From Roseomonas sp. OT10 (GTDB lineage: Bacteria; Pseudomonadota; Alphaproteobacteria; Acetobacterales; Acetobacteraceae): 64,000 nt of DNA. Under the pieces are notes generated by a model. It had not been told where the DNA came from. It made no database searches and saw nothing but the letters and a program-made list of their open reading frames with translations. The stretch covers positions 682,001 through 746,000 of the forward strand of contig NZ_CP087719.1 in the NCBI RefSeq assembly GCF_020991085.1. The letters run 5' to 3'. Below, piece after piece: positions 1 to 64,000 of the stretch. The position numbers and the translations under genes were made by a program. How positions within the stretch are numbered: position 1 is the stretch's first letter; each line of letters opens with the position of its first letter.

Positions 1-800
1 GCGCGGGCGCGCAGGTCGGCGCAGAAGGCGCGGCCCTCGGCCACGGTGGTCTGGGCGGTGAAGACCAGGTCGGCGGTGCGCGCCGCCAGCTCCATCCCCG
101 CCTCGGACGACCCGGCCTGCGACACCACCGGCCGCCCCTGCGGCGTGCGAGAGACGTTCAGCGGCCCGCGGACGGAGAAGTGCCCGCCCTTGTGGTGCAG
201 GTAGTGGACCTTGTCGCGGTCGAAGTAGACGCCCTGCTCCTTGTCGTGGAGGAAGGCGTCCGCGTCCCAGCTGTCCCACAGCCCCGCGACGACGTCGTAG
301 AACTCCTCCGCGCGCTCGTAGCGCAGCCCGTGCTCGACATGCTTGTCGCGGCTGAAGTTCCCCGCCTCGTCCTCGCTCTGCGAGGTGACGAGGTTCCAGC
401 CGGCGCGGCCGCCGCTGATGTGGTCGATCGTCGCGAAGGCGCGCGCGACGTTGTACGGCTCGTTGTAGGTGGTCGTGGCGGTGGAGACGAGGCCGATGCG
501 CGTCGTCACCGCGGCCAGCGCCGCGATCAGCTCCACGGGCGCGAGATGCACCTGCCGCCCCTGGTTCGGGCGGATGCCGCTGCCGCCGGTCAGCCCGGCG
601 CTGCCGTTCACCGCCGCCGTGTCCTGGAAGAACAGCATGTCCATCTTCCCGCGCTCGGCGGTGTGGGCCATGGCGACGTACTGCGCGAAGTCCATGTCGG
701 TGGAGGGAACGGCGTCCGGCTGGCGCCAGCCGGCGGAGTGGTTGCCGGGGGTGTAGAGGAAGGCCCCGAGATGCAGCATCCGCCCGTCCGCGCCCGTCAT
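1..800 (-). CDS. LLM-class flavin-dependent monooxygenase (partial, 3' end off window)
   Basis: Luciferase-like monooxygenase of the nitrilotriacetate monooxygenase/DszA/SnaA branch, which uses FMNH2 from a separate reductase. About 266 codons are visible and the C-terminus lies beyond the left edge. The N-terminus reads MLHLGAFLYTPGNHSAGWR, followed by GKMDMLFFQDT and the stretch TTTYNEPYNVARAFATIDH, typical of this branch. The ATG at 800 has GGAGAG upstream; an in-frame ATG at 779 is nearly as good. It diverges from the ABC-F gene across 116 bp. The substrate cannot be read; nitrilotriacetate, a sulfur heterocycle or another xenobiotic are all possible. Confidence 0.88.
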   Translation of the reverse strand, partial: MTGADGRMLHLGAFLYTPGNHSAGWRQPDAVPSTDMDFAQYVAMAHTAERGKMDMLFFQDTAAVNGSAGLTGGSGIRPNQGRQVHLAPVELIAALAAVTTRIGLVSTATTTYNEPYNVARAFATIDHISGGRAGWNLVTSQSEDEAGNFSRDKHVEHGLRYERAEEFYDVVAGLWDSWDADAFLHDKEQGVYFDRDKVHYLHHKGGHFSVRGPLNVSRTPQGRPVVSQAGSSEAGMELAARTADLVFTAQTTVAEGRAFCADLRAR

Positions 801-916
801 CCCCGCTCTCCGCCGTGCCGCCGCATCCTCGCCCGGACCGGGCGGCCCGGACAAGGCGCCGCCGCTGCTCGCCCGCCGCGCCAAGGCCCGCGTCCCGTGC
901 TAAGGGCGCGGCCGAC

Positions 917-2746
917 ATGGCTCCTCCTCCGCTCCTCCTCCTCACCGACATCCGCCAGAGCTTCGGCACCACGCCCCTCCTCGCCGGCGCCTCGCTCTCC
1001 GTCTCACCGGGCGAGCGGCTGGCCCTCGTGGGCCGCAACGGCTCGGGCAAGTCCACCCTGCTGAAGGTCGCGGCCGGGCTGGTGGAACCGGACGGTGGCA
1101 CCCGCTTCGTGCAGCCCGGCGCCACCGTGCGCTACCTGCCGCAGGAGCCGGACCTCTCGGGCTTCGCCACCACCCTCGCCTATGTCGAGGCGGGGATGGG
1201 GCCGGGCGACGATCCCTACCGCGCCGCCTACCTGCTGGAACAGCTCGGCCTGACCGGGCAGGAGGCCCCGGGGAATCTCTCGGGCGGCGAGGCGCGGCGG
1301 GCGGCGCTGGCGCGGGTGCTGGCGCCCTCGCCCGACATCCTGCTGCTGGACGAGCCGACCAACCACCTCGATCTCCCGGCGATCGAATGGCTGGAGGGCG
1401 AGCTGCGCGGCATGCGCTCCGCCCTCGTCCTCATCAGCCACGACCGGCGCTTCCTGGAGACCCTCTCCCGCGCCATGGTCTGGCTGGACCGCGGCACCAC
1501 CCGCCGGCTGGAGCAGGGCTTCGCCGCCTTCGAGGGCTGGCGCGACCAGGTGCTGGAGGAGGAGGAGGCCGCCGCGCACAAGCTGACCCGCAAGATCGCG
1601 CGGGAGGAGGACTGGCTGCGCTACGGCGTCACCGCCCGGCGCAAGCGCAACGTCCGTCGGCTGGGCGAGCTGCACGAGCTCCGCAAGCGGCGGCGGGAGC
1701 GGGTGGGCGCGGTGGGCCGGGTCAGCATGGCGGCGGCCGAGGGCAGCGGCTCCGGCAGCCTGGTCGTCGCGGCGGAGGAGATCGCGAAATCCTATGGCGG
1801 CCGTGCGGTGGTCCGCCCCTTCTCCACCCGCATCCTGCGCGGCGACCGGGTGGGGATCGTGGGGCCGAACGGAGCCGGCAAGACCACGCTGCTCTCCATG
1901 CTGACCGGCGCGCTGGCCCCGGATTCCGGCGAGGTGCGGCTGGGCACGGGGCTGGAGATGATCAGCCTGGACCAGCGCCGCGCCACGCTGGACCCGGACA
2001 TCACCCTCTCGGACGCGCTGACCGGGGGGCGGGGGGACACGGTGCATGTCGGCGGCACGCCCCGGCACGTCATCGGCTACATGAAGGACTTCCTGTTCCT
2101 GCCGGAGCAGGCGCGCACCCCGGTGGGCGTGCTCTCGGGCGGCGAGCGCGGGCGGCTGCTGCTGGCCCGCGCCCTCGCCCGGCCGTCCAACCTGCTGGTG
2201 CTGGACGAGCCGACCAACGACCTGGACCTGGAGACGCTGGACCTGCTGCAGGAGCTGGTGGCGGACTATCCCGGCACGGTCATCCTGGTCAGCCACGACC
2301 GCGACTTCCTCGACCGCACCGTGACCGGGGTCATCGCCTATGAGGGCGACGGGCGCTGGCAGGAATACGCCGGTGGCTACTCCGACATGGTGGCCCAGCG
2401 CGGGCACGGGGTACGGGCGCGGGCGCCGGAGGCCGTGGCGCCGGCCGCCACCCCGCGGGCCGCGTCCGGGCTGGCCCCCGCCGCTACGCCCGCGCCGGCC
2501 TCGCGCCGCAAGCTGGGGATGAAGGAGCAGCAGGCGCTCAAGACCCTGCCGGGCCGGATGGAGAAGCTCTCCGCCGAAATCGCCAGGCTGGGCGAGATCC
2601 TGGCCGATCCCGGCCTCTACGCCCGCGACCCGGCGCGCTTCGCCAAGGCCTCCGAGATGACGGCCCAGCGGCAGGCGGAGCTGGCGGCGGCGGAGGAGGA
2701 GTGGCTGGAGCTGGAGATGCTGCGCGAGGAGATCGAGGCGGGTTGA
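917..2746 (+). CDS. uup: ABC-F family ATPase, Uup-like
   Basis: Soluble duplicated ATPase of the ABC-F class (609 aa) with no membrane domain. These proteins act on ribosomes or, for Uup, have been linked to excision of transposons and to ribosome quality. Walker A motifs are GRNGSGKS (residues 39-46) and GPNGAGKT (316-323). Each half has an LSGGE signature and LLLDEPTNHLDL or LVLDEPTNDLDL Walker B. A basic linker joins the halves, and residues about 545-609 form a charged C-terminal coiled coil, which points to Uup rather than EttA. ATG 917 was chosen because homology begins there; the upstream in-frame extension is arginine/proline noise. Confidence 0.9.
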   Translation: MAPPPLLLLTDIRQSFGTTPLLAGASLSVSPGERLALVGRNGSGKSTLLKVAAGLVEPDGGTRFVQPGATVRYLPQEPDLSGFATTLAYVEAGMGPGDDPYRAAYLLEQLGLTGQEAPGNLSGGEARRAALARVLAPSPDILLLDEPTNHLDLPAIEWLEGELRGMRSALVLISHDRRFLETLSRAMVWLDRGTTRRLEQGFAAFEGWRDQVLEEEEAAAHKLTRKIAREEDWLRYGVTARRKRNVRRLGELHELRKRRRERVGAVGRVSMAAAEGSGSGSLVVAAEEIAKSYGGRAVVRPFSTRILRGDRVGIVGPNGAGKTTLLSMLTGALAPDSGEVRLGTGLEMISLDQRRATLDPDITLSDALTGGRGDTVHVGGTPRHVIGYMKDFLFLPEQARTPVGVLSGGERGRLLLARALARPSNLLVLDEPTNDLDLETLDLLQELVADYPGTVILVSHDRDFLDRTVTGVIAYEGDGRWQEYAGGYSDMVAQRGHGVRARAPEAVAPAATPRAASGLAPAATPAPASRRKLGMKEQQALKTLPGRMEKLSAEIARLGEILADPGLYARDPARFAKASEMTAQRQAELAAAEEEWLELEMLREEIEAG

Positions 2747-2865
2747 TGCCGCCTACCCCGTGACGCAGTGCAGCATCGGCGTCAGACTGGCGGGATGACA
2801 CGGGCCCGCCCACCCCGTTCCCCCGCAGCCCGCCCGGCACCCGTCCGGGCCTGGCCGCCCGCGGC

Positions 2866-4062
2866 GTGACCGCCACGCCCCCCGTGCCGGCCGTGACCCG
2901 GCCGGCTCTCTGGCTGATGATGCTGTGCAGCTTCTGCGGCACGCTGGCCATGCACATGCTGGTCCCGGCCCTGCCGGAGGCGGGGCGCGCGCTGCAGGCC
3001 GGGGCGGCCACCATGCAGATGACCGTCAGCCTCTACATGGCAGGGCTGGCGATCGGGCAACTCTTCTACGGCCCGCTTTCGGACCGCTTCGGACGGCGGC
3101 CGGTGCTGCTGGCGGGGCTGGGGGTGTACAGCCTCGGCGGGCTGGCGGCGACGCTGGCCCCCTCCGCCGGGATGCTGATCGGGGCGCGGCTGGTGCAGGC
3201 GCTGGGTGGCTGCGCCGGCCTGGCCCTGACCCGGGCCATGGTCCGCGACACCACCCCGATGGAGGAGGCAGCCTCCCGCCTCGCCCTGCTGAACATGGTG
3301 GTCGCGGTCGGACCGGCCGCGGCGCCGCTGCTGGGGGGCTTCCTGGCGGAGTGGCTGGGTTGGCGCTGGGTGCTGGCGACGACCCTGGCTCTCGGCGTGA
3401 CAGCCCTGGTCGCCGCCTTCTGGCGCCTGCCGGAGACCCGCCCGCCGGGTGGCGCGAACACCTCGCCCTCCCTGCGGGACTATGGCCAGTTGCTGCGCTC
3501 GCCGGTCTTCCTGGGCTTCACCATCGGCGGCGGCTGCGCCACCACCAGCATGTATGCCTTCCTGGCGGCGAGCCCCTTCATCGTGGTGGAGCAGATGCAC
3601 CGCCCGGTGCACGAGCTGGGGCTGTACTACCTGCTGCTGGTCGGCGGAACGTCGTTCGGCAACCTGCTGGCGGCGCGGCTGGTGCGGCCGATGGGCAGCG
3701 GGCGGCTGCTGCTGGCGGGCAGCCTGCTGGGACTGTCCGGGGCGCTGATGCTGCTGGGCGCGGCGCTGAGCGGCCATCTGCTGGTGCCGCTGGTGGTCGG
3801 GCCGATGCTGCTCTTCACCATCGGCGTCGGCATCGCGAGCCCGGTGGCGCTCACCCGCGCGGTCAGCGTCAACCCCCGGTTGATCGGCTCCGCCTCCGGG
3901 CTGTACGGCTTCAGCCAGATGGCGGTGGGGGCGGTCTGCACGTCCCTCGCAGGGCTGGGGACCAACCCGGCCCTGTCCAGCGCCGTGGTGCTGACGGGCG
4001 CGTCGCTGCTGGGCCTCGTCTGCTTCCTGACCGCATTGCGCTCCCGCCCCGCGGGGGCCTGA
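2866..4062 (+). CDS. MFS multidrug transporter, Bcr/CflA-like
   Basis: Inner-membrane drug/proton antiporter of the major facilitator superfamily (398 aa, about 12 hydrophobic segments). MFS motif A appears as GPLSDRFGRRPV at residues 69-80, and RLVQALGGCAGLALTRAMVRD matches the Bcr/CflA motif C region. The start is GTG 2866; no better ATG precedes the first helix. The stop codon TGA at 4060-4062 coincides with the left end of dispersed element copy A. Substrate is unknown; Bcr-like pumps export bicyclomycin, sulfonamides or cysteine. Confidence 0.87.
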   Translation: MTATPPVPAVTRPALWLMMLCSFCGTLAMHMLVPALPEAGRALQAGAATMQMTVSLYMAGLAIGQLFYGPLSDRFGRRPVLLAGLGVYSLGGLAATLAPSAGMLIGARLVQALGGCAGLALTRAMVRDTTPMEEAASRLALLNMVVAVGPAAAPLLGGFLAEWLGWRWVLATTLALGVTALVAAFWRLPETRPPGGANTSPSLRDYGQLLRSPVFLGFTIGGGCATTSMYAFLAASPFIVVEQMHRPVHELGLYYLLLVGGTSFGNLLAARLVRPMGSGRLLLAGSLLGLSGALMLLGAALSGHLLVPLVVGPMLLFTIGVGIASPVALTRAVSVNPRLIGSASGLYGFSQMAVGAVCTSLAGLGTNPALSSAVVLTGASLLGLVCFLTALRSRPAGA

Positions 4063-4479
4063 TAGGGACGGCGGGATGCCCTGATCCGTACCGGCGGGGT
4101 GCCCGTGGCCCGGGGGCAAGGCTCCGCCTCGCCCCCGTACCCCCACTCCGCCAGGACCCTGCGGGCCCTGGACCCGAAGGGCGCTGCCGCGGGACAGCCG
4201 GACACGGGGTCGAGGCGCCGAGGAGCATGGCTCCTAGGCGGGTACGGGGTCCGCCCCCGCTGACGCCTTCTGAAGCTTTATCCAGAGTCCCGCCTGTCCG
4301 AGCTCCGTCAGGGTTCAGCCCGTAGGCTGACGCCCACCCGAAGCGCCAGACTCCCAGCGGGGACCGGGGCCCGCTTGTGGCCCCGGCAGGGGAGGGTCTG
4401 GGAGGGGACGGCGTCCCCTCCCGGTCCCCCGCCAGAACACCGAGGGCGACAGGCCACGACATTCCGCTGGTCGGATAGG
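4060..4479 (+). repeat. Dispersed structured intergenic element, copy A
   Basis: First of five ~420-bp copies, filling most of the 556-bp gap between the MFS gene and the DUF2171 gene. It begins in the MFS stop codon (TGATAGGGACGGCGGGAT) and ends near 4479 with the inexact inverse. Internal hairpins: an AAGGC/GCCT-tipped G/C stem (4112-4136), CCAGG...CCTGG (4151-4171), CCGAGGAGC/GCTCCTAGG (4218-4238), CCGGGGCC...GGCCCCGG with loop CGCTTGT (4364-4386), and GGGAGGGGAC/GTCCCCTCCC (4400-4422). Frames differ from copy to copy, so it is not coding. The remaining 140 bp to the next gene shows nothing recognisable. Confidence 0.85.
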
Positions 4480-4619
4480 GGAGGGGCCAGGGCGAACGCC
4501 CGTGCGACGGGAACAAGCTTCGTGTGCGGGCGCATCCCGGGCAGCCCACGGCCGTTAACCGCCTGCCTGCGCCCCATGGCCGGAAGTTATGGGGCGGGCC
4601 GGCGGCAGGAGAGCAGGAC

Positions 4620-4862
4620 ATGGCAGATACCAGCGCGATTCGGGAGCATATGGAGGTCATCGGGGCCGATGGCGGGCATATCGGCACGGTGGACCATGTC
4701 GATGGCGAGCGCCTGAAGCTGACCAAGACCGATCGTGGGGCCGCGGGCACGCATCATTACGTCCCCATTTCGATGGTCGAGGACGTGGATGGCGGCAAGG
4801 TGCGCATGTCCTTCAAGGCCGAGCTCGCCCCCGACTTCTGGGAGACGCAGAAGTCCGGCTGA
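4620..4862 (+). CDS. DUF2171 domain protein
   Basis: Small soluble protein of 80 aa with a PRC-barrel-like fold family signature: VIGADGGHIGTVDHVDGERLKLTK near the N-terminus, then HHYVPISMVEDVD. Proteins of this family often occur in Acetobacteraceae and rhizobia, with no established function. ATG 4620 follows a GGCAGGAGAGCAGGAC stretch that contains a Shine-Dalgarno-like GGAG. The in-frame extension upstream lacks similarity and is not used. It stands alone between element copy A and the YihY gene. Confidence 0.82.
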   Translation: MADTSAIREHMEVIGADGGHIGTVDHVDGERLKLTKTDRGAAGTHHYVPISMVEDVDGGKVRMSFKAELAPDFWETQKSG

Positions 4863-5110
4863 GCCGGTTCGGGCCGCAGGGCGCGGGCAGGGGGCCGGTC
4901 ATGACCAGGCCGGTCCCTTGTTCCATGCCCAGGGCTCGTCCGGGAGGGACCGGAGTCCGAGGCCGCGTGGCCCGGTGACATGGGCCGGCAAGCACGGAGA
5001 GCCAGGACAGCCTTCCTGTCCGCCTCTATGCTGCGCCACAGCAGGGTCGACGCGACCGGGTCGGGCAAGCTGGTGGCTCGCCGGCGGATCGCCATGCCGG
5101 AGACGATGGA

Positions 5111-5980
5111 ATGCTGGGTCGGGCCTGGGACCTGCTGAAGGGCAGCGTGCTGTCCTTCATCGCCGACGATGCGATGACGCGCGGGGCGGCGATCGCCTTC
5201 TACACCATCTTCTCCCTGGCTCCCGTGCTGGTCATCGCCGTCGCCATCGCCGGCTATGCCTTCGGCACGGAGACGGCGCAGGAGGCGGTCACCGAGCAGG
5301 TGGCCGATTTCATGGGGCCGCAGGTCTCCGAACTCATCGGCTCCATGCTGCGCAGCGCCAGCAACTTCGGAACCGGGCTGACGGCGACGGTCATCAGCCT
5401 CGTCACCATCCTTGTGACGGCGACGGCGATGTTCGGGGCGGTCGAATCCGCCCTGAACATGATCCTGCGGGTGGATCCGCCGCGCTCCAGCGTCTGGGCG
5501 GCGTTGCGGGCGCGCGTGCTGGGGCTGGCGCTGGTGATCTCGGTCGGCCTGCTGCTGGTCGCGCTGCTGGTGATCAACGCGGTGCTGGATTCGGTACGGA
5601 CCTATATCGACCTGCTGCCGCACACCCAGGAATGGGTCTGGCTGATCAACGTCGGCATCTCCTTCCTGCTGATGGTCGCGGGAATCGCCGTGCTGTACCG
5701 CGTGCTGCCGAATCGCTGGCTGGACTGGCGAGAGGTCGCCATGGGGGCGGTGGTCACCGCGCTCCTGATGGTGGCCGGGCGCTACGGCATCTCCCTCTAC
5801 ATGACGCGCGCGGGCGTCGCCTCCTCCTACGGGGCGGCGGGGACGGTCTTCGTGGCGCTGCTGTGGATCTACTACTCGGCGCTGATCTTCCTCTTCGGGG
5901 CGGAGGTCACGCGCGTCTATGCGGAGATGCGCGGGCACTGGCGGCCCGTGCAGAAGGAGGCCGCGGCGCCGGCGGAATAG
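5111..5980 (+). CDS. YihY/BrkB family membrane protein
   Basis: Integral inner-membrane protein of 289 aa with about six hydrophobic segments. The hallmark RGAAIAFYTIFSLAP lies near residues 25-39 and a second conserved block, GAAGTVFVALLWIYYSALIFLFGAEVTRVY, lies near the C-terminus. The family was once called ribonuclease BN by mistake; its true role is unknown, with suggestions of transport. The gene is convergent with prfC, leaving 13 bp between stops. The 248 bp upstream holds no recognisable gene. Confidence 0.87.
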   Translation: MLGRAWDLLKGSVLSFIADDAMTRGAAIAFYTIFSLAPVLVIAVAIAGYAFGTETAQEAVTEQVADFMGPQVSELIGSMLRSASNFGTGLTATVISLVTILVTATAMFGAVESALNMILRVDPPRSSVWAALRARVLGLALVISVGLLLVALLVINAVLDSVRTYIDLLPHTQEWVWLINVGISFLLMVAGIAVLYRVLPNRWLDWREVAMGAVVTALLMVAGRYGISLYMTRAGVASSYGAAGTVFVALLWIYYSALIFLFGAEVTRVYAEMRGHWRPVQKEAAAPAE

Positions 5981-5993
5981 CCGGCGCCCCGCC

Positions 5994-7646
5994 TCAGCGC
6001 GCCAGCCCGTGCTGCTCGCGCAGCTCCAGGAAGCGCAGCTCGGGGAAGTCCTCGGCGGCGCGGTTGCGCCGCCAGTCGCTGGTGAAGAAGGCCACCAGCT
6101 CGCCGTCATGGTCCTCGGCGATGTCGTGCGGCACGGTGCGGCGGAAGCGCTCCAGCGCCGCCTTGTCCTCGGAAGCCACCCAGCGCATCAGCCCCCAGGG
6201 GGTGGATTCGTAGCGCGAGGGGACGCCGTATTCCGCCACCAGCCGCGCCGCCAGCACGTCGAGCTGGAGCGCGCCGACCACGCCCACCACCGGCGGCGTG
6301 CCGTCCAGCGGGCGGAACAGCTGCACCACCCCCTCCTCGGCAAGCTGTTCGAGGGCGGTGCGCAGCTTCTTGCCCACCATGGCGTCCTCGATCATCACCC
6401 GCCGCAGGATCTCGGGGGCGAAGGAGGGGACGCCGCGGAAGTTCAGCATCTCGCCCTCGGTCAGCGTGTCGCCGATGCGAAGGATGCCGTGGTTGGCGAT
6501 GCCCACCACGTCGCCCGGCCAGGCCTCCTCCGCCACCTGCCGGTCCTGGGCGAAGAAGAACAGTGGCGCGTTCACCGGGACGGTCTTGCCAGTGCGGGGC
6601 TGCTTCAGCCGCGCGCCCTTCTGCAGCCGGCCGGAACAGACGCGCAGGAAGGCGACGCGGTCCCGGTGGTTGGGGTCCATGTTCGCCTGGATCTTGAAGA
6701 CGAAGCCGGTCAGGGCAGGCTCGTCGGGGGCCACCTCGCGCGTGTCGGCCGCGCGCGGGCGGGGCGGGGGCGCGAAGCGGGCGAGGCCCTCCAGCAGGTG
6801 GCCGATGCCGAAGTCGCGCAGGGCGGAGCCGAAATAGACCGGCGTCATCGTCCCTTCCAGGAAGCGCTCCACGTCGAAATCCTGGTAGGCTCCGGCCAGC
6901 TCCGCGCCCTCGCGCAGGGATTCCGCGAGGTCGGGGCGCACCAGCGTCTCCAGCCGCGGATCGTCCAGCCCCGAGAGCGGCTGCGGCCCGGTCCCCTCGG
7001 CCAGCAGGTGCAGCGCCGGGTTCAGCAGGTCGTAGGTGCCGACGAAGTCCCGCCCCGCTCCCACCGGCCAGGCCACGGGGGCGACGTCGAGCGCCAGCGT
7101 CTTCTCGATCTCGTCCAGCAGCTCGAAGACGTCCTTCGATTCCCGGTCCATCTTGTTGATGAAGGTGATGATCGGGATGTCGCGCAGGCGGCAGACCTCG
7201 AACAGCTTGCGCGTCTGCGCCTCGATGCCCTTGGCCGCGTCCAGCACCATCACCGCCGCGTCCACGGCGGTCAGCGTGCGGTAGGTGTCCTCGGAGAAGT
7301 CCTCGTGCCCCGGCGTGTCGAGCAGGTTGAACACCACCCCGTCGCGCTCGAAGGTCATCACCGAGGTCGCGACGGAGATGCCGCGGTCCTGCTCGATCTT
7401 CATCCAGTCCGAGCGCGTCCGCCGCCGGTCGCCCTTGGCCCGCACCTGGCCGGCGAGCTGGATGGCGCCGCCGCGCAGCAGCAGCTTCTCGGTCAGCGTG
7501 GTCTTGCCCGCATCCGGGTGGGCGATGATGGCGAAGGCCCGGCGCCGCGCGGCCTCGGCCGCCACCTGGGCGGCGAGCGGATCGGCGGCGGCGTTGGAGC
7601 GGGCGACGGCGGACGGTGACGCGATCGGGTCGGCGGTCTGGCTCAT
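5994..7646 (-). CDS. prfC: Peptide chain release factor 3
   Basis: Translational GTPase (550 aa) that recycles RF1/RF2 from the ribosome after termination. G1 is AHPDAGKTT (residues 42-50), G3 is DTPGHEDF, and G4 is NKMDRE. SRYESTPWGLMRW and the RF3-specific C-terminal domain follow. ATG 7646 gives an N-terminal extension of about 20 residues relative to the E. coli protein; the longer upstream reading frame is arginine-rich noise. It diverges from the MgtC-like gene across 165 bp, in which I see no regulatory motif. Confidence 0.95.
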   Translation of the reverse strand: MSQTADPIASPSAVARSNAAADPLAAQVAAEAARRRAFAIIAHPDAGKTTLTEKLLLRGGAIQLAGQVRAKGDRRRTRSDWMKIEQDRGISVATSVMTFERDGVVFNLLDTPGHEDFSEDTYRTLTAVDAAVMVLDAAKGIEAQTRKLFEVCRLRDIPIITFINKMDRESKDVFELLDEIEKTLALDVAPVAWPVGAGRDFVGTYDLLNPALHLLAEGTGPQPLSGLDDPRLETLVRPDLAESLREGAELAGAYQDFDVERFLEGTMTPVYFGSALRDFGIGHLLEGLARFAPPPRPRAADTREVAPDEPALTGFVFKIQANMDPNHRDRVAFLRVCSGRLQKGARLKQPRTGKTVPVNAPLFFFAQDRQVAEEAWPGDVVGIANHGILRIGDTLTEGEMLNFRGVPSFAPEILRRVMIEDAMVGKKLRTALEQLAEEGVVQLFRPLDGTPPVVGVVGALQLDVLAARLVAEYGVPSRYESTPWGLMRWVASEDKAALERFRRTVPHDIAEDHDGELVAFFTSDWRRNRAAEDFPELRFLELREQHGLAR

Positions 7647-7811
7647 GGGGTCGGGCTTCCGGCACGGGCCGGCACGGGAGGGCGCGCGCGAAGGCGCCGG
7701 GAGGGCCGGGGGAAAGGGGTGCCCGTCATCTAGTCGCTGCGGCCGCGCGGGGCAACGCGCTCCCGCCCGGCGCCCCCTTGCATCGCGGAGCAGCCGCGGC
7801 ACCCTGGCCGC

Positions 7812-8537
7812 ATGTTCCTGCCGCCGATGACGCCGGGCCTGGGGTGGGAGGACGCGGCGCTCCGCCTCGCGCTCACCGTCCTGGCCGGTGCCCTGATCGG
7901 GCTGAACCGCGACATGCACGGCCGGCCGGCCGGGCTGCGGACCACGCTGCTGGTCGCACTGGCGGCGGCGCTGGCCATGCTGCTGGCCCATGCCCTCCAG
8001 GCCAGCACCGGCAAGGGGGCGGATTCCTTTGTGTCCATGGACGTGCTGCGCCTGCCGCTGGGCATCCTCACCGGCATGGGCTTCCTCGGCGCCGGGGCGA
8101 TCCTGCGCCGCGGCGACATGGTGCGTGGCCTGACCACGGCCGCCACGCTCTGGGTCGTGACCGTCATCGGCCTCTGCTTCGGGGCCGGCCAGATCGCGCT
8201 CGGCCTGGCGGGGACGGTGCTCGTCCTCCTCACGCTCTGGGCGCTGAAGCAGGTGGAGGCGGTGATCCGGCGCGACCACCGCGCCACGCTGGTGCTGGAG
8301 ACGGAGGCCGAGGCACCGGCCGAGGCCCTGGAGCGGCAGCTCGCCGCCGGTGGCTACCGCGTGGCCGGGCTCGCCCTGCGGCTGCGGCAGCAGGGCCGCC
8401 TCTGCCGGCGCCACTACGACCTGCGCTGGCGCGGCCCGCGCGATGCTGTGCTGCCGCCGGCCTTCCTGCGCGCTCTGGCCGGTCAGGACGGGGTGCGGCT
8501 GGTGCAGTGGCTGCCCGAGGGCTCGGCCGAGGGGTGA
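7812..8537 (+). CDS. MgtC/SapB family membrane protein
   Basis: Membrane protein of 241 aa with four to five N-terminal helices (residues about 12-150) and a cytosolic ACT-like C-terminal domain. Conserved family segments are GALIGLNRDMHGRPAGLRT, GILTGMGFLGAGAI and RGLTTAATLWV. MgtC relatives modulate F-type ATPase or magnesium/phosphate homeostasis in pathogens; in free-living alphaproteobacteria the role is mostly unknown. ATG 7812 begins just before the first helix. The gene is convergent with the glycerate kinase gene (39 bp). Confidence 0.87.
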   Translation: MFLPPMTPGLGWEDAALRLALTVLAGALIGLNRDMHGRPAGLRTTLLVALAAALAMLLAHALQASTGKGADSFVSMDVLRLPLGILTGMGFLGAGAILRRGDMVRGLTTAATLWVVTVIGLCFGAGQIALGLAGTVLVLLTLWALKQVEAVIRRDHRATLVLETEAEAPAEALERQLAAGGYRVAGLALRLRQQGRLCRRHYDLRWRGPRDAVLPPAFLRALAGQDGVRLVQWLPEGSAEG

Positions 8538-8576
8538 TCCGCGCGGCGGCGCCCGGCCGCCGGGCGCGCGGCACGT

Positions 8577-9857
8577 TCAGGCGACCAGGACGATCCGCAG
8601 GTCGTTGACGTTCGTCAGGGTCGGCCCGGTCACCACCAGGTCCCCCAGCGCGGCGAAGAGGCCGGTGGCGTCGTGGGCGGACAGCGCCTCCCGCGGGTCC
8701 AGCCCCAGCGCGCGGGCGCGGGCCAGGGTATCGGGGGTGGCCAGCGCGCCGGCGGCCTCGTCCACCCCGTCGATTCCGTCCGTGTCGCCCATCAGCGCCC
8801 AGACCCCGTCGCGGCCGGCGCAGGCCAGGGTGAAGCCCAGCAGCGCCTCCGTGTTGCGGCCGCCGCGCCCCGGCTTGGCGTGGCGTATCGTCACCGTCGC
8901 CTCGCCGCCCGAGAGCAGGATGCAGGGCGTCGGCGCCGGGATGCCGTGGGTGGCGATGGAGCGGGCGATGCCGGCCAGCACCGTGCCCAGCTCACGCGCC
9001 TCGCCCTCCAGCGCATCGCCCAGGATCATGGGCGTATAGCCCTTGGCGGCGGCCGCCTTCGCCACGGCCTGCAGCGCCATCATCGGCGTGGCGATCATGC
9101 GGAACTCCGCCCCGGCGAGGCGCGGGTCGCCCGGCTTGGGCACCTCCTCCGCCGCCGCGTCCAGGTGCCGGGCGACGGCGGGGGGGAGGGCGATGCCGAA
9201 GCGCTTCAGGATGGCGCGGGCCTCGGCGAAGCCCGCCGGCTCGGGCACGGTGGGGCCGGAGGCGATGGTGCCGGGGTCGTCGCCCGGCACGTCCGAGATC
9301 GCGAGCGTCACCACCCGCGCCGGGTGGCAGGCCGCCGCGAGCCGCCCGCCCTTGATGGCGGAGAGGTGCTTGCGGACGATGTTCATGTCCCCGATCGTCG
9401 CCCCCGAGGCGAGCAGGGCACGGTTCACCGCCTGCTTGTCCTCCAGGGTCAGACCCTCCGCCGGCAGGGCGAGCAGGGCGGAGCCGCCACCGGAGGCGAG
9501 GAACAGCACCAGGTCGCGCTCCGTCAGGTCGTGGCAGAGCGAGAGCATGCGCCGCGCCGCCGCCTCGCCGGCCGCATCGGGGACGGGGTGGCTGGCCTCG
9601 ACGATCTCGATGCGCCGGGTCGGCACGGCATGTCCGTAGCGGGTGACCACCAGGCCGGAGAGCGGCACCTCCGGCCAGGCCTCCTCGAGGGCGGCCGCCA
9701 TCAGGGCGCTGGCCTTGCCGGCACCCAGCACCAGCACGCGGCCCGGCGCCTCGGGGGGGGCGGGCAGGTGCTTCGCCAGCACCGCGCGCGGATCGGCGGC
9801 GCGCAGCCCGACATCGAAGAGCTGCCGCAGCAGCGCCCTGGCCGACGTGTGGTCCAA
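8577..9857 (-). CDS. Glycerate 2-kinase (DUF4147/MOFRL family)
   Basis: Cytosolic kinase of 426 aa converting glycerate to 2-phosphoglycerate with ATP, the class-II type once annotated as hydroxypyruvate reductase TtuD. Family motifs: LVLGAGKASALMAAALEE (about residues 42-59), SHPVPDAAGEAAARRML, FLASGGGSALLALPAEGL, NIVRKHLSAIKGGRLA, and the C-terminal MOFRL domain with LLSGGEATVTI and MGDTDGIDG. It could serve glycolate or tartrate degradation, and a D-tartrate dehydratase lies at 60.5-61.7 kb. It is followed upstream by a 121-bp gap to hpnM. Confidence 0.9.
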   Translation of the reverse strand: MDHTSARALLRQLFDVGLRAADPRAVLAKHLPAPPEAPGRVLVLGAGKASALMAAALEEAWPEVPLSGLVVTRYGHAVPTRRIEIVEASHPVPDAAGEAAARRMLSLCHDLTERDLVLFLASGGGSALLALPAEGLTLEDKQAVNRALLASGATIGDMNIVRKHLSAIKGGRLAAACHPARVVTLAISDVPGDDPGTIASGPTVPEPAGFAEARAILKRFGIALPPAVARHLDAAAEEVPKPGDPRLAGAEFRMIATPMMALQAVAKAAAAKGYTPMILGDALEGEARELGTVLAGIARSIATHGIPAPTPCILLSGGEATVTIRHAKPGRGGRNTEALLGFTLACAGRDGVWALMGDTDGIDGVDEAAGALATPDTLARARALGLDPREALSAHDATGLFAALGDLVVTGPTLTNVNDLRIVLVA

Positions 9858-9978
9858 ACCCCGGTCCCCCGTTCCGTGATGGCGGGCAGCGTAGAGCAGT
9901 TCGCCCCCAACGGCACCGTCCGGGGCAGCGAGGGCCCGCGCGGCGCGGGCCGGGGGCGCGGGCCGGGGGCGGCCCCCG

Positions 9979-10626
9979 TCAGCCCCGCAGCAGCCGCGCG
10001 GTGCGCTGGTCGAGCTCGCCCAGGAGCCGCTCCGGCCCGCCCTCCCGCAACAGGGTGGTAAACTCCGCCCGGCGCGAGGCCAGCTCGCTGATGCTGCCGG
10101 TCAGGTACACGTCCACGATCCGCCAGCCCGAGGCGCCGGGGCGCAGCAGATAGCCCAGCTGCACCGGCTCGCCGCCGCCGCGGTTCAGCAGCGTCCGCAC
10201 CATCCGGTCGCCGCTGCGCAGCGTGCTCTCGCCGGCCATGGCGAAGCTCTCGCCGGAATAGCCGTCGAAGCGGCTGGCATAGGTCGCCACCGACCAGTCG
10301 GCGAAGGCCTGCGCGATCCGCGCCTGCTGCTCCGCCGTCATCCCGGACCAGGGCGGGCCGACCGCGATGCGGGCCATGGCGGGCAGGTCGAAGGCGGCCT
10401 CCATGGCCGGGCGCAGCACGCGGGCACGGCCCTGCACCCCCAGACGGGCGGCGTCGCGCATCACCTGCAGCAGGGTCGCGTGGAAACGCTCCACCACCTC
10501 GGCGGGTGCCCCGGCGCCCTGGGCCAGGGAGGGGCGGGGCCGGGCAGCGGCCAGCCCGGCGCCGCCCAGCAGGGCGGCCAGCAGCCTGCGTCGGCCGGGC
10601 GGGGGGGAGGGGGATCGGTTCGCCAT
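9979..10626 (-). CDS. hpnM: MlaC/Ttg2D-type lipid-binding protein, HpnM
   Basis: Exported lipid carrier of 215 aa. Residues 1-36 form a signal with RRRLLAALLGGAGLAAARP, possibly Tat type; the mature part has the MlaC/Ttg2D fold sequence (MARIAVGPPWSGMTAEQQARI, GWRIVDVYLTGSISELASRR). In Acetobacteraceae this paralogue sits with hopanoid genes and is called HpnM, a periplasmic partner presumed to move hopanoids between membranes. It diverges from hpnA across 135 bp, which supports the hopanoid assignment. Confidence 0.8.
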   Translation of the reverse strand: MANRSPSPPPGRRRLLAALLGGAGLAAARPRPSLAQGAGAPAEVVERFHATLLQVMRDAARLGVQGRARVLRPAMEAAFDLPAMARIAVGPPWSGMTAEQQARIAQAFADWSVATYASRFDGYSGESFAMAGESTLRSGDRMVRTLLNRGGGEPVQLGYLLRPGASGWRIVDVYLTGSISELASRRAEFTTLLREGGPERLLGELDQRTARLLRG

Positions 10627-10761
10627 GGCGCCGGCGGCTTACCACAGGCCCGGCCACGGCGTCGGGAGGGGGCGGACACGTTTACCGGAGGCGGAAGCGG
10701 CTCCCGGTGCCGTTCCGGCCTGCGCCTTCCCATCGCCCGGAGGCCGACGCAATCTCCCGCG

Positions 10762-11808
10762 ATGCAGACCGTCCCCAACCGGCCCGGACCACCCGTGGCC
10801 GCACCGCTGGCGGCCGGCGACCTCGTCCTGGTGACAGGGGGATCGGGCTTCCTGGGCTCGGCGGTGCTGCGGGCGCTGCGGGGCCGGGGGCTGCGGGTGC
10901 GCGCCCTGGTCCGCCCCACCAGCCCGCGCGCCAACCTCGAGGGGCTGGGCTGCGAGATCGTCGAGGGCGACCTGACCGATGCGGCCTCCCTCCCCGCCGC
11001 GCTGCGCGGCGCCCGGCACCTGTTCCACGTCGCGGCGGATTACCGCCTCTGGGCCCCCGATCCCGCGGCGATCCTGCTGGCCAATGTCGAGGGGACGCGG
11101 AACCTGATGCGCGCCGCCCTGGCCGCCGGGGTCGAGCGGGTCGTCCATACCAGCAGCGTCGCGACCCTGCGCGTCGCCGGGGCGGCCGGCCCGGTGGACG
11201 AGACCGCCCCCGCCGCCCCCGACCAGGCCATCGGCGCCTACAAGCGCAGCAAGACCCTGGCCGAGCGGCTGGTGGAGGAGATGGTGGCGCGGGAGGGGCT
11301 GCCGGCGGTGATCGTGAATCCCTCCACCCCGGTCGGGCCGCGCGACATCCGGCCGACGCCGACGGGGCGGATCATCCTGGACGCGGCGCGCGGCAGGATC
11401 CCCGCCTTCGTCGAGACGGGGCTGAACATCGCCCATGTGGACGACATCGCCGCGGGCCACCTGCTGGCGCATGAGCGTGGCCGCGCCGGCGAGCGCTACA
11501 TCCTGGGCGGCGAGAACCTGCCGCTGCGGCTGCTGCTGGCGGAGATCGCGCAGCTGACGGGCCGTCCCGCCCCGCGGCTGCGGCTGCCGCGCCGGCCGCT
11601 CTTCCCTCTGGCCTATGGCGCGGAGGCGGTGGCGCGCGTCACGGGCAAGGAGCCGCTGCTGACGGTGGACGGGTTGCGCATGGCGGGCCATCGCATGTTC
11701 TTCACCTCGGCCAAGGCCGAGCGGGAGCTGGGCTACCGCGCGCGCCCGGCGCGGGAGGGCGTGGCCGATGCGCTCGCCTGGTTCCGCGGCGCGGGCTACC
11801 TGGCATGA
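10762..11808 (+). CDS. hpnA: Hopanoid-associated sugar epimerase HpnA
   Basis: NAD(P)-dependent short-chain (extended SDR) epimerase/reductase of 348 aa, placed in hopanoid loci and thought to act on the sugar or side-chain of extended hopanoids. The nucleotide-binding motif is TGGSGFLGSAVLRAL near residues 27-41; the active-site motif YKRSK follows TSSVATLRV and DETAP. The C-terminus carries GYRARPAREGVADALAWFR as in HpnA. ATG 10762 is the first codon compatible with the fold; the frame upstream is noise. It overlaps hpnB by ATGA (4 bp), so the two are translationally coupled. Confidence 0.88.
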   Translation: MQTVPNRPGPPVAAPLAAGDLVLVTGGSGFLGSAVLRALRGRGLRVRALVRPTSPRANLEGLGCEIVEGDLTDAASLPAALRGARHLFHVAADYRLWAPDPAAILLANVEGTRNLMRAALAAGVERVVHTSSVATLRVAGAAGPVDETAPAAPDQAIGAYKRSKTLAERLVEEMVAREGLPAVIVNPSTPVGPRDIRPTPTGRIILDAARGRIPAFVETGLNIAHVDDIAAGHLLAHERGRAGERYILGGENLPLRLLLAEIAQLTGRPAPRLRLPRRPLFPLAYGAEAVARVTGKEPLLTVDGLRMAGHRMFFTSAKAERELGYRARPAREGVADALAWFRGAGYLA

Positions 11809-12965
11809 GCCTCCCCGGCCTCGACCTCGTCCTGGCGCTCGCCGCCCTGGCCGTCTGGCTGGTGCTGCTGCTCGGGCGCGGTGGCTTCTGGCTGGCCCGC
11901 GAGCGCGACGACCGCGACGCGCCGCCGCCGCCCGCGCGCTGGCCCGCCGTGGTGGCGGTGGTGCCGGCCCGCGACGAGGCGGACGTGATCGCCCGCTCGG
12001 TCGGCAGCCTGCTGCGGCAGGACTATCCCGGCCCCTTCCGCGTCGTGCTGGTCGATGACGGCAGCGCGGACGGCACGGCGGCCGTGGCCCGGGCGGAGGC
12101 GGCGGCGGCCGGGGCGGAGGGCCGGCTGGAGGTGCTGGCGGGCGCGCCGCTGCCGCGCGGCTGGACGGGCAAGCTCTGGGCGATGCGCCAGGGGGTGGAG
12201 CGGGCGGGGGCGGCACCGGCCTACATCCTGTTCGCCGATGCCGATATCGGCCACGCCCCGGACAACCTGCGTGCCCTGGTGGCGCGGGCGGAGGCGGGCC
12301 GGCACGCCATGGTCTCGCTGATGGCGCAGCTGTCCTGCGCGACCCCGGCGGAACGCTTCCTGATCCCGGCCTTCGTTTTCTTCTTCCAGATGCTCTACCC
12401 CTTCGCCTGGGTCGCCGACCCGCGCCGCCGCACCGCCGCCGCCGCCGGGGGCTGCATGCTGGTGCGGCGCGAGGCGCTGGAGCATGCCGGCGGCATCGAC
12501 TCCATCCGCGCCGACATCATCGACGACTGCGCCCTCGGCCGGCGGATGAAGGCCCAGGGGCCCGTCTGGCTCGGCCTGACCCGGCGGGCGCGCAGCCTGC
12601 GGCCCTATGGCGGCGTGGCGGAGATCGGGCGGATGATCTCCCGCTCCGCCTATGCCCAGCTCGGCTACTCGCCCTGGCTGCTGGCGGGGACGCTGGCCGG
12701 AATGGCGCTGGTCTACCTGGCCCCGCCGCTCCTCGCCCTGTTCGGCACCGGCGCGGCGCGCTGGTGCGGGCTGGCCGCCTGGGGACTGATGGCGCTGGCC
12801 TTCCAGCCGATGCTGCGCTTCTACCGCGTCTCGCCGCTCTGGGGCCTCGCCCTGCCGGTCATCGGCGCGGCCTACACGCTGTTCACCCTGCAATCCGCCT
12901 GGCAGGTCTGGCGCGGGCGCGGTGGCATGTGGAAAGGGCGCGCCCAGGCCATGGCAGCGGACTGA
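11805..12965 (+). CDS. hpnB: Hopanoid-associated glycosyltransferase HpnB
   Basis: Membrane-anchored family-2 glycosyltransferase of 386 aa. One N-terminal helix is followed by a GT-A core with VVAVVPARDEADVIARSV (about residues 47-64), FRVVLVDDGSADGTA, a DXD-like FADADIGHAP and AAGGCMLVRREAL. Two to three C-terminal helices follow. HpnB is thought to modify extended hopanoids. It is coupled to hpnA by a 4-bp overlap. Its TGA at 12963-12965 is also the first triplet of dispersed element copy B. Confidence 0.88.
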   Translation: MSLPGLDLVLALAALAVWLVLLLGRGGFWLARERDDRDAPPPPARWPAVVAVVPARDEADVIARSVGSLLRQDYPGPFRVVLVDDGSADGTAAVARAEAAAAGAEGRLEVLAGAPLPRGWTGKLWAMRQGVERAGAAPAYILFADADIGHAPDNLRALVARAEAGRHAMVSLMAQLSCATPAERFLIPAFVFFFQMLYPFAWVADPRRRTAAAAGGCMLVRREALEHAGGIDSIRADIIDDCALGRRMKAQGPVWLGLTRRARSLRPYGGVAEIGRMISRSAYAQLGYSPWLLAGTLAGMALVYLAPPLLALFGTGAARWCGLAAWGLMALAFQPMLRFYRVSPLWGLALPVIGAAYTLFTLQSAWQVWRGRGGMWKGRAQAMAAD

Positions 12966-13382
12966 TACGAACGGCGGGATACCCTGATCCGGGCCGGACT
13001 GGCACCCGCTCCCCGGGGGCAAGGCTCTACCTCGCCCCCGATACCCCCACTCCGCCAGGACCCTGCGGGCCCTGGACCCATTTGGCGCTGCCGCGGGACA
13101 GCCTGCGACGGGGTCGCGACGCCGAGGAGCTTGGCTCCTCGGCGGGACCGGCCGCCGCAATCGCTGACGCCTTCAAAGCTATTCTAGAGTCCCGCCTGTC
13201 CGCGCGCCGTCAGGGTTCAGCCCGGAGGTTGACACCTACCACGGAGCACCAGACTCCCAGCGGGGTCCGGGGCCCGCTTGTGGCCCCGGCAGGGGAGGGT
13301 CTGGGAGGGGACGGCGTCCCCTCCCGGTCCGCCGCCGGACCACGGCAGCACGACGGGTCACGACATCCCGCCGTCGGTATGA
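12963..13382 (+). repeat. Dispersed structured intergenic element, copy B
   Basis: Best-preserved copy, between the convergent hpnB and cobD genes. The left end TGATACGAACGGCGGGAT and the right end read inward (CATACCGACGGCGGGAT) form imperfect terminal inverted repeats. Its third hairpin is perfect: GCCGAGGAGC (13121-13130), loop TTG, GCTCCTCGGC (13134-13143). The CGCTTGT-loop hairpin and the final GGGAGGGGAC hairpin match copy A closely. The 97 bp between 13383 and the cobD stop holds nothing recognisable. Confidence 0.88.
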
Positions 13383-13479
13383 GCAAGCCGGCACGGTGAT
13401 CCGGCCGGCGCCGGACGGCCCGGCAGGCGCGTGGGGGAGGGGGCTTCGCCGCCGCGTGCGGAGCTGGTCTTCTCCCGCC

Positions 13480-14514
13480 TCACCCCAGCGCGAGGACGGC
13501 CAGTCCGAGCACGGCGGCGAGCTGGATCGCGCAGGCCAGGCGGTAGAGCCGCAACGCGCGGCGTAGGTCGGAGGCGGTGGCCTCGGCGCGGCCGTCGCCC
13601 ATCCAGGCATCCTCCACCCGCACGGCGCCGTAGACGCGCGGCCCGGCCAGGCGGAGGCCCAGGGCGCCGGCCATGGCGGCCTCGGGCCAGCCGGCATTGG
13701 GCGAGCGGTGGCGGCGGGCGTCGCGGCGCACCGCGCGCCAGGCGCCGGCCGGGTCGGCACCCGGCAGCAGCGCCGCCGCCAGGATCAGCCAGAGGGCGGT
13801 GAGGCGGGAGGCCGGCAGGTTGATCAGGTCGTCCAGCCGTGCGGCGGCCCAGCCGAAGGCCTCGTGGCGCGGGGTGCGGTGGCCGATCATGCTGTCGGCC
13901 GTGTTCACCGCCTTGTAGAGGCAGGCCCCGGGCAGGCCCAGCAGCCCGCACCAGACGGCCGGCGCCACCACCCCGTCGGAGAAGTTCTCCGCCAGGCTCT
14001 CGATGGCGGCGCGGGCGACGCCCGCCTCGTCCAGGGTCGCGGGGTTGCGGCCGACGATGCGGGAGACGGCTTCGCGCCCGGCGGGCAGGCCGCCGCGGTC
14101 CAGCCCCTCGGCCACGGCGCGGACATGCTGCTCCAGGCTGCGCTGCGCCGGCAGGCTGGCGGCGAGCAGAGCCAGCAGCGGGATCGCCGCCGCCCAGGGC
14201 AGCCAGGCCAGTAGTGCCGCCTGCAACAGCCCGGCCGGCACCGAGGCGGCCAGGACCAGCACGGCCAGCGCCCCGACGCCGTTGCGGCGGCGCGCGGCGG
14301 CGGACAGCTCCGGCCCGTTCCAGCGCCGGTCCAGCGCGGCGATCAGCGCGCCCGCCCAGACCACGGGGTGGCGGATGGCGCGGAACAGCGCATCGGGGTA
14401 GCCGAAGGCCGCCTCGATCAGCAGGGCGCCGGCCAGGATGGGCAGGGTGTCGGCGGGAGTCAGGGCTGCGGGGTCCGGGTACGGGGGAGGGGCGGCATGG
14501 GCGGGCTGGAGCAT
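13480..14514 (-). CDS. cobD: Adenosylcobinamide-phosphate synthase CobD/CbiB
   Basis: Inner-membrane enzyme of 344 aa that joins adenosylcobyric acid to aminopropanol phosphate in cobalamin synthesis. Family blocks: HPVVWAGALIAALDRRWN (about residues 48-65), AESLAENFSDGVVAPAVW and YKAVNTADSMIGHRTPR, then PASRLTALWLILAAALL and RSPNAGWPEAAMAGALGLRL. ATG 14514 is the only plausible start; there is no later in-frame GTG or ATG before the first helix. Its first 18 bp overlap the start of cobC on the other strand. No cobalamin riboswitch is visible, and there is no room for one. Confidence 0.92.
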   Translation of the reverse strand: MLQPAHAAPPPYPDPAALTPADTLPILAGALLIEAAFGYPDALFRAIRHPVVWAGALIAALDRRWNGPELSAAARRRNGVGALAVLVLAASVPAGLLQAALLAWLPWAAAIPLLALLAASLPAQRSLEQHVRAVAEGLDRGGLPAGREAVSRIVGRNPATLDEAGVARAAIESLAENFSDGVVAPAVWCGLLGLPGACLYKAVNTADSMIGHRTPRHEAFGWAAARLDDLINLPASRLTALWLILAAALLPGADPAGAWRAVRRDARRHRSPNAGWPEAAMAGALGLRLAGPRVYGAVRVEDAWMGDGRAEATASDLRRALRLYRLACAIQLAAVLGLAVLALG

Positions 14515-15477
14515 GGCGGGCGGCTGGGCGCGGCGCGGCGGCTCTTCCCCGGCGCGCCGGAGCCTTTCCTGGACCTCTCGACCGGGATCAACCCCCACCC
14601 CTATCCCATGCCGCCGCTGCCGCCCGAAGCCTGGACCCGGCTGCCGGAGCCGGAGGCGGAGCAGGCGCTGCGGGAGGCCGCCGCCCGCGCCTATGGCGCG
14701 CCGGATCCGGCCATGGTGGCGGCGGCACCGGGCACCCAGGCGTTGATCGGGCTGCTGCCGCGCCTGTTCCCGGCACGGCGGGTGCGGGTGCTGGGCCCCA
14801 CCTATGCCGAGCACGCCGCCGCCTGGGCCGGCGCCGGCGCGACGGTGGAGGAGGCGGAGCGGCTCGAGGAGCTGGCCGGGGCGGAGGTCGCCGTGCTGGT
14901 CCATCCCAACAACCCGGACGGGCGCCGGCACGACCCCGCCGCGCTGCTGGCCCTGGCCGGGCAGGTCGGCCGGCTGGTGGTGGACGAGGCCTTCGCCGAC
15001 CTTGAGGACGGGGCGCCCAGCCTCGCGCCGTGCCTGCCACGGCCGGGACTCGTTCTGCTGCGCTCCTTCGGCAAGACCTACGGCCTCGCGGGGCTGCGCC
15101 TCGGCTTCGCGCTGGCCGACCCCGGCACGGCCCTCGCGATCCGCGGCGCGCTGGGCCCCTGGGCCGTCTCCGGCCCCGCCCTGGCGGCGGGGCGGCAGGC
15201 GCTGGCGGATGCGGCCTGGCGCGAGGCGGCGGCCGCGCGGCTGTCGCGGGACGCCGCGCGGCTGGACGCGCTGCTGGATGCCGCGGGCTTGCGGGTCCTG
15301 GCCGGCACGCGGCTGTTCCGGCTGGCCGAGGGCGACGCGCCCGGCTGGTTCGACCGGCTCGGCCGCGCCGGCATCCTGGTGCGGCGCTTCCCGGCCCGGC
15401 CGCGCTGGCTGCGCTTCGGCCTGCCGGGCGGGGCGGCAGCCTGGGAGCGGCTGGAGGCGGTGCTGCGGCCGGGCTGA
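14497..15477 (+). CDS. cobC: Threonine-phosphate decarboxylase CobC
   Basis: PLP aminotransferase-fold enzyme (326 aa) making aminopropanol phosphate, the nucleotide-loop linker of cobalamin used by CobD. The N-terminus GGLEHGGRLGAARRLF and LDLSTGINPHPYPMPP are diagnostic. The PLP lysine lies in LRSFGKTYGLAGLRLG, and HPNNPDGRRHD and VVDEAFADLE complete the site. ATG 14497 is needed to retain EHGGR. The gene diverges from cobD with overlapping 5' ends, so both promoters must lie within the opposite coding sequence. Confidence 0.91.
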   Translation: MGGLEHGGRLGAARRLFPGAPEPFLDLSTGINPHPYPMPPLPPEAWTRLPEPEAEQALREAAARAYGAPDPAMVAAAPGTQALIGLLPRLFPARRVRVLGPTYAEHAAAWAGAGATVEEAERLEELAGAEVAVLVHPNNPDGRRHDPAALLALAGQVGRLVVDEAFADLEDGAPSLAPCLPRPGLVLLRSFGKTYGLAGLRLGFALADPGTALAIRGALGPWAVSGPALAAGRQALADAAWREAAAARLSRDAARLDALLDAAGLRVLAGTRLFRLAEGDAPGWFDRLGRAGILVRRFPARPRWLRFGLPGGAAAWERLEAVLRPG

Positions 15478-15671
15478 CCGGACCGCCGCCGGCCCTCACC
15501 TTCCGGCGACCCGGGCAGGCATGGCTTGACCCGGCGCGGGCTTCTCCGCGAGGCTCGCCGCAATGACGGCAGACCTCCTGTCACACGGAGTCGCTTGACC
15601 CCCGCCCGCGCGGCCCGCACATGCCGCGCCGACCCGGCCCGTTGGCCGGTTCGGAAGGGTTTCCGCCGCGC

Positions 15672-17066
15672 ATGACCGACTGCCCCATCCCCTCTGGCAC
15701 CTCCCCCGGCGCGCCGCGCAAGCGGCTGCTGATCCGCACCTGGGGCTGCCAGATGAACGTCTACGACAGCGCCCGGATGGCGGACGTGCTGGCGCCGCTC
15801 GGCTATGCGCCGACGGAGGACCCGGCCGAGGCGGACATGGTGGTGCTGAACACCTGCCACATCCGGGAGAAGGCGTCGGAGAAGGTCTTCTCGGACCTCG
15901 GCCGCCTGCGCGAGACGAAGAAGGAGCGCGCGGCGGCGGGCAAGGCGACCATCATCGCCGTGGCGGGCTGCGTGGCCCAGGCGGAGGGGGCGGAGATCAC
16001 CGCCCGCGCCCCCTGGGTGGACATGGTGCTGGGGCCGCAGACCTATCACCGCCTGCCGGAGATGGTCGCCCGCGTCGCCCGCGCCGCCGGCCAGGTGATC
16101 GAGACGGACTTCCCCGCCGACGACAAGTTCGACCACCTGCCGGAGGCGGGCGCGCCGCAGGGGCCGGTCGCCTTCCTGACGGTGCAGGAGGGCTGCGACA
16201 AGTTCTGCTCCTTCTGCGTCGTCCCCTACACACGCGGCGCCGAGTTCTCCCGCCCCGTGCAGTCCGTGCTGGCCGAGGCGCGGCGGCTGGTGGCCCAGGG
16301 GGCGCGGGAGGTCGCGCTGCTCGGGCAGAACGTGAACGCCTATCATGGCGAGGCGCCGGACGGCCGCGTCTGGGGGCTGGGCCGGCTGCTGCGGGCGCTG
16401 GCCGAGATCCCCGGGCTGGAGCGGCTGCGCTATGCCACCAGCCACCCGCGCGACATGGATGACGACCTGATCGCCGCCCATGGCGAGGTGCCGGCGCTGA
16501 TGCCCTTCCTGCACCTGCCGGTGCAGTCCGGCTCCGACCGGGTGCTGGCCGCGATGAACCGCGGCCACAAGGCGGAGCTGTTCCGCCGCGTCGTGGACCG
16601 GCTGCGGGAGGCGCGGCCGGACATCGCCCTCTCCTCCGACTTCATCGTCGGCCATCCCGGCGAGACGGCGGCGGACCACGACGCCACGATGAAGCTGGTG
16701 GAGGAGGTGGGCTTCGCGCTCGCCTACTCCTTCAAGTACTCCCCGCGTCCCGGGACGCCCGCGGCCGGCGCGCCGCTCCAGGTGCCGGAGGCGGAGAAGG
16801 ACGCGCGGCTGCAATCCCTCCAGGCCCTGCTGCGGGCGCAGCAGGCGGCGTTCAACGCCGATTGCGTCGGGCGCGACTGCGACGTGCTGGTCACCGGCAC
16901 GGGCCGGCACGCCGGCCAGCTCGCCGCGCGCACCCCCTGGCTGCAGCCCGTGCATTTCACCGGCCCCGCATCCCTGATCGGCGGCCTGGCCCGGGTGCGG
17001 CTGACCGCGGCCCACCCCAATTCCCTCTCCGCCACTCTGGACGTCCAGGAGCACGCCGCCGCTTGA
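15672..17066 (+). CDS. miaB: tRNA-2-methylthio-N6-dimethylallyladenosine synthase MiaB
   Basis: Radical-SAM methylthiotransferase of 464 aa modifying A37 of tRNAs that read UNN codons. The N-terminal UPF0004 domain supplies Cys26 (RTWGCQMN), Cys62 ([19 protein letters not shown]) and Cys100 (GCVAQAEG) for one 4Fe-4S cluster. The SAM cluster motif is CDKFCSFC (Cys175, 179, 182), and a TRAM domain closes the protein. ATG 15672 follows an in-frame upstream ATG (15621) that lacks similarity. It is the first gene of the miaB-phoH-ybeY-corC operon common in alphaproteobacteria. Confidence 0.95.
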
Positions 17067-18175
17067 GCAGCCCCGCCATCACCTTCCGCCCCACCCCAGG
17101 GAGCGATCCCCGGTCTGACCCCCGGGCCCTGGCCCGCCCGCTGCTGGCCGACGCGCCGCCGGGCACCCGCTCCGTCGCCCTGACCTTCGACGACAACACC
17201 CTGTTGCCGCTCCTCCTCGGCGAGCACGACCGGAACGTCGCGCGCATCGAGCAGAAGCTGCGCGTGCGCATCGCCGCGCGCGGCAACCGGGTGAGCGTCA
17301 GCGGCAGCGGCGAGGCGACCGAGGCGGCGGAGGGGGTCCTGCGGGGCCTGTGGAAGCGATTGCAGCGCGGCGAGCCGGTGGGCCCGGCCGAGGTGGAGGC
17401 CGCGCTGCGCTTCGCGGGGCCGGCGGAGGCGGAGGACCCGCGCCTGCCGCTCGCCGACCTACCGGCGATCCGCACCCGCAAGGGCGCCATCGGCCCGCGC
17501 TCGCCCGCCCAGGCCGCCTACATGGACCAGCTCACGAAGCACGAGATGGTCTTCGGCATCGGTCCCGCCGGCACGGGCAAGACCTACCTGGCCGTGGCGC
17601 AGGGGGTCGCGATGCTGCTCGCGGGGCGGGTGGACCGCATCGTGCTGTCGCGACCGGCGGTCGAGGCGGGGGAGCGGCTGGGCTTCCTGCCCGGCGACAT
17701 GAAGGAGAAGGTGGACCCGTACCTCCGCCCCCTCTATGACGCGCTCCACGACATGCTGCCGGCCGATCAGGTCGCCCGCCGGATCGCCGGGGGGGAGATC
17801 GAGATCGCGCCGCTGGCCTTCATGCGCGGCCGGACGCTGGCGCACTGCTTCGCCATCCTGGACGAGGCACAGAATACCACGCCGGCCCAGATGAAGATGT
17901 TCCTCACCCGCATGGGCGAGGGCACGCGGATGGTCATCACCGGCGACCCCACCCAGGTGGATCTGCCGCCGGGACAGGCCTCCGGGCTGGTCCAGGCCCT
18001 GTCCATCCTGGACGGGGTGGAGGGCATCGGGGTCTCCCGCTTCGCCGAGGGCGACGTGGTGCGGCACCCGCTGGTCGGGCGGATCGTCTCCGCCTACGCC
18101 AGGTTCGACGAGAAGGCGGCCGGGGGCAGAGGGCGCCCGGCGCGTGGGAAGGAGCGGGATGGACCCGTCGAGTAG
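17063..18175 (+). CDS. ybeZ: PhoH-family ATPase (YbeZ-like)
   Basis: P-loop ATPase of about 370 aa. YbeZ partners YbeY in RNA and ribosome maturation. Visible motifs: [18 protein letters not shown] (KH-like N-terminal region), Walker [38 protein letters not shown], and Walker [24 protein letters not shown]. No ATG or GTG lies ahead of the conserved N-terminus. The likely start is TTG 17063, overlapping the miaB stop as TTGA. The end overlaps ybeY by 17 bp, consistent with translational coupling. Confidence 0.92.
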
Positions 18176-18659
18176 CGTCCCCGGCGAGGCCGGGGACTCG
18201 GACATAGACGTCATCGTGGCGGAGCCACGGTGGCGGGCGGCGGTGCCGCGGGCCGAGCGCCTGGCCCGGACGGCCGCCGCGGCGGCGCTGGCGGAGGCCG
18301 GCGTCCGGGGCGCGGTCACGGTGCTGCTGGCCGATGACCGCGCCGTCAAGCGCCTCAACGGCGAGCACCGCGGCAAGGTCAAGCCGACCAACGTGCTGTC
18401 CTTCCCGGCGGAATCCCCCCCGGGTGGGGACGCCCCCTTCCTGGGCGACGTGGCCGTGGCGCTGGGAGTGGTGGAGCGCGAGGCCCGTGCGGCGCGCCGG
18501 CCGGTCCACGCCCATCTGGCGCATCTGGTGGCCCATGGCGCGCTGCACCTGGCCGGCCACGACCACCTGCGCGCCGGGGAAGCCCGGCGCATGGAGCGGG
18601 CGGAGGCGCGGATCATGCGCCGCCTCGCCCTGCCCAACCCCTGGCGGGGGCTGGCATGA
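18159..18659 (+). CDS. ybeY: Endoribonuclease YbeY
   Basis: Zinc-dependent single-strand RNase of 166 aa for 16S rRNA 3' end maturation and ribosome quality control. The metal site [15 protein letters not shown] is complete (His126, His130, His136), preceded by [18 protein letters not shown]. The start ATG 18159 is favoured over an upstream ATG at 18144 because GGAAGGAG lies just before it. It overlaps the PhoH-like gene by 17 bp and the next gene by ATGA. The protein is short and lacks extra domains. Confidence 0.94.
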
Positions 18660-19549
18660 GCGAGGCTTCCCCCGAGCGCGGCCTGCTGTGGTGGCTGGGC
18701 GCCCTGACCCGCAAGCGCGAGGCGGAGACGGTCCGCGAGCGCTTCGAGGCCCTGATGGAGGGCCAGGAGAACGGCGAGGCGCCGGACGGCCTGCCGGAGC
18801 TGGACGCGGCCGAGCGCGTGCTGCTGGGCAACGTCCTCAAGCTGCGCGGCAAGACGGCGCTCGACGTGATGGTGCCGCGCGCGGACATCGTCGCCATGCC
18901 GGAGACGCTGACGCTGGAGGAGGCGATCCGCCTGATCCAGCGCGAGGGTCATTCGCGCATGCCCGTCTACCGCGAGAACCTCGACGACGTGGTGGGGATG
19001 GTCCACATCAAGGACGTCTTCGGCGCGGTGGGACGGGAGGGGCCCTTCAGCCTCTCCGCCATCCTGCGCAAGCCGCTGCTGGTGGTCCCCCAGGTCCCCG
19101 TGCTCGACCTGCTGCTGCAGATGCGCCAGGCGCACATCCACCTGGCGCTGGTGGTGGACGAGTACGGCGGCATCGACGGCCTGGTCACCATCGAGGATCT
19201 GGTCGAGACCATCGTGGGCGACATCGCCGACGAGCATGACGAGGAGGACGCGCCCCAGGCGGTGGAACGCCCGGACGGCTCGATCGACCTTGATGCCCGC
19301 ATGCCGGTGGAGGATCTGGAGGAGCGGCTGGGCCCGACCCTGACGGCCGAGGAGCGGATCCAGGACATCGACACGGTGGGCGGGCTGGTCTCCAACCTTG
19401 CCGGCCGGGTGCCGACCAAGGGCGAGCTGATCTCCCACCCCTCCGGGCTGGAGTTCCAGGTGCTGGAGGCGGACCCGCGCCGCATCCGGCGCCTGCGCGT
19501 GCGCCGCCCCCCATCCCTGGATGCGGCGGCCGCCCAGGCAGCAGAGTAG
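18656..19549 (+). CDS. CBS-domain CorC/HlyC-like protein
   Basis: Cytosolic protein of 297 aa without the DUF21 membrane domain. It has two CBS domains (about residues 75-200: [69 protein letters not shown]) and a C-terminal CorC/HlyC transporter-associated domain ([21 protein letters not shown]). CorC is associated with magnesium and cobalt efflux. ATGA overlap couples it to ybeY. The usual next gene, lnt, is absent here; the operon ends and element copy C follows. Confidence 0.92.
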
Positions 19550-19710
19550 CGCGCCGCCAGCGCTTGCCTGCGCCTCCGGTTTCTCCCTGGAGTCCTGGCT
19601 GTCGGCACCCTCCCCGGGCCGCGCCCGCAGGCTGGCAACAGCCGCGGGGTGTGCCGACCAAGTGCGCGGCGTCGGCCGGCGGGTGGGCGGCGCCCGCCCG
19701 GCCCTGTCGG

Positions 19711-20129
19711 ACCGACGGATGGATGACCTGACCCGTGGTGCTGTGGTGTTCGGGCGTCGGACCGGGAGGGGACGCCGTCCCCTCCCAGACCCTCCCCTGC
19801 CGGGGCCACAAGCGGGCCCCGGTCCCCGCTGGGAGTCTGGTGCTTCCGGTAGGCGTCCGCCTCCGGGCTGAACCTTGACGGACCGCGGACAGGCGGGACT
19901 CCGAAAAAGCTTCAGAAGGCGTCAGCGAAAGCCGACCCCGTACCCGCCGAGGAGCCAAGCTCCTCGGCGCTGTGACCCCGTCGCAGTCATCTGCGCGGCA
20001 GCGCCGATCGGGTCCAGGGCCCGCAGGGTCCTGGCGGAGTGGGGGTACGGGGGCGAGGCAGCGCCTTGCCCCCGGGCCACGGGCGCACCTCGTGCCGGCA
20101 CGGATCAGCGCATCGCGCCATCCGTATCA
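19711..20129 (-). repeat. Dispersed structured intergenic element, copy C
   Basis: Inverted copy between convergent genes. Its left end (CTGATACGGATGGCGCGAT on the minus strand) begins exactly in the TGA stop of the enolase-superfamily gene at 20127-20129. All five hairpins are present; the GCCGAGGAGC stem has loop CAA and the terminal GGGAGGGGAC stem has loop GCC. The right boundary near 19711 is set by similarity to copies B and D. The 161 bp between the CorC-like stop (19549) and this copy shows nothing recognisable. Confidence 0.85.
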
Positions 20130-21287
20130 GTAGGCGGGCTTCAGCGGGAACCAGCCGGGCCGGGCCGGGTCGAGGTAGGCCCCCTCGATCCGTTCCACGC
20201 TGAAGCGTCGCAGCGCGTCCTCATCCACCGTCACGCCCAGGCCGGGGCCGGTGGGGACGCGGAAGCAGCCTTCTTCCAGCGTGAAGCGCTCGGCCACGAT
20301 GTCGCCGCCGAGATAGGTGTGCTCCGTGTCGATCGAGAGGGACATGTTGGGAATCGAGGCGGCGAGATGCAGGTAGGCCGATTGGGACAGTCCCAGCTCG
20401 CCCCCGGAATGCAGCGTCACGGGAATGCCGGCGGATTCGCAGATGGCGGCCTGCTTGACGACGGGCCAGAGACCGCCCGCTTCGTGCGGGTCCAGCAGCA
20501 CCACGTCGGCCGCGCCCATGCGGACGATGTTGCCCACGTCCTGGAGCGTGTAGGCGCTCTCGTCCAGGGCGATGGGCACCGGCTGGGCGCGGCGCAGCTC
20601 GGCATGGCCGAGCAGGTCGTCCAGCTCCAGCGGCTGCTCCACCCAGGCTAGGTCGTAGGGCAGCAGCTTGTGCAGCTGCCGCCGCGCGGTGCCGGGGGTC
20701 CAGGCGCCGTTCACGTCGGCGCGCAAGGGCGCGTCGCCCACCGCCTCGCGCACGGCGCGGACCAGGGGGATGTCCGTCGCCTCCGACATGCCGATCTTCA
20801 CCTTGAAGGAGCGGTGGCCCTGGCGGAGGAACTCCGCCGCCGTCTCCGCCGCGGCACCCGGATCGGCGGCGAGGAGATAGGCGACCATCTCCGCCTTCTC
20901 GCGGAAGCGCCCGCCCCAGAGCGCGTGCAGCGGCCGGCCGGTGGCGCGTCCCAGCGCGTCCCACATCGCCATCTCCACCGCCGCCATGGCCATCACCGCG
21001 GCGCGCTTGTGGTGGTAGTAGCCGGCGCCGAGGACGTGGCGGTGGAGCGCCTCCGCCTCGTCGGCGCGGTGCTGCAGGGCGAGGGGGGCGACGATGCGCT
21101 CCAGCACGGCGGGGATGGCGTCGAGCAGGCAGATGCTCTCGCCCCAACCGACCACCCCGCCCGCCGTCTCGATCCGCACCACCAGCCGCGTCGCGCCGCT
21201 GCGCGTGCCGGAGCCCCATTCGATCAGCTTGCGGAAGGGCACCCGCACCAGCCAGTGGCGCACGGATGCGATGCGCAGGTCGTCCAT
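20127..21287 (-). CDS. Mandelate racemase/muconate lactonizing enzyme family protein
   Basis: Enolase-superfamily enzyme (386 aa) that abstracts a proton alpha to a carboxylate, so probably an acid-sugar dehydratase or racemase. Catalytic KxK is SFKVKIG (Lys162, Lys164); metal ligands lie in RADVNGAW, WVEQPLE and PIALDESAY, and TLHSGGELG supplies a probable second catalytic or capping residue. It starts at ATG 21287 after GGGAGGGAACGGG. It diverges from the quinone reductase gene by 90 bp. The substrate cannot be inferred; the other family member at 60.5 kb is a different subgroup. Confidence 0.86.
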   Translation of the reverse strand: MDDLRIASVRHWLVRVPFRKLIEWGSGTRSGATRLVVRIETAGGVVGWGESICLLDAIPAVLERIVAPLALQHRADEAEALHRHVLGAGYYHHKRAAVMAMAAVEMAMWDALGRATGRPLHALWGGRFREKAEMVAYLLAADPGAAAETAAEFLRQGHRSFKVKIGMSEATDIPLVRAVREAVGDAPLRADVNGAWTPGTARRQLHKLLPYDLAWVEQPLELDDLLGHAELRRAQPVPIALDESAYTLQDVGNIVRMGAADVVLLDPHEAGGLWPVVKQAAICESAGIPVTLHSGGELGLSQSAYLHLAASIPNMSLSIDTEHTYLGGDIVAERFTLEEGCFRVPTGPGLGVTVDEDALRRFSVERIEGAYLDPARPGWFPLKPAY

Positions 21288-21377
21288 CCCGTTCCCTCCC
21301 GGCGGGCGGCGCAGCGGACCTATTCCCCCGCCGGCCGCCATCGGGTGGAATGCTAGCCGGGGCAGGGGGGCAGGGCC

Positions 21378-22367
21378 ATGCGGGCCATACAGATCGACCG
21401 ATACGGCGGGCCGGAGGTCCTCATCCGGCGTGACCTGCCGGTCCCCAGCCCCGGACCCGGGGAGGTGCTCATCCGGCTGGCCTGCTCCGGCATCAACTTC
21501 ATGGACATCCATACGCGGCAGGGGAAGTACGCGGGCTCCCGGACCTATCCCCAGACGCTGCCGACCACGCTGGGCATCGAGGGGGCCGGCACCGTCGCCG
21601 CCATCGGGGACGGGGTGCGGGAGTTCCGGGCTGGGGACCGGGTGGCCTATTGCCTGGTCTGGGGCAGCTACGCCGATTTCGCCGTCGTCCCCGCCTGGCG
21701 GACGGTGCCCGTGCCCGACGCGCTGCCGCTGGAACGCGCCGCCGCGGCGATGTTCCACGGGCTGACGGCCCACTACCTGGCCCACGACCTCGGCCGGCTG
21801 GGGCCCGGCGTCACCTGCCTCGTGCACTCAGCCTCGGGCGGGATCGGGCAGCTCCTGGTGCAACTCGGGGGCCGGCTGGGCGCGACGGTCTACGCGACCA
21901 CCAGCACGCCGGCCAAGGCGGAGGTCGCCCGGCGGCGTGGTGCGGCCGCCGCCCTGCTCTATGAGGACGGCCGCTTCGCGGACGCCGTGCGGGATCTGAC
22001 CGGCGGCCGCGGCGTCGACGTCGTCTTCGACCCGATCGGCCGGCCGACCCTGCGCGACAGCCTGCGCGCCGCGTGGACCAGGGGGCTGGTCGTGAGCTTC
22101 GGCAGCGTGGGAGGCAGCGTCCGGGATCTCGATCCCATCGAACTCGGCGAGGCCGGGTCGCTGTTCCTGACGCGCCCCCGCCTCGCCGACCACCTGCCGG
22201 ATGCCGCCACCATCCGGCGCCGGGCGGCCGACATCTTCGCCGCGCTGCTCGACGGCGCGCTGTCGATCGAGGAGGCCGGCCGCTACGGCTTCGACGCCGT
22301 CGAGCACGCCCACGAAGCGCTGGAGAGCCGGCGGATGGTGGGCAAGCCCCTCCTCATCATCGGCTGA
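21378..22367 (+). CDS. NADPH:quinone reductase-type MDR oxidoreductase
   Basis: Zinc-free medium-chain dehydrogenase/reductase of 329 aa, quinone oxidoreductase branch. Visible: GVTCLVHSASGGIGQLLVQL for NADPH binding (AxGGVG-like), GINFMDIHTRQGKY and GIEGAGTVAAIGDGVREF in the catalytic domain, and GRGVDVVFDPIG. No zinc-ligand cysteines are present. ATG 21378 starts the conserved MRAIQIDRYGGPEVL. The downstream Bug protein gene begins 92 bp later, so the two may be co-transcribed. Confidence 0.88.
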   Translation: MRAIQIDRYGGPEVLIRRDLPVPSPGPGEVLIRLACSGINFMDIHTRQGKYAGSRTYPQTLPTTLGIEGAGTVAAIGDGVREFRAGDRVAYCLVWGSYADFAVVPAWRTVPVPDALPLERAAAAMFHGLTAHYLAHDLGRLGPGVTCLVHSASGGIGQLLVQLGGRLGATVYATTSTPAKAEVARRRGAAAALLYEDGRFADAVRDLTGGRGVDVVFDPIGRPTLRDSLRAAWTRGLVVSFGSVGGSVRDLDPIELGEAGSLFLTRPRLADHLPDAATIRRRAADIFAALLDGALSIEEAGRYGFDAVEHAHEALESRRMVGKPLLIIG

Positions 22368-22459
22368 CGGCCGCCTCGCCCATTTCCTGCCGGGACCGGG
22401 GGCGGCATCCTGCGCGCCGCGCAACGGGGCCATCGAGGCCCCGGCCGAGGAAACCCGCC

Positions 22460-23524
22460 ATGTCCGCCCCTGTCCCCGCCAAGCCCCTCCGCCCCGCAGC
22501 AGGCGCATCCCGGCCGGAGGGGGGAGGACCGCCGCCGGCCGCCCTGCCGCGCCGCGCCCTGCTGGCGCTTCCCCTGCTCGCCGCGCCGGGACTCGCGCGG
22601 GGCCAGGGTGCCCCGGGGGCGGACTGGTCGCCCGACCGGCCGATCCGGATCGTCGTGCCCTACACGGCGGGTGGCGCCTCCGACATCACCGCAAGGCTGG
22701 TGGCCGAGCGGCTGCGGCCGGTGCTGGGCCAGCCTGGGGTGGTGGAGAACCGCCCCGGCGCCTCCGGCATCATCGGCACCGACGCGGTGGCCAAGGCGCC
22801 GGCGGATGGCCACACGCTCGCGATGATCGCCAGCAGCCACGTGGTGAACAAGGCACTGTTCCCCACCATCCCCTACGACCCGCTGGCGGATTTCGCGCCC
22901 GTGGTGATGACGGCGCAGGTGCAGCTGGTGATGGTGGTCCCGGCCGGCCACCCGGCGCGCGACGCGAAGGGCTTCGCGGCCTGGGCGAAGGCCCAGGACG
23001 GGCGGGCGGCCTATGCCTCCTCGGGCAATGGCTCGAACCCGCACATCTTCGCCGCGGACTACCTGCGCCGCGCCGGGGTGGAGATGGAGCACGTGCCCTA
23101 TCGCGGCTCCACCGCCGCCCATGCCGACCTGCTGGCCGGGCGGACGCAGATGATGTTCGACGCCTATGCCGCCGTGCAGCCGCATGTCCAGGCGGGCGCG
23201 CTGCGGCTGCTCGGCCTGGCCGGGCCGCGGCGCTCGCCGCTGCTGCCGGACCTGGCCACTATCGCCGAGCAGGGCTTCCCGGGCTACGGCGCCACCTCCT
23301 GGGGCGGTCTGCTGGCCCCGGCCGGGACGCCGCCGGCGGCGGTGGCGCGGCTGAACGCGGCGGTCAACGCGATCCTGGCGGAGAAGGAGGTGCGCGACCG
23401 GCTCGGCCTGCTGGGGGCGGAGGTCGCCGGCGGCCCGCCCGGGGAGTTCGCCGACCAGATGCGCCGCGAGCAGGCGCGCTACGTCGCCCTGGTGCAGGAG
23501 CTCGGGATCAAGGCAGAGGGCTGA
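22460..23524 (+). CDS. Bug/TctC-family periplasmic solute-binding protein
   Basis: Tripartite tricarboxylate transporter substrate-binding protein of 354 aa. The N-terminus is unusually long (about 50 residues, proline/alanine rich) with RRALLALPLLAAPGLARGQG as the export signal. The core has DRPIRIVVPYTAGGASDIT, VVENRPGASGIIGTDAVAKAPADGHT and PYRGSTAAHADLLAGR. No TctA or TctB membrane gene is nearby, so it is an orphan receptor. Convergent with ridA (49-bp gap). Its ligand is unknown. Confidence 0.9.
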   Translation: MSAPVPAKPLRPAAGASRPEGGGPPPAALPRRALLALPLLAAPGLARGQGAPGADWSPDRPIRIVVPYTAGGASDITARLVAERLRPVLGQPGVVENRPGASGIIGTDAVAKAPADGHTLAMIASSHVVNKALFPTIPYDPLADFAPVVMTAQVQLVMVVPAGHPARDAKGFAAWAKAQDGRAAYASSGNGSNPHIFAADYLRRAGVEMEHVPYRGSTAAHADLLAGRTQMMFDAYAAVQPHVQAGALRLLGLAGPRRSPLLPDLATIAEQGFPGYGATSWGGLLAPAGTPPAAVARLNAAVNAILAEKEVRDRLGLLGAEVAGGPPGEFADQMRREQARYVALVQELGIKAEG

Positions 23525-23573
23525 GCGGCACGGGCCCGCCGGCGGACCCCGGACCGGCGCCGGGCCCTGGCGG

Positions 23574-23957
23574 TCATGGCCGTGCCGGCAGCACGGCGGT
23601 CGCCATCAGCTCGATCCGCATCCCCGGCGCGACCAGCCCGGCGACGACGGCGGTGGAGCGGTTGGGCCAGGGCTGGCGGAAGTGGCGGGCGTAGACGGCG
23701 TCCACCGGCTTCATGTCCGCGACGTCGAGGATGTAGAGCGTCACCTGCACCACGTCGTCCAGGCTGCCGCCCGCGGCGCGCAGCGCGGTCTCCAGGTTGC
23801 GCAGGGTCAGCTCCGTCTGGGCGGCGATATCGCCCTCCAGGATGCGGCCCTCGGCGGTGACGGGGCCGTGGGCGGTGAAGACCATGCCGTTCGCCGCCAC
23901 CGCCCAGGAGAAGGGCTGGCCCAGCGAGGGCAGGCCGGTCGCGATCTCTTCCCTCAT
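23574..23957 (-). CDS. RidA family protein
   Basis: YjgF/YER057c/UK114-fold protein of 127 aa, a trimeric enamine/imine deaminase or related ligand-binding protein. Recognisable parts are GDIAAQTELTLRNLETALRAAGGSLDDVVQVTLYILDVADMKPVDAVY and the C-terminal RSTAVVAGLVAPGMRIELMATAVL. The conserved arginine of true RidA (in VxxLxxGxxxRVEI) is replaced by the pattern LVAPGMRIEL, which retains an Arg. It is the last gene of the dctPQM-hydrolase operon, 10 bp after the hydrolase stop, suggesting a role with a nitrogen-containing substrate of that system. Confidence 0.86.
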   Translation of the reverse strand: MREEIATGLPSLGQPFSWAVAANGMVFTAHGPVTAEGRILEGDIAAQTELTLRNLETALRAAGGSLDDVVQVTLYILDVADMKPVDAVYARHFRQPWPNRSTAVVAGLVAPGMRIELMATAVLPARP

Positions 23958-23967
23958 GCCAAACCTC

Positions 23968-24852
23968 TCATGCGGGCGTCTCCTCGATCATTCGCCGCAG
24001 CGCGCCGAACCAGGGATGGGACGGGTCGCGCAGGGCGAGGTGCGTGCCGAAATGGTCCAGCCCCGCCCCCGCCTCCGCCCCGCGCAGCCAGGGCGTGCCG
24101 CGCAGCGCCTCGGCCATGGCGGGGTTGGAGCGCAGCACGCGCGGCGTGTCCGATGCGCCCCAGGACAGGTGCAGCGGCACGCGCAACCGATCCGCGAGGC
24201 GGAGCGGGCTGCTGGCGGCATCCTCGGCCGGGTCGGCCAGGACGGTGGAATAGACCATCGCCTCCAGGCTGCCGGGCGCCGGGTCGGGATGCACGAGGTC
24301 GAGGATGGCGCTGACCGGCAGCAGCCCGCGGATGGCGCCGGGATCGACCCCGCCCGCCGACAGGGCCTCGGGGCGCAGCGCGGCGAGGGAGACGAGGTGC
24401 CCGCCGGCGGAATGCCCGGCGAGGAGGAGCCGGTCCGGGTCGCCGCCGAACGGCCCCACCCGCTCCCGGATCGCGCGCAATGCCGCGATCAGGTCGCCGA
24501 GCTGGGTCGGCAGCCGGTGTTCCGGCGCCAGCCGGTGCGTCGGCGCGGCGAGCAGCGCGCCGGCCGCCGCCGCGCCGGGGGCGAGGAAGCCGCACCACTC
24601 CTTGTGGCCGCTGACCCAGCCGCCGCCGTGCAGGAAGACCAGCACCGGCCGCGCCGTGCCGTCCGGATGCGGGCCGAACAGGTCGAAGGACTGCCACGGC
24701 GCCCCGCCGAAGCGCAGGTCGCGCAGGGCCATCAGCCCCTGCATCGGCGCGGCGGAGGCGGCGAGCGCCGCGTCGGCATAGGCCAGCGCCGCCGGCACGG
24801 GCGGGTCGGGCTGCCGCGCGAGGCGGAAGCCGTGGCGCAGGACGGTCTCCAT
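23968..24852 (-). CDS. Alpha/beta hydrolase, HSL-like
   Basis: Esterase-like hydrolase of 294 aa in the hormone-sensitive-lipase clan. The oxyanion motif is FLHGGGWVSGHKEW (about residue 72), the nucleophile elbow is LAGHSAGGHLVSLAAL, and the catalytic His is likely in LDHFGTHLAL. It resembles the kynurenine formamidase-like branch of small esterases. The start ATG 24852 shares its A with the TGA of dctM (TGATG), so it is coupled to the transporter. The likely role is first-step hydrolysis of the imported compound. Confidence 0.86.
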   Translation of the reverse strand: METVLRHGFRLARQPDPPVPAALAYADAALAASAAPMQGLMALRDLRFGGAPWQSFDLFGPHPDGTARPVLVFLHGGGWVSGHKEWCGFLAPGAAAAGALLAAPTHRLAPEHRLPTQLGDLIAALRAIRERVGPFGGDPDRLLLAGHSAGGHLVSLAALRPEALSAGGVDPGAIRGLLPVSAILDLVHPDPAPGSLEAMVYSTVLADPAEDAASSPLRLADRLRVPLHLSWGASDTPRVLRSNPAMAEALRGTPWLRGAEAGAGLDHFGTHLALRDPSHPWFGALRRMIEETPA

Positions 24853-26144
24853 CAGTGCATCCCGAACAGGCGCGGCACGAAGAGGGTGATGCCGGGGAAG
24901 ACGATCAGCACCAGCAGCACGACGGTCAGCGGCACGCAGAAGGTCCAGATCTCGCGGTTGATCTCGCGCATCGGCACCCGCGTCAGCGTGGACAGGACGA
25001 AGAGGATCAGCCCGTAGGGCGGGGTGATGATGGCGATCATGAAGTTCAGGATCACCACCACGCCGAAATAGGTCAGGTCGATCCCCAGCGCCCGCACCGT
25101 GGGCAGCAGCACGGGGACGAAGACCATCAGCATCACCGAGGCGTCCAGCACCGTCCCCAGCACCAGGAAGAGCAGGTTCACCAGCAGCATGAAGCCGAGC
25201 GGCGACAGCCCGGCCTGCGCGAACCAGCGCGCCAGCCCGTCCGCCACGCCCTCGTTGGTGATGGCGTAGTTGATGAGGAAGGAGGAGACGAGGAGCATCA
25301 TCACCACCGCCGACTGGCGCGAGGATTCGCGGAACACCTCGCGCAGCGCCCGCCAGCCGATGGTGCGGTAGATCACGCCCCCGATCAGCAGCGCCCAGAG
25401 CGCGGCGAAGGCCGCCGCCTCGGTGGGGGTGAAGACGCCGCTCCAGATGCCGCCCAGCAGCACCAGCGGCAGGGTCAGCGGGATGGCGGTCGCCCCCAGC
25501 ACGCCCGGCCATTCGCGCCAGGGCAGGCTCTCCGCCCGCGGCAGGCCGCGGCGCTTCGCGATCAGCAGGATCAGGGCGGAGATGGAGGCCGCCATCAGCA
25601 GCCCGGGCACGATCCCGGCCAGGAACAGCGACCCGATCGAGGCGCCGGAGATCAGCGCGTAGAGCACCATCGGGATGGAGGGCGGGATCATCGGCCCGAG
25701 CAGCGAGGCGGCCGAGGCCACCGCCACCGCCAGCCCGCCGGGATAGCCGCCCTGGCTGCGCATCTGCCGGATCGCCACCATCCCCGCCCCCGCCGCGTCG
25801 GAAACGGCGGAGCCGGTCATCGAGGACATCACGAGGTTCATCAGCACGGTGACATGGCCATGCCCGCCGGGCAGGCGCCCGACCAGCAGGTTCGCCGCCG
25901 ACCACAGCCGGTCGGAGATGGTGGCGGCGTTCATCAGGTTGGCGGTCAGGATGAACAGCGGCACGGCCAGCATCACGGACATGGTGAAGAGGCTGTTCAG
26001 CGTCTGGTCCACCAGCAGCCCGACATCCTGGCCGCTGGCCCAGAGATAGGCGATGCCGGCGGCGAACATGGACAGCACCACCGGCAGCCGCAGCAGCGCC
26101 GCGACCACGAAGACGCCGAGCAGCACGGCGAGGGAGAGGCTCAT
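24852..26144 (-). CDS. dctM: TRAP transporter large permease DctM
   Basis: Inner-membrane 12-helix permease of the TRAP family (430 aa) that uses the sodium gradient to import a solute delivered by the DctP-type receptor. Typical segments: MSLSLAVLLGVFVVAALLRL, PLFILTANLMNAATISDRL, GGHGHVTVLMNLVMSSMTGSAVSDAAG and PPSIPMVLYALISGASIGSLFLAG. It is preceded by dctQ with a 10-bp gap and coupled downstream to the hydrolase by TGATG. The full-length protein shows no disruption. Confidence 0.93.
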   Translation of the reverse strand: MSLSLAVLLGVFVVAALLRLPVVLSMFAAGIAYLWASGQDVGLLVDQTLNSLFTMSVMLAVPLFILTANLMNAATISDRLWSAANLLVGRLPGGHGHVTVLMNLVMSSMTGSAVSDAAGAGMVAIRQMRSQGGYPGGLAVAVASAASLLGPMIPPSIPMVLYALISGASIGSLFLAGIVPGLLMAASISALILLIAKRRGLPRAESLPWREWPGVLGATAIPLTLPLVLLGGIWSGVFTPTEAAAFAALWALLIGGVIYRTIGWRALREVFRESSRQSAVVMMLLVSSFLINYAITNEGVADGLARWFAQAGLSPLGFMLLVNLLFLVLGTVLDASVMLMVFVPVLLPTVRALGIDLTYFGVVVILNFMIAIITPPYGLILFVLSTLTRVPMREINREIWTFCVPLTVVLLVLIVFPGITLFVPRLFGMH

Positions 26145-26154
26145 GCGCGCGTGC

Positions 26155-26757
26155 TCAGCCCACGATGTTGGCGGTGTTGGGCGCCTCGTCCGGCGCCACC
26201 AGCGCGCGCCAGCCGGGGCCGCAGAGACGCGCCAGCTTGACCAGCAGCCGCACCACCACGCTCGCCATGTAGAGGATGAAGCAGGAGAAGATCAGGTCCA
26301 GCCGCCATTCCAGCGCCGAGCTGCGCTCCAGCCGCAGGAACAGCACATAGTCCACCACCGCCGGCAGGGCGGCGGCGAAGAGCCCGGCGAAGAGCGCGCA
26401 TTGCGCGATGCCCGTCCAGCGCCGCGCCACCGGGCCGGAGACGTCCCACAGGATGTCGAAGGCGACGTGGTCGCGCTCCCGCGTCACCAGCGCGTCCGTC
26501 CAGAAGGTGGCCCAGACGAAGGCGACCATCGCCAGCTCGTCCGACCAATAGAGCGGGTCGTCCAGCAGGTAGCGCCAGGCGATGCCCGCGAGGCAGATCG
26601 CCAGGATCGCGGCGAAGAGCAGGACGGAGACGGCCTCCGCGCCCGCCTCGGCCCAGGCCAGCAGGCGGGGCCCGCGCGAAGGGCGGTCGGCGCGGGGGGC
26701 CGGCGCCGCGACGGCGGGGGCGATCTCCGCCGCGCGGCGCGGGACCGGCGCGCTCAC
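26155..26757 (-). CDS. dctQ: TRAP transporter small permease DctQ
   Basis: Small four-helix TRAP permease of 200 aa that binds DctM. Helices start about residues 40-60 (SVLLFAAILAICLAGIAWRYLL), followed by DELAMVAFVWATFWTDALV and DHVAFDILW, the usual DctQ pattern. The first 35 residues are charged and proline-rich. GTG 26757 overlaps the dctP stop as GTGA, supporting this start. dctQ begins 4 bp inside dctP and ends 10 bp before dctM. Confidence 0.9.
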   Translation of the reverse strand: MSAPVPRRAAEIAPAVAAPAPRADRPSRGPRLLAWAEAGAEAVSVLLFAAILAICLAGIAWRYLLDDPLYWSDELAMVAFVWATFWTDALVTRERDHVAFDILWDVSGPVARRWTGIAQCALFAGLFAAALPAVVDYVLFLRLERSSALEWRLDLIFSCFILYMASVVVRLLVKLARLCGPGWRALVAPDEAPNTANIVG

Positions 26758-27779
26758 GCCACGGCCTGGATGCGGTCCTCCAGACCGGGGAGCCATTTCT
26801 GCGAGATGCCGGCCTCCGCGTACTGCTTGCGCACCGAATCCCGGAAGGCGTCCCGGTTGGGGGTGGCGACCTTCATGCCGCCGGCGCGGAACTGCTCCAG
26901 CACCGCCACCTCGTCCGCCACGCGCCGCTCGTCGTGCCAGGTGGCGGCGAGCTTCGCCTGCTCGCGCAGCACGTCGCGCTGGGCCGGGTTCAGCCGGTCC
27001 CAGAAGGGCTTGCCGAAGGCGAGGAAGACGGGCTGCACCAGGTGCGCGGTCAGGACAAGCTGCTGCGTCACCTCGTGGAAGTTGTTCGCGCGGGTCAGGC
27101 CCAGCGGGTTCTCCTGCCCGTCGATCGCGCCGCTCTTCAGCGCCAGGTAGACGTCCGGGTTGGGCATCGGCGTCGGCGTCACGCCCAGCCCCCGCCCCAG
27201 CGCCGTCCAGCCCGGGCCGGGCGGCATGCGCAGCTTCACGCCCCGCAGGTCGGCAGGGAGCTTCACCTCGCGCGGGTTGCGCAGGTTCACCTGCCGCGTG
27301 CCGAGATAGACCGTGCCGAGGAGCTGCACCCCCATCCCGGCGGCGACCCGCTCCGCATACTCGGCGCCCAGCGGCCCGTCGAAGACGCGGCGCAGATGCG
27401 GGTGGTCGCGCAGCACGTAGCCGCCGGAATAGGCACCCAGCTCCGGGAGCTGCTGGTCCACCTCGAAGGTGGTCATCGTGCTCATCTCCAGGTTGCCGCG
27501 CTGCAGCGCCGGCAGCTCCGTCCCCTGGCGGAACAGCGAGGAGGTGGGATGCACCGCGACGGCGAAGGCGCCGGGCCTGGCACGCTCCACACCCTCCTTG
27601 AACCGCATCATCGCCTGGGCGAGCCAGTCGGTCTCCGTGGCGGCGGTGGAGATGCGGAGCTGGATCGGCGTCCCCTGGGCACGGGCGAGGGGAGGGCAGG
27701 CCAGGGCCGGCAGGGCCGCCGCCAGCCCCAGGAGGGATCGGCGGGACGGCGCCGGGGAGGGCGGGGGGCTGGGCGGCAT
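26754..27779 (-). CDS. dctP: TRAP transporter solute-binding protein DctP
   Basis: Periplasmic receptor of 341 aa. A Tat-like or Sec signal, RRSLLGLAAALPALACPPLARA, covers residues about 13-34. Conserved TRAP receptor segments are GVQLLGTVYLGTRQVNLRNP, PADLRGVKLRMPPGPGWTALG and DGQENPLGLTRANNFHEVTQ, where an Arg contacts a ligand carboxylate in the family. First gene of the operon dctP-dctQ-dctM-hydrolase-ridA, which is coupled by 4-, 10- and 1-bp spacings. The 192 bp upstream is shared with the divergent sulfite-oxidase-like gene. A carboxylate ligand is expected. Confidence 0.92.
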   Translation of the reverse strand: MPPSPPPSPAPSRRSLLGLAAALPALACPPLARAQGTPIQLRISTAATETDWLAQAMMRFKEGVERARPGAFAVAVHPTSSLFRQGTELPALQRGNLEMSTMTTFEVDQQLPELGAYSGGYVLRDHPHLRRVFDGPLGAEYAERVAAGMGVQLLGTVYLGTRQVNLRNPREVKLPADLRGVKLRMPPGPGWTALGRGLGVTPTPMPNPDVYLALKSGAIDGQENPLGLTRANNFHEVTQQLVLTAHLVQPVFLAFGKPFWDRLNPAQRDVLREQAKLAATWHDERRVADEVAVLEQFRAGGMKVATPNRDAFRDSVRKQYAEAGISQKWLPGLEDRIQAVA

Positions 27780-27971
27780 GGTGCGGGTCTCCTCGGCCTG
27801 GTGGTGCCTGGTGGCGGGCGACTCCACCGTCGGCGCAGCATTCCGCGCCCACGTCCCGACGGGAAGCAGCCGGCGTGCCAGGGCGGGAGCAAAATCTTCC
27901 GTTGCGCCGCATCCGGAGGGAATGGAACTGTCGCCGGGGCCGTGCGCTCGGCCGGGATCAGGGAGGCCGCG

Positions 27972-29270
27972 ATGACCTATTCCGATCACCTGCGGCGGGA
28001 CCTGCCCGCCATCGGCCCGGGCGGCGGGCCGCTCGCCTGGACACGGGGGGAGGAGCCCTTCGCGGCGGCGCTGGCGGCCATGGGCGCGCCGCCGGACACC
28101 CCGATCCCGTTCCTCGACCGGCTGCCGCCGGGCCTGCCCCTGGCCGCGGCGCTGCGTCCCCCGGCCGGAGCGGAAGGTCCCGCCCTGCGGCGCGGCGGCA
28201 AGGCGCCGCTGCGCCTGCTGCAGGCAGCCCCGCTGGTGGCGGAGACGCCCGAGACCCTGCTGGACGACGAGGTGACGCCGGTCGGGCACGTCTTCGTCCG
28301 CAACAACGGCCGGGAGCCGCCGCCCTGTCCCGACCCGTCCGCCTGGACCCTTCGCCTCGACGGCGCGGTGTCCAGGCCGCTGGAGCTGACGGTGGCGGAG
28401 CTGGAGCGGCGCTTCCGGCCGGTGACCCTGCGGCTGCAACTGGAATGCGGCGGCAACGGGCGATCCGGCTTCGTGCCGGCGACGCACGGCAACCCCTGGG
28501 GCAATGGCGCCGTCAGCCAGTGCGAGTGGACCGGCTACCGGCTGCGGGACCTGATCCGGGCGGCGGAGCCGAGGGCGGATGCGCGCTTCACCGGCCATTT
28601 CGGCGCCGATGCCGATCCCGCGACCGGCCGGCAGGCGATCAGCCGCGGCATGCCGCTGGCCAAGGCGCTGGAGCCGCACACGCTGCTGGCGGTGCGGATG
28701 AACGGGCAGCCCCTGCCGCCGGTGCATGGCCATCCGCTGCGGCTGGTGGTGCCGGGCTGGCCCGGGTCGCTGTCGCAGAAATGGCTGACGCGGATCACCC
28801 TGCGTCCCGATCCGCACGACGGGCCGGGCATGGGCGGCACCGCCTACCGCGTCCCGGTGCGGCCGATCGAGCCGGGCTCCGCGCCGGATGGGCATGACTT
28901 CGTGGAGCTGACGTCGATGCCGGTGCGCGCGGTGCTGACCAACCTGCCGCACGGCGCCCGGCTGCCGGCGGGGTTGCGGCGGCTGGAGCTGCGTGGCCAT
29001 GCCTGGGCCGGTGACGAGGCGGTGCGGGCGGTCGCCGTCTCGGTGGATTTCGGCGCGACCTGGCAGGAGATGGCGGTGGCCTCGCCGATCAACCGCTACG
29101 CCTGGCAACGCTGGGCGGGCGCCGTGACGCTGCCCGGTGCGGGGTATGTCGAGGTCTGGACCCGCGCCACCGACACAAGCGGCCGGACCCAGCCGTTGCG
29201 GGCGGAGAACTGGAACCCGCAGGGGTATGGCGGCAACGCCATCATCCGGACGGCGATCCTGCTGGGGTAG
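27972..29270 (+). CDS. Sulfite oxidase family molybdopterin enzyme
   Basis: Mo-pterin oxidoreductase of 432 aa. The molybdenum ligand is Cys159 in LRLQLECGGNGRSGF; the N-terminal part has DDEVTPVGHVFVRNNGREPP and the C-terminal half is the Mo-co dimerization (Ig-like) domain, ending QGYGGNAIIRTAIL. This layout matches bacterial sulfite oxidase/sulfite dehydrogenase. No signal peptide is visible, and no cytochrome partner gene follows, so a cytosolic or soluble sulfite oxidase is likely. ATG 27972 is the first in-frame start before MTYSDHLRRDLP. It diverges from the TRAP operon. Confidence 0.88.
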   Translation: MTYSDHLRRDLPAIGPGGGPLAWTRGEEPFAAALAAMGAPPDTPIPFLDRLPPGLPLAAALRPPAGAEGPALRRGGKAPLRLLQAAPLVAETPETLLDDEVTPVGHVFVRNNGREPPPCPDPSAWTLRLDGAVSRPLELTVAELERRFRPVTLRLQLECGGNGRSGFVPATHGNPWGNGAVSQCEWTGYRLRDLIRAAEPRADARFTGHFGADADPATGRQAISRGMPLAKALEPHTLLAVRMNGQPLPPVHGHPLRLVVPGWPGSLSQKWLTRITLRPDPHDGPGMGGTAYRVPVRPIEPGSAPDGHDFVELTSMPVRAVLTNLPHGARLPAGLRRLELRGHAWAGDEAVRAVAVSVDFGATWQEMAVASPINRYAWQRWAGAVTLPGAGYVEVWTRATDTSGRTQPLRAENWNPQGYGGNAIIRTAILLG

Positions 29271-29300
29271 CGGCGCGCCCCGTGGCGACCGCCCGGCGCG

Positions 29301-29651
29301 TCAGCGCGGCTGGAGGGAGGGGTTGCCCCCCGGCGTGCCGGGCGGGGGAATGACCGGCGTGGTATGGGGCGCCGGATCGGGGGCCGGCGCATGGATGCCC
29401 GGGTCGACCCCGGCGGGCGGGCGCACGAGACCGCCCGGCCGGCCATCCGCGTCGCGGGGTGGGTTGGGCATCGTCGGACCGGGGGTGGGCGAGGCGACCG
29501 GCGGCTGGACCGCTGTCTGCCCCAGGGCCGGCCAGGCCAGGGCCAGGCCGAGCAGCATGGCCCCGGCCCATAGCAGGATCACCTCGCCGGCCAGAGGGCT
29601 CGCCACGGCGGCGCGGGCATGGCGGCGGGCAGTTCTGGATCGGGGATGCAT
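29301..29651 (-). CDS. Small proline-rich membrane-anchored protein
   Basis: Hypothetical protein of 116 aa with a basic N-terminus, one hydrophobic segment (VILLWAGAMLLGLALAWPAL, about residues 24-43) and a Pro/Gly-rich tail ending HTTPVIPPPGTPGGNPSLQPR. Similar VIPPPGTPGG tails occur on small alphaproteobacterial hypothetical proteins, from memory. It starts ATG 29651, downstream of argJ on the same strand with a 203-bp gap. The function is unknown; a periplasmic or wall-proximal tail is inferred. It is kept because the tail and hydrophobic segment are coherent, though the codon bias is weak evidence. Confidence 0.55.
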   Translation of the reverse strand: MHPRSRTARRHARAAVASPLAGEVILLWAGAMLLGLALAWPALGQTAVQPPVASPTPGPTMPNPPRDADGRPGGLVRPPAGVDPGIHAPAPDPAPHTTPVIPPPGTPGGNPSLQPR

Positions 29652-29854
29652 GCGGAGGCGTGTCCTTGCCGCAGCCAAGGGGGGTGATCGATGCCCTTGG
29701 GACCGGACCAGGAGAACGCCTGCCGCCGGGTAGGGTTTGGTCCGGACGGGCAGGGCGCTGCCGCCGGGGGCGTCGCGGCGGCCGGGGCGGACGCCGCACC
29801 CCCGGCCGGTCCCTGGCGGCCGGCTCCCCGGCGCGTCGCGCCGGGGGTGGCGCG

Positions 29855-31093
29855 TCAGCTCCGATACGCGCCGTTGATGTCGATGTAACCGTGCGTCAGG
29901 TCGCAGGTCCACACCGTGGCCGTCCCGCGTCCCAGGTCCAGGTCCACCGCGATCTCGATCTCGCGGCCCTTCATGTGCGCCACCACCGGCGTCTCGTCAT
30001 AGCCCGGCACCACGCCGCCATCCTTGGCCATCCAGGTGCCGCCGACGGCGACGGACAGGCGGTCGCGGTCGGCCGGCTCGCCGGCCTTCCCCACCGCCAT
30101 GACGATGCGGCCCCAGTTCGCGTCCTCGCCGGCGATCGCGGTCTTCACCAGCGGCGAGTTGGCGATGGCCATGGCGACCGTCCTGGCCGAGCTGTCGGAG
30201 ACGGCGCCCGTCACCTCGATGCGGATCAGCTTCTGCGCGCCCTCCCCGTCGCGCACCACCTGCAGCGCGAGGTCGAGCAGCAGGTCGTTCAGCGCCTGCT
30301 GGAAGTCGCGCAGCAGCTGCCCGCCCAGCAGCGGCACCTTCGCATGCTGCGCCTGCCCGGTGGCGAAGAGCAGCACCGTGTCGGAGGTGGAGGTGTCGGA
30401 ATCCACCGTGGTGCGGTTGAAGGACTGGTCCACCGCCCGGCGCAGCATGACCTGCAGCAGGGTGGCGGGGACCTTCGCATCGGTGGCCACGAAGCACAGC
30501 ATCGTCGCCATGTCCGGCGCGATCATGCCGGAGCCCTTGGCGATGCCGGTGATGGTGACCGTGCCCTCGCCGATCCGCGCGGTGCGGGTCGCGGCCTTGG
30601 GGAAGGTGTCGGTCGTCATGATGCCGCGCGCCGCCGCGGCCCAGCCGTCCGGTTGCAGCGCCCCGTGCAGCGCCGGCAGGGCAGCGGTCAGCCGGTCGTG
30701 CGGCAGGGCCTCGCCGATCACGCCGGTGGAGGCGAGGAAGACCTCGGACGGGTCGCAGCCGACCAGCCGCGCCGCCGCCTCGGCGGTGGCCCGCGTCGCC
30801 TCCGTCCCCGCGCGGCCGGTGAAGACGTTCGCGTTGCCGGCATTGACCACCACCGCCCGGGCGCGGCCGCCCTTCAGCGCCGCGCGGCACCAGTCCACCG
30901 GGGCGCCGGGGCATTTGTTGCTCGTGAAGACGCCCGCCACGGTGGTGCCGGGGGCGAGCTGCATCATCATGACGTCGTCGCGGCCCTTGTAGCGGATGCC
31001 GGCCGCGGCCGTGCCGAGCGAGACGCCGGCGAGCGGCGGCAGCCCCGGCAGCGGCACCGCCATGGGCGAGACGGGAAGGTCCTTGCCGGCCAT
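29855..31093 (-). CDS. argJ: Bifunctional ornithine acetyltransferase/N-acetylglutamate synthase ArgJ
   Basis: Arginine biosynthesis enzyme of 412 aa that transfers acetyl from N-acetylornithine to glutamate and can also make N-acetylglutamate from acetyl-CoA. It is an autoprocessing Ntn-fold enzyme: the cleavage site KGSGMIAPDMATMLCF puts the nucleophile at Thr197. AVVVNAGNANVFTG and TDTFPKAA are conserved. The C-terminal GYIDINGAYRS is complete. It is 3 bp downstream of the PpiC-type isomerase gene, so the two form an operon. Confidence 0.95.
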   Translation of the reverse strand: MAGKDLPVSPMAVPLPGLPPLAGVSLGTAAAGIRYKGRDDVMMMQLAPGTTVAGVFTSNKCPGAPVDWCRAALKGGRARAVVVNAGNANVFTGRAGTEATRATAEAAARLVGCDPSEVFLASTGVIGEALPHDRLTAALPALHGALQPDGWAAAARGIMTTDTFPKAATRTARIGEGTVTITGIAKGSGMIAPDMATMLCFVATDAKVPATLLQVMLRRAVDQSFNRTTVDSDTSTSDTVLLFATGQAQHAKVPLLGGQLLRDFQQALNDLLLDLALQVVRDGEGAQKLIRIEVTGAVSDSSARTVAMAIANSPLVKTAIAGEDANWGRIVMAVGKAGEPADRDRLSVAVGGTWMAKDGGVVPGYDETPVVAHMKGREIEIAVDLDLGRGTATVWTCDLTHGYIDINGAYRS

Positions 31094-31096
31094 GGC

Positions 31097-32074
31097 TCAG
31101 CGCCGCTGCGCCGGGGCCGCGGCCGGCGGCGGGGTGGCGCCGTCCAGCGCCGAGGGGGCGCGGAGCGGGCTGCCGTCCAGGTTGAAGCGCTCCACCTGCG
31201 CCGCCGCACGGTAGCGCTCCACCGCCGCGTTCACCGCCTCCTCGAAGGCGGCCTGGCGGAGCTGCTCGCGGCTCTCCTCGAAGGTCGGCGCCGGGGCCTT
31301 GCGGCGTTCCTCCACCTTGATGACGTGCCAGCCGAAATTGGTCCGCACCGGGGCATCGGAGATCTGCCCGGCCTGCAGCGCGAAGGCGGCCTCGGCGAAT
31401 TCCGGCACCATGTCGCCCTTCTTGAAGAAGCCCAGGTCGCCGCCCTGCTGGGCGCCGGGGCCGGAGGAGCGGCGCCGCGCCACCTCGGCGAAGTCCACGC
31501 CGGGGCGCTTCACCTCCTCCAGGATGGCGCGGGCATCCGCCTCGTTCGCCACCAGGATGTGGCGGGCATGCACCTCCTCCTCGCCCTGGCGGCTGGCGGC
31601 GGTCGCCTCGAAGCGGCGGCGCAGCGCCTCCTCGGTCAGGGCGGGCGTCACCTCGCGGCGCAGCAGCGCCTGCTGCATCTCCTGCTCCTCGGCCCGGGCC
31701 ACGCGGCGGCGCACCTCCGGATCCTGGTCCAGCTTCTCCGCCCGCGCGGCGGCGACCAGCGCCTTCTGCGCGATGAGCTGGTCGAGGATCAGCGGGTAGA
31801 GCACCGGCGGCGGGGCGCCCCGCACCTCCTCCGGCAACTGCTCCGCCGCCTCGCGCAGCTCCGAGAAGCGGATCTCCTGGCCGTTCACGCGCGCCACCAC
31901 CGGATCGGGCACCGCCTGGCTGCTGCCGGGTGTCCGTGCCCCCGAGGCCGGGGGGGCCGCCGCCGGGGCCTGGGCCGCGGCCGGCTGGGCGAGGAGGCCG
32001 ATGGAGAGGGCGGCGAGAGGCAGCGCCCCCCGGGACAGGGCCCGCAGGAGAGGGGCCGGAACGGACAGACGCAT
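31097..32074 (-). CDS. PpiC-type peptidylprolyl isomerase (parvulin)
   Basis: Exported foldase of 325 aa. A signal peptide (residues 1-35, RALSRGALPLAALSIGLLAQPAAAQA) leads into a SurA-like N-terminal region and a parvulin PPIase domain (about residues 150-250) with EEEVHARHILV, GGDLGFFKKGDMVPEFAEAAFAL and FGWHVIKVEERR. The C-terminus is Pro/Ala-rich. ATG 32074 was chosen because the upstream extension does not support a signal peptide. It lies 3 bp upstream of argJ. A Gly/Pro-rich tandem repeat region separates it from DUF4175. Confidence 0.88.
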   Translation of the reverse strand: MRLSVPAPLLRALSRGALPLAALSIGLLAQPAAAQAPAAAPPASGARTPGSSQAVPDPVVARVNGQEIRFSELREAAEQLPEEVRGAPPPVLYPLILDQLIAQKALVAAARAEKLDQDPEVRRRVARAEEQEMQQALLRREVTPALTEEALRRRFEATAASRQGEEEVHARHILVANEADARAILEEVKRPGVDFAEVARRRSSGPGAQQGGDLGFFKKGDMVPEFAEAAFALQAGQISDAPVRTNFGWHVIKVEERRKAPAPTFEESREQLRQAAFEEAVNAAVERYRAAAQVERFNLDGSPLRAPSALDGATPPPAAAPAQRR

Positions 32075-32160
32075 CGGAACAGGTGTCCAGGAGGGGGGTT
32101 CGGCCCCGGAAGATGCCGCCGGCACCGGGGGGCGACAACCCCCACGCCATCACGCCGCCG

Positions 32161-32236
32161 CGTGGCCGTCCCGGCCCGGGTGCGTGGCCGTCCCGGCCCG
32201 GGTGCGTGGCCGCCCCGGCCCGGGCGTGTGGCCGGC
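32161..32236. repeat. 22-bp tandem repeat, about 3.4 copies
   Basis: Three consecutive 22-bp units (32161-32182, 32183-32204, 32205-32226) and a partial fourth. Unit 1 and unit 2 are identical and begin CGTGGCCGTCCCGGCCCGGG; unit 3 differs at two positions. It lies in the noncoding gap between the PpiC isomerase start (32074) and the DUF4175 stop (32266). There are no spacers, so it is not a CRISPR array. Slipped-strand expansion is a likely origin. Confidence 0.8.
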
Positions 32237-32265
32237 CGGGGGGGTGCCGTCCGCCCCGGCGCGCG

Positions 32266-34932
32266 TCAGAACCGCCGCAGCAGGCGGTCGTAATACTCCA
32301 GCTCCTGCGGTGGGCGCTCGCGCTCGCCGACGCGCCGCCGCAGCTCTTCCTGGATGCGGCGGGTGCGCAGCAGCTCCGCCTCCTCCGGCACCCTGGTATC
32401 GCCGCCCTCCTCGGCCGCGCCGGGCGCCTCGCGGGTGCGGCGGCCCAGCGGGTCGCGGCCCTGGCCCTGCGCCGCGGCCGAATCGCGGCCCTGCTGCCCG
32501 CCCTGCTCGTTGCCGTCGGCGTTGGCGGTGCCCTCGCCCTCCTGGCCTTCGCCCTCGTCCTCGCCCTGCTGGCCGTTCTGGCCGAACTGGCGCTGCATGG
32601 ACTGGGCCATCTGCCGGCCGCCCTCGGCCAGCTCGCGGATCGCGCGCTCCTGGTGCGGGCGGGCGTCGCCGCCCTGGGCCAGCGCCTCGGCGCCCTCGCG
32701 CATCGCCTGGTCGGCGCGGCCCAGCGCCTCCGGCACCTCGCCGGTCAGGTCGCCGAACTGCTGCATCAGCTCGCCCAGGGCGCGGCGCAGGGCACGCTGC
32801 GTGCGGGCATCCTGCTGCTCGTCCCGATCCGCCTGCCGGCGCTCCTGCTCGCCCTGGCCCGGCGGGGGCGGCTGCGGGCTGCGCTGGCCGGACGGGCCGG
32901 GGGCCGGCCGCTGCGGCTGCGCCCGGCGCTCGCGGGCGGCGCGCTGCTCCTCCGCCTCGTTGCGCTGATGGCTGCGGTCCAGCAGCTGCGACTCCCGGCG
33001 CACCATGTCCTGCAGCGCCCCCATCTGCTGCTGGCCGCGCTCGCGCTGCTGCTGGCGCTGCCGCGGCTCGGCCCGCTGCACCCGCCCTTCCTCCAGGGCG
33101 CGCAGCATCTCCTCCAGCTCGGCCAGCTCCCGCTCGGCGTCCTCGGTGCGGCCCTCCCGGGCGGCGTCGCGCATGCGGTCGGCGCGGCGCTCCATGTCGC
33201 GCCGGTCCATCATGCGCTGCGACGGGTCATAGGGCATGGCCTCGGCATTCTCGCGCTGCAGCCGCTCCGACAGCGCCTCCAGGTGGCGGCGCACCGCCTC
33301 GCGCAGCTCCTGGACGCGGCGCTCCGTCTCGGCGCGGCGCTGGTCCTGCGCCTGCCGCTCCTCGGGCGAGGGGGGCTGGCCGCTCTCGCGGCGCTCCGCC
33401 TCCGCGCGCTCCTGCTGGCGCTGCTGCTCCAGCGCCTCGCGCAGCGCCTGCCGCGCCTCGGCCAGGGCGCGGGCGGTGCGGTCGACGCGGCCCTCCTCCA
33501 GCGCCAGGGCGAGGTCCCACAGGATCTCCTGCACCTCGCCCACCGCCTCCGGGCGGCGGTCGCGGGTCAGCCGGCTGCGGGCGACGCGCAGGGAGAGGTA
33601 GGTCGCGGTGTCGTTCTCGAAGGCCTCCGGCGCGGCGGCGATGCGGTCCAGCGCCTCCCGGGCCGGGATCCGGGCGGTGGGGTCGAGGGAGAGCGCCTTG
33701 CGCACGGCGATGGCGGCGCGGGCGACCGGGTGCTCGAAGCTCCGTTCCGGCAGGCTGAGCGTCGCGGCGTCCGAGCGGCCCTCCTGCCCCGCGCCGTCGC
33801 GGGCCACCAGCCGCACCTGCACCGGCAGCCCGGCCCAGGGATGGGCGGAGAGGTCGGGCTGCGCGGTGCCGCGCGGGTTGCGTGCCTGGCCGGGGGGGAT
33901 GGGCAGCTCCACCACCAGAGGCGGCGCCTCCGGCCGTGCCTCCAGCCGCAGTTCGGCCCGTGCCTCGGCCACGCCCCAGTCGTCCTCGGCGCGCCAGGGC
34001 AGGCGGGTGGCGAGGCCACGCGGCGCCGGGGCGGGCGGCTCGGCGAAGGCGATGCTCGGCGGGGCGTCGTCCTGGACGGAGAGCGACCAGGCCGCCAGCT
34101 CCTGCCCGTCGCGGCGGATCAGCAGGCGGCCGCCCGCCTGCAAGGGCAGCTCGGCGCCGAAGCTCTGCGCGTCCAGGCCGCGGAAGGGGGTGGCGTTGCC
34201 GGCCAGCACCAGCTCCGGCACGCCGCCCGTCCCGCCGGACAACGCCACGCGCAGGCCGGAGCCGGCCGGCACGGTGACGGCCCCACCCGCGGGGTTGAGG
34301 AAGACGGGCGCCGCCCCGGTATAGGCGGGCGGCGTGACCCAGGCTTCCAGCCGCAGCGCGGGCACCGGGACCGGAGCGGCCATGGCCGGCAGCACCGCCC
34401 GGCGCAGCCGTTCCCCGGCCTCGCCCCCGGCCACGACCACGGCGGCCAGGAGCGCCACCACCAGCCCCAGGCGCAGGGCGCGCGGGTCGCGGCGCGGCAG
34501 GCCGGGGCGGGGGGTGCCGACGCGCAGGTCGCGCAGCTTCGCCAACTGGCGCGACAGGTGCGCCTGCCACATGGCCAGCGCCGCGGGGTCGTTGGTGGCG
34601 GGGCGGTCGGCCAGGGCCGCGAGCGGGCGGTGGGAGAGGCCGGAGGCCGTCTCGATCCGCCGGTCGGCGGCGGCGGCATCGGCGCGCGGGAAGACGCGGG
34701 CCGCGCGCCACAGGCTCCAGCCCAGGGCGGCGGCGAAGAGGAGCAGCAGCGCCACGTGCAGCGCCGCCGGCAGGATCAGGAACAGGCCGGCGAGGGCGGC
34801 GGTCAGGAAGACCCCCAGCACCGCCAGAACCGGCCAGGCACGGGGCCAGAGGGCTTCCCAGAACAGGGCGAGCCGCGCCAGCCGGCGGCGGCGGTCCAGG
34901 CCCGGGGGAAGGCTCTCTGGCGGTGCCGTCAT
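32266..34932 (-). CDS. DUF4175 (TIGR02302 family) membrane protein
   Basis: Large protein of 888 aa of unknown function. Two hydrophobic helices (about residues 28-65) and a third near 155-170 anchor it; the middle carries Ig-like beta-rich sequence (LRLEAWVTPPAYTGAAPVFL). Residues about 480-800 are strikingly rich in Q, E and R and would form long coiled coils. It follows lysA with a 4-bp ATGA overlap, a pairing seen in many alphaproteobacteria, so the neighbours fit. ATG 34932 is preferred over the GTG at 34941 because it overlaps the lysA stop. Its cellular role is not known. Confidence 0.82.
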   Translation of the reverse strand: MTAPPESLPPGLDRRRRLARLALFWEALWPRAWPVLAVLGVFLTAALAGLFLILPAALHVALLLLFAAALGWSLWRAARVFPRADAAAADRRIETASGLSHRPLAALADRPATNDPAALAMWQAHLSRQLAKLRDLRVGTPRPGLPRRDPRALRLGLVVALLAAVVVAGGEAGERLRRAVLPAMAAPVPVPALRLEAWVTPPAYTGAAPVFLNPAGGAVTVPAGSGLRVALSGGTGGVPELVLAGNATPFRGLDAQSFGAELPLQAGGRLLIRRDGQELAAWSLSVQDDAPPSIAFAEPPAPAPRGLATRLPWRAEDDWGVAEARAELRLEARPEAPPLVVELPIPPGQARNPRGTAQPDLSAHPWAGLPVQVRLVARDGAGQEGRSDAATLSLPERSFEHPVARAAIAVRKALSLDPTARIPAREALDRIAAAPEAFENDTATYLSLRVARSRLTRDRRPEAVGEVQEILWDLALALEEGRVDRTARALAEARQALREALEQQRQQERAEAERRESGQPPSPEERQAQDQRRAETERRVQELREAVRRHLEALSERLQRENAEAMPYDPSQRMMDRRDMERRADRMRDAAREGRTEDAERELAELEEMLRALEEGRVQRAEPRQRQQQRERGQQQMGALQDMVRRESQLLDRSHQRNEAEEQRAARERRAQPQRPAPGPSGQRSPQPPPPGQGEQERRQADRDEQQDARTQRALRRALGELMQQFGDLTGEVPEALGRADQAMREGAEALAQGGDARPHQERAIRELAEGGRQMAQSMQRQFGQNGQQGEDEGEGQEGEGTANADGNEQGGQQGRDSAAAQGQGRDPLGRRTREAPGAAEEGGDTRVPEEAELLRTRRIQEELRRRVGERERPPQELEYYDRLLRRF

Positions 34933-36269
34933 CCCATCCACTCCGGTATGCGCTGGCGGGCCAGCAGGTCCTCGAAGGGCTGGCGGTCCCGCACCACCGC
35001 CCAGCGGTCGCCCTCCACCAGCACCTCGGCCGCCAGCGGCCGGGCGTTGTAGGTGGAGGACATGGAGGCGCCGTAGGCCCCCGCATCCAGCACGGCGACC
35101 ACCTCGCCGGGCGCCAGCTCCGGCAGGGCGCGGCCCTGGGTGAAGGTGTCGCCCGTCTCGCAGACCGGGCCCACCACGTCGGCCGGGCTGCGCGGCGCGT
35201 GCAGCGCCCCCGGCGAGACGGGGAGGATGCCGTGCCAGGCGTCGTACATGGCGGGCCGCATCAGGTCGTTCATCCCCGCATCCAGCACCACGAAGCGCCG
35301 CGTGGCGCCGCGCTTGACCAGCACGACGCGTGCCAGCAGCACGCCGGCGGGCCCCGCGATCCAGCGGCCGGGCTCGACCATCACCGGCAGGCCGAGGCCC
35401 TTGAAGGCGCCGGCCAGGGCACCGGCCAGGGCCTCGGGCGGGGGAGCGATCTCGTCGCGATAGGGGATGCCCAGTCCGCCGCCGCCATCCACCCGCTCCA
35501 CCGGCAGGCCGCGGCCGCGCAGCGCCCGAACCAGTTCCGCCACCTTGGCATAGGCGGCGCGGTAGGCGGCGAGGCCGGCGGTGATCTGGCTGCCGATGTG
35601 CACGGCGATGCCGATCGGGCGGAGGCCGGGCAGGGCGGCCATGCGGGCGTAGAGCGCGGCGGCGTCGTCGATGGCGACGCCGAACTTGTTCTCCGCCTTG
35701 CCGGTGGTGATCTTGGCATGGGTGCGGGCGTCCACGTCCGGGTTCACCCGGATCGAGACGGGCGCGACCTGGCCCATCGAGGCCGCGACGGAGGAGATCA
35801 TGTCGATCTCCTCCACGCTCTCGGCATTGAGCTGGAAGATGCCCTCCGCCAGGACCAGGCGGATCTCGCGTTCCGTCTTGCCCACGCCGGAGAAGACGAT
35901 GCGCCCCGCCGGGATGCCGGCGGCGCGGGCGGCGCGCAGCTCGCCCTCGCTGACCACGTCCGCGCCCGCCCCCTCGGCGGCCAGGACGCGCAGGACGGCG
36001 AGGTTGTCGTTCGCCTTCACCGCGTAATGGATGGAGGCGTCCAGCCCCGCGCCCTTCAGCGCGGCGCGCAAGGCGCCGTAGCGGCGGCGCAGGGTCCCGG
36101 CGGAATAGGCCCAGCAGGGCGTGCCCACTGCCTCGGCGAGGCGCGCCAGCGGCACCCCCTCCAGGCAGAGCCCATCCAGGGCATGGGCGGAGAGCTGCGG
36201 ACGCTGGGCGAGCAGTTCGGCGAAATCGGGGTCCCCGGCCTCGGCCGGGGCGGGAAGGGGGGCGGACAT
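34929..36269 (-). CDS. lysA: Diaminopimelate decarboxylase
   Basis: PLP enzyme of 446 aa making L-lysine from meso-diaminopimelate. It is an alanine-racemase-fold protein with the PLP lysine Lys85 in HYAVKANDN, HIGSQI in the barrel, and the C-terminal CETGDTFTQGR that completes the site. The substrate-binding sequence YDAWHGILPV is present. ATG 36269 is favoured over an upstream ATG (36299) that lacks similarity. It is coupled by ATGA to the DUF4175 gene. Confidence 0.94.
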   Translation of the reverse strand: MSAPLPAPAEAGDPDFAELLAQRPQLSAHALDGLCLEGVPLARLAEAVGTPCWAYSAGTLRRRYGALRAALKGAGLDASIHYAVKANDNLAVLRVLAAEGAGADVVSEGELRAARAAGIPAGRIVFSGVGKTEREIRLVLAEGIFQLNAESVEEIDMISSVAASMGQVAPVSIRVNPDVDARTHAKITTGKAENKFGVAIDDAAALYARMAALPGLRPIGIAVHIGSQITAGLAAYRAAYAKVAELVRALRGRGLPVERVDGGGGLGIPYRDEIAPPPEALAGALAGAFKGLGLPVMVEPGRWIAGPAGVLLARVVLVKRGATRRFVVLDAGMNDLMRPAMYDAWHGILPVSPGALHAPRSPADVVGPVCETGDTFTQGRALPELAPGEVVAVLDAGAYGASMSSTYNARPLAAEVLVEGDRWAVVRDRQPFEDLLARQRIPEWMG

Positions 36270-36380
36270 GGTGCCCCTAGTGTGGGGGCGCCCGGGCAAG
36301 GGGGGAAGGCAGGAAACATCGGGAGACCCGCCGGGCCGCCATGCGGTGGCCCGGCGGGCGGCGGCAAGGCCGGCATCCGG

Positions 36381-36403
36381 GGGGGAGGGGCGGACCCTCC
36401 CCC
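36381..36403 (-). terminator. Perfect hairpin downstream of the cupin gene
   Basis: Inverted repeat with arms GGGGGAGGG (36381-36389) and CCCTCCCCC (36395-36403), separated by 5 nt. It lies 16 bp past the stop of the minus-strand cupin gene and 111 bp upstream of lysA. It has no T tract, as is usual in GC-rich genomes, so intrinsic termination is possible but unproven. It could also shield the 3' end of the transcript. Confidence 0.4.
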
Positions 36404-36419
36404 GCGGCCGCGCGACGGC

Positions 36420-37388
36420 TCAGGCCTTCTCGAAGCGCACCGTCTCCTTGCCCGGCTCGCCGACCACCAGGAACATCTGGGCGTCGGCCATGTCGTCGTT
36501 GCGGAACCAGTGCGGCCGGCCGGCGGGGGTCTTCACCACGTCGAGCGGGCCGAGCTTCGCTTCGACCGCCTCGCCGTCATCGCCCAACCAGCCGACGGTC
36601 ACGACGCCCTCGGTCACGAGGTAGGCGTCCTCGACCGGGCGGACATAGGGCTTCACGCCGACGCCGCGGGGGATGCCGATCATCTCCTTGCGCGCCGTCG
36701 TGGACTGCACCCCGCCCTCGCCGACATAGACCTTGCGCGAGAAGCCGGCGGCGTCCCAGATCGTCGGCTGCTCGGCGAAGCGGATGACGTGGTGCGCCAT
36801 CAGCTGCTGGAGCGGGTGGCTGCCCTCGGCCGAGAGCACCTCCGTCTGGCCGGGCTTGGCGCCGAAGGCGCGGGCCAGGGCGGCATCCGTGTCCTTGGGG
36901 TGGAAGGCATAGCGCGGCGGCTGCGGCGCGCCGACATCGACGCTGATGCTCATCAGCACCGGCTCCACGCCCTCGTTGCGGAAGCCGTGCGGCACGTCGC
37001 GGGCGTTCAGGATCATGTCCTTGGGGCCGAGCTTCACCTCGACCACACGGTTGTCCTGCTCCCAGCCCACGGTCAGCACGCCCTTGAGGATGAGGAAGGA
37101 CTCCTCGATCTCGTGCGCGTGGCAGGCGGCGTACTTGCCCGGCTCCTTGTAGATCAGGCTCAGGGTGAAGTGGTCCGGCTTCATGGTGGCGCTGTCGCCG
37201 ACCTTGGGCGAGCCGCCGGCGCCGATATAGCGCATCTGGGCGCGCGCCAGCTCCGGATAGCCGCGGTTCGAGGGGAAGGCGTCCCAGTCGAAGGACTTCT
37301 GGGCGTGGCGGCCGATATGGCGCTGCAGCTCCGCCGCGAGCGACGCCTGGGCGGGCGAGGCGGGGGCGGGCTTGGTGATGGCGTTCAT
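36420..37388 (-). CDS. Two-cupin-domain protein
   Basis: Protein of 322 aa with two tandem cupin barrels. The first keeps metal ligands: His90, His92 and Glu96 in CHAHEIEESF, and His134 in DVPHGFRN. The second lacks the HxH pair (KPYVRPVEDAYLV) and retains only a single His in RPHWFRN, so it is probably structural. The arrangement resembles gentisate/quercetin-type dioxygenase relatives but is not diagnostic. It diverges from the IclR regulator gene, with a palindrome between them. Confidence 0.82.
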   Translation of the reverse strand: MNAITKPAPASPAQASLAAELQRHIGRHAQKSFDWDAFPSNRGYPELARAQMRYIGAGGSPKVGDSATMKPDHFTLSLIYKEPGKYAACHAHEIEESFLILKGVLTVGWEQDNRVVEVKLGPKDMILNARDVPHGFRNEGVEPVLMSISVDVGAPQPPRYAFHPKDTDAALARAFGAKPGQTEVLSAEGSHPLQQLMAHHVIRFAEQPTIWDAAGFSRKVYVGEGGVQSTTARKEMIGIPRGVGVKPYVRPVEDAYLVTEGVVTVGWLGDDGEAVEAKLGPLDVVKTPAGRPHWFRNDDMADAQMFLVVGEPGKETVRFEKA

Positions 37389-37492
37389 GGGCGGTGCCTC
37401 CTGGCTGAAGCCGGTGGGGACGTTCGGGCGGGGCCGTCGCGGCGCCTCGCGTGACGGAGGAGGTAGCGCCACGACGTTTGGCCTGCTATACG

Positions 37493-37512
37493 ATGTTTTA
37501 CAGGTAAAACAT
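37493..37512. promoter_or_regulatory. Palindromic operator candidate 1 (IclR-linked)
   Basis: A perfect 20-bp palindrome, ATGTTTTAC-AG-GTAAAACAT, lies between the divergent cupin and IclR genes, 11 bp before the IclR start codon. It is AT-rich in otherwise very GC-rich DNA, which makes it stand out. A near match occurs in the next divergent promoter at 39535. Self-repression of the IclR gene and control of the cupin gene are inferred. No promoter hexamers can be placed confidently. Confidence 0.65.
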
Positions 37513-37523
37513 GAGGCGGGGCG

Positions 37524-38354
37524 ATGGCAGTCACGGAGGCGGCAGCCGCGGGGCCGGAGGGCGTGGCGGACGACCGCTACCTCGTCCCCGGCCTGGTGCG
37601 CGGGCTCCAGGCGCTCCAGGCCTTCTCCGCCGATCGCCGTCGCCTGACGCTCGGCGAGCTGGCCGCGGCCCTGGGCGTCACCCGCTCCGCCACCTACCGC
37701 ATCGCCTATACACTCGATCAGCTCGGCTTCCTGCTCCACGATCCCGCGACCCGGACCTATTCGCTGGGGCCGCAGGTGCTGCGGCTGGGCTATGGCTACC
37801 TCGCCGGGCGCGACCTGGTGGAGGTGGCGACGCCGCATCTGGAGGCGCTGCGCGACCGGACCGGCTGGACGGCACATCTGGGCGTGCTGGAGGGGGTGGA
37901 GGTGGTCTACCTCGCCCGCCTGCCGACCCGCGCGGCGCTGGCCAGCGTGGTGCATGTCGGCAGCCGCCTGCCGGCGCATGCCACCACCATGGGGCGCGTG
38001 CTGCTCGCCGCCCTCGATCCGGCGGAGGTGACGGCCCGCTTCGCCAGCCACCCGATGCGCCGCTACGGCGCCGGCACGGCGACCACCCTGCCGGCCCTGG
38101 CGACGCAGTTGAAGGCGGACCGCGCGCGGGGCTTCGTCGCCCATGTCGCGGGCTACGAGGCGGGGGTCGCCAGCGTCGCGGCCCCCGTGCGCGACGTGTC
38201 GGGACAGGTGGTGGCGGCGGTGAACGTCTCCACCGTCGCCCTCCTCACCAACGAGGCGGAGATGCGCGGCCGGCTGGCGAAGGAGGTGCTGGCCGCGGCG
38301 GCCGCCATCTCCCGCGCCCTGGGGCATGTCGGGGAGGCGGAGGCGGGGCGGTAG
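37524..38354 (+). CDS. IclR family transcriptional regulator
   Basis: DNA-binding regulator of 276 aa. Residues about 20-80 form the winged helix-turn-helix (LTLGELAAALGVTRSATYRIAYTLDQLGFL), and the rest is the IclR effector-binding GAF-like domain, with RLPAHATTMGRVLLAAL and GYEAGVASVAAPV. It reads divergent from the cupin gene and convergent with the iron-ADH gene (10-bp gap). Its effector is likely an aromatic or carboxylate compound handled by the neighbours, inferred from context. Confidence 0.9.
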   Translation: MAVTEAAAAGPEGVADDRYLVPGLVRGLQALQAFSADRRRLTLGELAAALGVTRSATYRIAYTLDQLGFLLHDPATRTYSLGPQVLRLGYGYLAGRDLVEVATPHLEALRDRTGWTAHLGVLEGVEVVYLARLPTRAALASVVHVGSRLPAHATTMGRVLLAALDPAEVTARFASHPMRRYGAGTATTLPALATQLKADRARGFVAHVAGYEAGVASVAAPVRDVSGQVVAAVNVSTVALLTNEAEMRGRLAKEVLAAAAAISRALGHVGEAEAGR

Positions 38355-38364
38355 CCGGGGGGCG

Positions 38365-39504
38365 CTACCAGGCGGCGCGGAAGATCGCCAGCGCATCGTC
38401 CGGGGTCACCTCCCGGGCATTGTTCGCGAGCAGGCGGTCCACCTTCATGCCTTCCTCGGCGAGCAGGGCCAGGTCCGCCTCGCCGATGCCCAGCTCGCGC
38501 AGGCGGGGCGGCAGGCCGGTGGCGCGGATCAGCGCCTCGATCCGGGCGGCGAAGCCGTCCGCGGCGCAGCCCGGCGGCAGGGGCCAGCCCAGCGCCTCCG
38601 CCAGCTCCGCATAGAGCGGCGCGGCGGCGGGCGCGTTGAACCGCACCACATGCGGCAACAGCAGCGCATTGGCCAGGCCGTGGGGCAGCTTGAAGCGGCC
38701 GTCGCCCAGCGGGTGCGCCAGGGCGTGCACGGCGCCCACGGGGGCGTTGGCGAAGGCGGCCCCGGCCATGGCCGCGCCGAGCAGCGTCGCCTCCCGCGCC
38801 GCGAGGTTGCCGGGCTCGCGCACCGCCGTCTCCAACGCCGGGGCGAGCAGGCGCAGCGCGCCGATCGCCAGCGCGTCGGAGACGGGGTTCTTGCGGTGGC
38901 GCGTGGTGTAGGCCTCGACCGCATGCGTCATCGCGTCGATGCCGGTCGCGGCGGTGACGGCGGCGGGCAGGCCGGCGAGCAGCGCGGGGTCGAGCAGGGC
39001 GAGGTCGGGCAGCAGCTGCGGCGCGATCACGCCGCGCTTGTCGAAGGGGCCGCGGGTGATGACGGCGGTCGGCGTCATCTCCGACCCGGTGCCGGCGGTG
39101 GTGGGCACCTGGACCAGCGGCAGGCGCGGGCCGCGCGCCAGGTTGCGGCCGTAGATCGCCTCCAGCGGCTGCGGCGAGCGCAGCAGCAGCGCGGCGAGCT
39201 TGGCCACGTCCAGCGAGCTGCCGCCGCCCAGCCCCACCACCGCATCCGCCCCGGCGCCCCGCGCCACCGCCGCCTCGACGCAGCGCGCCGGCGGGTCGGC
39301 CTCCACCCCGTCGTAGGGGAGGGCATCCAGCCCCGCCTCGCGCAGCAGCGCCACGGCCCGCCCCGCCAGCCCGGCGCGGGTCAGGCCGGGGTCGGTCACC
39401 ACCAGGACCGAGGTCGCGCCCAGCGCGCGCAGCTCCGCCGGCAGGCGCGACAGCGCGCCCGGGGCGGAGAGCAGGCGGGGCATGGGCAGCAGGTCGAGGT
39501 CCAT
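38365..39504 (-). CDS. Iron-containing alcohol dehydrogenase, maleylacetate reductase-like
   Basis: Type-III iron-dependent alcohol dehydrogenase of 379 aa. NAD-binding region: VLVVTDPGLTRAGL and VVGLGGGSSLDVAKLAALL; substrate/metal region: PTTAGTGSEMTPTAVI, GIDAMTHAVEAYTTRHRKNP and HALAHPLGDGRFKLPHGLANALLLP. The family includes maleylacetate reductase and lactaldehyde/butanol dehydrogenases. ATG 39504 follows the conserved start; ATG 39531 in frame is an alternative. It diverges from the ABC transporter operon, with the second palindrome just upstream. Confidence 0.87.
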   Translation of the reverse strand: MDLDLLPMPRLLSAPGALSRLPAELRALGATSVLVVTDPGLTRAGLAGRAVALLREAGLDALPYDGVEADPPARCVEAAVARGAGADAVVGLGGGSSLDVAKLAALLLRSPQPLEAIYGRNLARGPRLPLVQVPTTAGTGSEMTPTAVITRGPFDKRGVIAPQLLPDLALLDPALLAGLPAAVTAATGIDAMTHAVEAYTTRHRKNPVSDALAIGALRLLAPALETAVREPGNLAAREATLLGAAMAGAAFANAPVGAVHALAHPLGDGRFKLPHGLANALLLPHVVRFNAPAAAPLYAELAEALGWPLPPGCAADGFAARIEALIRATGLPPRLRELGIGEADLALLAEEGMKVDRLLANNAREVTPDDALAIFRAAW

Positions 39505-39534
39505 CGGGGCGGCTTTCGCTGGGCGCGGCATGCC

Positions 39535-39550
39535 GTTTTGTCGGCAAAAC
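39535..39550. promoter_or_regulatory. Palindromic operator candidate 2 (IclR-linked)
   Basis: GTTTTG-TCGG-CAAAAC lies between the divergent iron-ADH and ABC-transporter genes. It matches the core of the palindrome at 37495-37510 at 12 of 16 positions, including both outer GTTTT/AAAAC arms. Its location in the second divergent promoter of the same cluster suggests a shared regulator, most simply the IclR protein. It sits 4 bp upstream of the alternative ADH start at 39531, which favours repression. Confidence 0.6.
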
Positions 39551-39689
39551 ACTGTTTGACAGGGGAGCGGTATGGTGTCACTCCTCCGCCATGCCATCAA
39601 CCCCGTGCGTGGCGGCCGCCCAGGGCCGCAAGCCGGGGCGCGCGCCGTTTCCAGCGACACGCGGCTTTCACGGACGGGGGCCCACCGGA

Positions 39690-40649
39690 ATGCATCGTCG
39701 GAACTTCCATCGCCTCGCGGCGGCCGCGTTGGCCACGCCCTTCCTCGCGCGCCAGGCCCGGGCCCAGGACGCCCGCACCGTCCGCTTCGTGCACGTGAAG
39801 GCCGCCGCCGCCGCCGTGGTCTATTTCTACGAGCGCTTCGCCCCGCCCGGGCTGAAGATCGAGATCATCGGCGTGGACGTGCCGGCCGACGCGAAGAACG
39901 CGCTGCTCTCCGGCTCCGCCGACATCGCCAATGCGGGCATCGGCACGGCCATCTCCGCCTCGGTCAACGGCGAGCCGGTGGTGGTCTTCGGCGACTTCCT
40001 CGACGGCTCCATCAACATCACCGGCCGGGCCGACCAGGCCATCGACGGGCTGCGCGGGCTGAAGGGCAAGCGCGTCGGCCTCCAGGCCGGCTCGACGCAG
40101 GAGCTGGTGTTCAACGCCCGGCTGCGCCAGGAGGGCATGAGCATCCGCGACGTGCAGGTGGTGCGCCTGACCTTCGGCGAGATGGCGCAGGCGCTGATCC
40201 GCGGCGACATCGACGCCTTCGTCGGCACCGAGCCCTCCTCGGGCGTGGCGGTGACCAGCGGCGCCGGCAAGGTGGTCGAGTACCCCTACTCCACCGCCAT
40301 GGGCAAGCTGAACGCCGCCCTGCTGACCCGGCCCGAGGTGCTGGCGGAGAAGCGCGACCTCGTGCGCGGCTTCCTGCTCGCCCATGCCCGGGCCTCGGAG
40401 TTCCTCCGCGCCAACCCCGCCGCCTTCGTGGACATGGGGGTGGAGCGCTACGGCGTGCGCCGCGACGCTATGGAGGTCGCGGTGCGCAACGTCGAGCCCG
40501 CCTGGCGGATCGACGACGCCTTCAAGGAGCGCGCCGGCCACTTCGCCCAGGCGATGCTGGAGGCGAAGCAGATCCGCCGCCTGCCCGATCTGGACAGGCT
40601 GATCGACCGCAGCGTCTCCGACGAGGTCGCGAAGCAGGGCCTCGCCTGA
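39690..40649 (+). CDS. ABC transporter substrate-binding protein (SsuA/NitT/TauT type)
   Basis: Exported binding protein of 319 aa. The signal MHRRNFHRLAAAALATPFLARQARA is followed by a SsuA/TauA-like core: SADIANAGIGTAISASVNGEP, LKGKRVGLQAGSTQELVFNARL and DAFVGTEPSSGVAV. The start ATG 39690 is the one that supplies the signal peptide; the upstream in-frame ATG is noise. It is coupled to the permease by TGATG. The ligand class (sulfonate, nitrate, pyrimidine or aromatic acid) cannot be told from sequence. Confidence 0.86.
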   Translation: MHRRNFHRLAAAALATPFLARQARAQDARTVRFVHVKAAAAAVVYFYERFAPPGLKIEIIGVDVPADAKNALLSGSADIANAGIGTAISASVNGEPVVVFGDFLDGSINITGRADQAIDGLRGLKGKRVGLQAGSTQELVFNARLRQEGMSIRDVQVVRLTFGEMAQALIRGDIDAFVGTEPSSGVAVTSGAGKVVEYPYSTAMGKLNAALLTRPEVLAEKRDLVRGFLLAHARASEFLRANPAAFVDMGVERYGVRRDAMEVAVRNVEPAWRIDDAFKERAGHFAQAMLEAKQIRRLPDLDRLIDRSVSDEVAKQGLA

Positions 40650-41494
40650 TGTCCGCGCCCGCCGCCGTGCTTCCCGCCGCGCCGGCGGGCTCCTCTGCCG
40701 CACGTCGTCCGGCCCTGGCCCGCTGGCGGCCGGCGCTGCTGGCCGTGGCCATCCCCGGGCTGGTGCTGCTCTTCTGGTCGGTCAGCGCCTGGCTCAGCCC
40801 CTCGGTGCTGCTGCCCGCCCCCTGGGAGGTGGCGCAGACCCTGGTGGACTTCGTCTTCGGCGGCATCAACGACGACGCCTTCTCCGGCACCTTCCTCGAC
40901 CATCTCGGCGCCTCGGCCGGGCGCGTCTTCGGCGGCTTCGCCATCGCGGCCCTGCTGGCGGTGCCGATGGGCCTGGCCATCGGGCGGCTGGCCTGGGTGC
41001 GGGAGCTGCTGGACCCGCCGATCCAGATGCTGCGCCCCGTGCCGGTCACGGCCTGGCTGCCGCTCTCCATCATGTTCTTCGGGCTGGGCGCCAAGGCGGC
41101 GCTGGCGCTGATCGCGCTGGCCTGCTTCTTCCCCATCCTGCTCAACACCGTGCTCGGCGTGCGCAGCGTGGAGCCGCGCCTGTTCGAGGCGGCGGCGATG
41201 CTGGGCTGCCGCGGCTCCGGCCTGTTCCGCCAGGTCGTGCTGCCCGGGGCGCTGCCCAGCATCTTCACCGGGCTGCGCCTGGGCCTGGGCATCGCCTGGG
41301 TGATCATCGTGGTGGGCGAGATGACGGGCGTGCCGCTCGGCCTCGGCGCCGTCATCATGGAGGCGCGCTCCGTCTCCCGCACGGACATGATCCTGGTCGG
41401 CATGGTGGTGATGGGCCTCGCCGGCTTCCTCTCCGACCGCGCCCTGGTCGCGATCGGCCGCCGCCTCCTCGCCTGGAGTCCGCAGCATGTCTGA
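40649..41494 (+). CDS. ABC transporter permease (SsuC/TauC type)
   Basis: Inner-membrane permease of 281 aa with six predicted helices. The EAA loop that contacts the ATPase is EAAAMLGCRGSGLFRQVVLPGALPSIFTGLRLGLG, centred near residues 176-210. A short alanine-rich leader precedes the first helix (PALLAVAIPGLVLLFWSVSAWL). ATG 40649 overlaps the upstream stop as TGATG, and the 3' end overlaps the ATPase gene by 8 bp. Confidence 0.9.
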   Translation: MSAPAAVLPAAPAGSSAARRPALARWRPALLAVAIPGLVLLFWSVSAWLSPSVLLPAPWEVAQTLVDFVFGGINDDAFSGTFLDHLGASAGRVFGGFAIAALLAVPMGLAIGRLAWVRELLDPPIQMLRPVPVTAWLPLSIMFFGLGAKAALALIALACFFPILLNTVLGVRSVEPRLFEAAAMLGCRGSGLFRQVVLPGALPSIFTGLRLGLGIAWVIIVVGEMTGVPLGLGAVIMEARSVSRTDMILVGMVVMGLAGFLSDRALVAIGRRLLAWSPQHV

Positions 41495-42278
41495 CAGCCC
41501 CCTGCACCTTCACGTCTCCGGCCTGTGGAAGGTCTTCGACGGGCCCCAGGGCGCGCTGCCGGTGCTGGCGGGGATCGACCTCCAGGTGCGGCGCGGCGAG
41601 TTCGTCTGCCTGCTCGGACCCTCCGGCTGCGGCAAGTCCACCCTGCTGCGCGTCGTCGCCGGCTTCGAGGCGGCGAGCGGCGGCAGCGTGCTGGTCGAGG
41701 GGCGCCCGGTGAAGGGCGCGGGCCCGGACCGCGGCATGGTCTTCCAGGATTACGGCCTCTTCCCCTGGCTCACCGTGCGCGACAATGTGGGCTTCGGCCT
41801 GCGCCAGCGCCGGGTGCCGCGCGCCGTGCTGCGCGAGAAGGTGGACGCCTTCCTCGCCATGATGGGCCTCTCTGCCTTCGCCGAATCCCATCCGCACCAG
41901 CTCTCCGGCGGCATGAAGCAGCGCGTCTCCATCGCGCGCGTGCTGGCCAACGGCGCCGGCATGCTGCTGATGGACGAGCCCTTCGCCGCGTTGGACGCGA
42001 TGACGCGCGAGCGGTTGCAGAGCGAGCTTCTGGGCATCTGGGAGCGGGAGAAGGTCACGGTCCTCTTCGTCACCCATTCAGTGGAGGAGGCGGTGATGCT
42101 GGGCGACCGCGTCGTGGTGCTGCAACCGCATCCCGGCCGCGTCGCCGCCGATGTCGCCATCGACCTGCCACGCCCGCGCGACCCCATGTCGGCCGAGTTC
42201 AACGCCGTGCGCCGCCGCATGACGGAGGAGCTGGCCCGCGTCAGCGCCCCGCGCGGCGCGGAGCCAGCCGCCGCCTGA
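41487..42278 (+). CDS. ABC transporter ATPase (SsuB/TauB type)
   Basis: Nucleotide-binding subunit of 263 aa. Walker A is GPSGCGKST (residues 44-52), Q-loop VFQDYGLFPWLTVRDN, signature HQLSGGMKQRVSIARVLA, Walker B MLLMDEPFAALD and H-loop VTHSVEEAV. The pattern is that of the nitrate/sulfonate/taurine family. It overlaps the permease by 8 bp and completes the three-gene operon. The Bug gene follows after about 137 bp. Confidence 0.93.
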   Translation: MSDSPLHLHVSGLWKVFDGPQGALPVLAGIDLQVRRGEFVCLLGPSGCGKSTLLRVVAGFEAASGGSVLVEGRPVKGAGPDRGMVFQDYGLFPWLTVRDNVGFGLRQRRVPRAVLREKVDAFLAMMGLSAFAESHPHQLSGGMKQRVSIARVLANGAGMLLMDEPFAALDAMTRERLQSELLGIWEREKVTVLFVTHSVEEAVMLGDRVVVLQPHPGRVAADVAIDLPRPRDPMSAEFNAVRRRMTEELARVSAPRGAEPAAA

Positions 42279-42414
42279 CACGGCCCCGGCCGCCGCAACG
42301 GGGCCCGCAGAAGGCCCCGGCCCCGGGAAGGGAGACGGCCATCCGGGCCGGGGCCGATGCTGGCCCGGCTTCTCCGATCACGGCACGATGCCGCCTGTCC
42401 CGAGGATCCCCGTC

Positions 42415-43428
42415 ATGCTTCCTGCACCGCCCCGGATGCCCACCCGCCGCCCCGGCCTGACCCGGCGCGGGGCGCTGGCCGCCGCCCTGGCCCTGCCCTT
42501 TCTGCCCCGCCCCGGCCATGCGGCCGACTGGCCGACGAAGCCGGTGACCATCGTCGCCCCCTTCACCCCGGGCGGGCCGGTGGACGTGCTGGCGCGGGTG
42601 GTGGCGCAGGGCATCCAGGCCCGCAGCGGCCAGAACGTGGTGGTCGAGAACCGCACCGGCGCCAACGGCAACATCGGCATCGACGCCGCCCGCCGTGCCG
42701 CGCCGGACGGTTCCACCCTGCTGCTGGTGCCGGCGGGGAACCTGACGATCAACCCGACCCTGCTGAGCAACATGCCCTTCGACGTGGAGCGGGACCTGGC
42801 GCCGATCAGCCTGCTCGCCACCGCGCCGAACGTCATCGTCTGCGACCCGCGCCTGCCGGTGCGGACGGTCGAGGAGCTGGTGGCCTATGCGAAGTCGCGC
42901 CCCGACGGCGTCACCTATGCCTCGCCCGGCGTCGGCAGCCAGCTCCACCTGGCGGGCGAGCTGCTGGCGCAGCGCACGGGCATGGCCATGCTGCACGTGC
43001 CCTATCGCGGGTCCAGCCAGGCGGTGACGGACGTGATCTCCGGCCAGGTGCAGCTTCTTTTCACCAACCTGCCGGCGGTGCTGACGGCGATCCGCGGCGG
43101 GCAGGTGCGCGCCCTGGCCCTGACCACCGCCGCCCGGTCGGAGGTCGCGCCGGAGATCCCGACGCTGGAGCAGCTCGGCCTGCCGGGCTTCGACATCACC
43201 TCCTGGTACGGGCTGCTGGGGCAGAAGGCGATGCCGGCCGAGTTGCAGGCGGCAATCCACCAGGAGGTCCGCGCGGTGATCCACAGCCCCGCCACCCTGG
43301 CCTCGCTGACCGCCCAGGGCCTGACCGTCAGCGACGAGGGGCTGGCGGCGTTCGACGCCCGCATCCGTCGCGAGACGGCGATGTGGGCGGAGGTCATCCG
43401 CAGCCGCAACATCCAGTCGGGCCTCTGA
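42415..43428 (+). CDS. Bug/TctC-family periplasmic solute-binding protein
   Basis: Binding protein of 337 aa in the TctC/Bug family. The signal carries RRGALAAALALPFLPRPGHAA; the core reads KPVTIVAPFTPGGPVDVLARV, VVENRTGANGNIGIDAARRAAPDGST and PYRGSSQAVTDVISGQ. Start choice: ATG 42415 follows GAGG at a sensible distance; ATG 42388 and ATG 42436 are alternatives in the same frame. No TctA/TctB gene is close. Its proximity to the IclR-linked cluster suggests, but does not show, a shared substrate. Confidence 0.88.
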   Translation: MLPAPPRMPTRRPGLTRRGALAAALALPFLPRPGHAADWPTKPVTIVAPFTPGGPVDVLARVVAQGIQARSGQNVVVENRTGANGNIGIDAARRAAPDGSTLLLVPAGNLTINPTLLSNMPFDVERDLAPISLLATAPNVIVCDPRLPVRTVEELVAYAKSRPDGVTYASPGVGSQLHLAGELLAQRTGMAMLHVPYRGSSQAVTDVISGQVQLLFTNLPAVLTAIRGGQVRALALTTAARSEVAPEIPTLEQLGLPGFDITSWYGLLGQKAMPAELQAAIHQEVRAVIHSPATLASLTAQGLTVSDEGLAAFDARIRRETAMWAEVIRSRNIQSGL

Positions 43429-43436
43429 CGCGGGGC

Positions 43437-43455
43437 GGGGCAGCGGCGCTGCCCC
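43437..43455 (+). terminator. Hairpin downstream of Bug gene
   Basis: Inverted repeat GGGGCAGC-GGC-GCTGCCCC starting 9 bp after the Bug gene stop. The loop is 3 nt and the stem 8 bp, with further G/C pairing outside. It is a candidate 3' end structure; the T tract is absent. The next gene, the Lhr-type helicase, begins about 115 bp later on the same strand. Confidence 0.4.
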
Positions 43456-43570
43456 CTCCGCCCGGACAGGCTTCCGCACCCCCGGCAGGCCCGCCATCGC
43501 GGCGGGCATGGGGCGGGGGCCGCCCGCGACTCGCCAGCCGGCGCGACGGGTGCCATATCTCCCCACCTGC

Positions 43571-46123
43571 ATGGGAACATTGCCAGAACCTTTCGCCGGC
43601 TGGTTCGCCGCCCGGGGCTGGGCGCCGCGGCCGCACCAGCTCGCCCTGCTGGAGGCCGGGCAGGCGGGGCGCAGCGCCCTGCTGGTCGCGCCCACCGGCG
43701 GTGGCAAGACGCTGGCGGGCTTTTTGCCCAGCCTGACCGATCTGCACGCCCACCCGGCCGAGGGGCTGCACACCCTCTACGTCTCGCCGCTCAAGGCCCT
43801 GGCGGTGGACATCGCCCGCAACCTGACCGCCCCGATCGCGGAGATGGGCCTGCCGGTCACGGTCGAGACCCGCACCGGCGACACCCCCGCCAACCGCCGC
43901 GCCCGGCAGCGCGCGGCGCCCCCCAACATCCTGCTGACCACGCCGGAGAGCCTGACCCTCCTCCTCTCCCTGGCCGAGGCCAGGAGCATGTTCGGCGGCC
44001 TGCGCGCGGCCATCGTGGACGAGGCGCATGCGCTGGCCGGGACCAAGCGCGGCGACCAGCTCGCGCTCTGCCTCTCGCGGCTGCAGGCCCTGGCGCCGGG
44101 GCTGCGGCGGGTGGGGCTCTCGGCCACCGTCGCGCACCCCCAGGCGCTGCGCGAATGGATCTCCCCCACCGCGCGGGCGGAGGATGCGGTGCTGGTCCAG
44201 GGCAGCGGCGGGGCGGAGCCGGAGCTGGACCTCGTCCTGCCGGAGGGCCACCTGCCCTGGGGCGGGCATATGGGCCTGGCCTCGGCGCCCGAGATCTACC
44301 GCCGCATCGGCCAGGCGCGGGTGACCATCGTCTTCGTCAACACCCGCGCCCAGTCGGAGCTGATCTTCCAGGCGCTGTGGCGGATCAACGACGACAACCT
44401 GCCGATCGGGCTGCACCACGGCTCCCTGGAGATCGAGCAGCGCCGCAAGGTGGAGGCGGCGATGGCCGAGGGACGGCTGCGCGCGGTGGTGGCGACGGCG
44501 AGCCTCGACCTCGGCATCGACTGGGGCGCGGTGGACCAGGTGATCCAGGTCGGCGCGCCCAAGGGCGTCTCCCGCTTGATGCAGCGCATCGGCCGCGCCA
44601 ACCACCGCATGGACGAGCCCTCCCGCGCCGTGCTGGTGCCGGCCAACCGCTTCGAGGTGATCGAATGCGTCGCCGCCACCGAGGCGGTGGCCGCGCACGA
44701 GCTGGACGGCGAGCCGCCGCGTCCCGGCGGGCTGGACGTGCTGGCGCAGCACGTCCTGGCCATGGCCTGCCACGCGCCCTTCCGCCCGGACGACCTCTAT
44801 GCCGAGGTGACGCGGGCCGCGCCCTATGCCGCGCTGGCCCGCCGCGACTTCGACGACGTGCTGCGCTTCGTCGAGGATGGCGGCTACGCGCTGCGCGCCT
44901 ACGAACGCTTCCGCAAGCTGTTCACCGATTCCGAGGGCATGGTCCACATCCGCGACGAGCGCGTGGCGCGGCAGGCGCGGATGAACCTCGGCACCATCAC
45001 CGACAGCCCGATGCTGAAGGTGCGGCTGCGCGGCGGCCCCGTGCTGGGCGAGGTGGAGGAGTGGTTCGTCTCCACCCTGGAGCCGGGGCACTGCTTCCTC
45101 TTCGCCGGGCAGCTCCTCCGCTACGAGGGGATGGAGGGGATGGGCGTCGTCGTCTCCCGCGGGGGGGAGGGCGAGCCGCGCGTGCCCACCTATGCCGGCG
45201 CGCGCATGCCGCTCTCCACGCACCTCTCCTTCCGCGTGCGCGGCATCCTGGCCGAGCCGAGGCGCTGGAAGGCGCTGCCGGAACCGGTGCGGGAATGGCT
45301 CTCCCTGCAACGCCGCCAGTCGGAGCTGCCGAAGCGCGACGGCCTGCTGATCGAGACCTTCCCGCGCGGCGGCGGCCCGGACGGGCCGGGGCGCTGGTTC
45401 ATGGTCGCCTATTGCTTCGAGGGCCGGCTGGCGCACCAGACGCTGGGCATGCTGGTCACCAAGCGCATGGAGCATCTGGGCCACGCCCCGCTGGGCTACC
45501 TCGCCACCGACTACGTCCTCGCCACCTGGAGCGCCTTCGAGCCCACCGAGCCGGAGCGGCTGTTCGAGGAGGACATCCTGGGCGAAGAGCTGGAGGAGTG
45601 GATCGCGGAGAGCAGCATGCTTCGCCGCACCTTCCGCAACATCGCCACCGTCGCCGGCCTGCTGGAGAAGAACCACCCCGGGGCGGAGAAGTCCGGCCGG
45701 CAGATGAGCATGAACGCCGACCTGATCTACGACGTGCTGCGCAAGCACGACCCGCAGCACATCCTCCTCCGCGCCACCCGCCAGGAGGCGGCCTATGGCC
45801 TGACCGACGTGCGCCGCATCGCCACCCTCCTTGCCCGCGTGCAGGGCCGCATCCGCCACCGCCGCCTCGACCGCGTCTCCCCCCTCGCCGTGCCGGCGCT
45901 GATCGAGGAAGGCCGCGAATGGGTCGCCGGCGGCGCCGAGGACGCCCTCCTCGCCGAGGCCGCCGCCCTGGTGGACGAGGTGACGGGCGGCGCCGAACAC
46001 TTCGCCGAAACCCTGTCCGAGGTGACCGAAGGCATCCGCGTCCGCTCCGGCGTGATCGACAAGCCCCGCCGGCCCCGCAACGCGCGCTTCATCCGGCATG
46101 CGCCGAAGGGTGTGCGGGCGTGA
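43571..46123 (+). CDS. lhr: Lhr-type ligase-associated DEXH-box helicase
   Basis: Superfamily-2 DNA/RNA helicase of 850 aa. Motif I is PTGGGKT (residues 41-47), motif II IVDEAHAL, SAT in VGLSATVAHP, HHGSLEIEQRR and motif VI LMQRIGRANHR. The C-terminal half has the Lhr-specific winged-helix and beta-barrel region. The short form of about 850 aa, next to a PdeM-like gene, is the ligase-associated family of bacterial repair loci. ATG 43571 starts the conserved sequence; the upstream ATG 43508 only adds noise. Confidence 0.92.
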   Translation: MGTLPEPFAGWFAARGWAPRPHQLALLEAGQAGRSALLVAPTGGGKTLAGFLPSLTDLHAHPAEGLHTLYVSPLKALAVDIARNLTAPIAEMGLPVTVETRTGDTPANRRARQRAAPPNILLTTPESLTLLLSLAEARSMFGGLRAAIVDEAHALAGTKRGDQLALCLSRLQALAPGLRRVGLSATVAHPQALREWISPTARAEDAVLVQGSGGAEPELDLVLPEGHLPWGGHMGLASAPEIYRRIGQARVTIVFVNTRAQSELIFQALWRINDDNLPIGLHHGSLEIEQRRKVEAAMAEGRLRAVVATASLDLGIDWGAVDQVIQVGAPKGVSRLMQRIGRANHRMDEPSRAVLVPANRFEVIECVAATEAVAAHELDGEPPRPGGLDVLAQHVLAMACHAPFRPDDLYAEVTRAAPYAALARRDFDDVLRFVEDGGYALRAYERFRKLFTDSEGMVHIRDERVARQARMNLGTITDSPMLKVRLRGGPVLGEVEEWFVSTLEPGHCFLFAGQLLRYEGMEGMGVVVSRGGEGEPRVPTYAGARMPLSTHLSFRVRGILAEPRRWKALPEPVREWLSLQRRQSELPKRDGLLIETFPRGGGPDGPGRWFMVAYCFEGRLAHQTLGMLVTKRMEHLGHAPLGYLATDYVLATWSAFEPTEPERLFEEDILGEELEEWIAESSMLRRTFRNIATVAGLLEKNHPGAEKSGRQMSMNADLIYDVLRKHDPQHILLRATRQEAAYGLTDVRRIATLLARVQGRIRHRRLDRVSPLAVPALIEEGREWVAGGAEDALLAEAAALVDEVTGGAEHFAETLSEVTEGIRVRSGVIDKPRRPRNARFIRHAPKGVRA

Positions 46124-46136
46124 GGCGTGGCGCTGT

Positions 46137-46420
46137 CCCCCGGGTGGAAGGCTCTGCCTTCCCCCCGATACCCCCTATCCGCCAGGAAACTGAGTTTCCT
46201 GGACCTTCCATTCGTTCGCGCGTTCGGTCGGGGTCGCGCCGGAGGTCGATGACCTCCGGCGGGTTCGGCCGCCACGCTCGCTGCCCGAAAGATTCCTGCT
46301 TGGTGCTCCCTTTCGTCGAAGCCCGTTCCCTGGCCACGGGCACCCGACTCCCGCCGGGGGCCGGGGGCCGGCTCGCCCCCGGTGGAGGGGGTATCGGGGG
46401 AGGCAAAGCCTCCACCGGGG
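46137..46420. repeat. Diverged structured intergenic element F with ~36-bp terminal inverted repeats
   Basis: It occupies most of the 313-bp gap between the helicase and pdeM. Its ends are near-identical inverted repeats (46137-46175 and 46385-46420), each carrying an AAGGC or GAGGC hairpin followed by CCCGATACCCC. Its first internal hairpin, CCAGGAAAC-TGA-GTTTCCTGG (46182-46202), is the counterpart of copy A's CCAGGACCC-TGC-GGGCCCTGG. Its second, CGCCGGAGGTC-GAT-GACCTCCGGCG (46237-46261), corresponds to the GCCGAGGAGC stem. The stems are changed in sequence but keep pairing. Confidence 0.8.
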
Positions 46421-46436
46421 AAGGGGCACCCACGCC

Positions 46437-47177
46437 ATGATGGCCGCCCCCTTCCACCTCCTTGGCGAGCGGTTGATGCTCGACCCGGCGGGCGTGCTCG
46501 CCTGGCCGTCGCGGCGGCTGCTGGCGGTGGCGGACCTGCATCTGGAGAAGGGCAGCCACTTCGCCCGGCGGGGGCATTTCGTCCCCCCCTACGACACGCG
46601 GGAGACCATCGCGCGGCTGGCCTCGGCGCTGCGGCGGCACGCGCCGAAGCGGCTGCTGCTGCTGGGGGATTCCTTCCACGATGCCGAAGGCTCGGCGCGG
46701 CTGTCGGCCGAGGACCGGGCGCTGCTGCTGCATGCGCTCGCGGGGGTGGAGGAGGTGGTCTGGGTGCTGGGCAACCACGACCCCACCCCGCCGGAGGGGC
46801 TGCCGGGCGTGGCCTGCGACGAGTTCCGCGACGGCCCGCTGCGCTTCCGGCATGAGGCGGACCCGGCCCTGCACGGCCCCGGCCCGCGCCGGCCGCTGCA
46901 TGGCGAGGTCAGCGGGCACTTCCACCCCAAGGCGACCATGCCCACCCGGGCGGGCGGGGTGTGCCGGCCCTGCTTCGCGGCGGACGCGCACCGGCTGATC
47001 CTGCCCTCCTTCGGCGCCTATACGGGCGGGCTGAACGTCTGCGACCCGGCCATCGCCGGGCTGTTCCCGCGCGGGGGGCGGGCCTTCCTGCTCGGGCGGG
47101 ACCGGGTCTACGCCATGCCGATGGCGCCCGTGCGACGGATGGCACGCGGCGAGATCGACCTTACATCGGTTACATGA
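46437..47177 (+). CDS. pdeM: Ligase-associated endonuclease PdeM
   Basis: Metallophosphoesterase-fold nuclease of 246 aa in the ligase-associated DNA damage response set. Metal motifs: VADLHLEKGSHFARRG (residues about 31-46), LLGDSFHDAEGSARL, WVLGNHDPTPP and EVSGHFHPKATM. The C-terminus, PSFGAYTGGLNVCDPAIAGLF, is characteristic of PdeM. It starts at ATG 46437, 16 bp after element F. The stop overlaps the photolyase start (ATGA), coupling the two repair genes. Confidence 0.88.
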   Translation: MMAAPFHLLGERLMLDPAGVLAWPSRRLLAVADLHLEKGSHFARRGHFVPPYDTRETIARLASALRRHAPKRLLLLGDSFHDAEGSARLSAEDRALLLHALAGVEEVVWVLGNHDPTPPEGLPGVACDEFRDGPLRFRHEADPALHGPGPRRPLHGEVSGHFHPKATMPTRAGGVCRPCFAADAHRLILPSFGAYTGGLNVCDPAIAGLFPRGGRAFLLGRDRVYAMPMAPVRRMARGEIDLTSVT

Positions 47178-48661
47178 CCGCCCCCGTCCTCCTCTGGTTC
47201 CGCCAGGACCTCCGCCTCTCGGACAACCCGGCGCTGGAGGCGGCGAAGGGCGCGCCGGTGCTGCCGGTCTACGTGCTGGACGAGGCGGCGGCCGGGCGCT
47301 GGGCACCGGGCGGGGCGGGGCGCTGGTGGCTGCACCATTCCCTGGCGGCGCTCTCGGCCGCGCTGGCCCAGCGGGGCGCACCGCTGCTGTTGCTGCGGGG
47401 GGAGGCGGCGCGGGAGATCCCGCGCCTGGCGGCCTGGATCGGCGCCGCCTCGGTGCAGGCCGGGCGCATGCTGGAACCCTGGGCGGTGGCGCAGGAGGCG
47501 GCGGTGGCGCGCGCCCTGGCGGCGGAGGGGCGGCGGCTGGAGCTGCATCTCTCCGGCCAGCTCGTCGCGCCCGAGGCCGTGCGGACCGGCGCCGGCCGGC
47601 CCTATGGGGTCTACACCCCCTTCGCCCGCCGGCTGGAGACGCTGGGCGAGCCGGCGCCGCCGCTCGAGGCTCCCGCGCGCCTGTGCCCCGCCCGGCCGCC
47701 CGAGGCGGGGCTGCCTCTCGCGGCGCTGGAGCTGCTGCCGCGCCCGCCGGGGCCCGCCCGGTCCACGCCGGACTGGGCGGCGGAGTTCGGCGGGGCCTGG
47801 ACGCCCGGCGAGGCCGGGGCGCGGGACCGGCTGGGCCGCTTCATGGACGGCGCGCTGGGCCAGTATGCCCGGCGGCGCGACGATCCGGGCGTCGAAGGCT
47901 CCTCCGCCCTGTCGCCCCACCTGCACTGGGGCGAGATATCGCCCCGCCAGGTCTGGCAGGCGGCCCGCGACGTCGCGGGCGAGGATCCCGGCCGTGCCAA
48001 GCCCTTCCTGCGCGAGCTGCTGTGGCGCGAGTTCAACCAGCACCTGCTGGCGCACCGCCGGGAGATGCCGGAGCAGCCCCTGCGCCCCGCCTATGCCGCC
48101 TTCCCCTGGGAGCCCGACCCGGCCCTGCTGCGCGCCTGGCAGCGCGGGCGCACCGGCTACCCGATCGTGGATGCGGGGATGCGCCAGCTCTGGCGGATCG
48201 GCTGGATGCACAACCGGGTGCGGATGGTCGCGGCCTCGCTGCTGGTGAAGCACCTGCTGCAGCCCTGGCAGGCCGGGGCGGACTGGTTCTGGGACACGCT
48301 GGTGGATGCCGACCTGGCGAACAACAGCGCCAACTGGCAGTGGGTGGCCGGCTGCGGCAGCGACGCCGCGCCCTATTTCCGCGTCTTCAACCCGGTGACC
48401 CAGGGCGAGCGCTTCGACCCGGAGGGTGCCTATGTCCGGCGCTGGGTACCGGAGCTGGCCCGCATGCCGGCGCGCTACATCCACCGCCCCTGGGACGCGC
48501 CGGAGGAGGTCCGCCGCGCCGCCGGGCTGCGCGAATCGGGCGCGGGCCGCTATCCTCGCCCCGTGGTCGGACATGCGGAAGGCCGGGCCCGGGCGCTGGC
48601 GGCCCTGCGGGGGCTGCGCGACAGGACGGCGGGGCCGGCCGGGGAGGCCGAGGCCGCTTGA
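47174..48661 (+). CDS. phrB: Deoxyribodipyrimidine photolyase
   Basis: Class I cryptochrome/photolyase of 495 aa repairing cyclobutane dimers with blue light and FADH-. The N-terminal antenna domain begins LLWFRQDLRLSDNPAL; the FAD domain carries EGSSALSPHLHWGEISPRQVW, WRIGWMHNRVRMVAASLLVK and DADLANNSANWQWVAGCGSDAAPYFRVFNP, which holds electron-transfer residues. ATG 47174 is coupled to pdeM by ATGA. It ends in a TTGA overlap with the next gene. Confidence 0.94.
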   Translation: MTAPVLLWFRQDLRLSDNPALEAAKGAPVLPVYVLDEAAAGRWAPGGAGRWWLHHSLAALSAALAQRGAPLLLLRGEAAREIPRLAAWIGAASVQAGRMLEPWAVAQEAAVARALAAEGRRLELHLSGQLVAPEAVRTGAGRPYGVYTPFARRLETLGEPAPPLEAPARLCPARPPEAGLPLAALELLPRPPGPARSTPDWAAEFGGAWTPGEAGARDRLGRFMDGALGQYARRRDDPGVEGSSALSPHLHWGEISPRQVWQAARDVAGEDPGRAKPFLRELLWREFNQHLLAHRREMPEQPLRPAYAAFPWEPDPALLRAWQRGRTGYPIVDAGMRQLWRIGWMHNRVRMVAASLLVKHLLQPWQAGADWFWDTLVDADLANNSANWQWVAGCGSDAAPYFRVFNPVTQGERFDPEGAYVRRWVPELARMPARYIHRPWDAPEEVRRAAGLRESGAGRYPRPVVGHAEGRARALAALRGLRDRTAGPAGEAEAA

Positions 48662-49371
48662 AGCCGCTGCGGTCCCGCTTCGACGGGCTGCGCGTGATCG
48701 GCGACGCCCATGGCGATGCCCGGGGCCTCGCCGCCGCGCTGGACGGGGCCGCGGCCGAGCGGCTGTTCGTCATCCAGCTCGGCGACCTCACCGATCACGG
48801 CCCGGACGCCCCGGGCGTGCTGCGCCGCGTCTTCGCCCTGCTGGATGCCCGCGCCGGGCTGTTCCTGCTGGGCAACCACGACCACAAGCTGCGCCGCGCC
48901 CTGACCGGCGCGCGGCTGCGGATCGACGCCGCCGGGCTGGGCACGACCCTGACGCAACTGGAGGCGGCGCCGGACGGGGCGGCGCTGAAGGCGCGCGCGC
49001 TGCGGGAGATCGGGCACGCGCCGCCCTGGCTGCGGATCGACCAGCGGGTCTTCGTCCATGCCGGCTTCCACCCGCGCATGCTGCACACCCCGCCGCCCGC
49101 CGAGGCCGGGGCGAACCGGCCCGAGGGGCTGGTCCCGCGCGCCATCTTCGGCCAGGTCGCGGGGCGGATGCAGGCGGATGGCTACCCGGTGCGGCTGCAC
49201 GACTGGGTGGACCGCATCCCGCCCGGCATCACCGTCTATTGCGGCCACGAGATCCGCAGCAGCGACGGCCGGCCGCTGACGCATGTCGGGGCGATGGGCG
49301 GGGCGGCGGTGTTCATGGACACCGGGGCGGGCAAGGGGGGGCACCTGTCCTGGGTGGACCTGCCCTGGTAG
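48658..49371 (+). CDS. Metallophosphoesterase
   Basis: Ser/Thr phosphatase- or ApaH-type phosphoesterase of 237 aa. Motifs are GDAHGDARG (about residues 16-24), QLGDLTDHG, LLGNHDHKL and VFVHAGFHPRM, a full set of metal ligands. No ATG or GTG precedes the first motif, so TTG 48658 is the likely start and overlaps the photolyase stop as TTGA. Its co-transcription with pdeM and the photolyase suggests a repair or nucleotide-signalling role, which is inference. Confidence 0.8.
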   Translation: MKPLRSRFDGLRVIGDAHGDARGLAAALDGAAAERLFVIQLGDLTDHGPDAPGVLRRVFALLDARAGLFLLGNHDHKLRRALTGARLRIDAAGLGTTLTQLEAAPDGAALKARALREIGHAPPWLRIDQRVFVHAGFHPRMLHTPPPAEAGANRPEGLVPRAIFGQVAGRMQADGYPVRLHDWVDRIPPGITVYCGHEIRSSDGRPLTHVGAMGGAAVFMDTGAGKGGHLSWVDLPW

Positions 49372-49434
49372 GCGGGGCCCCGGGGAAAGCGGCCCCCGCA
49401 ACCTTGCCGGGCCCGCAGCCCCGGTCCTGACCCC

Positions 49435-50448
49435 TTACGCGTCCGCCGGCAGGTCGAAGGCGTCGGGGTAGCCGAACAGGCCCACGGCGCCGCCGGTATG
49501 GACGAAGACCACGTTCTCCTCCGGCCCGAACTGGCCCTTGCCGATCAGGTCAATCAGCCCGGCCATGCCCTTGCCGGAATAGACGGGGTCGAGGAGCAGG
49601 CCCTCCTGCTCCGCCACCAGCCTCACCGCCTCCACCATGCCCCGGGTGGGGATGCCGTAGCCCTGGCCGACATAGTCGCAGTTCGCGCGCACCTGCTCGG
49701 CCCGCACCGTGCCGGGCGGCAGGCCGAGGTGGTCCGCCGTGCGCTGCGCCAGGGCCAGCACGTTCGCCTCCTGCCGCTCGCGGGGGGCGCGCACGCCGAT
49801 GCCCAGCACGGGGATACCGCTGTTCAGCCCGGCCAGCCCGGCCACCAGCCCCGCCTGGGTGCCGGCGCTGCCGGTCGCGTGCACCACATGGTCGATCCTC
49901 AGATCCATCGCCGCGGCCTGCGCCACCAGCTCCAGCGCCGCGGCCACGTAGCCCAGTGCGCCCACGGGGTTGGAGCCGCCGCCCGGGATCACGTAGGGCC
50001 GCCGGCCCTGGCGCCGCAGGTCCTCCGCCAGCGCCTCCATCTCCGCCTGCATGTCCGCGCCGCCGGGGCGGCGGGAGACGGTCGCGCCGTGCAGCTTGTC
50101 CAGCATCACGTTGCCGGACCGGGTATAGGCCGGGTCGGTGCTGCCGGTGCGGTCCTCCAGCAGCAGGTGGCAGGCGAAGCCCAGCTTCGCCGCCGCCGCC
50201 GCCGTCTGGCGGGCATGGTTGGACTGCGTCGCGCCCTGGGTGATGACGGTGTCGGCGCCCTGGGCCCGCGCATCGGCCATCAGGTATTCCAGCTTGCGGG
50301 TCTTGTTGCCGCCGGTGGACAGGCCGGTGCAGTCGTCGCGCTTGACCCAGAGCCGCGGCCCGCCGAGGTGGCGGGAGAGGTTCTCCATCGGCTCCAGGGG
50401 CGTGGGCAGGTGGCCCAGGCGGAGGCGCGGGAAGCGGGCGAGGTTCAT
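49435..50448 (-). CDS. D-cysteine desulfhydrase/L-cysteate sulfo-lyase family PLP protein
   Basis: PLP-dependent enzyme of 337 aa in the ACC deaminase/D-cysteine desulfhydrase family. The PLP lysine is Lys49 in [34 protein letters not shown] and [20 protein letters not shown] are conserved. The start [40 protein letters not shown] also closely resembles CuyA, which splits L-cysteate into pyruvate, sulfite and ammonia. Both assignments remain open. It is convergent with the metallophosphoesterase gene. Confidence 0.82.
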
Positions 50449-50633
50449 GGCGTTGGGTCTGACCTGGACGTCGGGCGGCGCAGGCTAGGCCAAGGGCCCC
50501 GCCGCGCCAACCGAGGCGGGGGCGGCCGCACCGGCCGGGCGGCATCCCCGTGCCGGGCCCGGACGCGCGGTGCCAGCGGGGCCATCCGCGCCGCACGGCC
50601 CATCCATCCCCCGCCTGCGCCGTTCAGCACCGC

Positions 50634-51167
50634 ATGCCCCTTTGCCGACGCGCCTGCCTCGCCGCCCTCCTGCCGCTTGCCGCCTGCGGCACCACCGCCG
50701 GGACCTTCGCGTCGCAGGGCCCGCCCTTCCGGCCGGAGCAGTTCTTCGCCGGGCGGCTGCGCAGCCAGGGCCTCTTCGCGAACCGCCTCGGCGCCATCGA
50801 CCGCTGGTTCACCGCGGAGCTGGAAGGGCGCTGGGACGGGCAGACCCTGACCTTCGACGAGACCTTCCACTACGAGGACGGCTTCACCGACCGGCGCCAC
50901 TGGGAGCTGCGGCGCATCGCCCCCGCCCGCTGGCGCGGCACGGCGACCGACGCGGTGGGCGAGGTGGCGGCGGAGGAGTCCGGCAACGCCTTCCACCTCC
51001 TCCATACCCTCGACATGCCGCGCGCCGACGGCAGCCGGCGCCGCCTGTCCTTCGACCAGTGGTTCGTGCGCGTCTCGGAGGAGGAGGCGCTGTCCCGCGC
51101 CGCCGTCTCCTGGCATGGGCTGGTGCAGGTCGGCACGGCCCAGGTCGCCTTCCGCCGCCTGGGCTGA
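50634..51167 (+). CDS. DUF3833 lipoprotein
   Basis: Predicted lipoprotein of 177 aa: MPLCRRACLAALLPLAAC with lipobox LAAC around Cys18, then a DUF3833 domain (FFAGRLRSQGLFANRLG, FHYEDGFTDRRHWELR). The family is membrane-anchored and of unknown function. ATG 50634 gives the lipobox; the longer upstream frame is proline/arginine noise. It lies 126 bp upstream of the HAD-ATPase fusion on the same strand. Confidence 0.84.
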   Translation: MPLCRRACLAALLPLAACGTTAGTFASQGPPFRPEQFFAGRLRSQGLFANRLGAIDRWFTAELEGRWDGQTLTFDETFHYEDGFTDRRHWELRRIAPARWRGTATDAVGEVAAEESGNAFHLLHTLDMPRADGSRRRLSFDQWFVRVSEEEALSRAAVSWHGLVQVGTAQVAFRRLG

Positions 51168-51293
51168 GCCGCCCGGGCACGCAACCGCCGGGCCCGCCGG
51201 GGCTTACCGCCCTGCGCGCCGGGCGCCGCCGTCACCGGGCCGGCGGCGGGCCGGGCTGCGCCAGGGACACGACGCTCGTCGTGCGGGCATGGG

Positions 51294-53048
51294 ATGCACT
51301 ACGTCGCGCTCGCGACCGACTACGACGGCACCATCGCGCATCACGGCGCCGTGGACGCCCCCACCCTGGAGGCGCTGGAACGCCTGCGCGCCGGGGCGCG
51401 GAAGCTGATCCTGGTGACGGGGCGCGAGCTGCCCGACCTGCTGCGGGTGATGCCGGATCTGTCCGTCTTCGACCTGGTGGTCGCGGAGAACGGCGCCCTG
51501 CTCTACCACCCGGAGACCAGGGAGGAGCGCCCGCTGGCCGAGCCGCCGCCGGAGCGCTTCGCCGAACGCCTGCGCGAGCTGGGGGTGGAGCCGCTCTCGG
51601 TCGGCCGCGTCATCGTCGCCACCTGGGAGCCCAACGAGACGGCGGTGCTCCAGGCGATCCGCGAGCTGGGGCTGGAGCTGCAGATCACCTTCAACAAGGG
51701 CGCGGTGATGGTGCTGCCGGGCGGCGTCACCAAGGCCTCCGGCCTGCGCGCGGCGCTGGAGGCGCTGGAGCTGTCGCCGCTGAACTGCGTCGCGGTCGGC
51801 GATGCCGAGAACGACATGGCGATGCTGGACTCCGTCGGCCTGCCGGTGGCGGTGGCCAATGCCCTGCCGTCCCTGCGGGAGCGCGTGGCGCTGGTCACGC
51901 GGGGCGAGCGCGGCGAGGGGGTGGCGGAGCTGGTCGACCGGCTGCTCGACACCGATCTGGCGGAGATCGACCTGGCGCCGGAGGGCATCCCCGAGGGCCC
52001 GGCGGCGCGGGAGCGGGTGGCGCTGGCCAAGCCGGAGGAAGGGCGCGTGCCCCTCCCGCTGGTGCCGCAGCGCGAGAGCCTGCTGCTGACCGGCCATTCC
52101 GGCGGCGGCAAGTCCACCCTGACCTTCGGCCTGCTGGAGCGGCTGCACGAGGCGGGGTTCCAGACCTGCATCCTCGACCCCGAGGGCGACTACGAGGGCA
52201 CCAGGGGCACGGTGATGGAGGGCGCGCCGGACGCCCCGCCCGACCCCGCCCGGGTGGTGGAGCTGCTGCGCCGGACCCAGAACGGGGTGGTGGTGAACAT
52301 GCTGGGCGTGAAGCTCGCGGATCGGCCGGCCTATCTCGCCGCCCTGCTGCCGGAGCTGATGGGGCTCCGCGCCCGCACCGGGCGGCCGCATGTCGTGGTG
52401 GTGGACGAGGCGCACCACATGCTGCCGGCGGATTTCGACCCCGGCGCCGCCGCCCTGCCGGGACGGCTCGAAGGCTTCCTGTTCATCACCATGCGGCCGC
52501 AACTGCTGACGCAGCGCGTGCTGGAGGGGATCGGGCGGATGCTGGTGGTGGGCGCCGAGCCCGGCGCCTCGCTGGCGGCCTTCTGCGAGGCGCGCGGCCT
52601 GCCCGCCCCCGGCGCGGTGCCGGGGATCGAGACGGGCCAGGCCCTCCTGCTGGACACCGCCGTGCTGGCGGAGGGCGGCGATCCCGCCGCGGCGGTGCGG
52701 CGGGTGGAGGTGATCCCGGGCACCGGCACGCGCCGCCGCCACCAGCGCAAGTACGCCGAAGGGAAGCTGCGCGACGACCTCAGCTTCTACTTCCGCGGCC
52801 CGGAGGGGCGGCTGAACCTGCGCGCCCACAACCTCACGCTGTTCGTGCAGATGGCCGAGGGGGTGGACGAGGAGACCTGGACCCACCACCGCCGCCAGGG
52901 GGACTACTCCCGCTGGATGGAGGCATGCGTGAAGGACGAGGAGCTGGCAGGCGAGGTCGCCCAGATCGAGGACAGCGAGGCCCCCTTCGAGGAGGCCCGG
53001 GCCGCGATCCGCGAGGCGATCGAGCGCCGCTACACCGCGCCCGGCTGA
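51294..53048 (+). CDS. HAD phosphatase fused to HerA/DUF87-like P-loop ATPase
   Basis: 584-aa fusion of two enzymes. Residues 1-225 are a Cof/HAD-IIB phosphatase with complete motifs: DYDGT (Asp9, Asp11), ILVTGRELP, a conserved Lys in TKASGLRAAL and GDAENDMAML. Residues about 250-470 form a P-loop ATPase: Walker A TGHSGGGKSTL (near 266-276), Walker B HVVVVDEAHHM (near 366-376) and a partial arginine-finger-like MRPQLLTQRV. The last 110 residues have an uncharacterised GPEGRLNLRAHNLTLF / GDYSRWM pattern. The substrate and target are unknown; the fusion is seen sporadically elsewhere in alphaproteobacteria, from memory. Confidence 0.85.
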   Translation: MHYVALATDYDGTIAHHGAVDAPTLEALERLRAGARKLILVTGRELPDLLRVMPDLSVFDLVVAENGALLYHPETREERPLAEPPPERFAERLRELGVEPLSVGRVIVATWEPNETAVLQAIRELGLELQITFNKGAVMVLPGGVTKASGLRAALEALELSPLNCVAVGDAENDMAMLDSVGLPVAVANALPSLRERVALVTRGERGEGVAELVDRLLDTDLAEIDLAPEGIPEGPAARERVALAKPEEGRVPLPLVPQRESLLLTGHSGGGKSTLTFGLLERLHEAGFQTCILDPEGDYEGTRGTVMEGAPDAPPDPARVVELLRRTQNGVVVNMLGVKLADRPAYLAALLPELMGLRARTGRPHVVVVDEAHHMLPADFDPGAAALPGRLEGFLFITMRPQLLTQRVLEGIGRMLVVGAEPGASLAAFCEARGLPAPGAVPGIETGQALLLDTAVLAEGGDPAAAVRRVEVIPGTGTRRRHQRKYAEGKLRDDLSFYFRGPEGRLNLRAHNLTLFVQMAEGVDEETWTHHRRQGDYSRWMEACVKDEELAGEVAQIEDSEAPFEEARAAIREAIERRYTAPG

Positions 53049-53209
53049 ACCCTGCCCTGCGCCGGCCGTTGGCCGGTCGGGCTCTCCCCCTCTTGCCCGG
53101 CGCCCGGAAACGCGCTCCGGGCAGCATCGCTCTGGCGCCGCTTCCCGAGCATCCTTGCATGGCCACCCGATTCCGGCTGGCCACGTCCCATTCCAGGCCG
53201 GATGACGCG

Positions 53210-54355
53210 ATGAACGCCCTGTCCCCCTCGCCCGAGACCCCCTGCCACGTCCTGGTGCTGCAGGGCGGCGGCGCCCTCGGCTCCTACCAGGCGGGAGTCT
53301 ACGAGGCGATGGTGGAGAACTGCCAACCGGTGGACTGGGTGGCGGGGATCTCGATCGGGGCGATCAACGCCGCGCTGATCGCCGGCAACCCGCCGGGCCG
53401 CCGGGTGGAGCGGCTGCGCGCCTTCTGGGAGGAGGTCTCCTCCGCCATCCTGGTGGAGCCGCCGCCCCTGGGCGCGCAGGGCCGGGCGCTGTTCAACGAG
53501 GCCAGCGCCGCCTGGATCGCCGCGGCGGGCGTGCCGGGCTTCTTCGCCCCGCGCTGGCCGCCCGCGCTGCTCCGGGCGCCCGGCACGCCCGGCGCGCTCA
53601 GCATCTACGACACGGCGCCGCTGCGCCGGACGCTGGAGCGGCTGGTCGACTTCGATCGGATCCGCGACGGGGGGATGCGCCTCAGCGTCGGGGCGGTGAA
53701 CCTGCGGACCGGCAACTTCACCTATTTCGACAGCCGGGAGACCCGGATCGGGCCGGAGCACATCATGGCCTCCGGCGCGCTGCCGCCGGGCTTCCCACCG
53801 GTGGAGATCGACGGCGAGGCGTACTGGGACGGCGGCATCGTCTCCAACACGCCGCTGCAATACGTTCTGGACGAGGAGCAGCGGCGCGACCTGACGGTGC
53901 TGCAGGTGGACCTGTTCAGCGCCCGCGGCCCCATGCCGCGCAGCCTGCCGGAGGTGATGGAGCGGGAGAAGGACATCCGCTACTCCAGCCGCACCCGGCT
54001 GAACACCGATGCGCAGATGAAGATCCAGCGCGCCAAGAGCCTGGTGCGGCGCCTGCTCGCCCGCCTGCCGGACGGTGTGCTGGAGGCGGAGGACGCCGCC
54101 TTCCTGGCGGAGATGAGCCACGCCAACCGCGTGACGGTGGCGCACCTGATCTACCGTCGGAAGCAGCACGAGCGCAGCTCGAAGGACTACGAGTTCTCCC
54201 GCCTCACCATGCTCGACCACTGGGATGCCGGCCGCGACGACATGCGCCGCGCCCTGGAACGGCCGGACTGGCAGGGCCGCTGCCGGGCGGAGAGCGGCAT
54301 CGCCGTCTTCGACCTGAACGCCCTGACCGCCGCGGAGCGCGCCGGGGCGGATTGA
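53210..54355 (+). CDS. Patatin-like phospholipase (with DUF3734 region)
   Basis: Serine lipase of 381 aa. The oxyanion loop is LQGGGALGSYQAG (residues 18-30), the nucleophile Ser48 lies in GISIGAINAAL, and the catalytic Asp in DGGIVSNTPLQYV near residue 207. The C-terminal YSSRTRLNTDAQMKIQRAKSLVRRLLARLP matches DUF3734. ATG 53210 is preferred; ATG 53159 gives a 17-residue extension. Its TGA at 54353-54355 abuts element copy D. It may act on bacterial lipids or poly(hydroxyalkanoate)-associated substrates, which is not determinable. Confidence 0.88.
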   Translation: MNALSPSPETPCHVLVLQGGGALGSYQAGVYEAMVENCQPVDWVAGISIGAINAALIAGNPPGRRVERLRAFWEEVSSAILVEPPPLGAQGRALFNEASAAWIAAAGVPGFFAPRWPPALLRAPGTPGALSIYDTAPLRRTLERLVDFDRIRDGGMRLSVGAVNLRTGNFTYFDSRETRIGPEHIMASGALPPGFPPVEIDGEAYWDGGIVSNTPLQYVLDEEQRRDLTVLQVDLFSARGPMPRSLPEVMEREKDIRYSSRTRLNTDAQMKIQRAKSLVRRLLARLPDGVLEAEDAAFLAEMSHANRVTVAHLIYRRKQHERSSKDYEFSRLTMLDHWDAGRDDMRRALERPDWQGRCRAESGIAVFDLNALTAAERAGAD

Positions 54356-54775
54356 TCCCGACGGCGAGGCTGACCTGCCCTGTCGTGCTGTGGCGTTCGG
54401 GCGGGGACCGGGAGGGGACGCTGTCCCCTCCCAGACCCTCCCCTGCCGGGGCCACAAGCGGGCCCCGGTCCCCGCTGGGAGTCTGGTGCTGTGCGGTTGC
54501 CGTCAGTCTCCGGGCTGATCCCTGACGGAGCGCGGACAGGCGGGACTCTGAATAAAGCTTCAGAGCGCGTCAGCGAGTGCGGAGGCCGGTCCCGCCGAGG
54601 AGCATGGCTCCTCGGCGCCTCGACCCCGTGTCCGGCTGTCCCGCGGCAGCGCTGATCGGGTCCAGGGCCCGCAGGGTCCTGGCGGAGTGGGGGTACGGGG
54701 GCGAGGCAGAGCCTTGCCCCCGGGCCACGGGCGCATCCCGCGCCGGCACGGATCAAGGCATCCCGCTGCCCATAT
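54353..54775 (-). repeat. Dispersed structured intergenic element, copy D
   Basis: Minus-strand copy immediately after the patatin stop: the right end reads TGATCCCGACGGCGAGG from the stop codon onward, so this copy meets a stop with its right end rather than its left. It carries all five hairpins, the terminal GGGAGGGGAC stem with a CTGT-like loop variant and the CCGAGGAGC stem with loop ATG. The left end is near 54775. The following 150 bp up to idnD holds only the single module at 54856. Confidence 0.85.
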
Positions 54776-54855
54776 GAGGCGGGCGGCGCGTGCGGACGCG
54801 GCCGTCCCGGGGAGGCCGTCTCCTCGGCATGCCGAAGCGCCTGTGAAGGGGGGGC

Positions 54856-54880
54856 GGGGGCAAGGCGGAGCCTCTCCCCC
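54856..54880. repeat. Solitary AAGGC/GCCT hairpin module
   Basis: Arms GGGGGCAAGGC and GCCTCTCCCCC flank a GGA loop, matching the first hairpin of the dispersed elements but lying alone, 80 bp outside copy D. It is 46 bp from the idnD stop (54926), again on the 3' side of a gene. It suggests that the element is modular and that this hairpin can persist or insert by itself. Confidence 0.55.
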
Positions 54881-54925
54881 CGGCGCCCGCCACGGGACGC
54901 AGCGGCCGGGCGGGGAGCCCCGCGG

Positions 54926-55960
54926 CTACAGCGCCAGTTGCACCTTCATCGCGCGGGACCGGTCGCTGGCGAGGTCGAAGGCGCGGATGGCCTCCGCGAG
55001 CGGCACGACCTCCGTCAGCAGGGGGGAGACGTCGATGGCGCCCGAGGCAAGGAAGCCCACGGCCCAGGCGAACTCCTCGTGGAAACGGAAGGTGCCGCGC
55101 AGGGTGATCTCCTTGGCGACCAGGGTGCTGAGCGGCAGGGGGACATCCCCGCCCGTGCCGATCTGCACCACGGTCGCGCCGGGGCGGGCGGCGGACAGGG
55201 CGTCCGCCAGGCCGGGGCCGCTGCCCGAGGCCTCGAAGACCACGTCGAAGTGGCCCTTGTCGGCGCGGAAGCGGTCCATCGCCGATGGCTCGGCCGCGGT
55301 GTTCAGCGCCTGCGCCGCGCCCAGGCGGCGGGCGAGGGCGAGGGGGGAATCGGCGATGTCGGTCACCACCACCTCGCGCGCCCCGGCATGGCGGGCGACC
55401 AGCAGGGTGAGCATCCCGATGGGGCCCACCCCCACCACCAGCACGCGCTGGCCCATCAGCGGCCCCGCCTGCCGCGCCGCGTGCAGGCAGACGGAGAGCG
55501 GCTCGGCGAAGGCGGCCGTCTCCGCCGCGACGCCCTCGGGCACCGGCACAGCCTGGCTGGCGTCGCAGACCAGCGCCTCGCGGAAGCCGCCCTGCACGTG
55601 CGGGAAGCGCATGGCCGAACCGTAGAAGCGCATGTCCAGGCAGTGGTTCTGCATCCCCGCCTGGCAGTAGCGGCAGGTGCCGCAGGGCAGGGAGGGGTTC
55701 ACCGCCACCAGCTGGCCGGGCCGCACCCGCGTCACGCCGTCGCCGACCGCCAGCACCTCGCCGGCGACCTCGTGCCCCAGCGCCATGGGCTGCTGCAGCC
55801 GCACCGCGCCGAACCCGCCCTTGTGGTAGTAGTGCAGGTCCGAGCCGCAGATGCCGCCGGCCCGGATCCGGACCGCGACCTCGCCCGGACCAGGCTCGGC
55901 CAGCGCCATCTCCTCGATGCGCAGGTCGTGCGGGGCGTGCAGTACGGCGGCCTTGACCAT
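54926..55960 (-). CDS. idnD: L-idonate 5-dehydrogenase
   Basis: Zinc medium-chain dehydrogenase of 344 aa. Catalytic zinc ligands are Cys38 (GGICGSDLHYYHKGG), His63 and Glu64; structural zinc cysteines are 93, 96, 99 and 107 in LPCGTCRYCQAGMQNHC. NAD binding is in VLVVGVGPIGMLTLLVARH. The sequence and its partner match E. coli IdnD, which oxidises L-idonate to 5-ketogluconate. It diverges from the idnO-like gene with an operator-like palindrome between them. Confidence 0.88.
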   Translation of the reverse strand: MVKAAVLHAPHDLRIEEMALAEPGPGEVAVRIRAGGICGSDLHYYHKGGFGAVRLQQPMALGHEVAGEVLAVGDGVTRVRPGQLVAVNPSLPCGTCRYCQAGMQNHCLDMRFYGSAMRFPHVQGGFREALVCDASQAVPVPEGVAAETAAFAEPLSVCLHAARQAGPLMGQRVLVVGVGPIGMLTLLVARHAGAREVVVTDIADSPLALARRLGAAQALNTAAEPSAMDRFRADKGHFDVVFEASGSGPGLADALSAARPGATVVQIGTGGDVPLPLSTLVAKEITLRGTFRFHEEFAWAVGFLASGAIDVSPLLTEVVPLAEAIRAFDLASDRSRAMKVQLAL

Positions 55961-56012
55961 GGCTGTCTCCTTCTGGCGGTCGGCGGAGCCGGCCCGTTTG
56001 CCTTGGCATCAC

Positions 56013-56024
56013 GTTACCGGTAAC
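56013..56024. promoter_or_regulatory. GntR/IdnR-type operator candidate
   Basis: Perfect 12-bp palindrome GTTACCGGTAAC in the gap between divergent idnD and idnO. It closely resembles the E. coli GntR/IdnR binding consensus (LacI-family sites with TTACCGGTAA-like cores), so control by a LacI-type gluconate/idonate repressor is likely. No such repressor gene is in the window. The site continues into a second partial repeat, ACCGGTGG. Confidence 0.65.
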
Positions 56025-56088
56025 CGGTGGCCATCGCCAGGACCCGCCCCAGCGGCTGGGCGGGGGGCGGGCAGGAGATGGCACGGGC

Positions 56089-56850
56089 ATGGAGATCTTC
56101 GACCTGGCGGGGCGACGCGCCCTGGTCACCGGTTCCGGCCAGGGAATCGGGCTGGCCCTGGCCCGGGCGCTGTCCTCGGCGGGGGCGACGGTGGTGCTGA
56201 ACGGCCGCGACGCCGCCAAGCTGGACCGCGCGGCGGCGCTGCTGCGCGAGGGCGGGGCGAAGGTGGAGACGGCGGCCTTCGACGTCACCGACGCGGCCGC
56301 CGTGACCGAGGGCGTGGCCCGCGTCGAGGACCGGGCCGGCCCGATCGACATCCTGGTGAACAACGCCGGCATCCAGCGCCGCACGCCGCTGGAGGACTTC
56401 CCCGAGGAGACCTGGCACGAGATCGTGCGCGCCAACCTCGACAGCGTCTTCTTCGTGGCCAAGGCCGTGGCGCGCCACATGATCCCGCGCGGGCGCGGCA
56501 AGATCGTCAACATCTGCTCGGTGCAGAGCGAGCTGGGGCGGCCGACCATCGCCCCCTACACGGCGACCAAGGGCGCGGTGAAGATGCTGACCAAGGGCAT
56601 GTGCGCCGACTGGGCGAAGCACGGGTTGCAGGTGAACGGCCTCGGCCCCGGCTACTTCGCGACGGAGATGAACAAGGCCCTGGTCGAGAATCCGGAATTC
56701 TCCGACTGGCTGTGCAAGCGCACGCCCGCCGGACGCTGGGGCAAGGTGGAGGAGTTGGGCGGCGCGGCCGTCTTCCTGTGCTCCGCGGCCTCGGACTTCG
56801 TGAACGGGCAGATCCTCTACGTGGATGGCGGCCTGACCGCCGTGGTGTAG
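56089..56850 (+). CDS. idnO: Gluconate 5-dehydrogenase-like SDR
   Basis: Short-chain dehydrogenase of 253 aa that interconverts 5-ketogluconate and gluconate. Cofactor motif TGSGQGIGLALARAL is near residues 15-29, NNAG lies in ILVNNAGIQRR, and the catalytic Ser-Tyr-Lys is spread over NICSVQSELGRPTIAPYTATKGAV. It diverges from idnD by 128 bp, an arrangement typical for the idn system. The terminal GGLTAVV is in place. Confidence 0.88.
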   Translation: MEIFDLAGRRALVTGSGQGIGLALARALSSAGATVVLNGRDAAKLDRAAALLREGGAKVETAAFDVTDAAAVTEGVARVEDRAGPIDILVNNAGIQRRTPLEDFPEETWHEIVRANLDSVFFVAKAVARHMIPRGRGKIVNICSVQSELGRPTIAPYTATKGAVKMLTKGMCADWAKHGLQVNGLGPGYFATEMNKALVENPEFSDWLCKRTPAGRWGKVEELGGAAVFLCSAASDFVNGQILYVDGGLTAVV

Positions 56851-57010
56851 CGGGGGCGGCCCCGCCGGGCCGCCGGCGCGGCAGGGCAGGGTCGTGCGGG
56901 CGGGTCATGCCGCGGTGCAGCGATCTGCTCTAACCTGCCGGCCGCATGCTGCCTGACCCGACCCGCCGCGGCGCCGAGCCGCGCCATCCTCTCCCCGCGG
57001 AGCCCCGGCG

Positions 57011-58381
57011 GTGACGCCGGCCGCGGACGGGCTGCCGGTCCCCCGCCGCCACTGGGCCACCCTGGCGGCGGCGCTGGCCATCTGCATGGCGGTGATCGAC
57101 GGCTCGATCGCCAATGTCGCCCTGCCCACCCTGGCGCAGGAGCTGCAGGTCTCCCCGGCCAGCTCCATCTGGGTGGTGAACGCCTATCAGCTGATCATCA
57201 CCGTGCTGCTGCTGCCGATGGCCTCGCTGGGGGACATCTACGGCTATCGCCGGGTCTACATGGTCGGGCTGGCGGTCTTCGTCCTCGCCTCGCTCGCCTG
57301 CGCCCTGTCCGGCTCGCTTCCCATGCTGGTCGCGGCGCGGGTGGTGCAGGGGGTGGGGGCGGCGGCGCTGATGAGCACCAATGCCGCGCTGGTGCGCTTC
57401 ACCTATCCGCGCGACCAGCTCGGCCGCGGCATCGGCATGATCGCGCTGGTGGTCGCCACCTCCTCCGCCCTGGGGCCCACGGTGGCGAGCGGCATCCTGG
57501 CCGTCGCCTCCTGGCCCTGGCTCTTCGCGGTGAACATCCCGCTCGGCCTGGCGGCGATGGTGGTGGGATGGCGCAGCCTGCCGGAGAGCCCGCGGTCCGG
57601 CCAGCGCTTCGACCTGGCCAGCGCCGTGCTCAGCGCCCTGGCCATCGGCCTGCTGGTCGGCACGCTGGACGGGGTAGCCCATGGCGCCTCGGCACCGGTC
57701 GTCGCCCTGCAACTCCTCGTCTCCCTGCTGGCGGGGGTGCTGCTGGTGCGGCGGCAGCGGCAGGAGAGGGCGCCGCTGCTGCCCCTCGACCTGCTGCGCA
57801 TCCCCATCTTCGCGCTGTCCATGGGGACCTCCGTCTGCTCCTTCCTGGCGCAGATGCTGGCCTATGCCGCGCTGCCCTTTCACCTGCAGACGGGGCTGGG
57901 GCTCAGCGCGGTGGAGACGGGGCTGATGATGACGCCCTGGCCCGTGGCGACCGCCCTGACCGCGCCGCTCGCCGGCCGGCTGGCGGACCGCTACCACGCC
58001 GGGATGCTGGGTGGGCTGGGCCTCGCCATCTTCTCCCTGGGGCTGGCCAGCCTCGCCCTGCTGCCGGACCAGCCGGGCGCCTTCGACATCGGCTGGCGCA
58101 TGGCGCTGGCGGGCATGGGCTTCGGCCTGTTCCAGTCGCCCAACAACCGCACCATCGTCTCCTCGGCGCCGCGCGAACGCAGCGGCGCCGCGGGCGGCAT
58201 GCTCTCCACCGCCCGGCTGTTGGGCCAGACCACCGGCGCCGCCCTGGTCGCGCTGGTGCTGGCCCGGAGCGGGGCGAACGGGCCGCTCATCGCCCTCGGC
58301 CTCGGCGCCGTCGCGGCCGCGGTGGCGGCCGGGGTCAGCAGCCTGCGCCTCCTGACCAGCCGGCCGACGCCCGGCCGATAG
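57011..58381 (+). CDS. MFS efflux transporter, DHA2 family
   Basis: Drug/proton antiporter of 456 aa with about 14 hydrophobic segments. Hallmarks are MAVIDGSIANVALPTLAQELQ (start of helix 1), GDIYGYRRVYMVGLAVFVLAS (motif A) and VQGVGAAALMSTNAALVRFTYP (motif C). The start is GTG 57011, the first codon that leaves a normal N-terminus. It resembles SmvA/EmrB relatives. A partner membrane-fusion gene is absent. Its stop precedes element copy E, which starts about 70 bp later. Confidence 0.88.
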   Translation: MTPAADGLPVPRRHWATLAAALAICMAVIDGSIANVALPTLAQELQVSPASSIWVVNAYQLIITVLLLPMASLGDIYGYRRVYMVGLAVFVLASLACALSGSLPMLVAARVVQGVGAAALMSTNAALVRFTYPRDQLGRGIGMIALVVATSSALGPTVASGILAVASWPWLFAVNIPLGLAAMVVGWRSLPESPRSGQRFDLASAVLSALAIGLLVGTLDGVAHGASAPVVALQLLVSLLAGVLLVRRQRQERAPLLPLDLLRIPIFALSMGTSVCSFLAQMLAYAALPFHLQTGLGLSAVETGLMMTPWPVATALTAPLAGRLADRYHAGMLGGLGLAIFSLGLASLALLPDQPGAFDIGWRMALAGMGFGLFQSPNNRTIVSSAPRERSGAAGGMLSTARLLGQTTGAALVALVLARSGANGPLIALGLGAVAAAVAAGVSSLRLLTSRPTPGR

Positions 58382-58447
58382 GCGCCGCATCGAGGTGGAG
58401 CATGGCGCCGCCGGAGGCGGTTCGCCTCACCCCGCCGGACTGGACTG

Positions 58448-58875
58448 TGGACGGCGGATGCGCCGGCGCGGAGGGCGCCCGTGGCCCGGGGGCAAGGCGC
58501 TGCCTCGCCCCCGATACCCCCACTCCGCCAGGACCCTGCGGGCCCTGGACCCGAAGAGTGCTGCCGCGGGACAGCATGATACGGGGTCACGGCGCCGAGG
58601 AGCCACGCTCCTCGGCGAGTACAGTGTCCGAACTTGCTGACGCCTACTGAGCTTCTTTCGGAGTCCCGCCTGTCCACGTTCCGTCAGGGTTCAGCCCGCA
58701 GACTGACACCCACCGGAAGCGTCAGACTCCCAGCGAGGACCGGGGCCCGCTTGTGGCCCCGGCAGGGGAAGGTCTGGGACGGGGATCGACGCACGGCGTC
58801 GATGCCGCAGGCCGACGTCCCCTCCCGGTCCGACGCCGGACCACGGCAGCACGACGGGCGTTATCGGGTCGCGGG
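58448..58875 (+). repeat. Dispersed structured intergenic element, copy E (with insertion)
   Basis: Most diverged of the five copies, between the convergent MFS and mgtE genes. It lacks about 10 bp at its left end but retains the AAGGC hairpin, CCAGG...CCTGG, GCCGAGGAGC-CAC-GCTCCTCGGC and CCGGGGCC-CGCTTGT hairpins. The final GGGA...TCCC hairpin carries a 28-bp insertion at its tip that is itself a hairpin: ATCGACGC (58785-58792), ACG, GCGTCGAT (58796-58803). The right end lies about 18 bp from the mgtE stop. Confidence 0.82.
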
Positions 58876-58877
58876 CC

Positions 58878-60281
58878 CTACAGCAGCGTGCCGCTCAGGA
58901 TCGCCATTGCCACGGTGAAGTAGATGATGAGCCCCATGACGTCGACCAGCGTCGCCACGAAGGGGGCGGAGGCGCTGGCGGGGTCGAAGCCCAGCCGCTT
59001 GAGGAGGAAGGGCAGCATCGAGCCTGCGAGCGAGCCGAAGGTGACGATGCCGACCAGCGCGGTGCCGACCGTCAGCGCGACCAGCGGCCAGTGCGGCCCG
59101 TAGTCGTAGAGGCCGATCATCTGCCAGGCGGTCACGCGCGTCATGCCCAGAATGGCCAGGATGCCGCCCAGCGTCAGGCCGGTCGGCAGCTCGCGCAGGG
59201 CGACCCGCCACCAGTCGCGCAGCTTCACCTCGCCCAGCGCCAGGGCGCGGATGAGCAACGAGGTCGCCTGGCTGCCGGAATTGCCGCCCGAACTCATGAT
59301 GAGCGGGATGAAGAGGGTGAGCACCACCGCCTTCTCCAGCTCGTCCTCGAAATGCTGCATGGCGCTGGCCGTCAGCATCTCGCCGACGAAGAGGATGCAC
59401 AGCCAGCCCGCGCGCTTGCGGATCATGTCCAGGAAGCCGAGCTGGCTGTACGGCTCGTCGAAGGCCTCCATGCCGCCGAAGCGGTGCGCGTCCTCCGTCC
59501 CCTCCTCGACGATCGCATCGATCACGTCGTCCACCGTGACGATGCCCAGGATGCGGCGCGCATCGTCCACCACCGGCACGGCCAGCAGGTCGTGGCGGCG
59601 GATGACGCGGGCCACCTCCTCCTGCTCCATCAGCGGCGGCACCGTCACCGGCTCGCCCTCGCGCGCGGCGGACAGCACGGGGGCGGCGGGATCGGCGGTG
59701 ATGAGGCGGCGCAGCGGCACGGCGCGGCGCAGCGCGCGGGTGCGCCGGTCGATGGCGTAGATGGCGTAGACCGTCTCGCGCGTGCGCTCCACCTCGCGGA
59801 TGTGCTGCAGCGTGCGCGCGACCGTCCAGTCGTCGGGGACGGTCAGCACCTCCGTCGTCATGATGCTGCCGGCGGTATGGGCGGGGTAGGAGAGCAGGCG
59901 CTGCACCGCCTGGCGCATCTCCTCGCTCAGCCGGGCGAGCAGCAGGGCGCGCGGCGGCTCGGTCAGCTCGCGGAAGACGTCGGCGACGCGGTCGGCCGAC
60001 ATGGCGTCGAGCAGCGGCGCGGCGCGCTCCACCGGCAGGGCGGCGACGATGCCGGCCGGGTCCAGCAGCTCCGGCTTGTCCAGGATCTCGACGGCGCGCT
60101 CGGGCGGCAGGCGGGCGAGGGCGGCGGCCGCGGCCTCCGGCTCCTCCTCGTTCAGCCGCTCCACCGCATCCGCGACATGGCCGGCGGCCAGCAGCGTGAC
60201 GAGGGGCTCCGGGTTCGGGCCAGGCTGGGACGGGCCAGGCTGGGAGGGACCGGGTTGGGAGGGAAGGGTGTTCGTGTCCAT
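58878..60281 (-). CDS. mgtE: Magnesium transporter MgtE
   Basis: Mg2+ channel-like transporter of 467 aa. The cytosolic N-domain and two CBS domains (about residues 135-270) precede five C-terminal helices; the selectivity segments IMSSGGNSGSQ and PFVATLVDVMGLIIYF are intact. The N-terminus carries three PSQPG repeats (residues 7-21). The family is gated by cytosolic Mg2+. A 243-bp gap to the next minus gene holds a GC-rich hairpin but no M-box pattern that I can recognise. Confidence 0.94.
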   Translation of the reverse strand: MDTNTLPSQPGPSQPGPSQPGPNPEPLVTLLAAGHVADAVERLNEEEPEAAAAALARLPPERAVEILDKPELLDPAGIVAALPVERAAPLLDAMSADRVADVFRELTEPPRALLLARLSEEMRQAVQRLLSYPAHTAGSIMTTEVLTVPDDWTVARTLQHIREVERTRETVYAIYAIDRRTRALRRAVPLRRLITADPAAPVLSAAREGEPVTVPPLMEQEEVARVIRRHDLLAVPVVDDARRILGIVTVDDVIDAIVEEGTEDAHRFGGMEAFDEPYSQLGFLDMIRKRAGWLCILFVGEMLTASAMQHFEDELEKAVVLTLFIPLIMSSGGNSGSQATSLLIRALALGEVKLRDWWRVALRELPTGLTLGGILAILGMTRVTAWQMIGLYDYGPHWPLVALTVGTALVGIVTFGSLAGSMLPFLLKRLGFDPASASAPFVATLVDVMGLIIYFTVAMAILSGTLL

Positions 60282-60524
60282 GGCTCACCTCGCCGTCGCG
60301 CCGCCGACGGCGGCGGGGGAGCCGATCCGGGGATCAGTCCGCAGCAGCCATCGACGGCACGAAAGATCGTCCGGGAATGTCGGGCATGATGCTCAACTGT
60401 TGCGGGGACCGCGCCGGGCCGGAGGCCGGGGGCGCGATGCGCGGCCAGTGAACCTCCGGCCCTGGCTTGTCAAGCCAAGTCCTGATGGCGGGGAGTCCGT
60501 GCGGGGCGGCGCCCCGGGCCGGAC

Positions 60525-61706
60525 TCAGCCCAGCTCCTTCAGCACGGCGTAGAGCGCCGACTTCGCCTCGAAGCCGATGCCGGGCACGTCCGGCAGGCGG
60601 ATGCGGCTGTCCTGCACGGGCGTGTCGTCGGCGAAGCCGCCGAAGGGGGCGAAGACCTCCGGGTAGCTTTCGTTGCCGCCCAGGCCGAGGCCGACGGCGA
60701 TGTTCAGGGCGAACTGGTGGCCCCCGTGCGGCACGCAGCGGCGGGGCGACCAGCCGTGCTGCTCCAGCATCCGCAGCGTGCGCAGGTACTCCACCAGCCC
60801 GTAGGAGAGCGCGGGGTCGAATTGCAGGATGTCGCGGTCCGGCCGCAGCCCGCCGTGGCGGATCAGGTTGCGCGCATCGGCCATCGAGAACAGGTTCTCG
60901 CCGGTCGCGATCGGCGGGCCGTAATGCTCGGCCAGGGTGGCGTGGGTGGAATAGTCCAGCGGGTCCAGCGGCTCCTCGTACCAGCGCAGGCCGAAGGGCT
61001 GGAGCGCCGCGGCATAGGCCAGCGCGGCATGCAGCCCGAAGCGGCCGTTCACGTCCACGCAGAGCCGCGAGCCGTCGCCGCCCAGCAGCTTCAGCACCGC
61101 CTCGATGCGGCGGAGGTCGAGCGGCAGCGCCTCGCGCAGCTCCATCCCCGGCTCGCCGCCGATCTTCATCTTCACGGTGGAGTAGCCGAGGCCGAGGTAG
61201 CGCTTCATCTCCTCGACGAGCGCGGACTCGTCCTTGCCCGGGTGGTAGTAGCCGCCGGCCGCATAGACCCAGGCCGTGTCGTCCGCCTCGCCGCCCCGGA
61301 AGCGCTCCGCCAGCAGGCGCCAGAGCGGCTTGCCCTCCAGCTTGGCCGCGGCATCCCACAGCGCCATGTCCAGAACGCCGACGGCGACGGAGCGCTCGCC
61401 GTGCCCGCCCGGCTTCTCGTTGCGCATCATCGCCGCCCAGGCGCCGGCCACGTTCAGCGAGCCGTCCTCGTGGCTCACCTGCGCCTCGGTGGCCGCGAGC
61501 AGGCGCGGCACGAAGCGCTCCTTCAGCAGCCCCGGCTGGGCGTAGCGGCCGTTGGAGTTGAAGCCATAGCCGGTGGCGCGCTTCCCGTTGCCGTCCTCCA
61601 CCGTCACGGCGACGATCGAGGCGGTCATGGCGGAGAAGTCGATATAGGCGTTGGCGATCTTGCTCGCGATCGGCGCGACGCCGTCCTTCACAGAAGCGAT
61701 GCGCAT
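60525..61706 (-). CDS. tarD: D(-)-tartrate dehydratase
   Basis: Enolase-superfamily dehydratase of 393 aa that turns D-tartrate into oxaloacetate. The sequence strongly matches Bradyrhizobium TarD: NAYIDFSAMTASIVAVTVEDG, GYGFNSNGRYAQPGL, NEKPGGHGERSVAVG, catalytic KMKIGG (Lys179, Lys181), WYEEPLDPLDYS, ATGENLFSMADARNL and PHGGHQFALNIA. ATG 61706 is selected; ATG 61724 adds six residues. A class-II glycerate kinase at 8.6 kb could serve the same carbon route. Confidence 0.9.
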   Translation of the reverse strand: MRIASVKDGVAPIASKIANAYIDFSAMTASIVAVTVEDGNGKRATGYGFNSNGRYAQPGLLKERFVPRLLAATEAQVSHEDGSLNVAGAWAAMMRNEKPGGHGERSVAVGVLDMALWDAAAKLEGKPLWRLLAERFRGGEADDTAWVYAAGGYYHPGKDESALVEEMKRYLGLGYSTVKMKIGGEPGMELREALPLDLRRIEAVLKLLGGDGSRLCVDVNGRFGLHAALAYAAALQPFGLRWYEEPLDPLDYSTHATLAEHYGPPIATGENLFSMADARNLIRHGGLRPDRDILQFDPALSYGLVEYLRTLRMLEQHGWSPRRCVPHGGHQFALNIAVGLGLGGNESYPEVFAPFGGFADDTPVQDSRIRLPDVPGIGFEAKSALYAVLKELG

Positions 61707-61851
61707 GCGTTCCCCCTCTTCCACGGTCGCGCGGGCGGCGGCAGGGTGCGCAGCCCCTTCCGGGAGTGTCCAGAGGGCGGGAGCGCGGGGAGGTCGGCAT
61801 GGCGGCGAGGACGCGGCGGGCGAGGAGGGCCGGCGGCACCCGGCGCTGCGC

Positions 61852-62439
61852 GTGACGATCCGCGCCTATCTCGCCGGGCCGGACGTCTTCCTGCCCGATG
61901 CGCCCGCCCATGCCGCGCGCAAGGTGGCCATCTGCGCCCGCCACGGCATCCTCGGCTGCCCGCCGCTGAACGAGGACGTGGCCAGCCTCGCCGCCATGCC
62001 GGAGGAGGCGGCCTGGCGCACCATCTTCGCCAAGGACCTGGCGATGATGGAATCCTGCCCCGTCGCCATCCTGAACCTCACCCCCTTCCGCGGCGCCTCG
62101 GCCGATGCGGGGACGCTGGTGGAGCTGGGCTGGTACCTCGGCCGCAACCGCCCGGTCTTCGGCTACTCCAACTGTGCCAGCCCCTTCGAGGCCCGCAACC
62201 GGGCGCAGGTGGCGGCGGTGCCCGACCCCTTGCCGGGCCTGGGGACCGGCGGCTTCGGCCTGCCGGACAACCTGATGATCGCCGGCGCCATCCTGACCGG
62301 CGGCCACCCCCTGGTGCTGCCGGAGGATGGGCAGGACCGTCCCTTCGACGCGCTGGACGTGTTCGAGCGCTGCGTGGCCCTGGCCGCAGCGACCCTCAGG
62401 GGCGGGGCCGGCCCGGGGGGGCCTGATCGGGATGCCTGA
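61852..62439 (+). CDS. Nucleoside 2-deoxyribosyltransferase-like protein
   Basis: Protein of 195 aa of the nucleoside 2-deoxyribosyltransferase fold, a glycosyl-transfer family using deoxynucleosides. Key features: YLAGPDVFLPD (phosphate/base loop) at the start, NEDVASL, CPVAILNLTPFRGASADAGTLVELGWYLGRNRPVFGYS, where the Glu is the expected nucleophile, and DNLMIAGA. It starts at GTG 61852, giving MTIRAYLAGPD. It diverges from tarD across 145 bp. Actual activity could be nucleoside hydrolysis. Confidence 0.8.
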   Translation: MTIRAYLAGPDVFLPDAPAHAARKVAICARHGILGCPPLNEDVASLAAMPEEAAWRTIFAKDLAMMESCPVAILNLTPFRGASADAGTLVELGWYLGRNRPVFGYSNCASPFEARNRAQVAAVPDPLPGLGTGGFGLPDNLMIAGAILTGGHPLVLPEDGQDRPFDALDVFERCVALAAATLRGGAGPGGPDRDA

Positions 62440-62562
62440 TCGGGTCCGTCCGATCGGGCCGGTCGATTTCCCCGGCATACCCTGGCATCACCTGATCGGC
62501 GCCCGCTCCTCGGCGGGCCGACAATCCGGCCGGCAGGCCCGCTACACGGGAGGATCCCACGC

Positions 62563-63531
62563 ATGAGCCCGACACGACGGCAGCTCCTGGCCGCCAGCCT
62601 CTGCACCGCGGCCGCTCCCGCCTTCGCGCAGGGCTATCCGGACCGCCCCGTGCGCATCATCGTCCCGTTCCCGCCGGGCGGCGGCACGGACAGCCTGGCG
62701 CGGCTGATGGCGGAGCGGCTGACGGCCACGATAGGCTGGACGATGGTGGTGGAGAACCGGCCGGGCGCCGGCGGCAACCTCGCGCTGGAAGCGACGGCCA
62801 GGAGCAGGCCGGACGGCTACACCATGGTGATGGCGCAGACCGACAACGTCGTGCTGAACCCCCTGACCTACCAGCGGCTGCCCTACGACCCCGACCGCGA
62901 CCTGATGCCGGTGGTGTTCGTCGCCAGCGGCGCCGCCGTGCTGGTGGTGCGGGCCGACGCGCCCTGGAAGGACCTGGCGGCGTTCACCGCCGCCGCCCGC
63001 GCGCAGGCCGGGCAGCTCACCTTCGGCTCGCCCGGCATCGGCACGGTGTCGCACCTGATCCTGGAGCTGTGGCAGCGCAGCGCCGACATCCGGCTGAACC
63101 ACATCCCCTATCGCGGCATCGCGCAGTCCCTGCCCGATCTCCTGAACGGGCAGATCGACAGCTACATGGGCTCCATCCCGACCCTGCGCGGGCATATCGA
63201 GGGCGGGCGGGTGCGGGCGCTGGCGGTGAGCTCCGCCCGGCGCTCGGCGGCGCTGCCGGAGGTGCCGACCTTCCGGGAGGCGGGGATCGAGGGGGTGGAG
63301 CTGGCCAGCGACTGGGGCCTGATGGCGCCGGCCGGCATGCCGGCCGAGATCGTCCAGCGGATCAATGCCGCCGTGAACCGGCTGCTGGAGGAGCCGGAGA
63401 CCCGCCGGCGGATCGTGGAGAGCGGGGCCGATGTCCGCGGCGGAACGCCGGAGGACCTCGGCCGGTTCTACGCGGCCGAGCGGGAGCGGCTGGGCCGGGT
63501 GGTGCGCGAGGCCGGCATCCGGATGGAGTAG
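62563..63531 (+). CDS. Bug/TctC-family periplasmic solute-binding protein
   Basis: Binding protein of 322 aa with signal RRQLLAASLCTAAAPAFAQG. The core shows DRPVRIIVPFPPGGGTDSLARL, VVENRPGAGGNLALEATARSRPDGYT and PYRGIAQSLPDLLNGQ. GGAGG lies 8 bp before ATG 62563. It is followed by a ring-opening amidohydrolase gene 110 bp later on the same strand, which suggests a heterocyclic imide as ligand. No TctA/B genes are nearby. Confidence 0.9.
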   Translation: MSPTRRQLLAASLCTAAAPAFAQGYPDRPVRIIVPFPPGGGTDSLARLMAERLTATIGWTMVVENRPGAGGNLALEATARSRPDGYTMVMAQTDNVVLNPLTYQRLPYDPDRDLMPVVFVASGAAVLVVRADAPWKDLAAFTAAARAQAGQLTFGSPGIGTVSHLILELWQRSADIRLNHIPYRGIAQSLPDLLNGQIDSYMGSIPTLRGHIEGGRVRALAVSSARRSAALPEVPTFREAGIEGVELASDWGLMAPAGMPAEIVQRINAAVNRLLEEPETRRRIVESGADVRGGTPEDLGRFYAAERERLGRVVREAGIRME

Positions 63532-63641
63532 GGGCCGGCCGCCGCCTCCCCTGGCCCGGCATTTGCCTGCCGGGCGGGCGTGCCGGCGGCCCGTCTTGGT
63601 GGCCTGTCTCGGCGGCCCGTATCGACCTGCTGGATCGCCGT

Positions 63642-64000
63642 ATGCCCCGCCTCGTCCTCCATCGCCTGTCCATGGCGCATCCCGGCGACGTCTCCGCGCT
63701 GGCCGGGCTGCTCGGCTCCGGGGCGCTCGACGCCCGCGACGTGCGCGCGGTGATCGGCAAGACCGAGGGCAATGGCGGGCTGAACGACTTCACCCGCGGC
63801 TTCTTTGCCCAGTCGCTGCTGCTCCTGCTCTCCCGCTGCACCGGCGAGGCGATGGAGGCGCTGGCGGGTCGCATCCCCTGCGTGCTCTCCGGCGGGACGG
63901 AGGGCGTGCTCTCCCCGCACTACGTCGTCTTCGCGGTGCAGGCCGCGCCGGATGCGGTGGGGGAGGGGCTGGCACTGGGCACCGCCTTCGGCCCGGTGGT
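63642..64000 (+). CDS. Ring-opening amidohydrolase (cyanuric acid hydrolase/barbiturase family), partial
   Basis: The first 119 codons only; the rest lies beyond the right edge. The family hydrolyses cyanuric acid or barbiturate rings. VIGKTEGNGGLNDFTRGFF places Lys40, and VLSGGTEGVLSPHYVVF places Ser83, matching the first Ser-Lys pair of AtzD-type enzymes. ATG 63642 is the only sensible start. It follows a Bug receptor gene, which fits uptake and opening of a cyclic ureide or imide. Which substrate is used cannot be decided here. Confidence 0.85.
   Translation, partial: MPRLVLHRLSMAHPGDVSALAGLLGSGALDARDVRAVIGKTEGNGGLNDFTRGFFAQSLLLLLSRCTGEAMEALAGRIPCVLSGGTEGVLSPHYVVFAVQAAPDAVGEGLALGTAFGPV

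What the first reader, a model, noticed from the sequence alone, without database searches (positions are those of the whole stretch)
4060..58875. A family of ~420-bp structured intergenic elements, five full copies in 64 kb
Copies at 4060-4479, 12963-13382, 19711-20129 (inverted), 54353-54775 (inverted) and 58448-58875 share the same order of five hairpins and imperfect terminal inverted repeats (ACGGCGGGAT-like at both ends). They are noncoding, and the density is high for one window. They are MITE-like in their ends but carry far stronger internal stems than most. I cannot match them to a named repeat family.
Basis: seen in the sequence. Interest (0 to 1): 0.8.

Follow-up and report, generated by a model that had tools for sequence, protein, structure and literature searches.

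The report
Paired-hairpin mobile repeats at gene ends
About two hundred copies of a small non-coding DNA element, built from two mirror-image pairs of hairpins, sit in this bacterium's chromosome where genes end, and they look like mobile DNA that may act as a two-way stop sign between neighbouring genes.

Summary
Confirmed and extended. The five ~415-bp copies are real; a sixth, diverged pair lies at 46139-46421. The genome holds 216 matches to one core hairpin. Each copy is an inward-facing mirror pair of a ~67-nt double-hairpin half-module (h1-ACCCCC-h2) around a variable middle. In this species the pair has ~17-bp terminal inverted repeats and a 3-bp TNA duplication (identical on both sides in 41 of the 70 copies, out of 109, with both ends readable; 0-4 of 70 at shifted offsets). 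So it is MITE-like mobile DNA; no parent transposase was found. Of 109 copies, 79 lie between convergent and 30 between tandem genes, none between divergent ones; in 400 kb of evenly spaced DNA they fill 10 of 46 convergent, 4 of 229 tandem and 0 of 50 divergent junctions. The half-module occurs in 15 of 15 genomes of the genus, 15 of 60 of the family, and only in this genome of a 115-genome class sample. Its stems covary across genera (233 double-change cells, 63 shuffled). It resembles REP/BIME repeats without their tags or RAYT transposase. Likely role: bidirectional 3'-end terminator/insulator; inferred, not shown.

The parts
4063..4475 (+). Copy 1. Left TGA 4060-4062 is the stop codon of the MFS gene 2866-4062; right triplet TAG 4476-4478 (duplication worn)
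   Evidence: Pfam MFS_1
12966..13379 (+). Copy 2. TGA duplication at 12963-12965 (stop codon of the glycosyltransferase gene 11805-12965) and 13380-13382; CobD/CbiB gene converges from the right
19710..20126 (-). Copy 3 (inverted) between convergent corC-like gene 18656-19549 and enolase-superfamily gene 20127-21827 (its stop codon is the flanking TCA 20127-20129); other triplet TCG, worn
54356..54774 (-). Copy 4 (inverted). TGA duplication at 54353-54355 (stop codon of the patatin-like + gene ending 54355) and 54775-54777; dehydrogenase gene 54926-55960 converges
58448..58875 (+).
46139..46421 (+). Sixth, diverged pair; these terminal repeats not seen; 15 nt after the stop of the gene ending 46123 and 15 nt before the gene called at 46437 (tandem junction); absent at the orthologous junction of three sister species
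4111..4137 (+). h1, outer hairpin of the left half-module (copy 1)
4151..4171 (+). h2, inner hairpin of the left half-module; C-rich spacer before it
4216..4240 (+). h3, central hairpin (stem nearly invariant, loop variable in this species)
4306..4332 (+). h4, weaker central hairpin, read from the sequence by eye
   Evidence: sequence
4364..4386 (-). h5, inner hairpin of the right half-module (mirror of h2)
4400..4422 (-). h6, outer hairpin of the right half-module (mirror of h1)
54810..54883 (-). Weak extra half-module beside copy 4
   Evidence: E 0.0041

Best explanation
These are copies of a non-autonomous mobile DNA element whose cargo is an inward-facing pair of double-hairpin modules. 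SHOWN: terminal inverted repeats and TNA target duplication in this species, 216 core matches, mirror-pair geometry, stem covariation across genera, placement at gene 3' ends with a large excess at convergent junctions. INFERRED: the elements entered at TNA (often a TGA stop codon, which the duplication leaves intact), lost their mobilising enzyme, and were kept at gene ends because each module, read inward by the gene beside it, puts the same h1-ACCCCC-h2 structure at that transcript's 3' end. The pair would thus work as a two-way transcription end / insulator, keeping convergent RNA polymerases from reading into each other. Because no T-tract follows the stems where I scanned, termination would be of the U-less or Rho-assisted kind rather than classical intrinsic.
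For: Mobility: 70 of 109 copies have both ends within 5 edits; 41 of the 70 have identical TNA triplets on both sides, against 0-4 at shifted offsets; among 48 with TNA on both sides 41 match, shuffled mean 21.4, highest 33 in 10,000 shuffles. The two duplication-centre columns show the strongest linkage of all column pairs more than 30 apart (r2 0.44). Geometry: inward in 21 of 21 own pairs (window plus 20 regions; the right half of copy 5 was added), 5 of 5 in evenly spaced sister DNA and 15 of 17 in named genera. Placement: 109 copies: 79 convergent, 30 tandem, 0 divergent; 400 kb outside the window: pairs in 10 of 46 convergent, 4 of 229 tandem, 0 of 50 divergent junctions, convergent vs tandem P 4e-6. 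Structure kept: stems diverge 1.2%, rest 14.3%, terminal repeats 19.3%; 16 cells with double changes that restore pairing, 0.56 expected; across genera 96.2% of cells paired, 20 of 21 pairs with double changes.
Against: No expression data. No T-tract: none of the 3 terminator-like hits in 42000-61900 lies in the elements there (copies 1-3 not scanned). Sites turn over: the 46139 pair is absent at the orthologous junction in three sisters; the gene end beside copy 5 is occupied in two of three sisters, so no single site is shown to need it. Non-Watson-Crick cells show no G-U excess (16 G-T, 16 A-C of 990), unlike tRNA stems (14 and 3 of 240), which does not favour a sense-RNA role. Of 20 unpaired half-modules in named loci, 8 face away from the nearer gene end (for several a weak partner is visible by eye). 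Variation outside stems is mosaic, linkage fading within ~30 bp, so recombination between copies could homogenise stems without selection. The left and right terminal repeats of one copy are scarcely more complementary than those of different copies (10.92 vs 10.76 of 17; 79 of 2000 shuffles as high).
Confidence: 0.5

Rival explanations
1. Purely selfish MITE. The elements have no use to the cell; they survive only where they do no harm (between gene 3' ends), and stems stay alike because the transposition machinery or recombination between copies needs or copies them.
For: Terminal repeats, target duplication, copy number; mosaic variation with linkage gone within ~30 bp; private variants differ only about twofold between stems and the rest (0.57% vs 1.09%; 100 of 109 copies); site turnover.
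Against: Terminal repeats, the part a transposase needs, are the most worn (19.3%), stems the least (1.2%). The same mirror-pair geometry and 3'-end placement recurs in other genera, where I saw no such terminal repeats by eye. Best pairwise identity of 109 copies is 93%, so no recent burst explains uniform stems.
Confidence: 0.28
2. DNA-level palindrome element: the arms work as extruded or single-stranded DNA hairpins (gyrase, nucleoid-protein, replication or polymerase-collision sites at gene ends), and template switching keeps arms matched.
For: Changes are nearly all Watson-Crick on both strands; G-T and A-C cells equal (16 and 16 of 990), tRNA control 14 and 3 of 240 (ratio P 0.03, G-T rate P 0.0006). 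Long near-perfect central palindromes in some copies. That supercoils meet at convergent junctions is recalled knowledge.
Against: The test rests on few cells, and own copies alone give 22 G-T and 16 A-C; GC-rich RNA stems might avoid G-U as well; the tRNA control has 14 cells misplaced or unpaired. No binding data.
Confidence: 0.17
3. A branch of RAYT-mobilised REP/BIME repeats.
For: Inverted pairs, high copy number, location after genes and at convergent junctions match the description of REPs (PMC3733652, passages read).
Against: No Y1 transposase (PF01797) in this genome and in only 1 of 11 element-bearing genomes; no GTAG tag (2 of 109 left, 0 of 109 right modules); three-base duplication and terminal repeats point to a DDE-type enzyme (recalled).
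Confidence: 0.05

Closest known systems
REP / BIME / REPIN repeats (GTAG- and CGTC-tagged palindromes)
   Same: High copy, palindromic units often in opposite orientation, downstream of genes, convergent and tandem junctions preferred (PMC3733652, passages)
   Different: Each half is a 67-nt double hairpin, not a 20-40-bp palindrome; no GTAG tag; no RAYT gene; terminal repeats with TNA duplication in this species; few G-T pairs
MITEs of TNA-duplicating insertion sequences (IS5-family groups; the family link is recalled, not from a call)
   Same: Short, non-coding, terminal inverted repeats, 3-bp duplication, many copies
   Different: No parent transposase with these ends among the loci scanned; the core is a paired-hairpin module that exists elsewhere in the family without these ends
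Bidirectional intrinsic terminators
   Same: Hairpins between convergent genes, mirror symmetry
   Different: No T-tract after the stems where scanned; ~300 bp with five to six stems; repeated as a dispersed family

Membership tests
MITE | terminal inverted repeats | tested here: met
   70 of 109 copies have both ends within 5 edits of the consensus
MITE | target-site duplication | tested here: met
   identical TNA on both sides in 41 of 70; 0-4 of 70 at shifted offsets
MITE | non-coding, high copy number | tested here: met
MITE | parent element with the same ends and a transposase | tested here: inconclusive
   no such ends framing a transposase in 60 loci, some the same place (30 of 34 PF01609 rows in this genome, 30 of 51 PF13586 rows in four genomes); other transposase families not searched
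REP/BIME | GTAG or CGTC tag at the palindrome base | tested here: not met
   GTAG/CTAC in 2 of 109 left and 0 of 109 right modules; CGTC/GACG in 1 of 109 left modules; present in 107 of 109 right modules, where the consensus has it inside h6
REP/BIME | RAYT (Y1) transposase in the genome | tested here: not met
   0 in G000; 1 of 11 element-bearing genomes
REP/BIME | inverted pairs placed 3' of genes | tested here: met
Intrinsic terminator | GC-rich stem followed at once by a T-tract | tested here: not met
   3 hits in 42000-61900, mean 2.9 in shuffles, none within the three pairs there; copies 1-3 not scanned
Intrinsic terminator | transcript ends at the site | not testable with these tools
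   no RNA data
Rfam families | match at gathering score | tested here: not met
   0 in the window; 10 weak matches for copy 1, microRNA families and one viral element, all far below gathering scores

The most novel reading that the evidence does not exclude
A family-wide (Acetobacteraceae) class of mobile, two-way gene-end elements, unrelated to REP/RAYT, that fills about a fifth to a quarter of a genome's convergent junctions. Its mirrored modules are kept in step as DNA palindromes by recombination between copies, and in this species they were packaged into a MITE that inserts into stop codons without destroying them.
Probability: 0.3. Interest if true: 0.8.

Novelty: new variant of a known kind. 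Interest (0 to 1): 0.6.

Why it matters
If the elements end or insulate transcription, a mobile repeat has rewired a large share of one genome's gene ends (10 of 46 convergent junctions in evenly spaced DNA), which would let one test whether selfish DNA supplies bacterial terminators. It also gives a good system, many near-identical stems with free-floating linkers, for telling RNA-level from DNA-level palindrome maintenance. The covariance model could help annotate Roseomonas-type genomes.

Tried and rejected
Whole-element RNA gene: the fold of copy 1 is modestly better than shuffles (z -3.5, 1 of 100 shuffles as good) and no promoter-like site was found in 42000-61900 (a weak test at this GC); not pursued. 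RAYT origin: set aside. Parent IS search with PF01609 and PF13586: no element ends framing a transposase; the one strong match (L123/L339, the same place) is an element copy beside an IS. Plasmid collection with copy 1: no match (near records may be left out there). Copy 2's right neighbour (CobD/CbiB, window 13480-14931) searched in seven congeners: strong matches in three; synteny covers only 13485-15469, on the far side of the element, and no module lies in the three loci fetched, so it gave no usable empty site. The idea that stem conservation proves selection after insertion was weakened. Terminal repeats in sisters: this species' end profiles give no significant hit in 798 kb of sister DNA; two near-identical G011 copies carry a look-alike end, read by eye. 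One search gave an earlier, looser duplication count (38 of 43); one search replaces it. One search timed out without output; done another way. tRNA bracket parsing failed; redone with fixed acceptor and T stems (20 of 26 tRNAs; 14 of 240 cells are other mismatches). The h6 pair offsets were wrong; one search replaces them. Junction counts with the window included were 14 of 54, 6 of 259 and 0 of 59; since the window was chosen for its copies, without it is used. Papers: PMC3733652 passages; the rest seen as search listings only. No description of this family appears in those listings; subscription journals are mostly outside that library.
Full report
WHAT IS THERE. The window is G000:C1:682001-746000 of a 5.69-Mb, three-contig genome. 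Its closest named relatives by the corC protein are Roseomonas-type Acetobacteraceae (Caldovatus, Roseomonas, Pseudoroseomonas, best segments 70-75% identical, where records of the window's own genome may be left out). A 28-base core matches 216 times in the genome with up to 3 mismatches, 105 forward and 111 reverse, none for the reversed control. If each is ~416 bp, that is about 1.7% of the chromosome's length. The 86 module matches scored all lie on the chromosome, none on the two smaller contigs (chance 0.4% from length alone).

ANATOMY. I aligned 109 copies from this genome. From the left: TNA triplet, ~17-bp terminal repeat, 30-40 variable bases, hairpin h1, a C-rich spacer (TACCCCCACTCCG), hairpin h2, variable bases, central hairpin h3, a T-rich stretch (four T in a row in 63 of 100 copies), weak h4, then h5, spacer, h6, and the inverted terminal repeat. 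Read from the right, h6-spacer-h5 is the same module as h1-spacer-h2. So the element is an inward-facing mirror pair. Ends: of 109 copies 70 have both ends within 5 edits; 48 of these have TNA on both sides and 41 are identical (TCA 21, TGA 19, TTA 1), shuffled mean 21.4, highest 33 in 10,000; at offsets of 3 to 9 bases either way 0 to 4 of 70 match. The other 39 copies were not used for this. The base before the duplication is mostly C, the base after it mostly G. In 34 of 85 left and 29 of 81 right flanking genes that run into the element, the stop codon ends exactly at the terminal repeat.

PLACEMENT. A simple codon-score gene caller places all 109 copies: 79 convergent, 30 tandem, 0 divergent. 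A stricter flank score resolved both sides of 71: 60 convergent, 11 tandem, 0 divergent; 35 had one side resolved (a 3' end each time) and 3 neither. In 20 evenly spaced 20-kb regions (400 kb, 345 genes) there are 46 convergent, 229 tandem and 50 divergent junctions; 14 of the 15 pairs there could be placed, 10, 4 and 0; three unpaired halves fall at one convergent and two tandem junctions. In named relatives pairs begin between 11 nt inside and 65 nt after a gene end, apart from one right half called 50 nt inside a gene; of 17 pairs 11 are tandem, 3 convergent, none divergent, 3 unresolved on one side.

CONSERVATION. Divergence across 109 copies is 1.2% in 100 stem columns, 2.0% and 3.3% in the two spacers, 11.9% in loops, 14.3% elsewhere and 19.3% in the terminal repeats. 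Best pairwise identity is 93%, mean 84%: no young copies among these. Of the stem cells that depart from consensus, 16 are double changes restoring a Watson-Crick pair (0.56 expected), 6 double changes to a mismatch, 22 single G-T, 16 single A-C, 33 other single, 3 single changes that repair a mismatched consensus. Variants outside stems are mosaic: linkage falls to background beyond ~30 bp, and the strongest distant linkage is between the two centres of the target duplication. Private variants are 0.57% in stems and 1.09% elsewhere (100 of 109 copies). Left and right terminal repeats of a copy are scarcely more alike than between copies. Hence homogenisation by recombination between copies is a live alternative to selection for stem uniformity.

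RELATIVES. Three sister species (G003, G006, G011; 73-75% identical at the CobD gene) carry homologues along most of the body, with different but matched stem sequences (33 aligned). In sister loci partly chosen for hits, 35 of 35 adjacent module pairs face inward, out of 87 module hits; in evenly spaced sister DNA (400 kb) 5 of 5, with one unpaired half. Half-module alignment A2 (28 sequences): 91.6% of cells paired, 12 of 21 pairs with double changes, 70 such cells against 23.7 shuffled; the number of further pair types, 18, is below the shuffled mean of 21.1. In 80 named loci (1.36 Mb) there are 40 matches at E 0.01; 55 at E 0.3 were aligned: 96.2% paired, 233 double-change cells against 63.4, 20 of 21 pairs (this alignment is fitted to the model and leans towards it). 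54 of those 55 went into the context analysis (one overlapping weak hit left out): 17 pairs, 15 facing inward, and 20 unpaired halves, 12 of them facing inward from a gene end and 8 not. For this genome one search used 46 hits: the 47 less two weak hits overlapping a module on the other strand, plus the right half of copy 5.

PRESENCE AND ABSENCE. I printed the stretch after corC for 21 of the 80 named loci. L217, L222 and L246 hold a pair, with matched changes in h2-type stems between them, while L184 and L178 have a short junction without it; this is read by eye. The window's sixth pair (46139-46421) is absent at the orthologous junction in G003, G006 and G011; the 3' end of the MFS gene beside copy 5 carries a pair in G003, at least a half in G006 (the sequence has a gap there) and none in G011. 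Elements therefore come and go.

RNA OR DNA. Among 990 cells of named modules there are 16 G-T and 16 A-C cells. A sense-RNA constraint would tolerate G-T rather than A-C; tRNA acceptor and T stems in the same DNA show 14 and 3 of 240. In A2 the counts are 2 G-T and 30 A-C, 24 of the latter in two columns; in own copies 22 and 16, with 18 of the G-T in h6. No consistent G-U excess exists, so structure seems kept on both strands. This fits DNA palindromes, or transcripts of both strands.

MECHANISM. Steps shown: mobile-type ends, mirror geometry, gene-end placement, stem covariation. Steps inferred: entry by a TNA-targeting transposase now absent or unrecognised; retention as two-way transcription ends. 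The design argument is that each convergent transcript meets the same module in the same orientation. The absence of a T-tract where scanned argues for U-less or Rho-assisted ending; whether transcripts stop there is untested.

KNOWN KINDS. PMC3733652 (passages) describes REPs as predominantly between unidirectional and convergent ORFs, in many families close together in opposite orientation, with G-T pairing of stem residues taken as a sign of transcription, and says CGTC repeats are missing from Acetobacteraceae. The present elements share placement and pairing but not tag, size, wobble or RAYT. No match was found in Rfam or in the paper listings. I therefore file them as a new variant of the REP/MITE kind, not as members of REP.

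Noticed in passing
L257 8955-9169 and L258 833-1047 (own genome): A shorter class of pair with a ~60-bp near-perfect central palindrome; the two copies' central arms differ by matched changes on both sides (by eye).
   Followed up: partly
window 54810-54883: Weak extra half-module next to copy 4, as if a second element had been cut down there.
   Followed up: no
window 58448-58875: Copy 5's last hairpin carries a 28-bp insert that is itself palindromic in part.
   Followed up: no
G000 contig C2: The second contig is dense in DDE_Tnp_1 transposase genes (9 of 12 equally scoring 285-aa copies, plus others), yet none of the 86 element modules scored lies on it.
   Followed up: partly
L053 (G000:C1:1031200-1036200): One element has lost its left half and a transposase gene lies close beside it, suggesting an insertion into the element.
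   Followed up: partly
L367, L368, L369: The sister-species junction orthologous to window 46124-46436 holds a different conserved stretch (around TTGCGACAGGATGAACGGATGAGATT), perhaps regulatory.
   Followed up: no
sister loci: Several sister-species pairs share outer ends like CCGGCGTTGCGCTGTCCC on one side and GGCGTTGCGCTTCGTGGC on the other, perhaps another kind of terminal repeat.
   Followed up: no
L180 15315-15620 (Acetobacteraceae bacterium AT-5844): An element of the same layout in a named relative with quite different stem sequences.
   Followed up: partly
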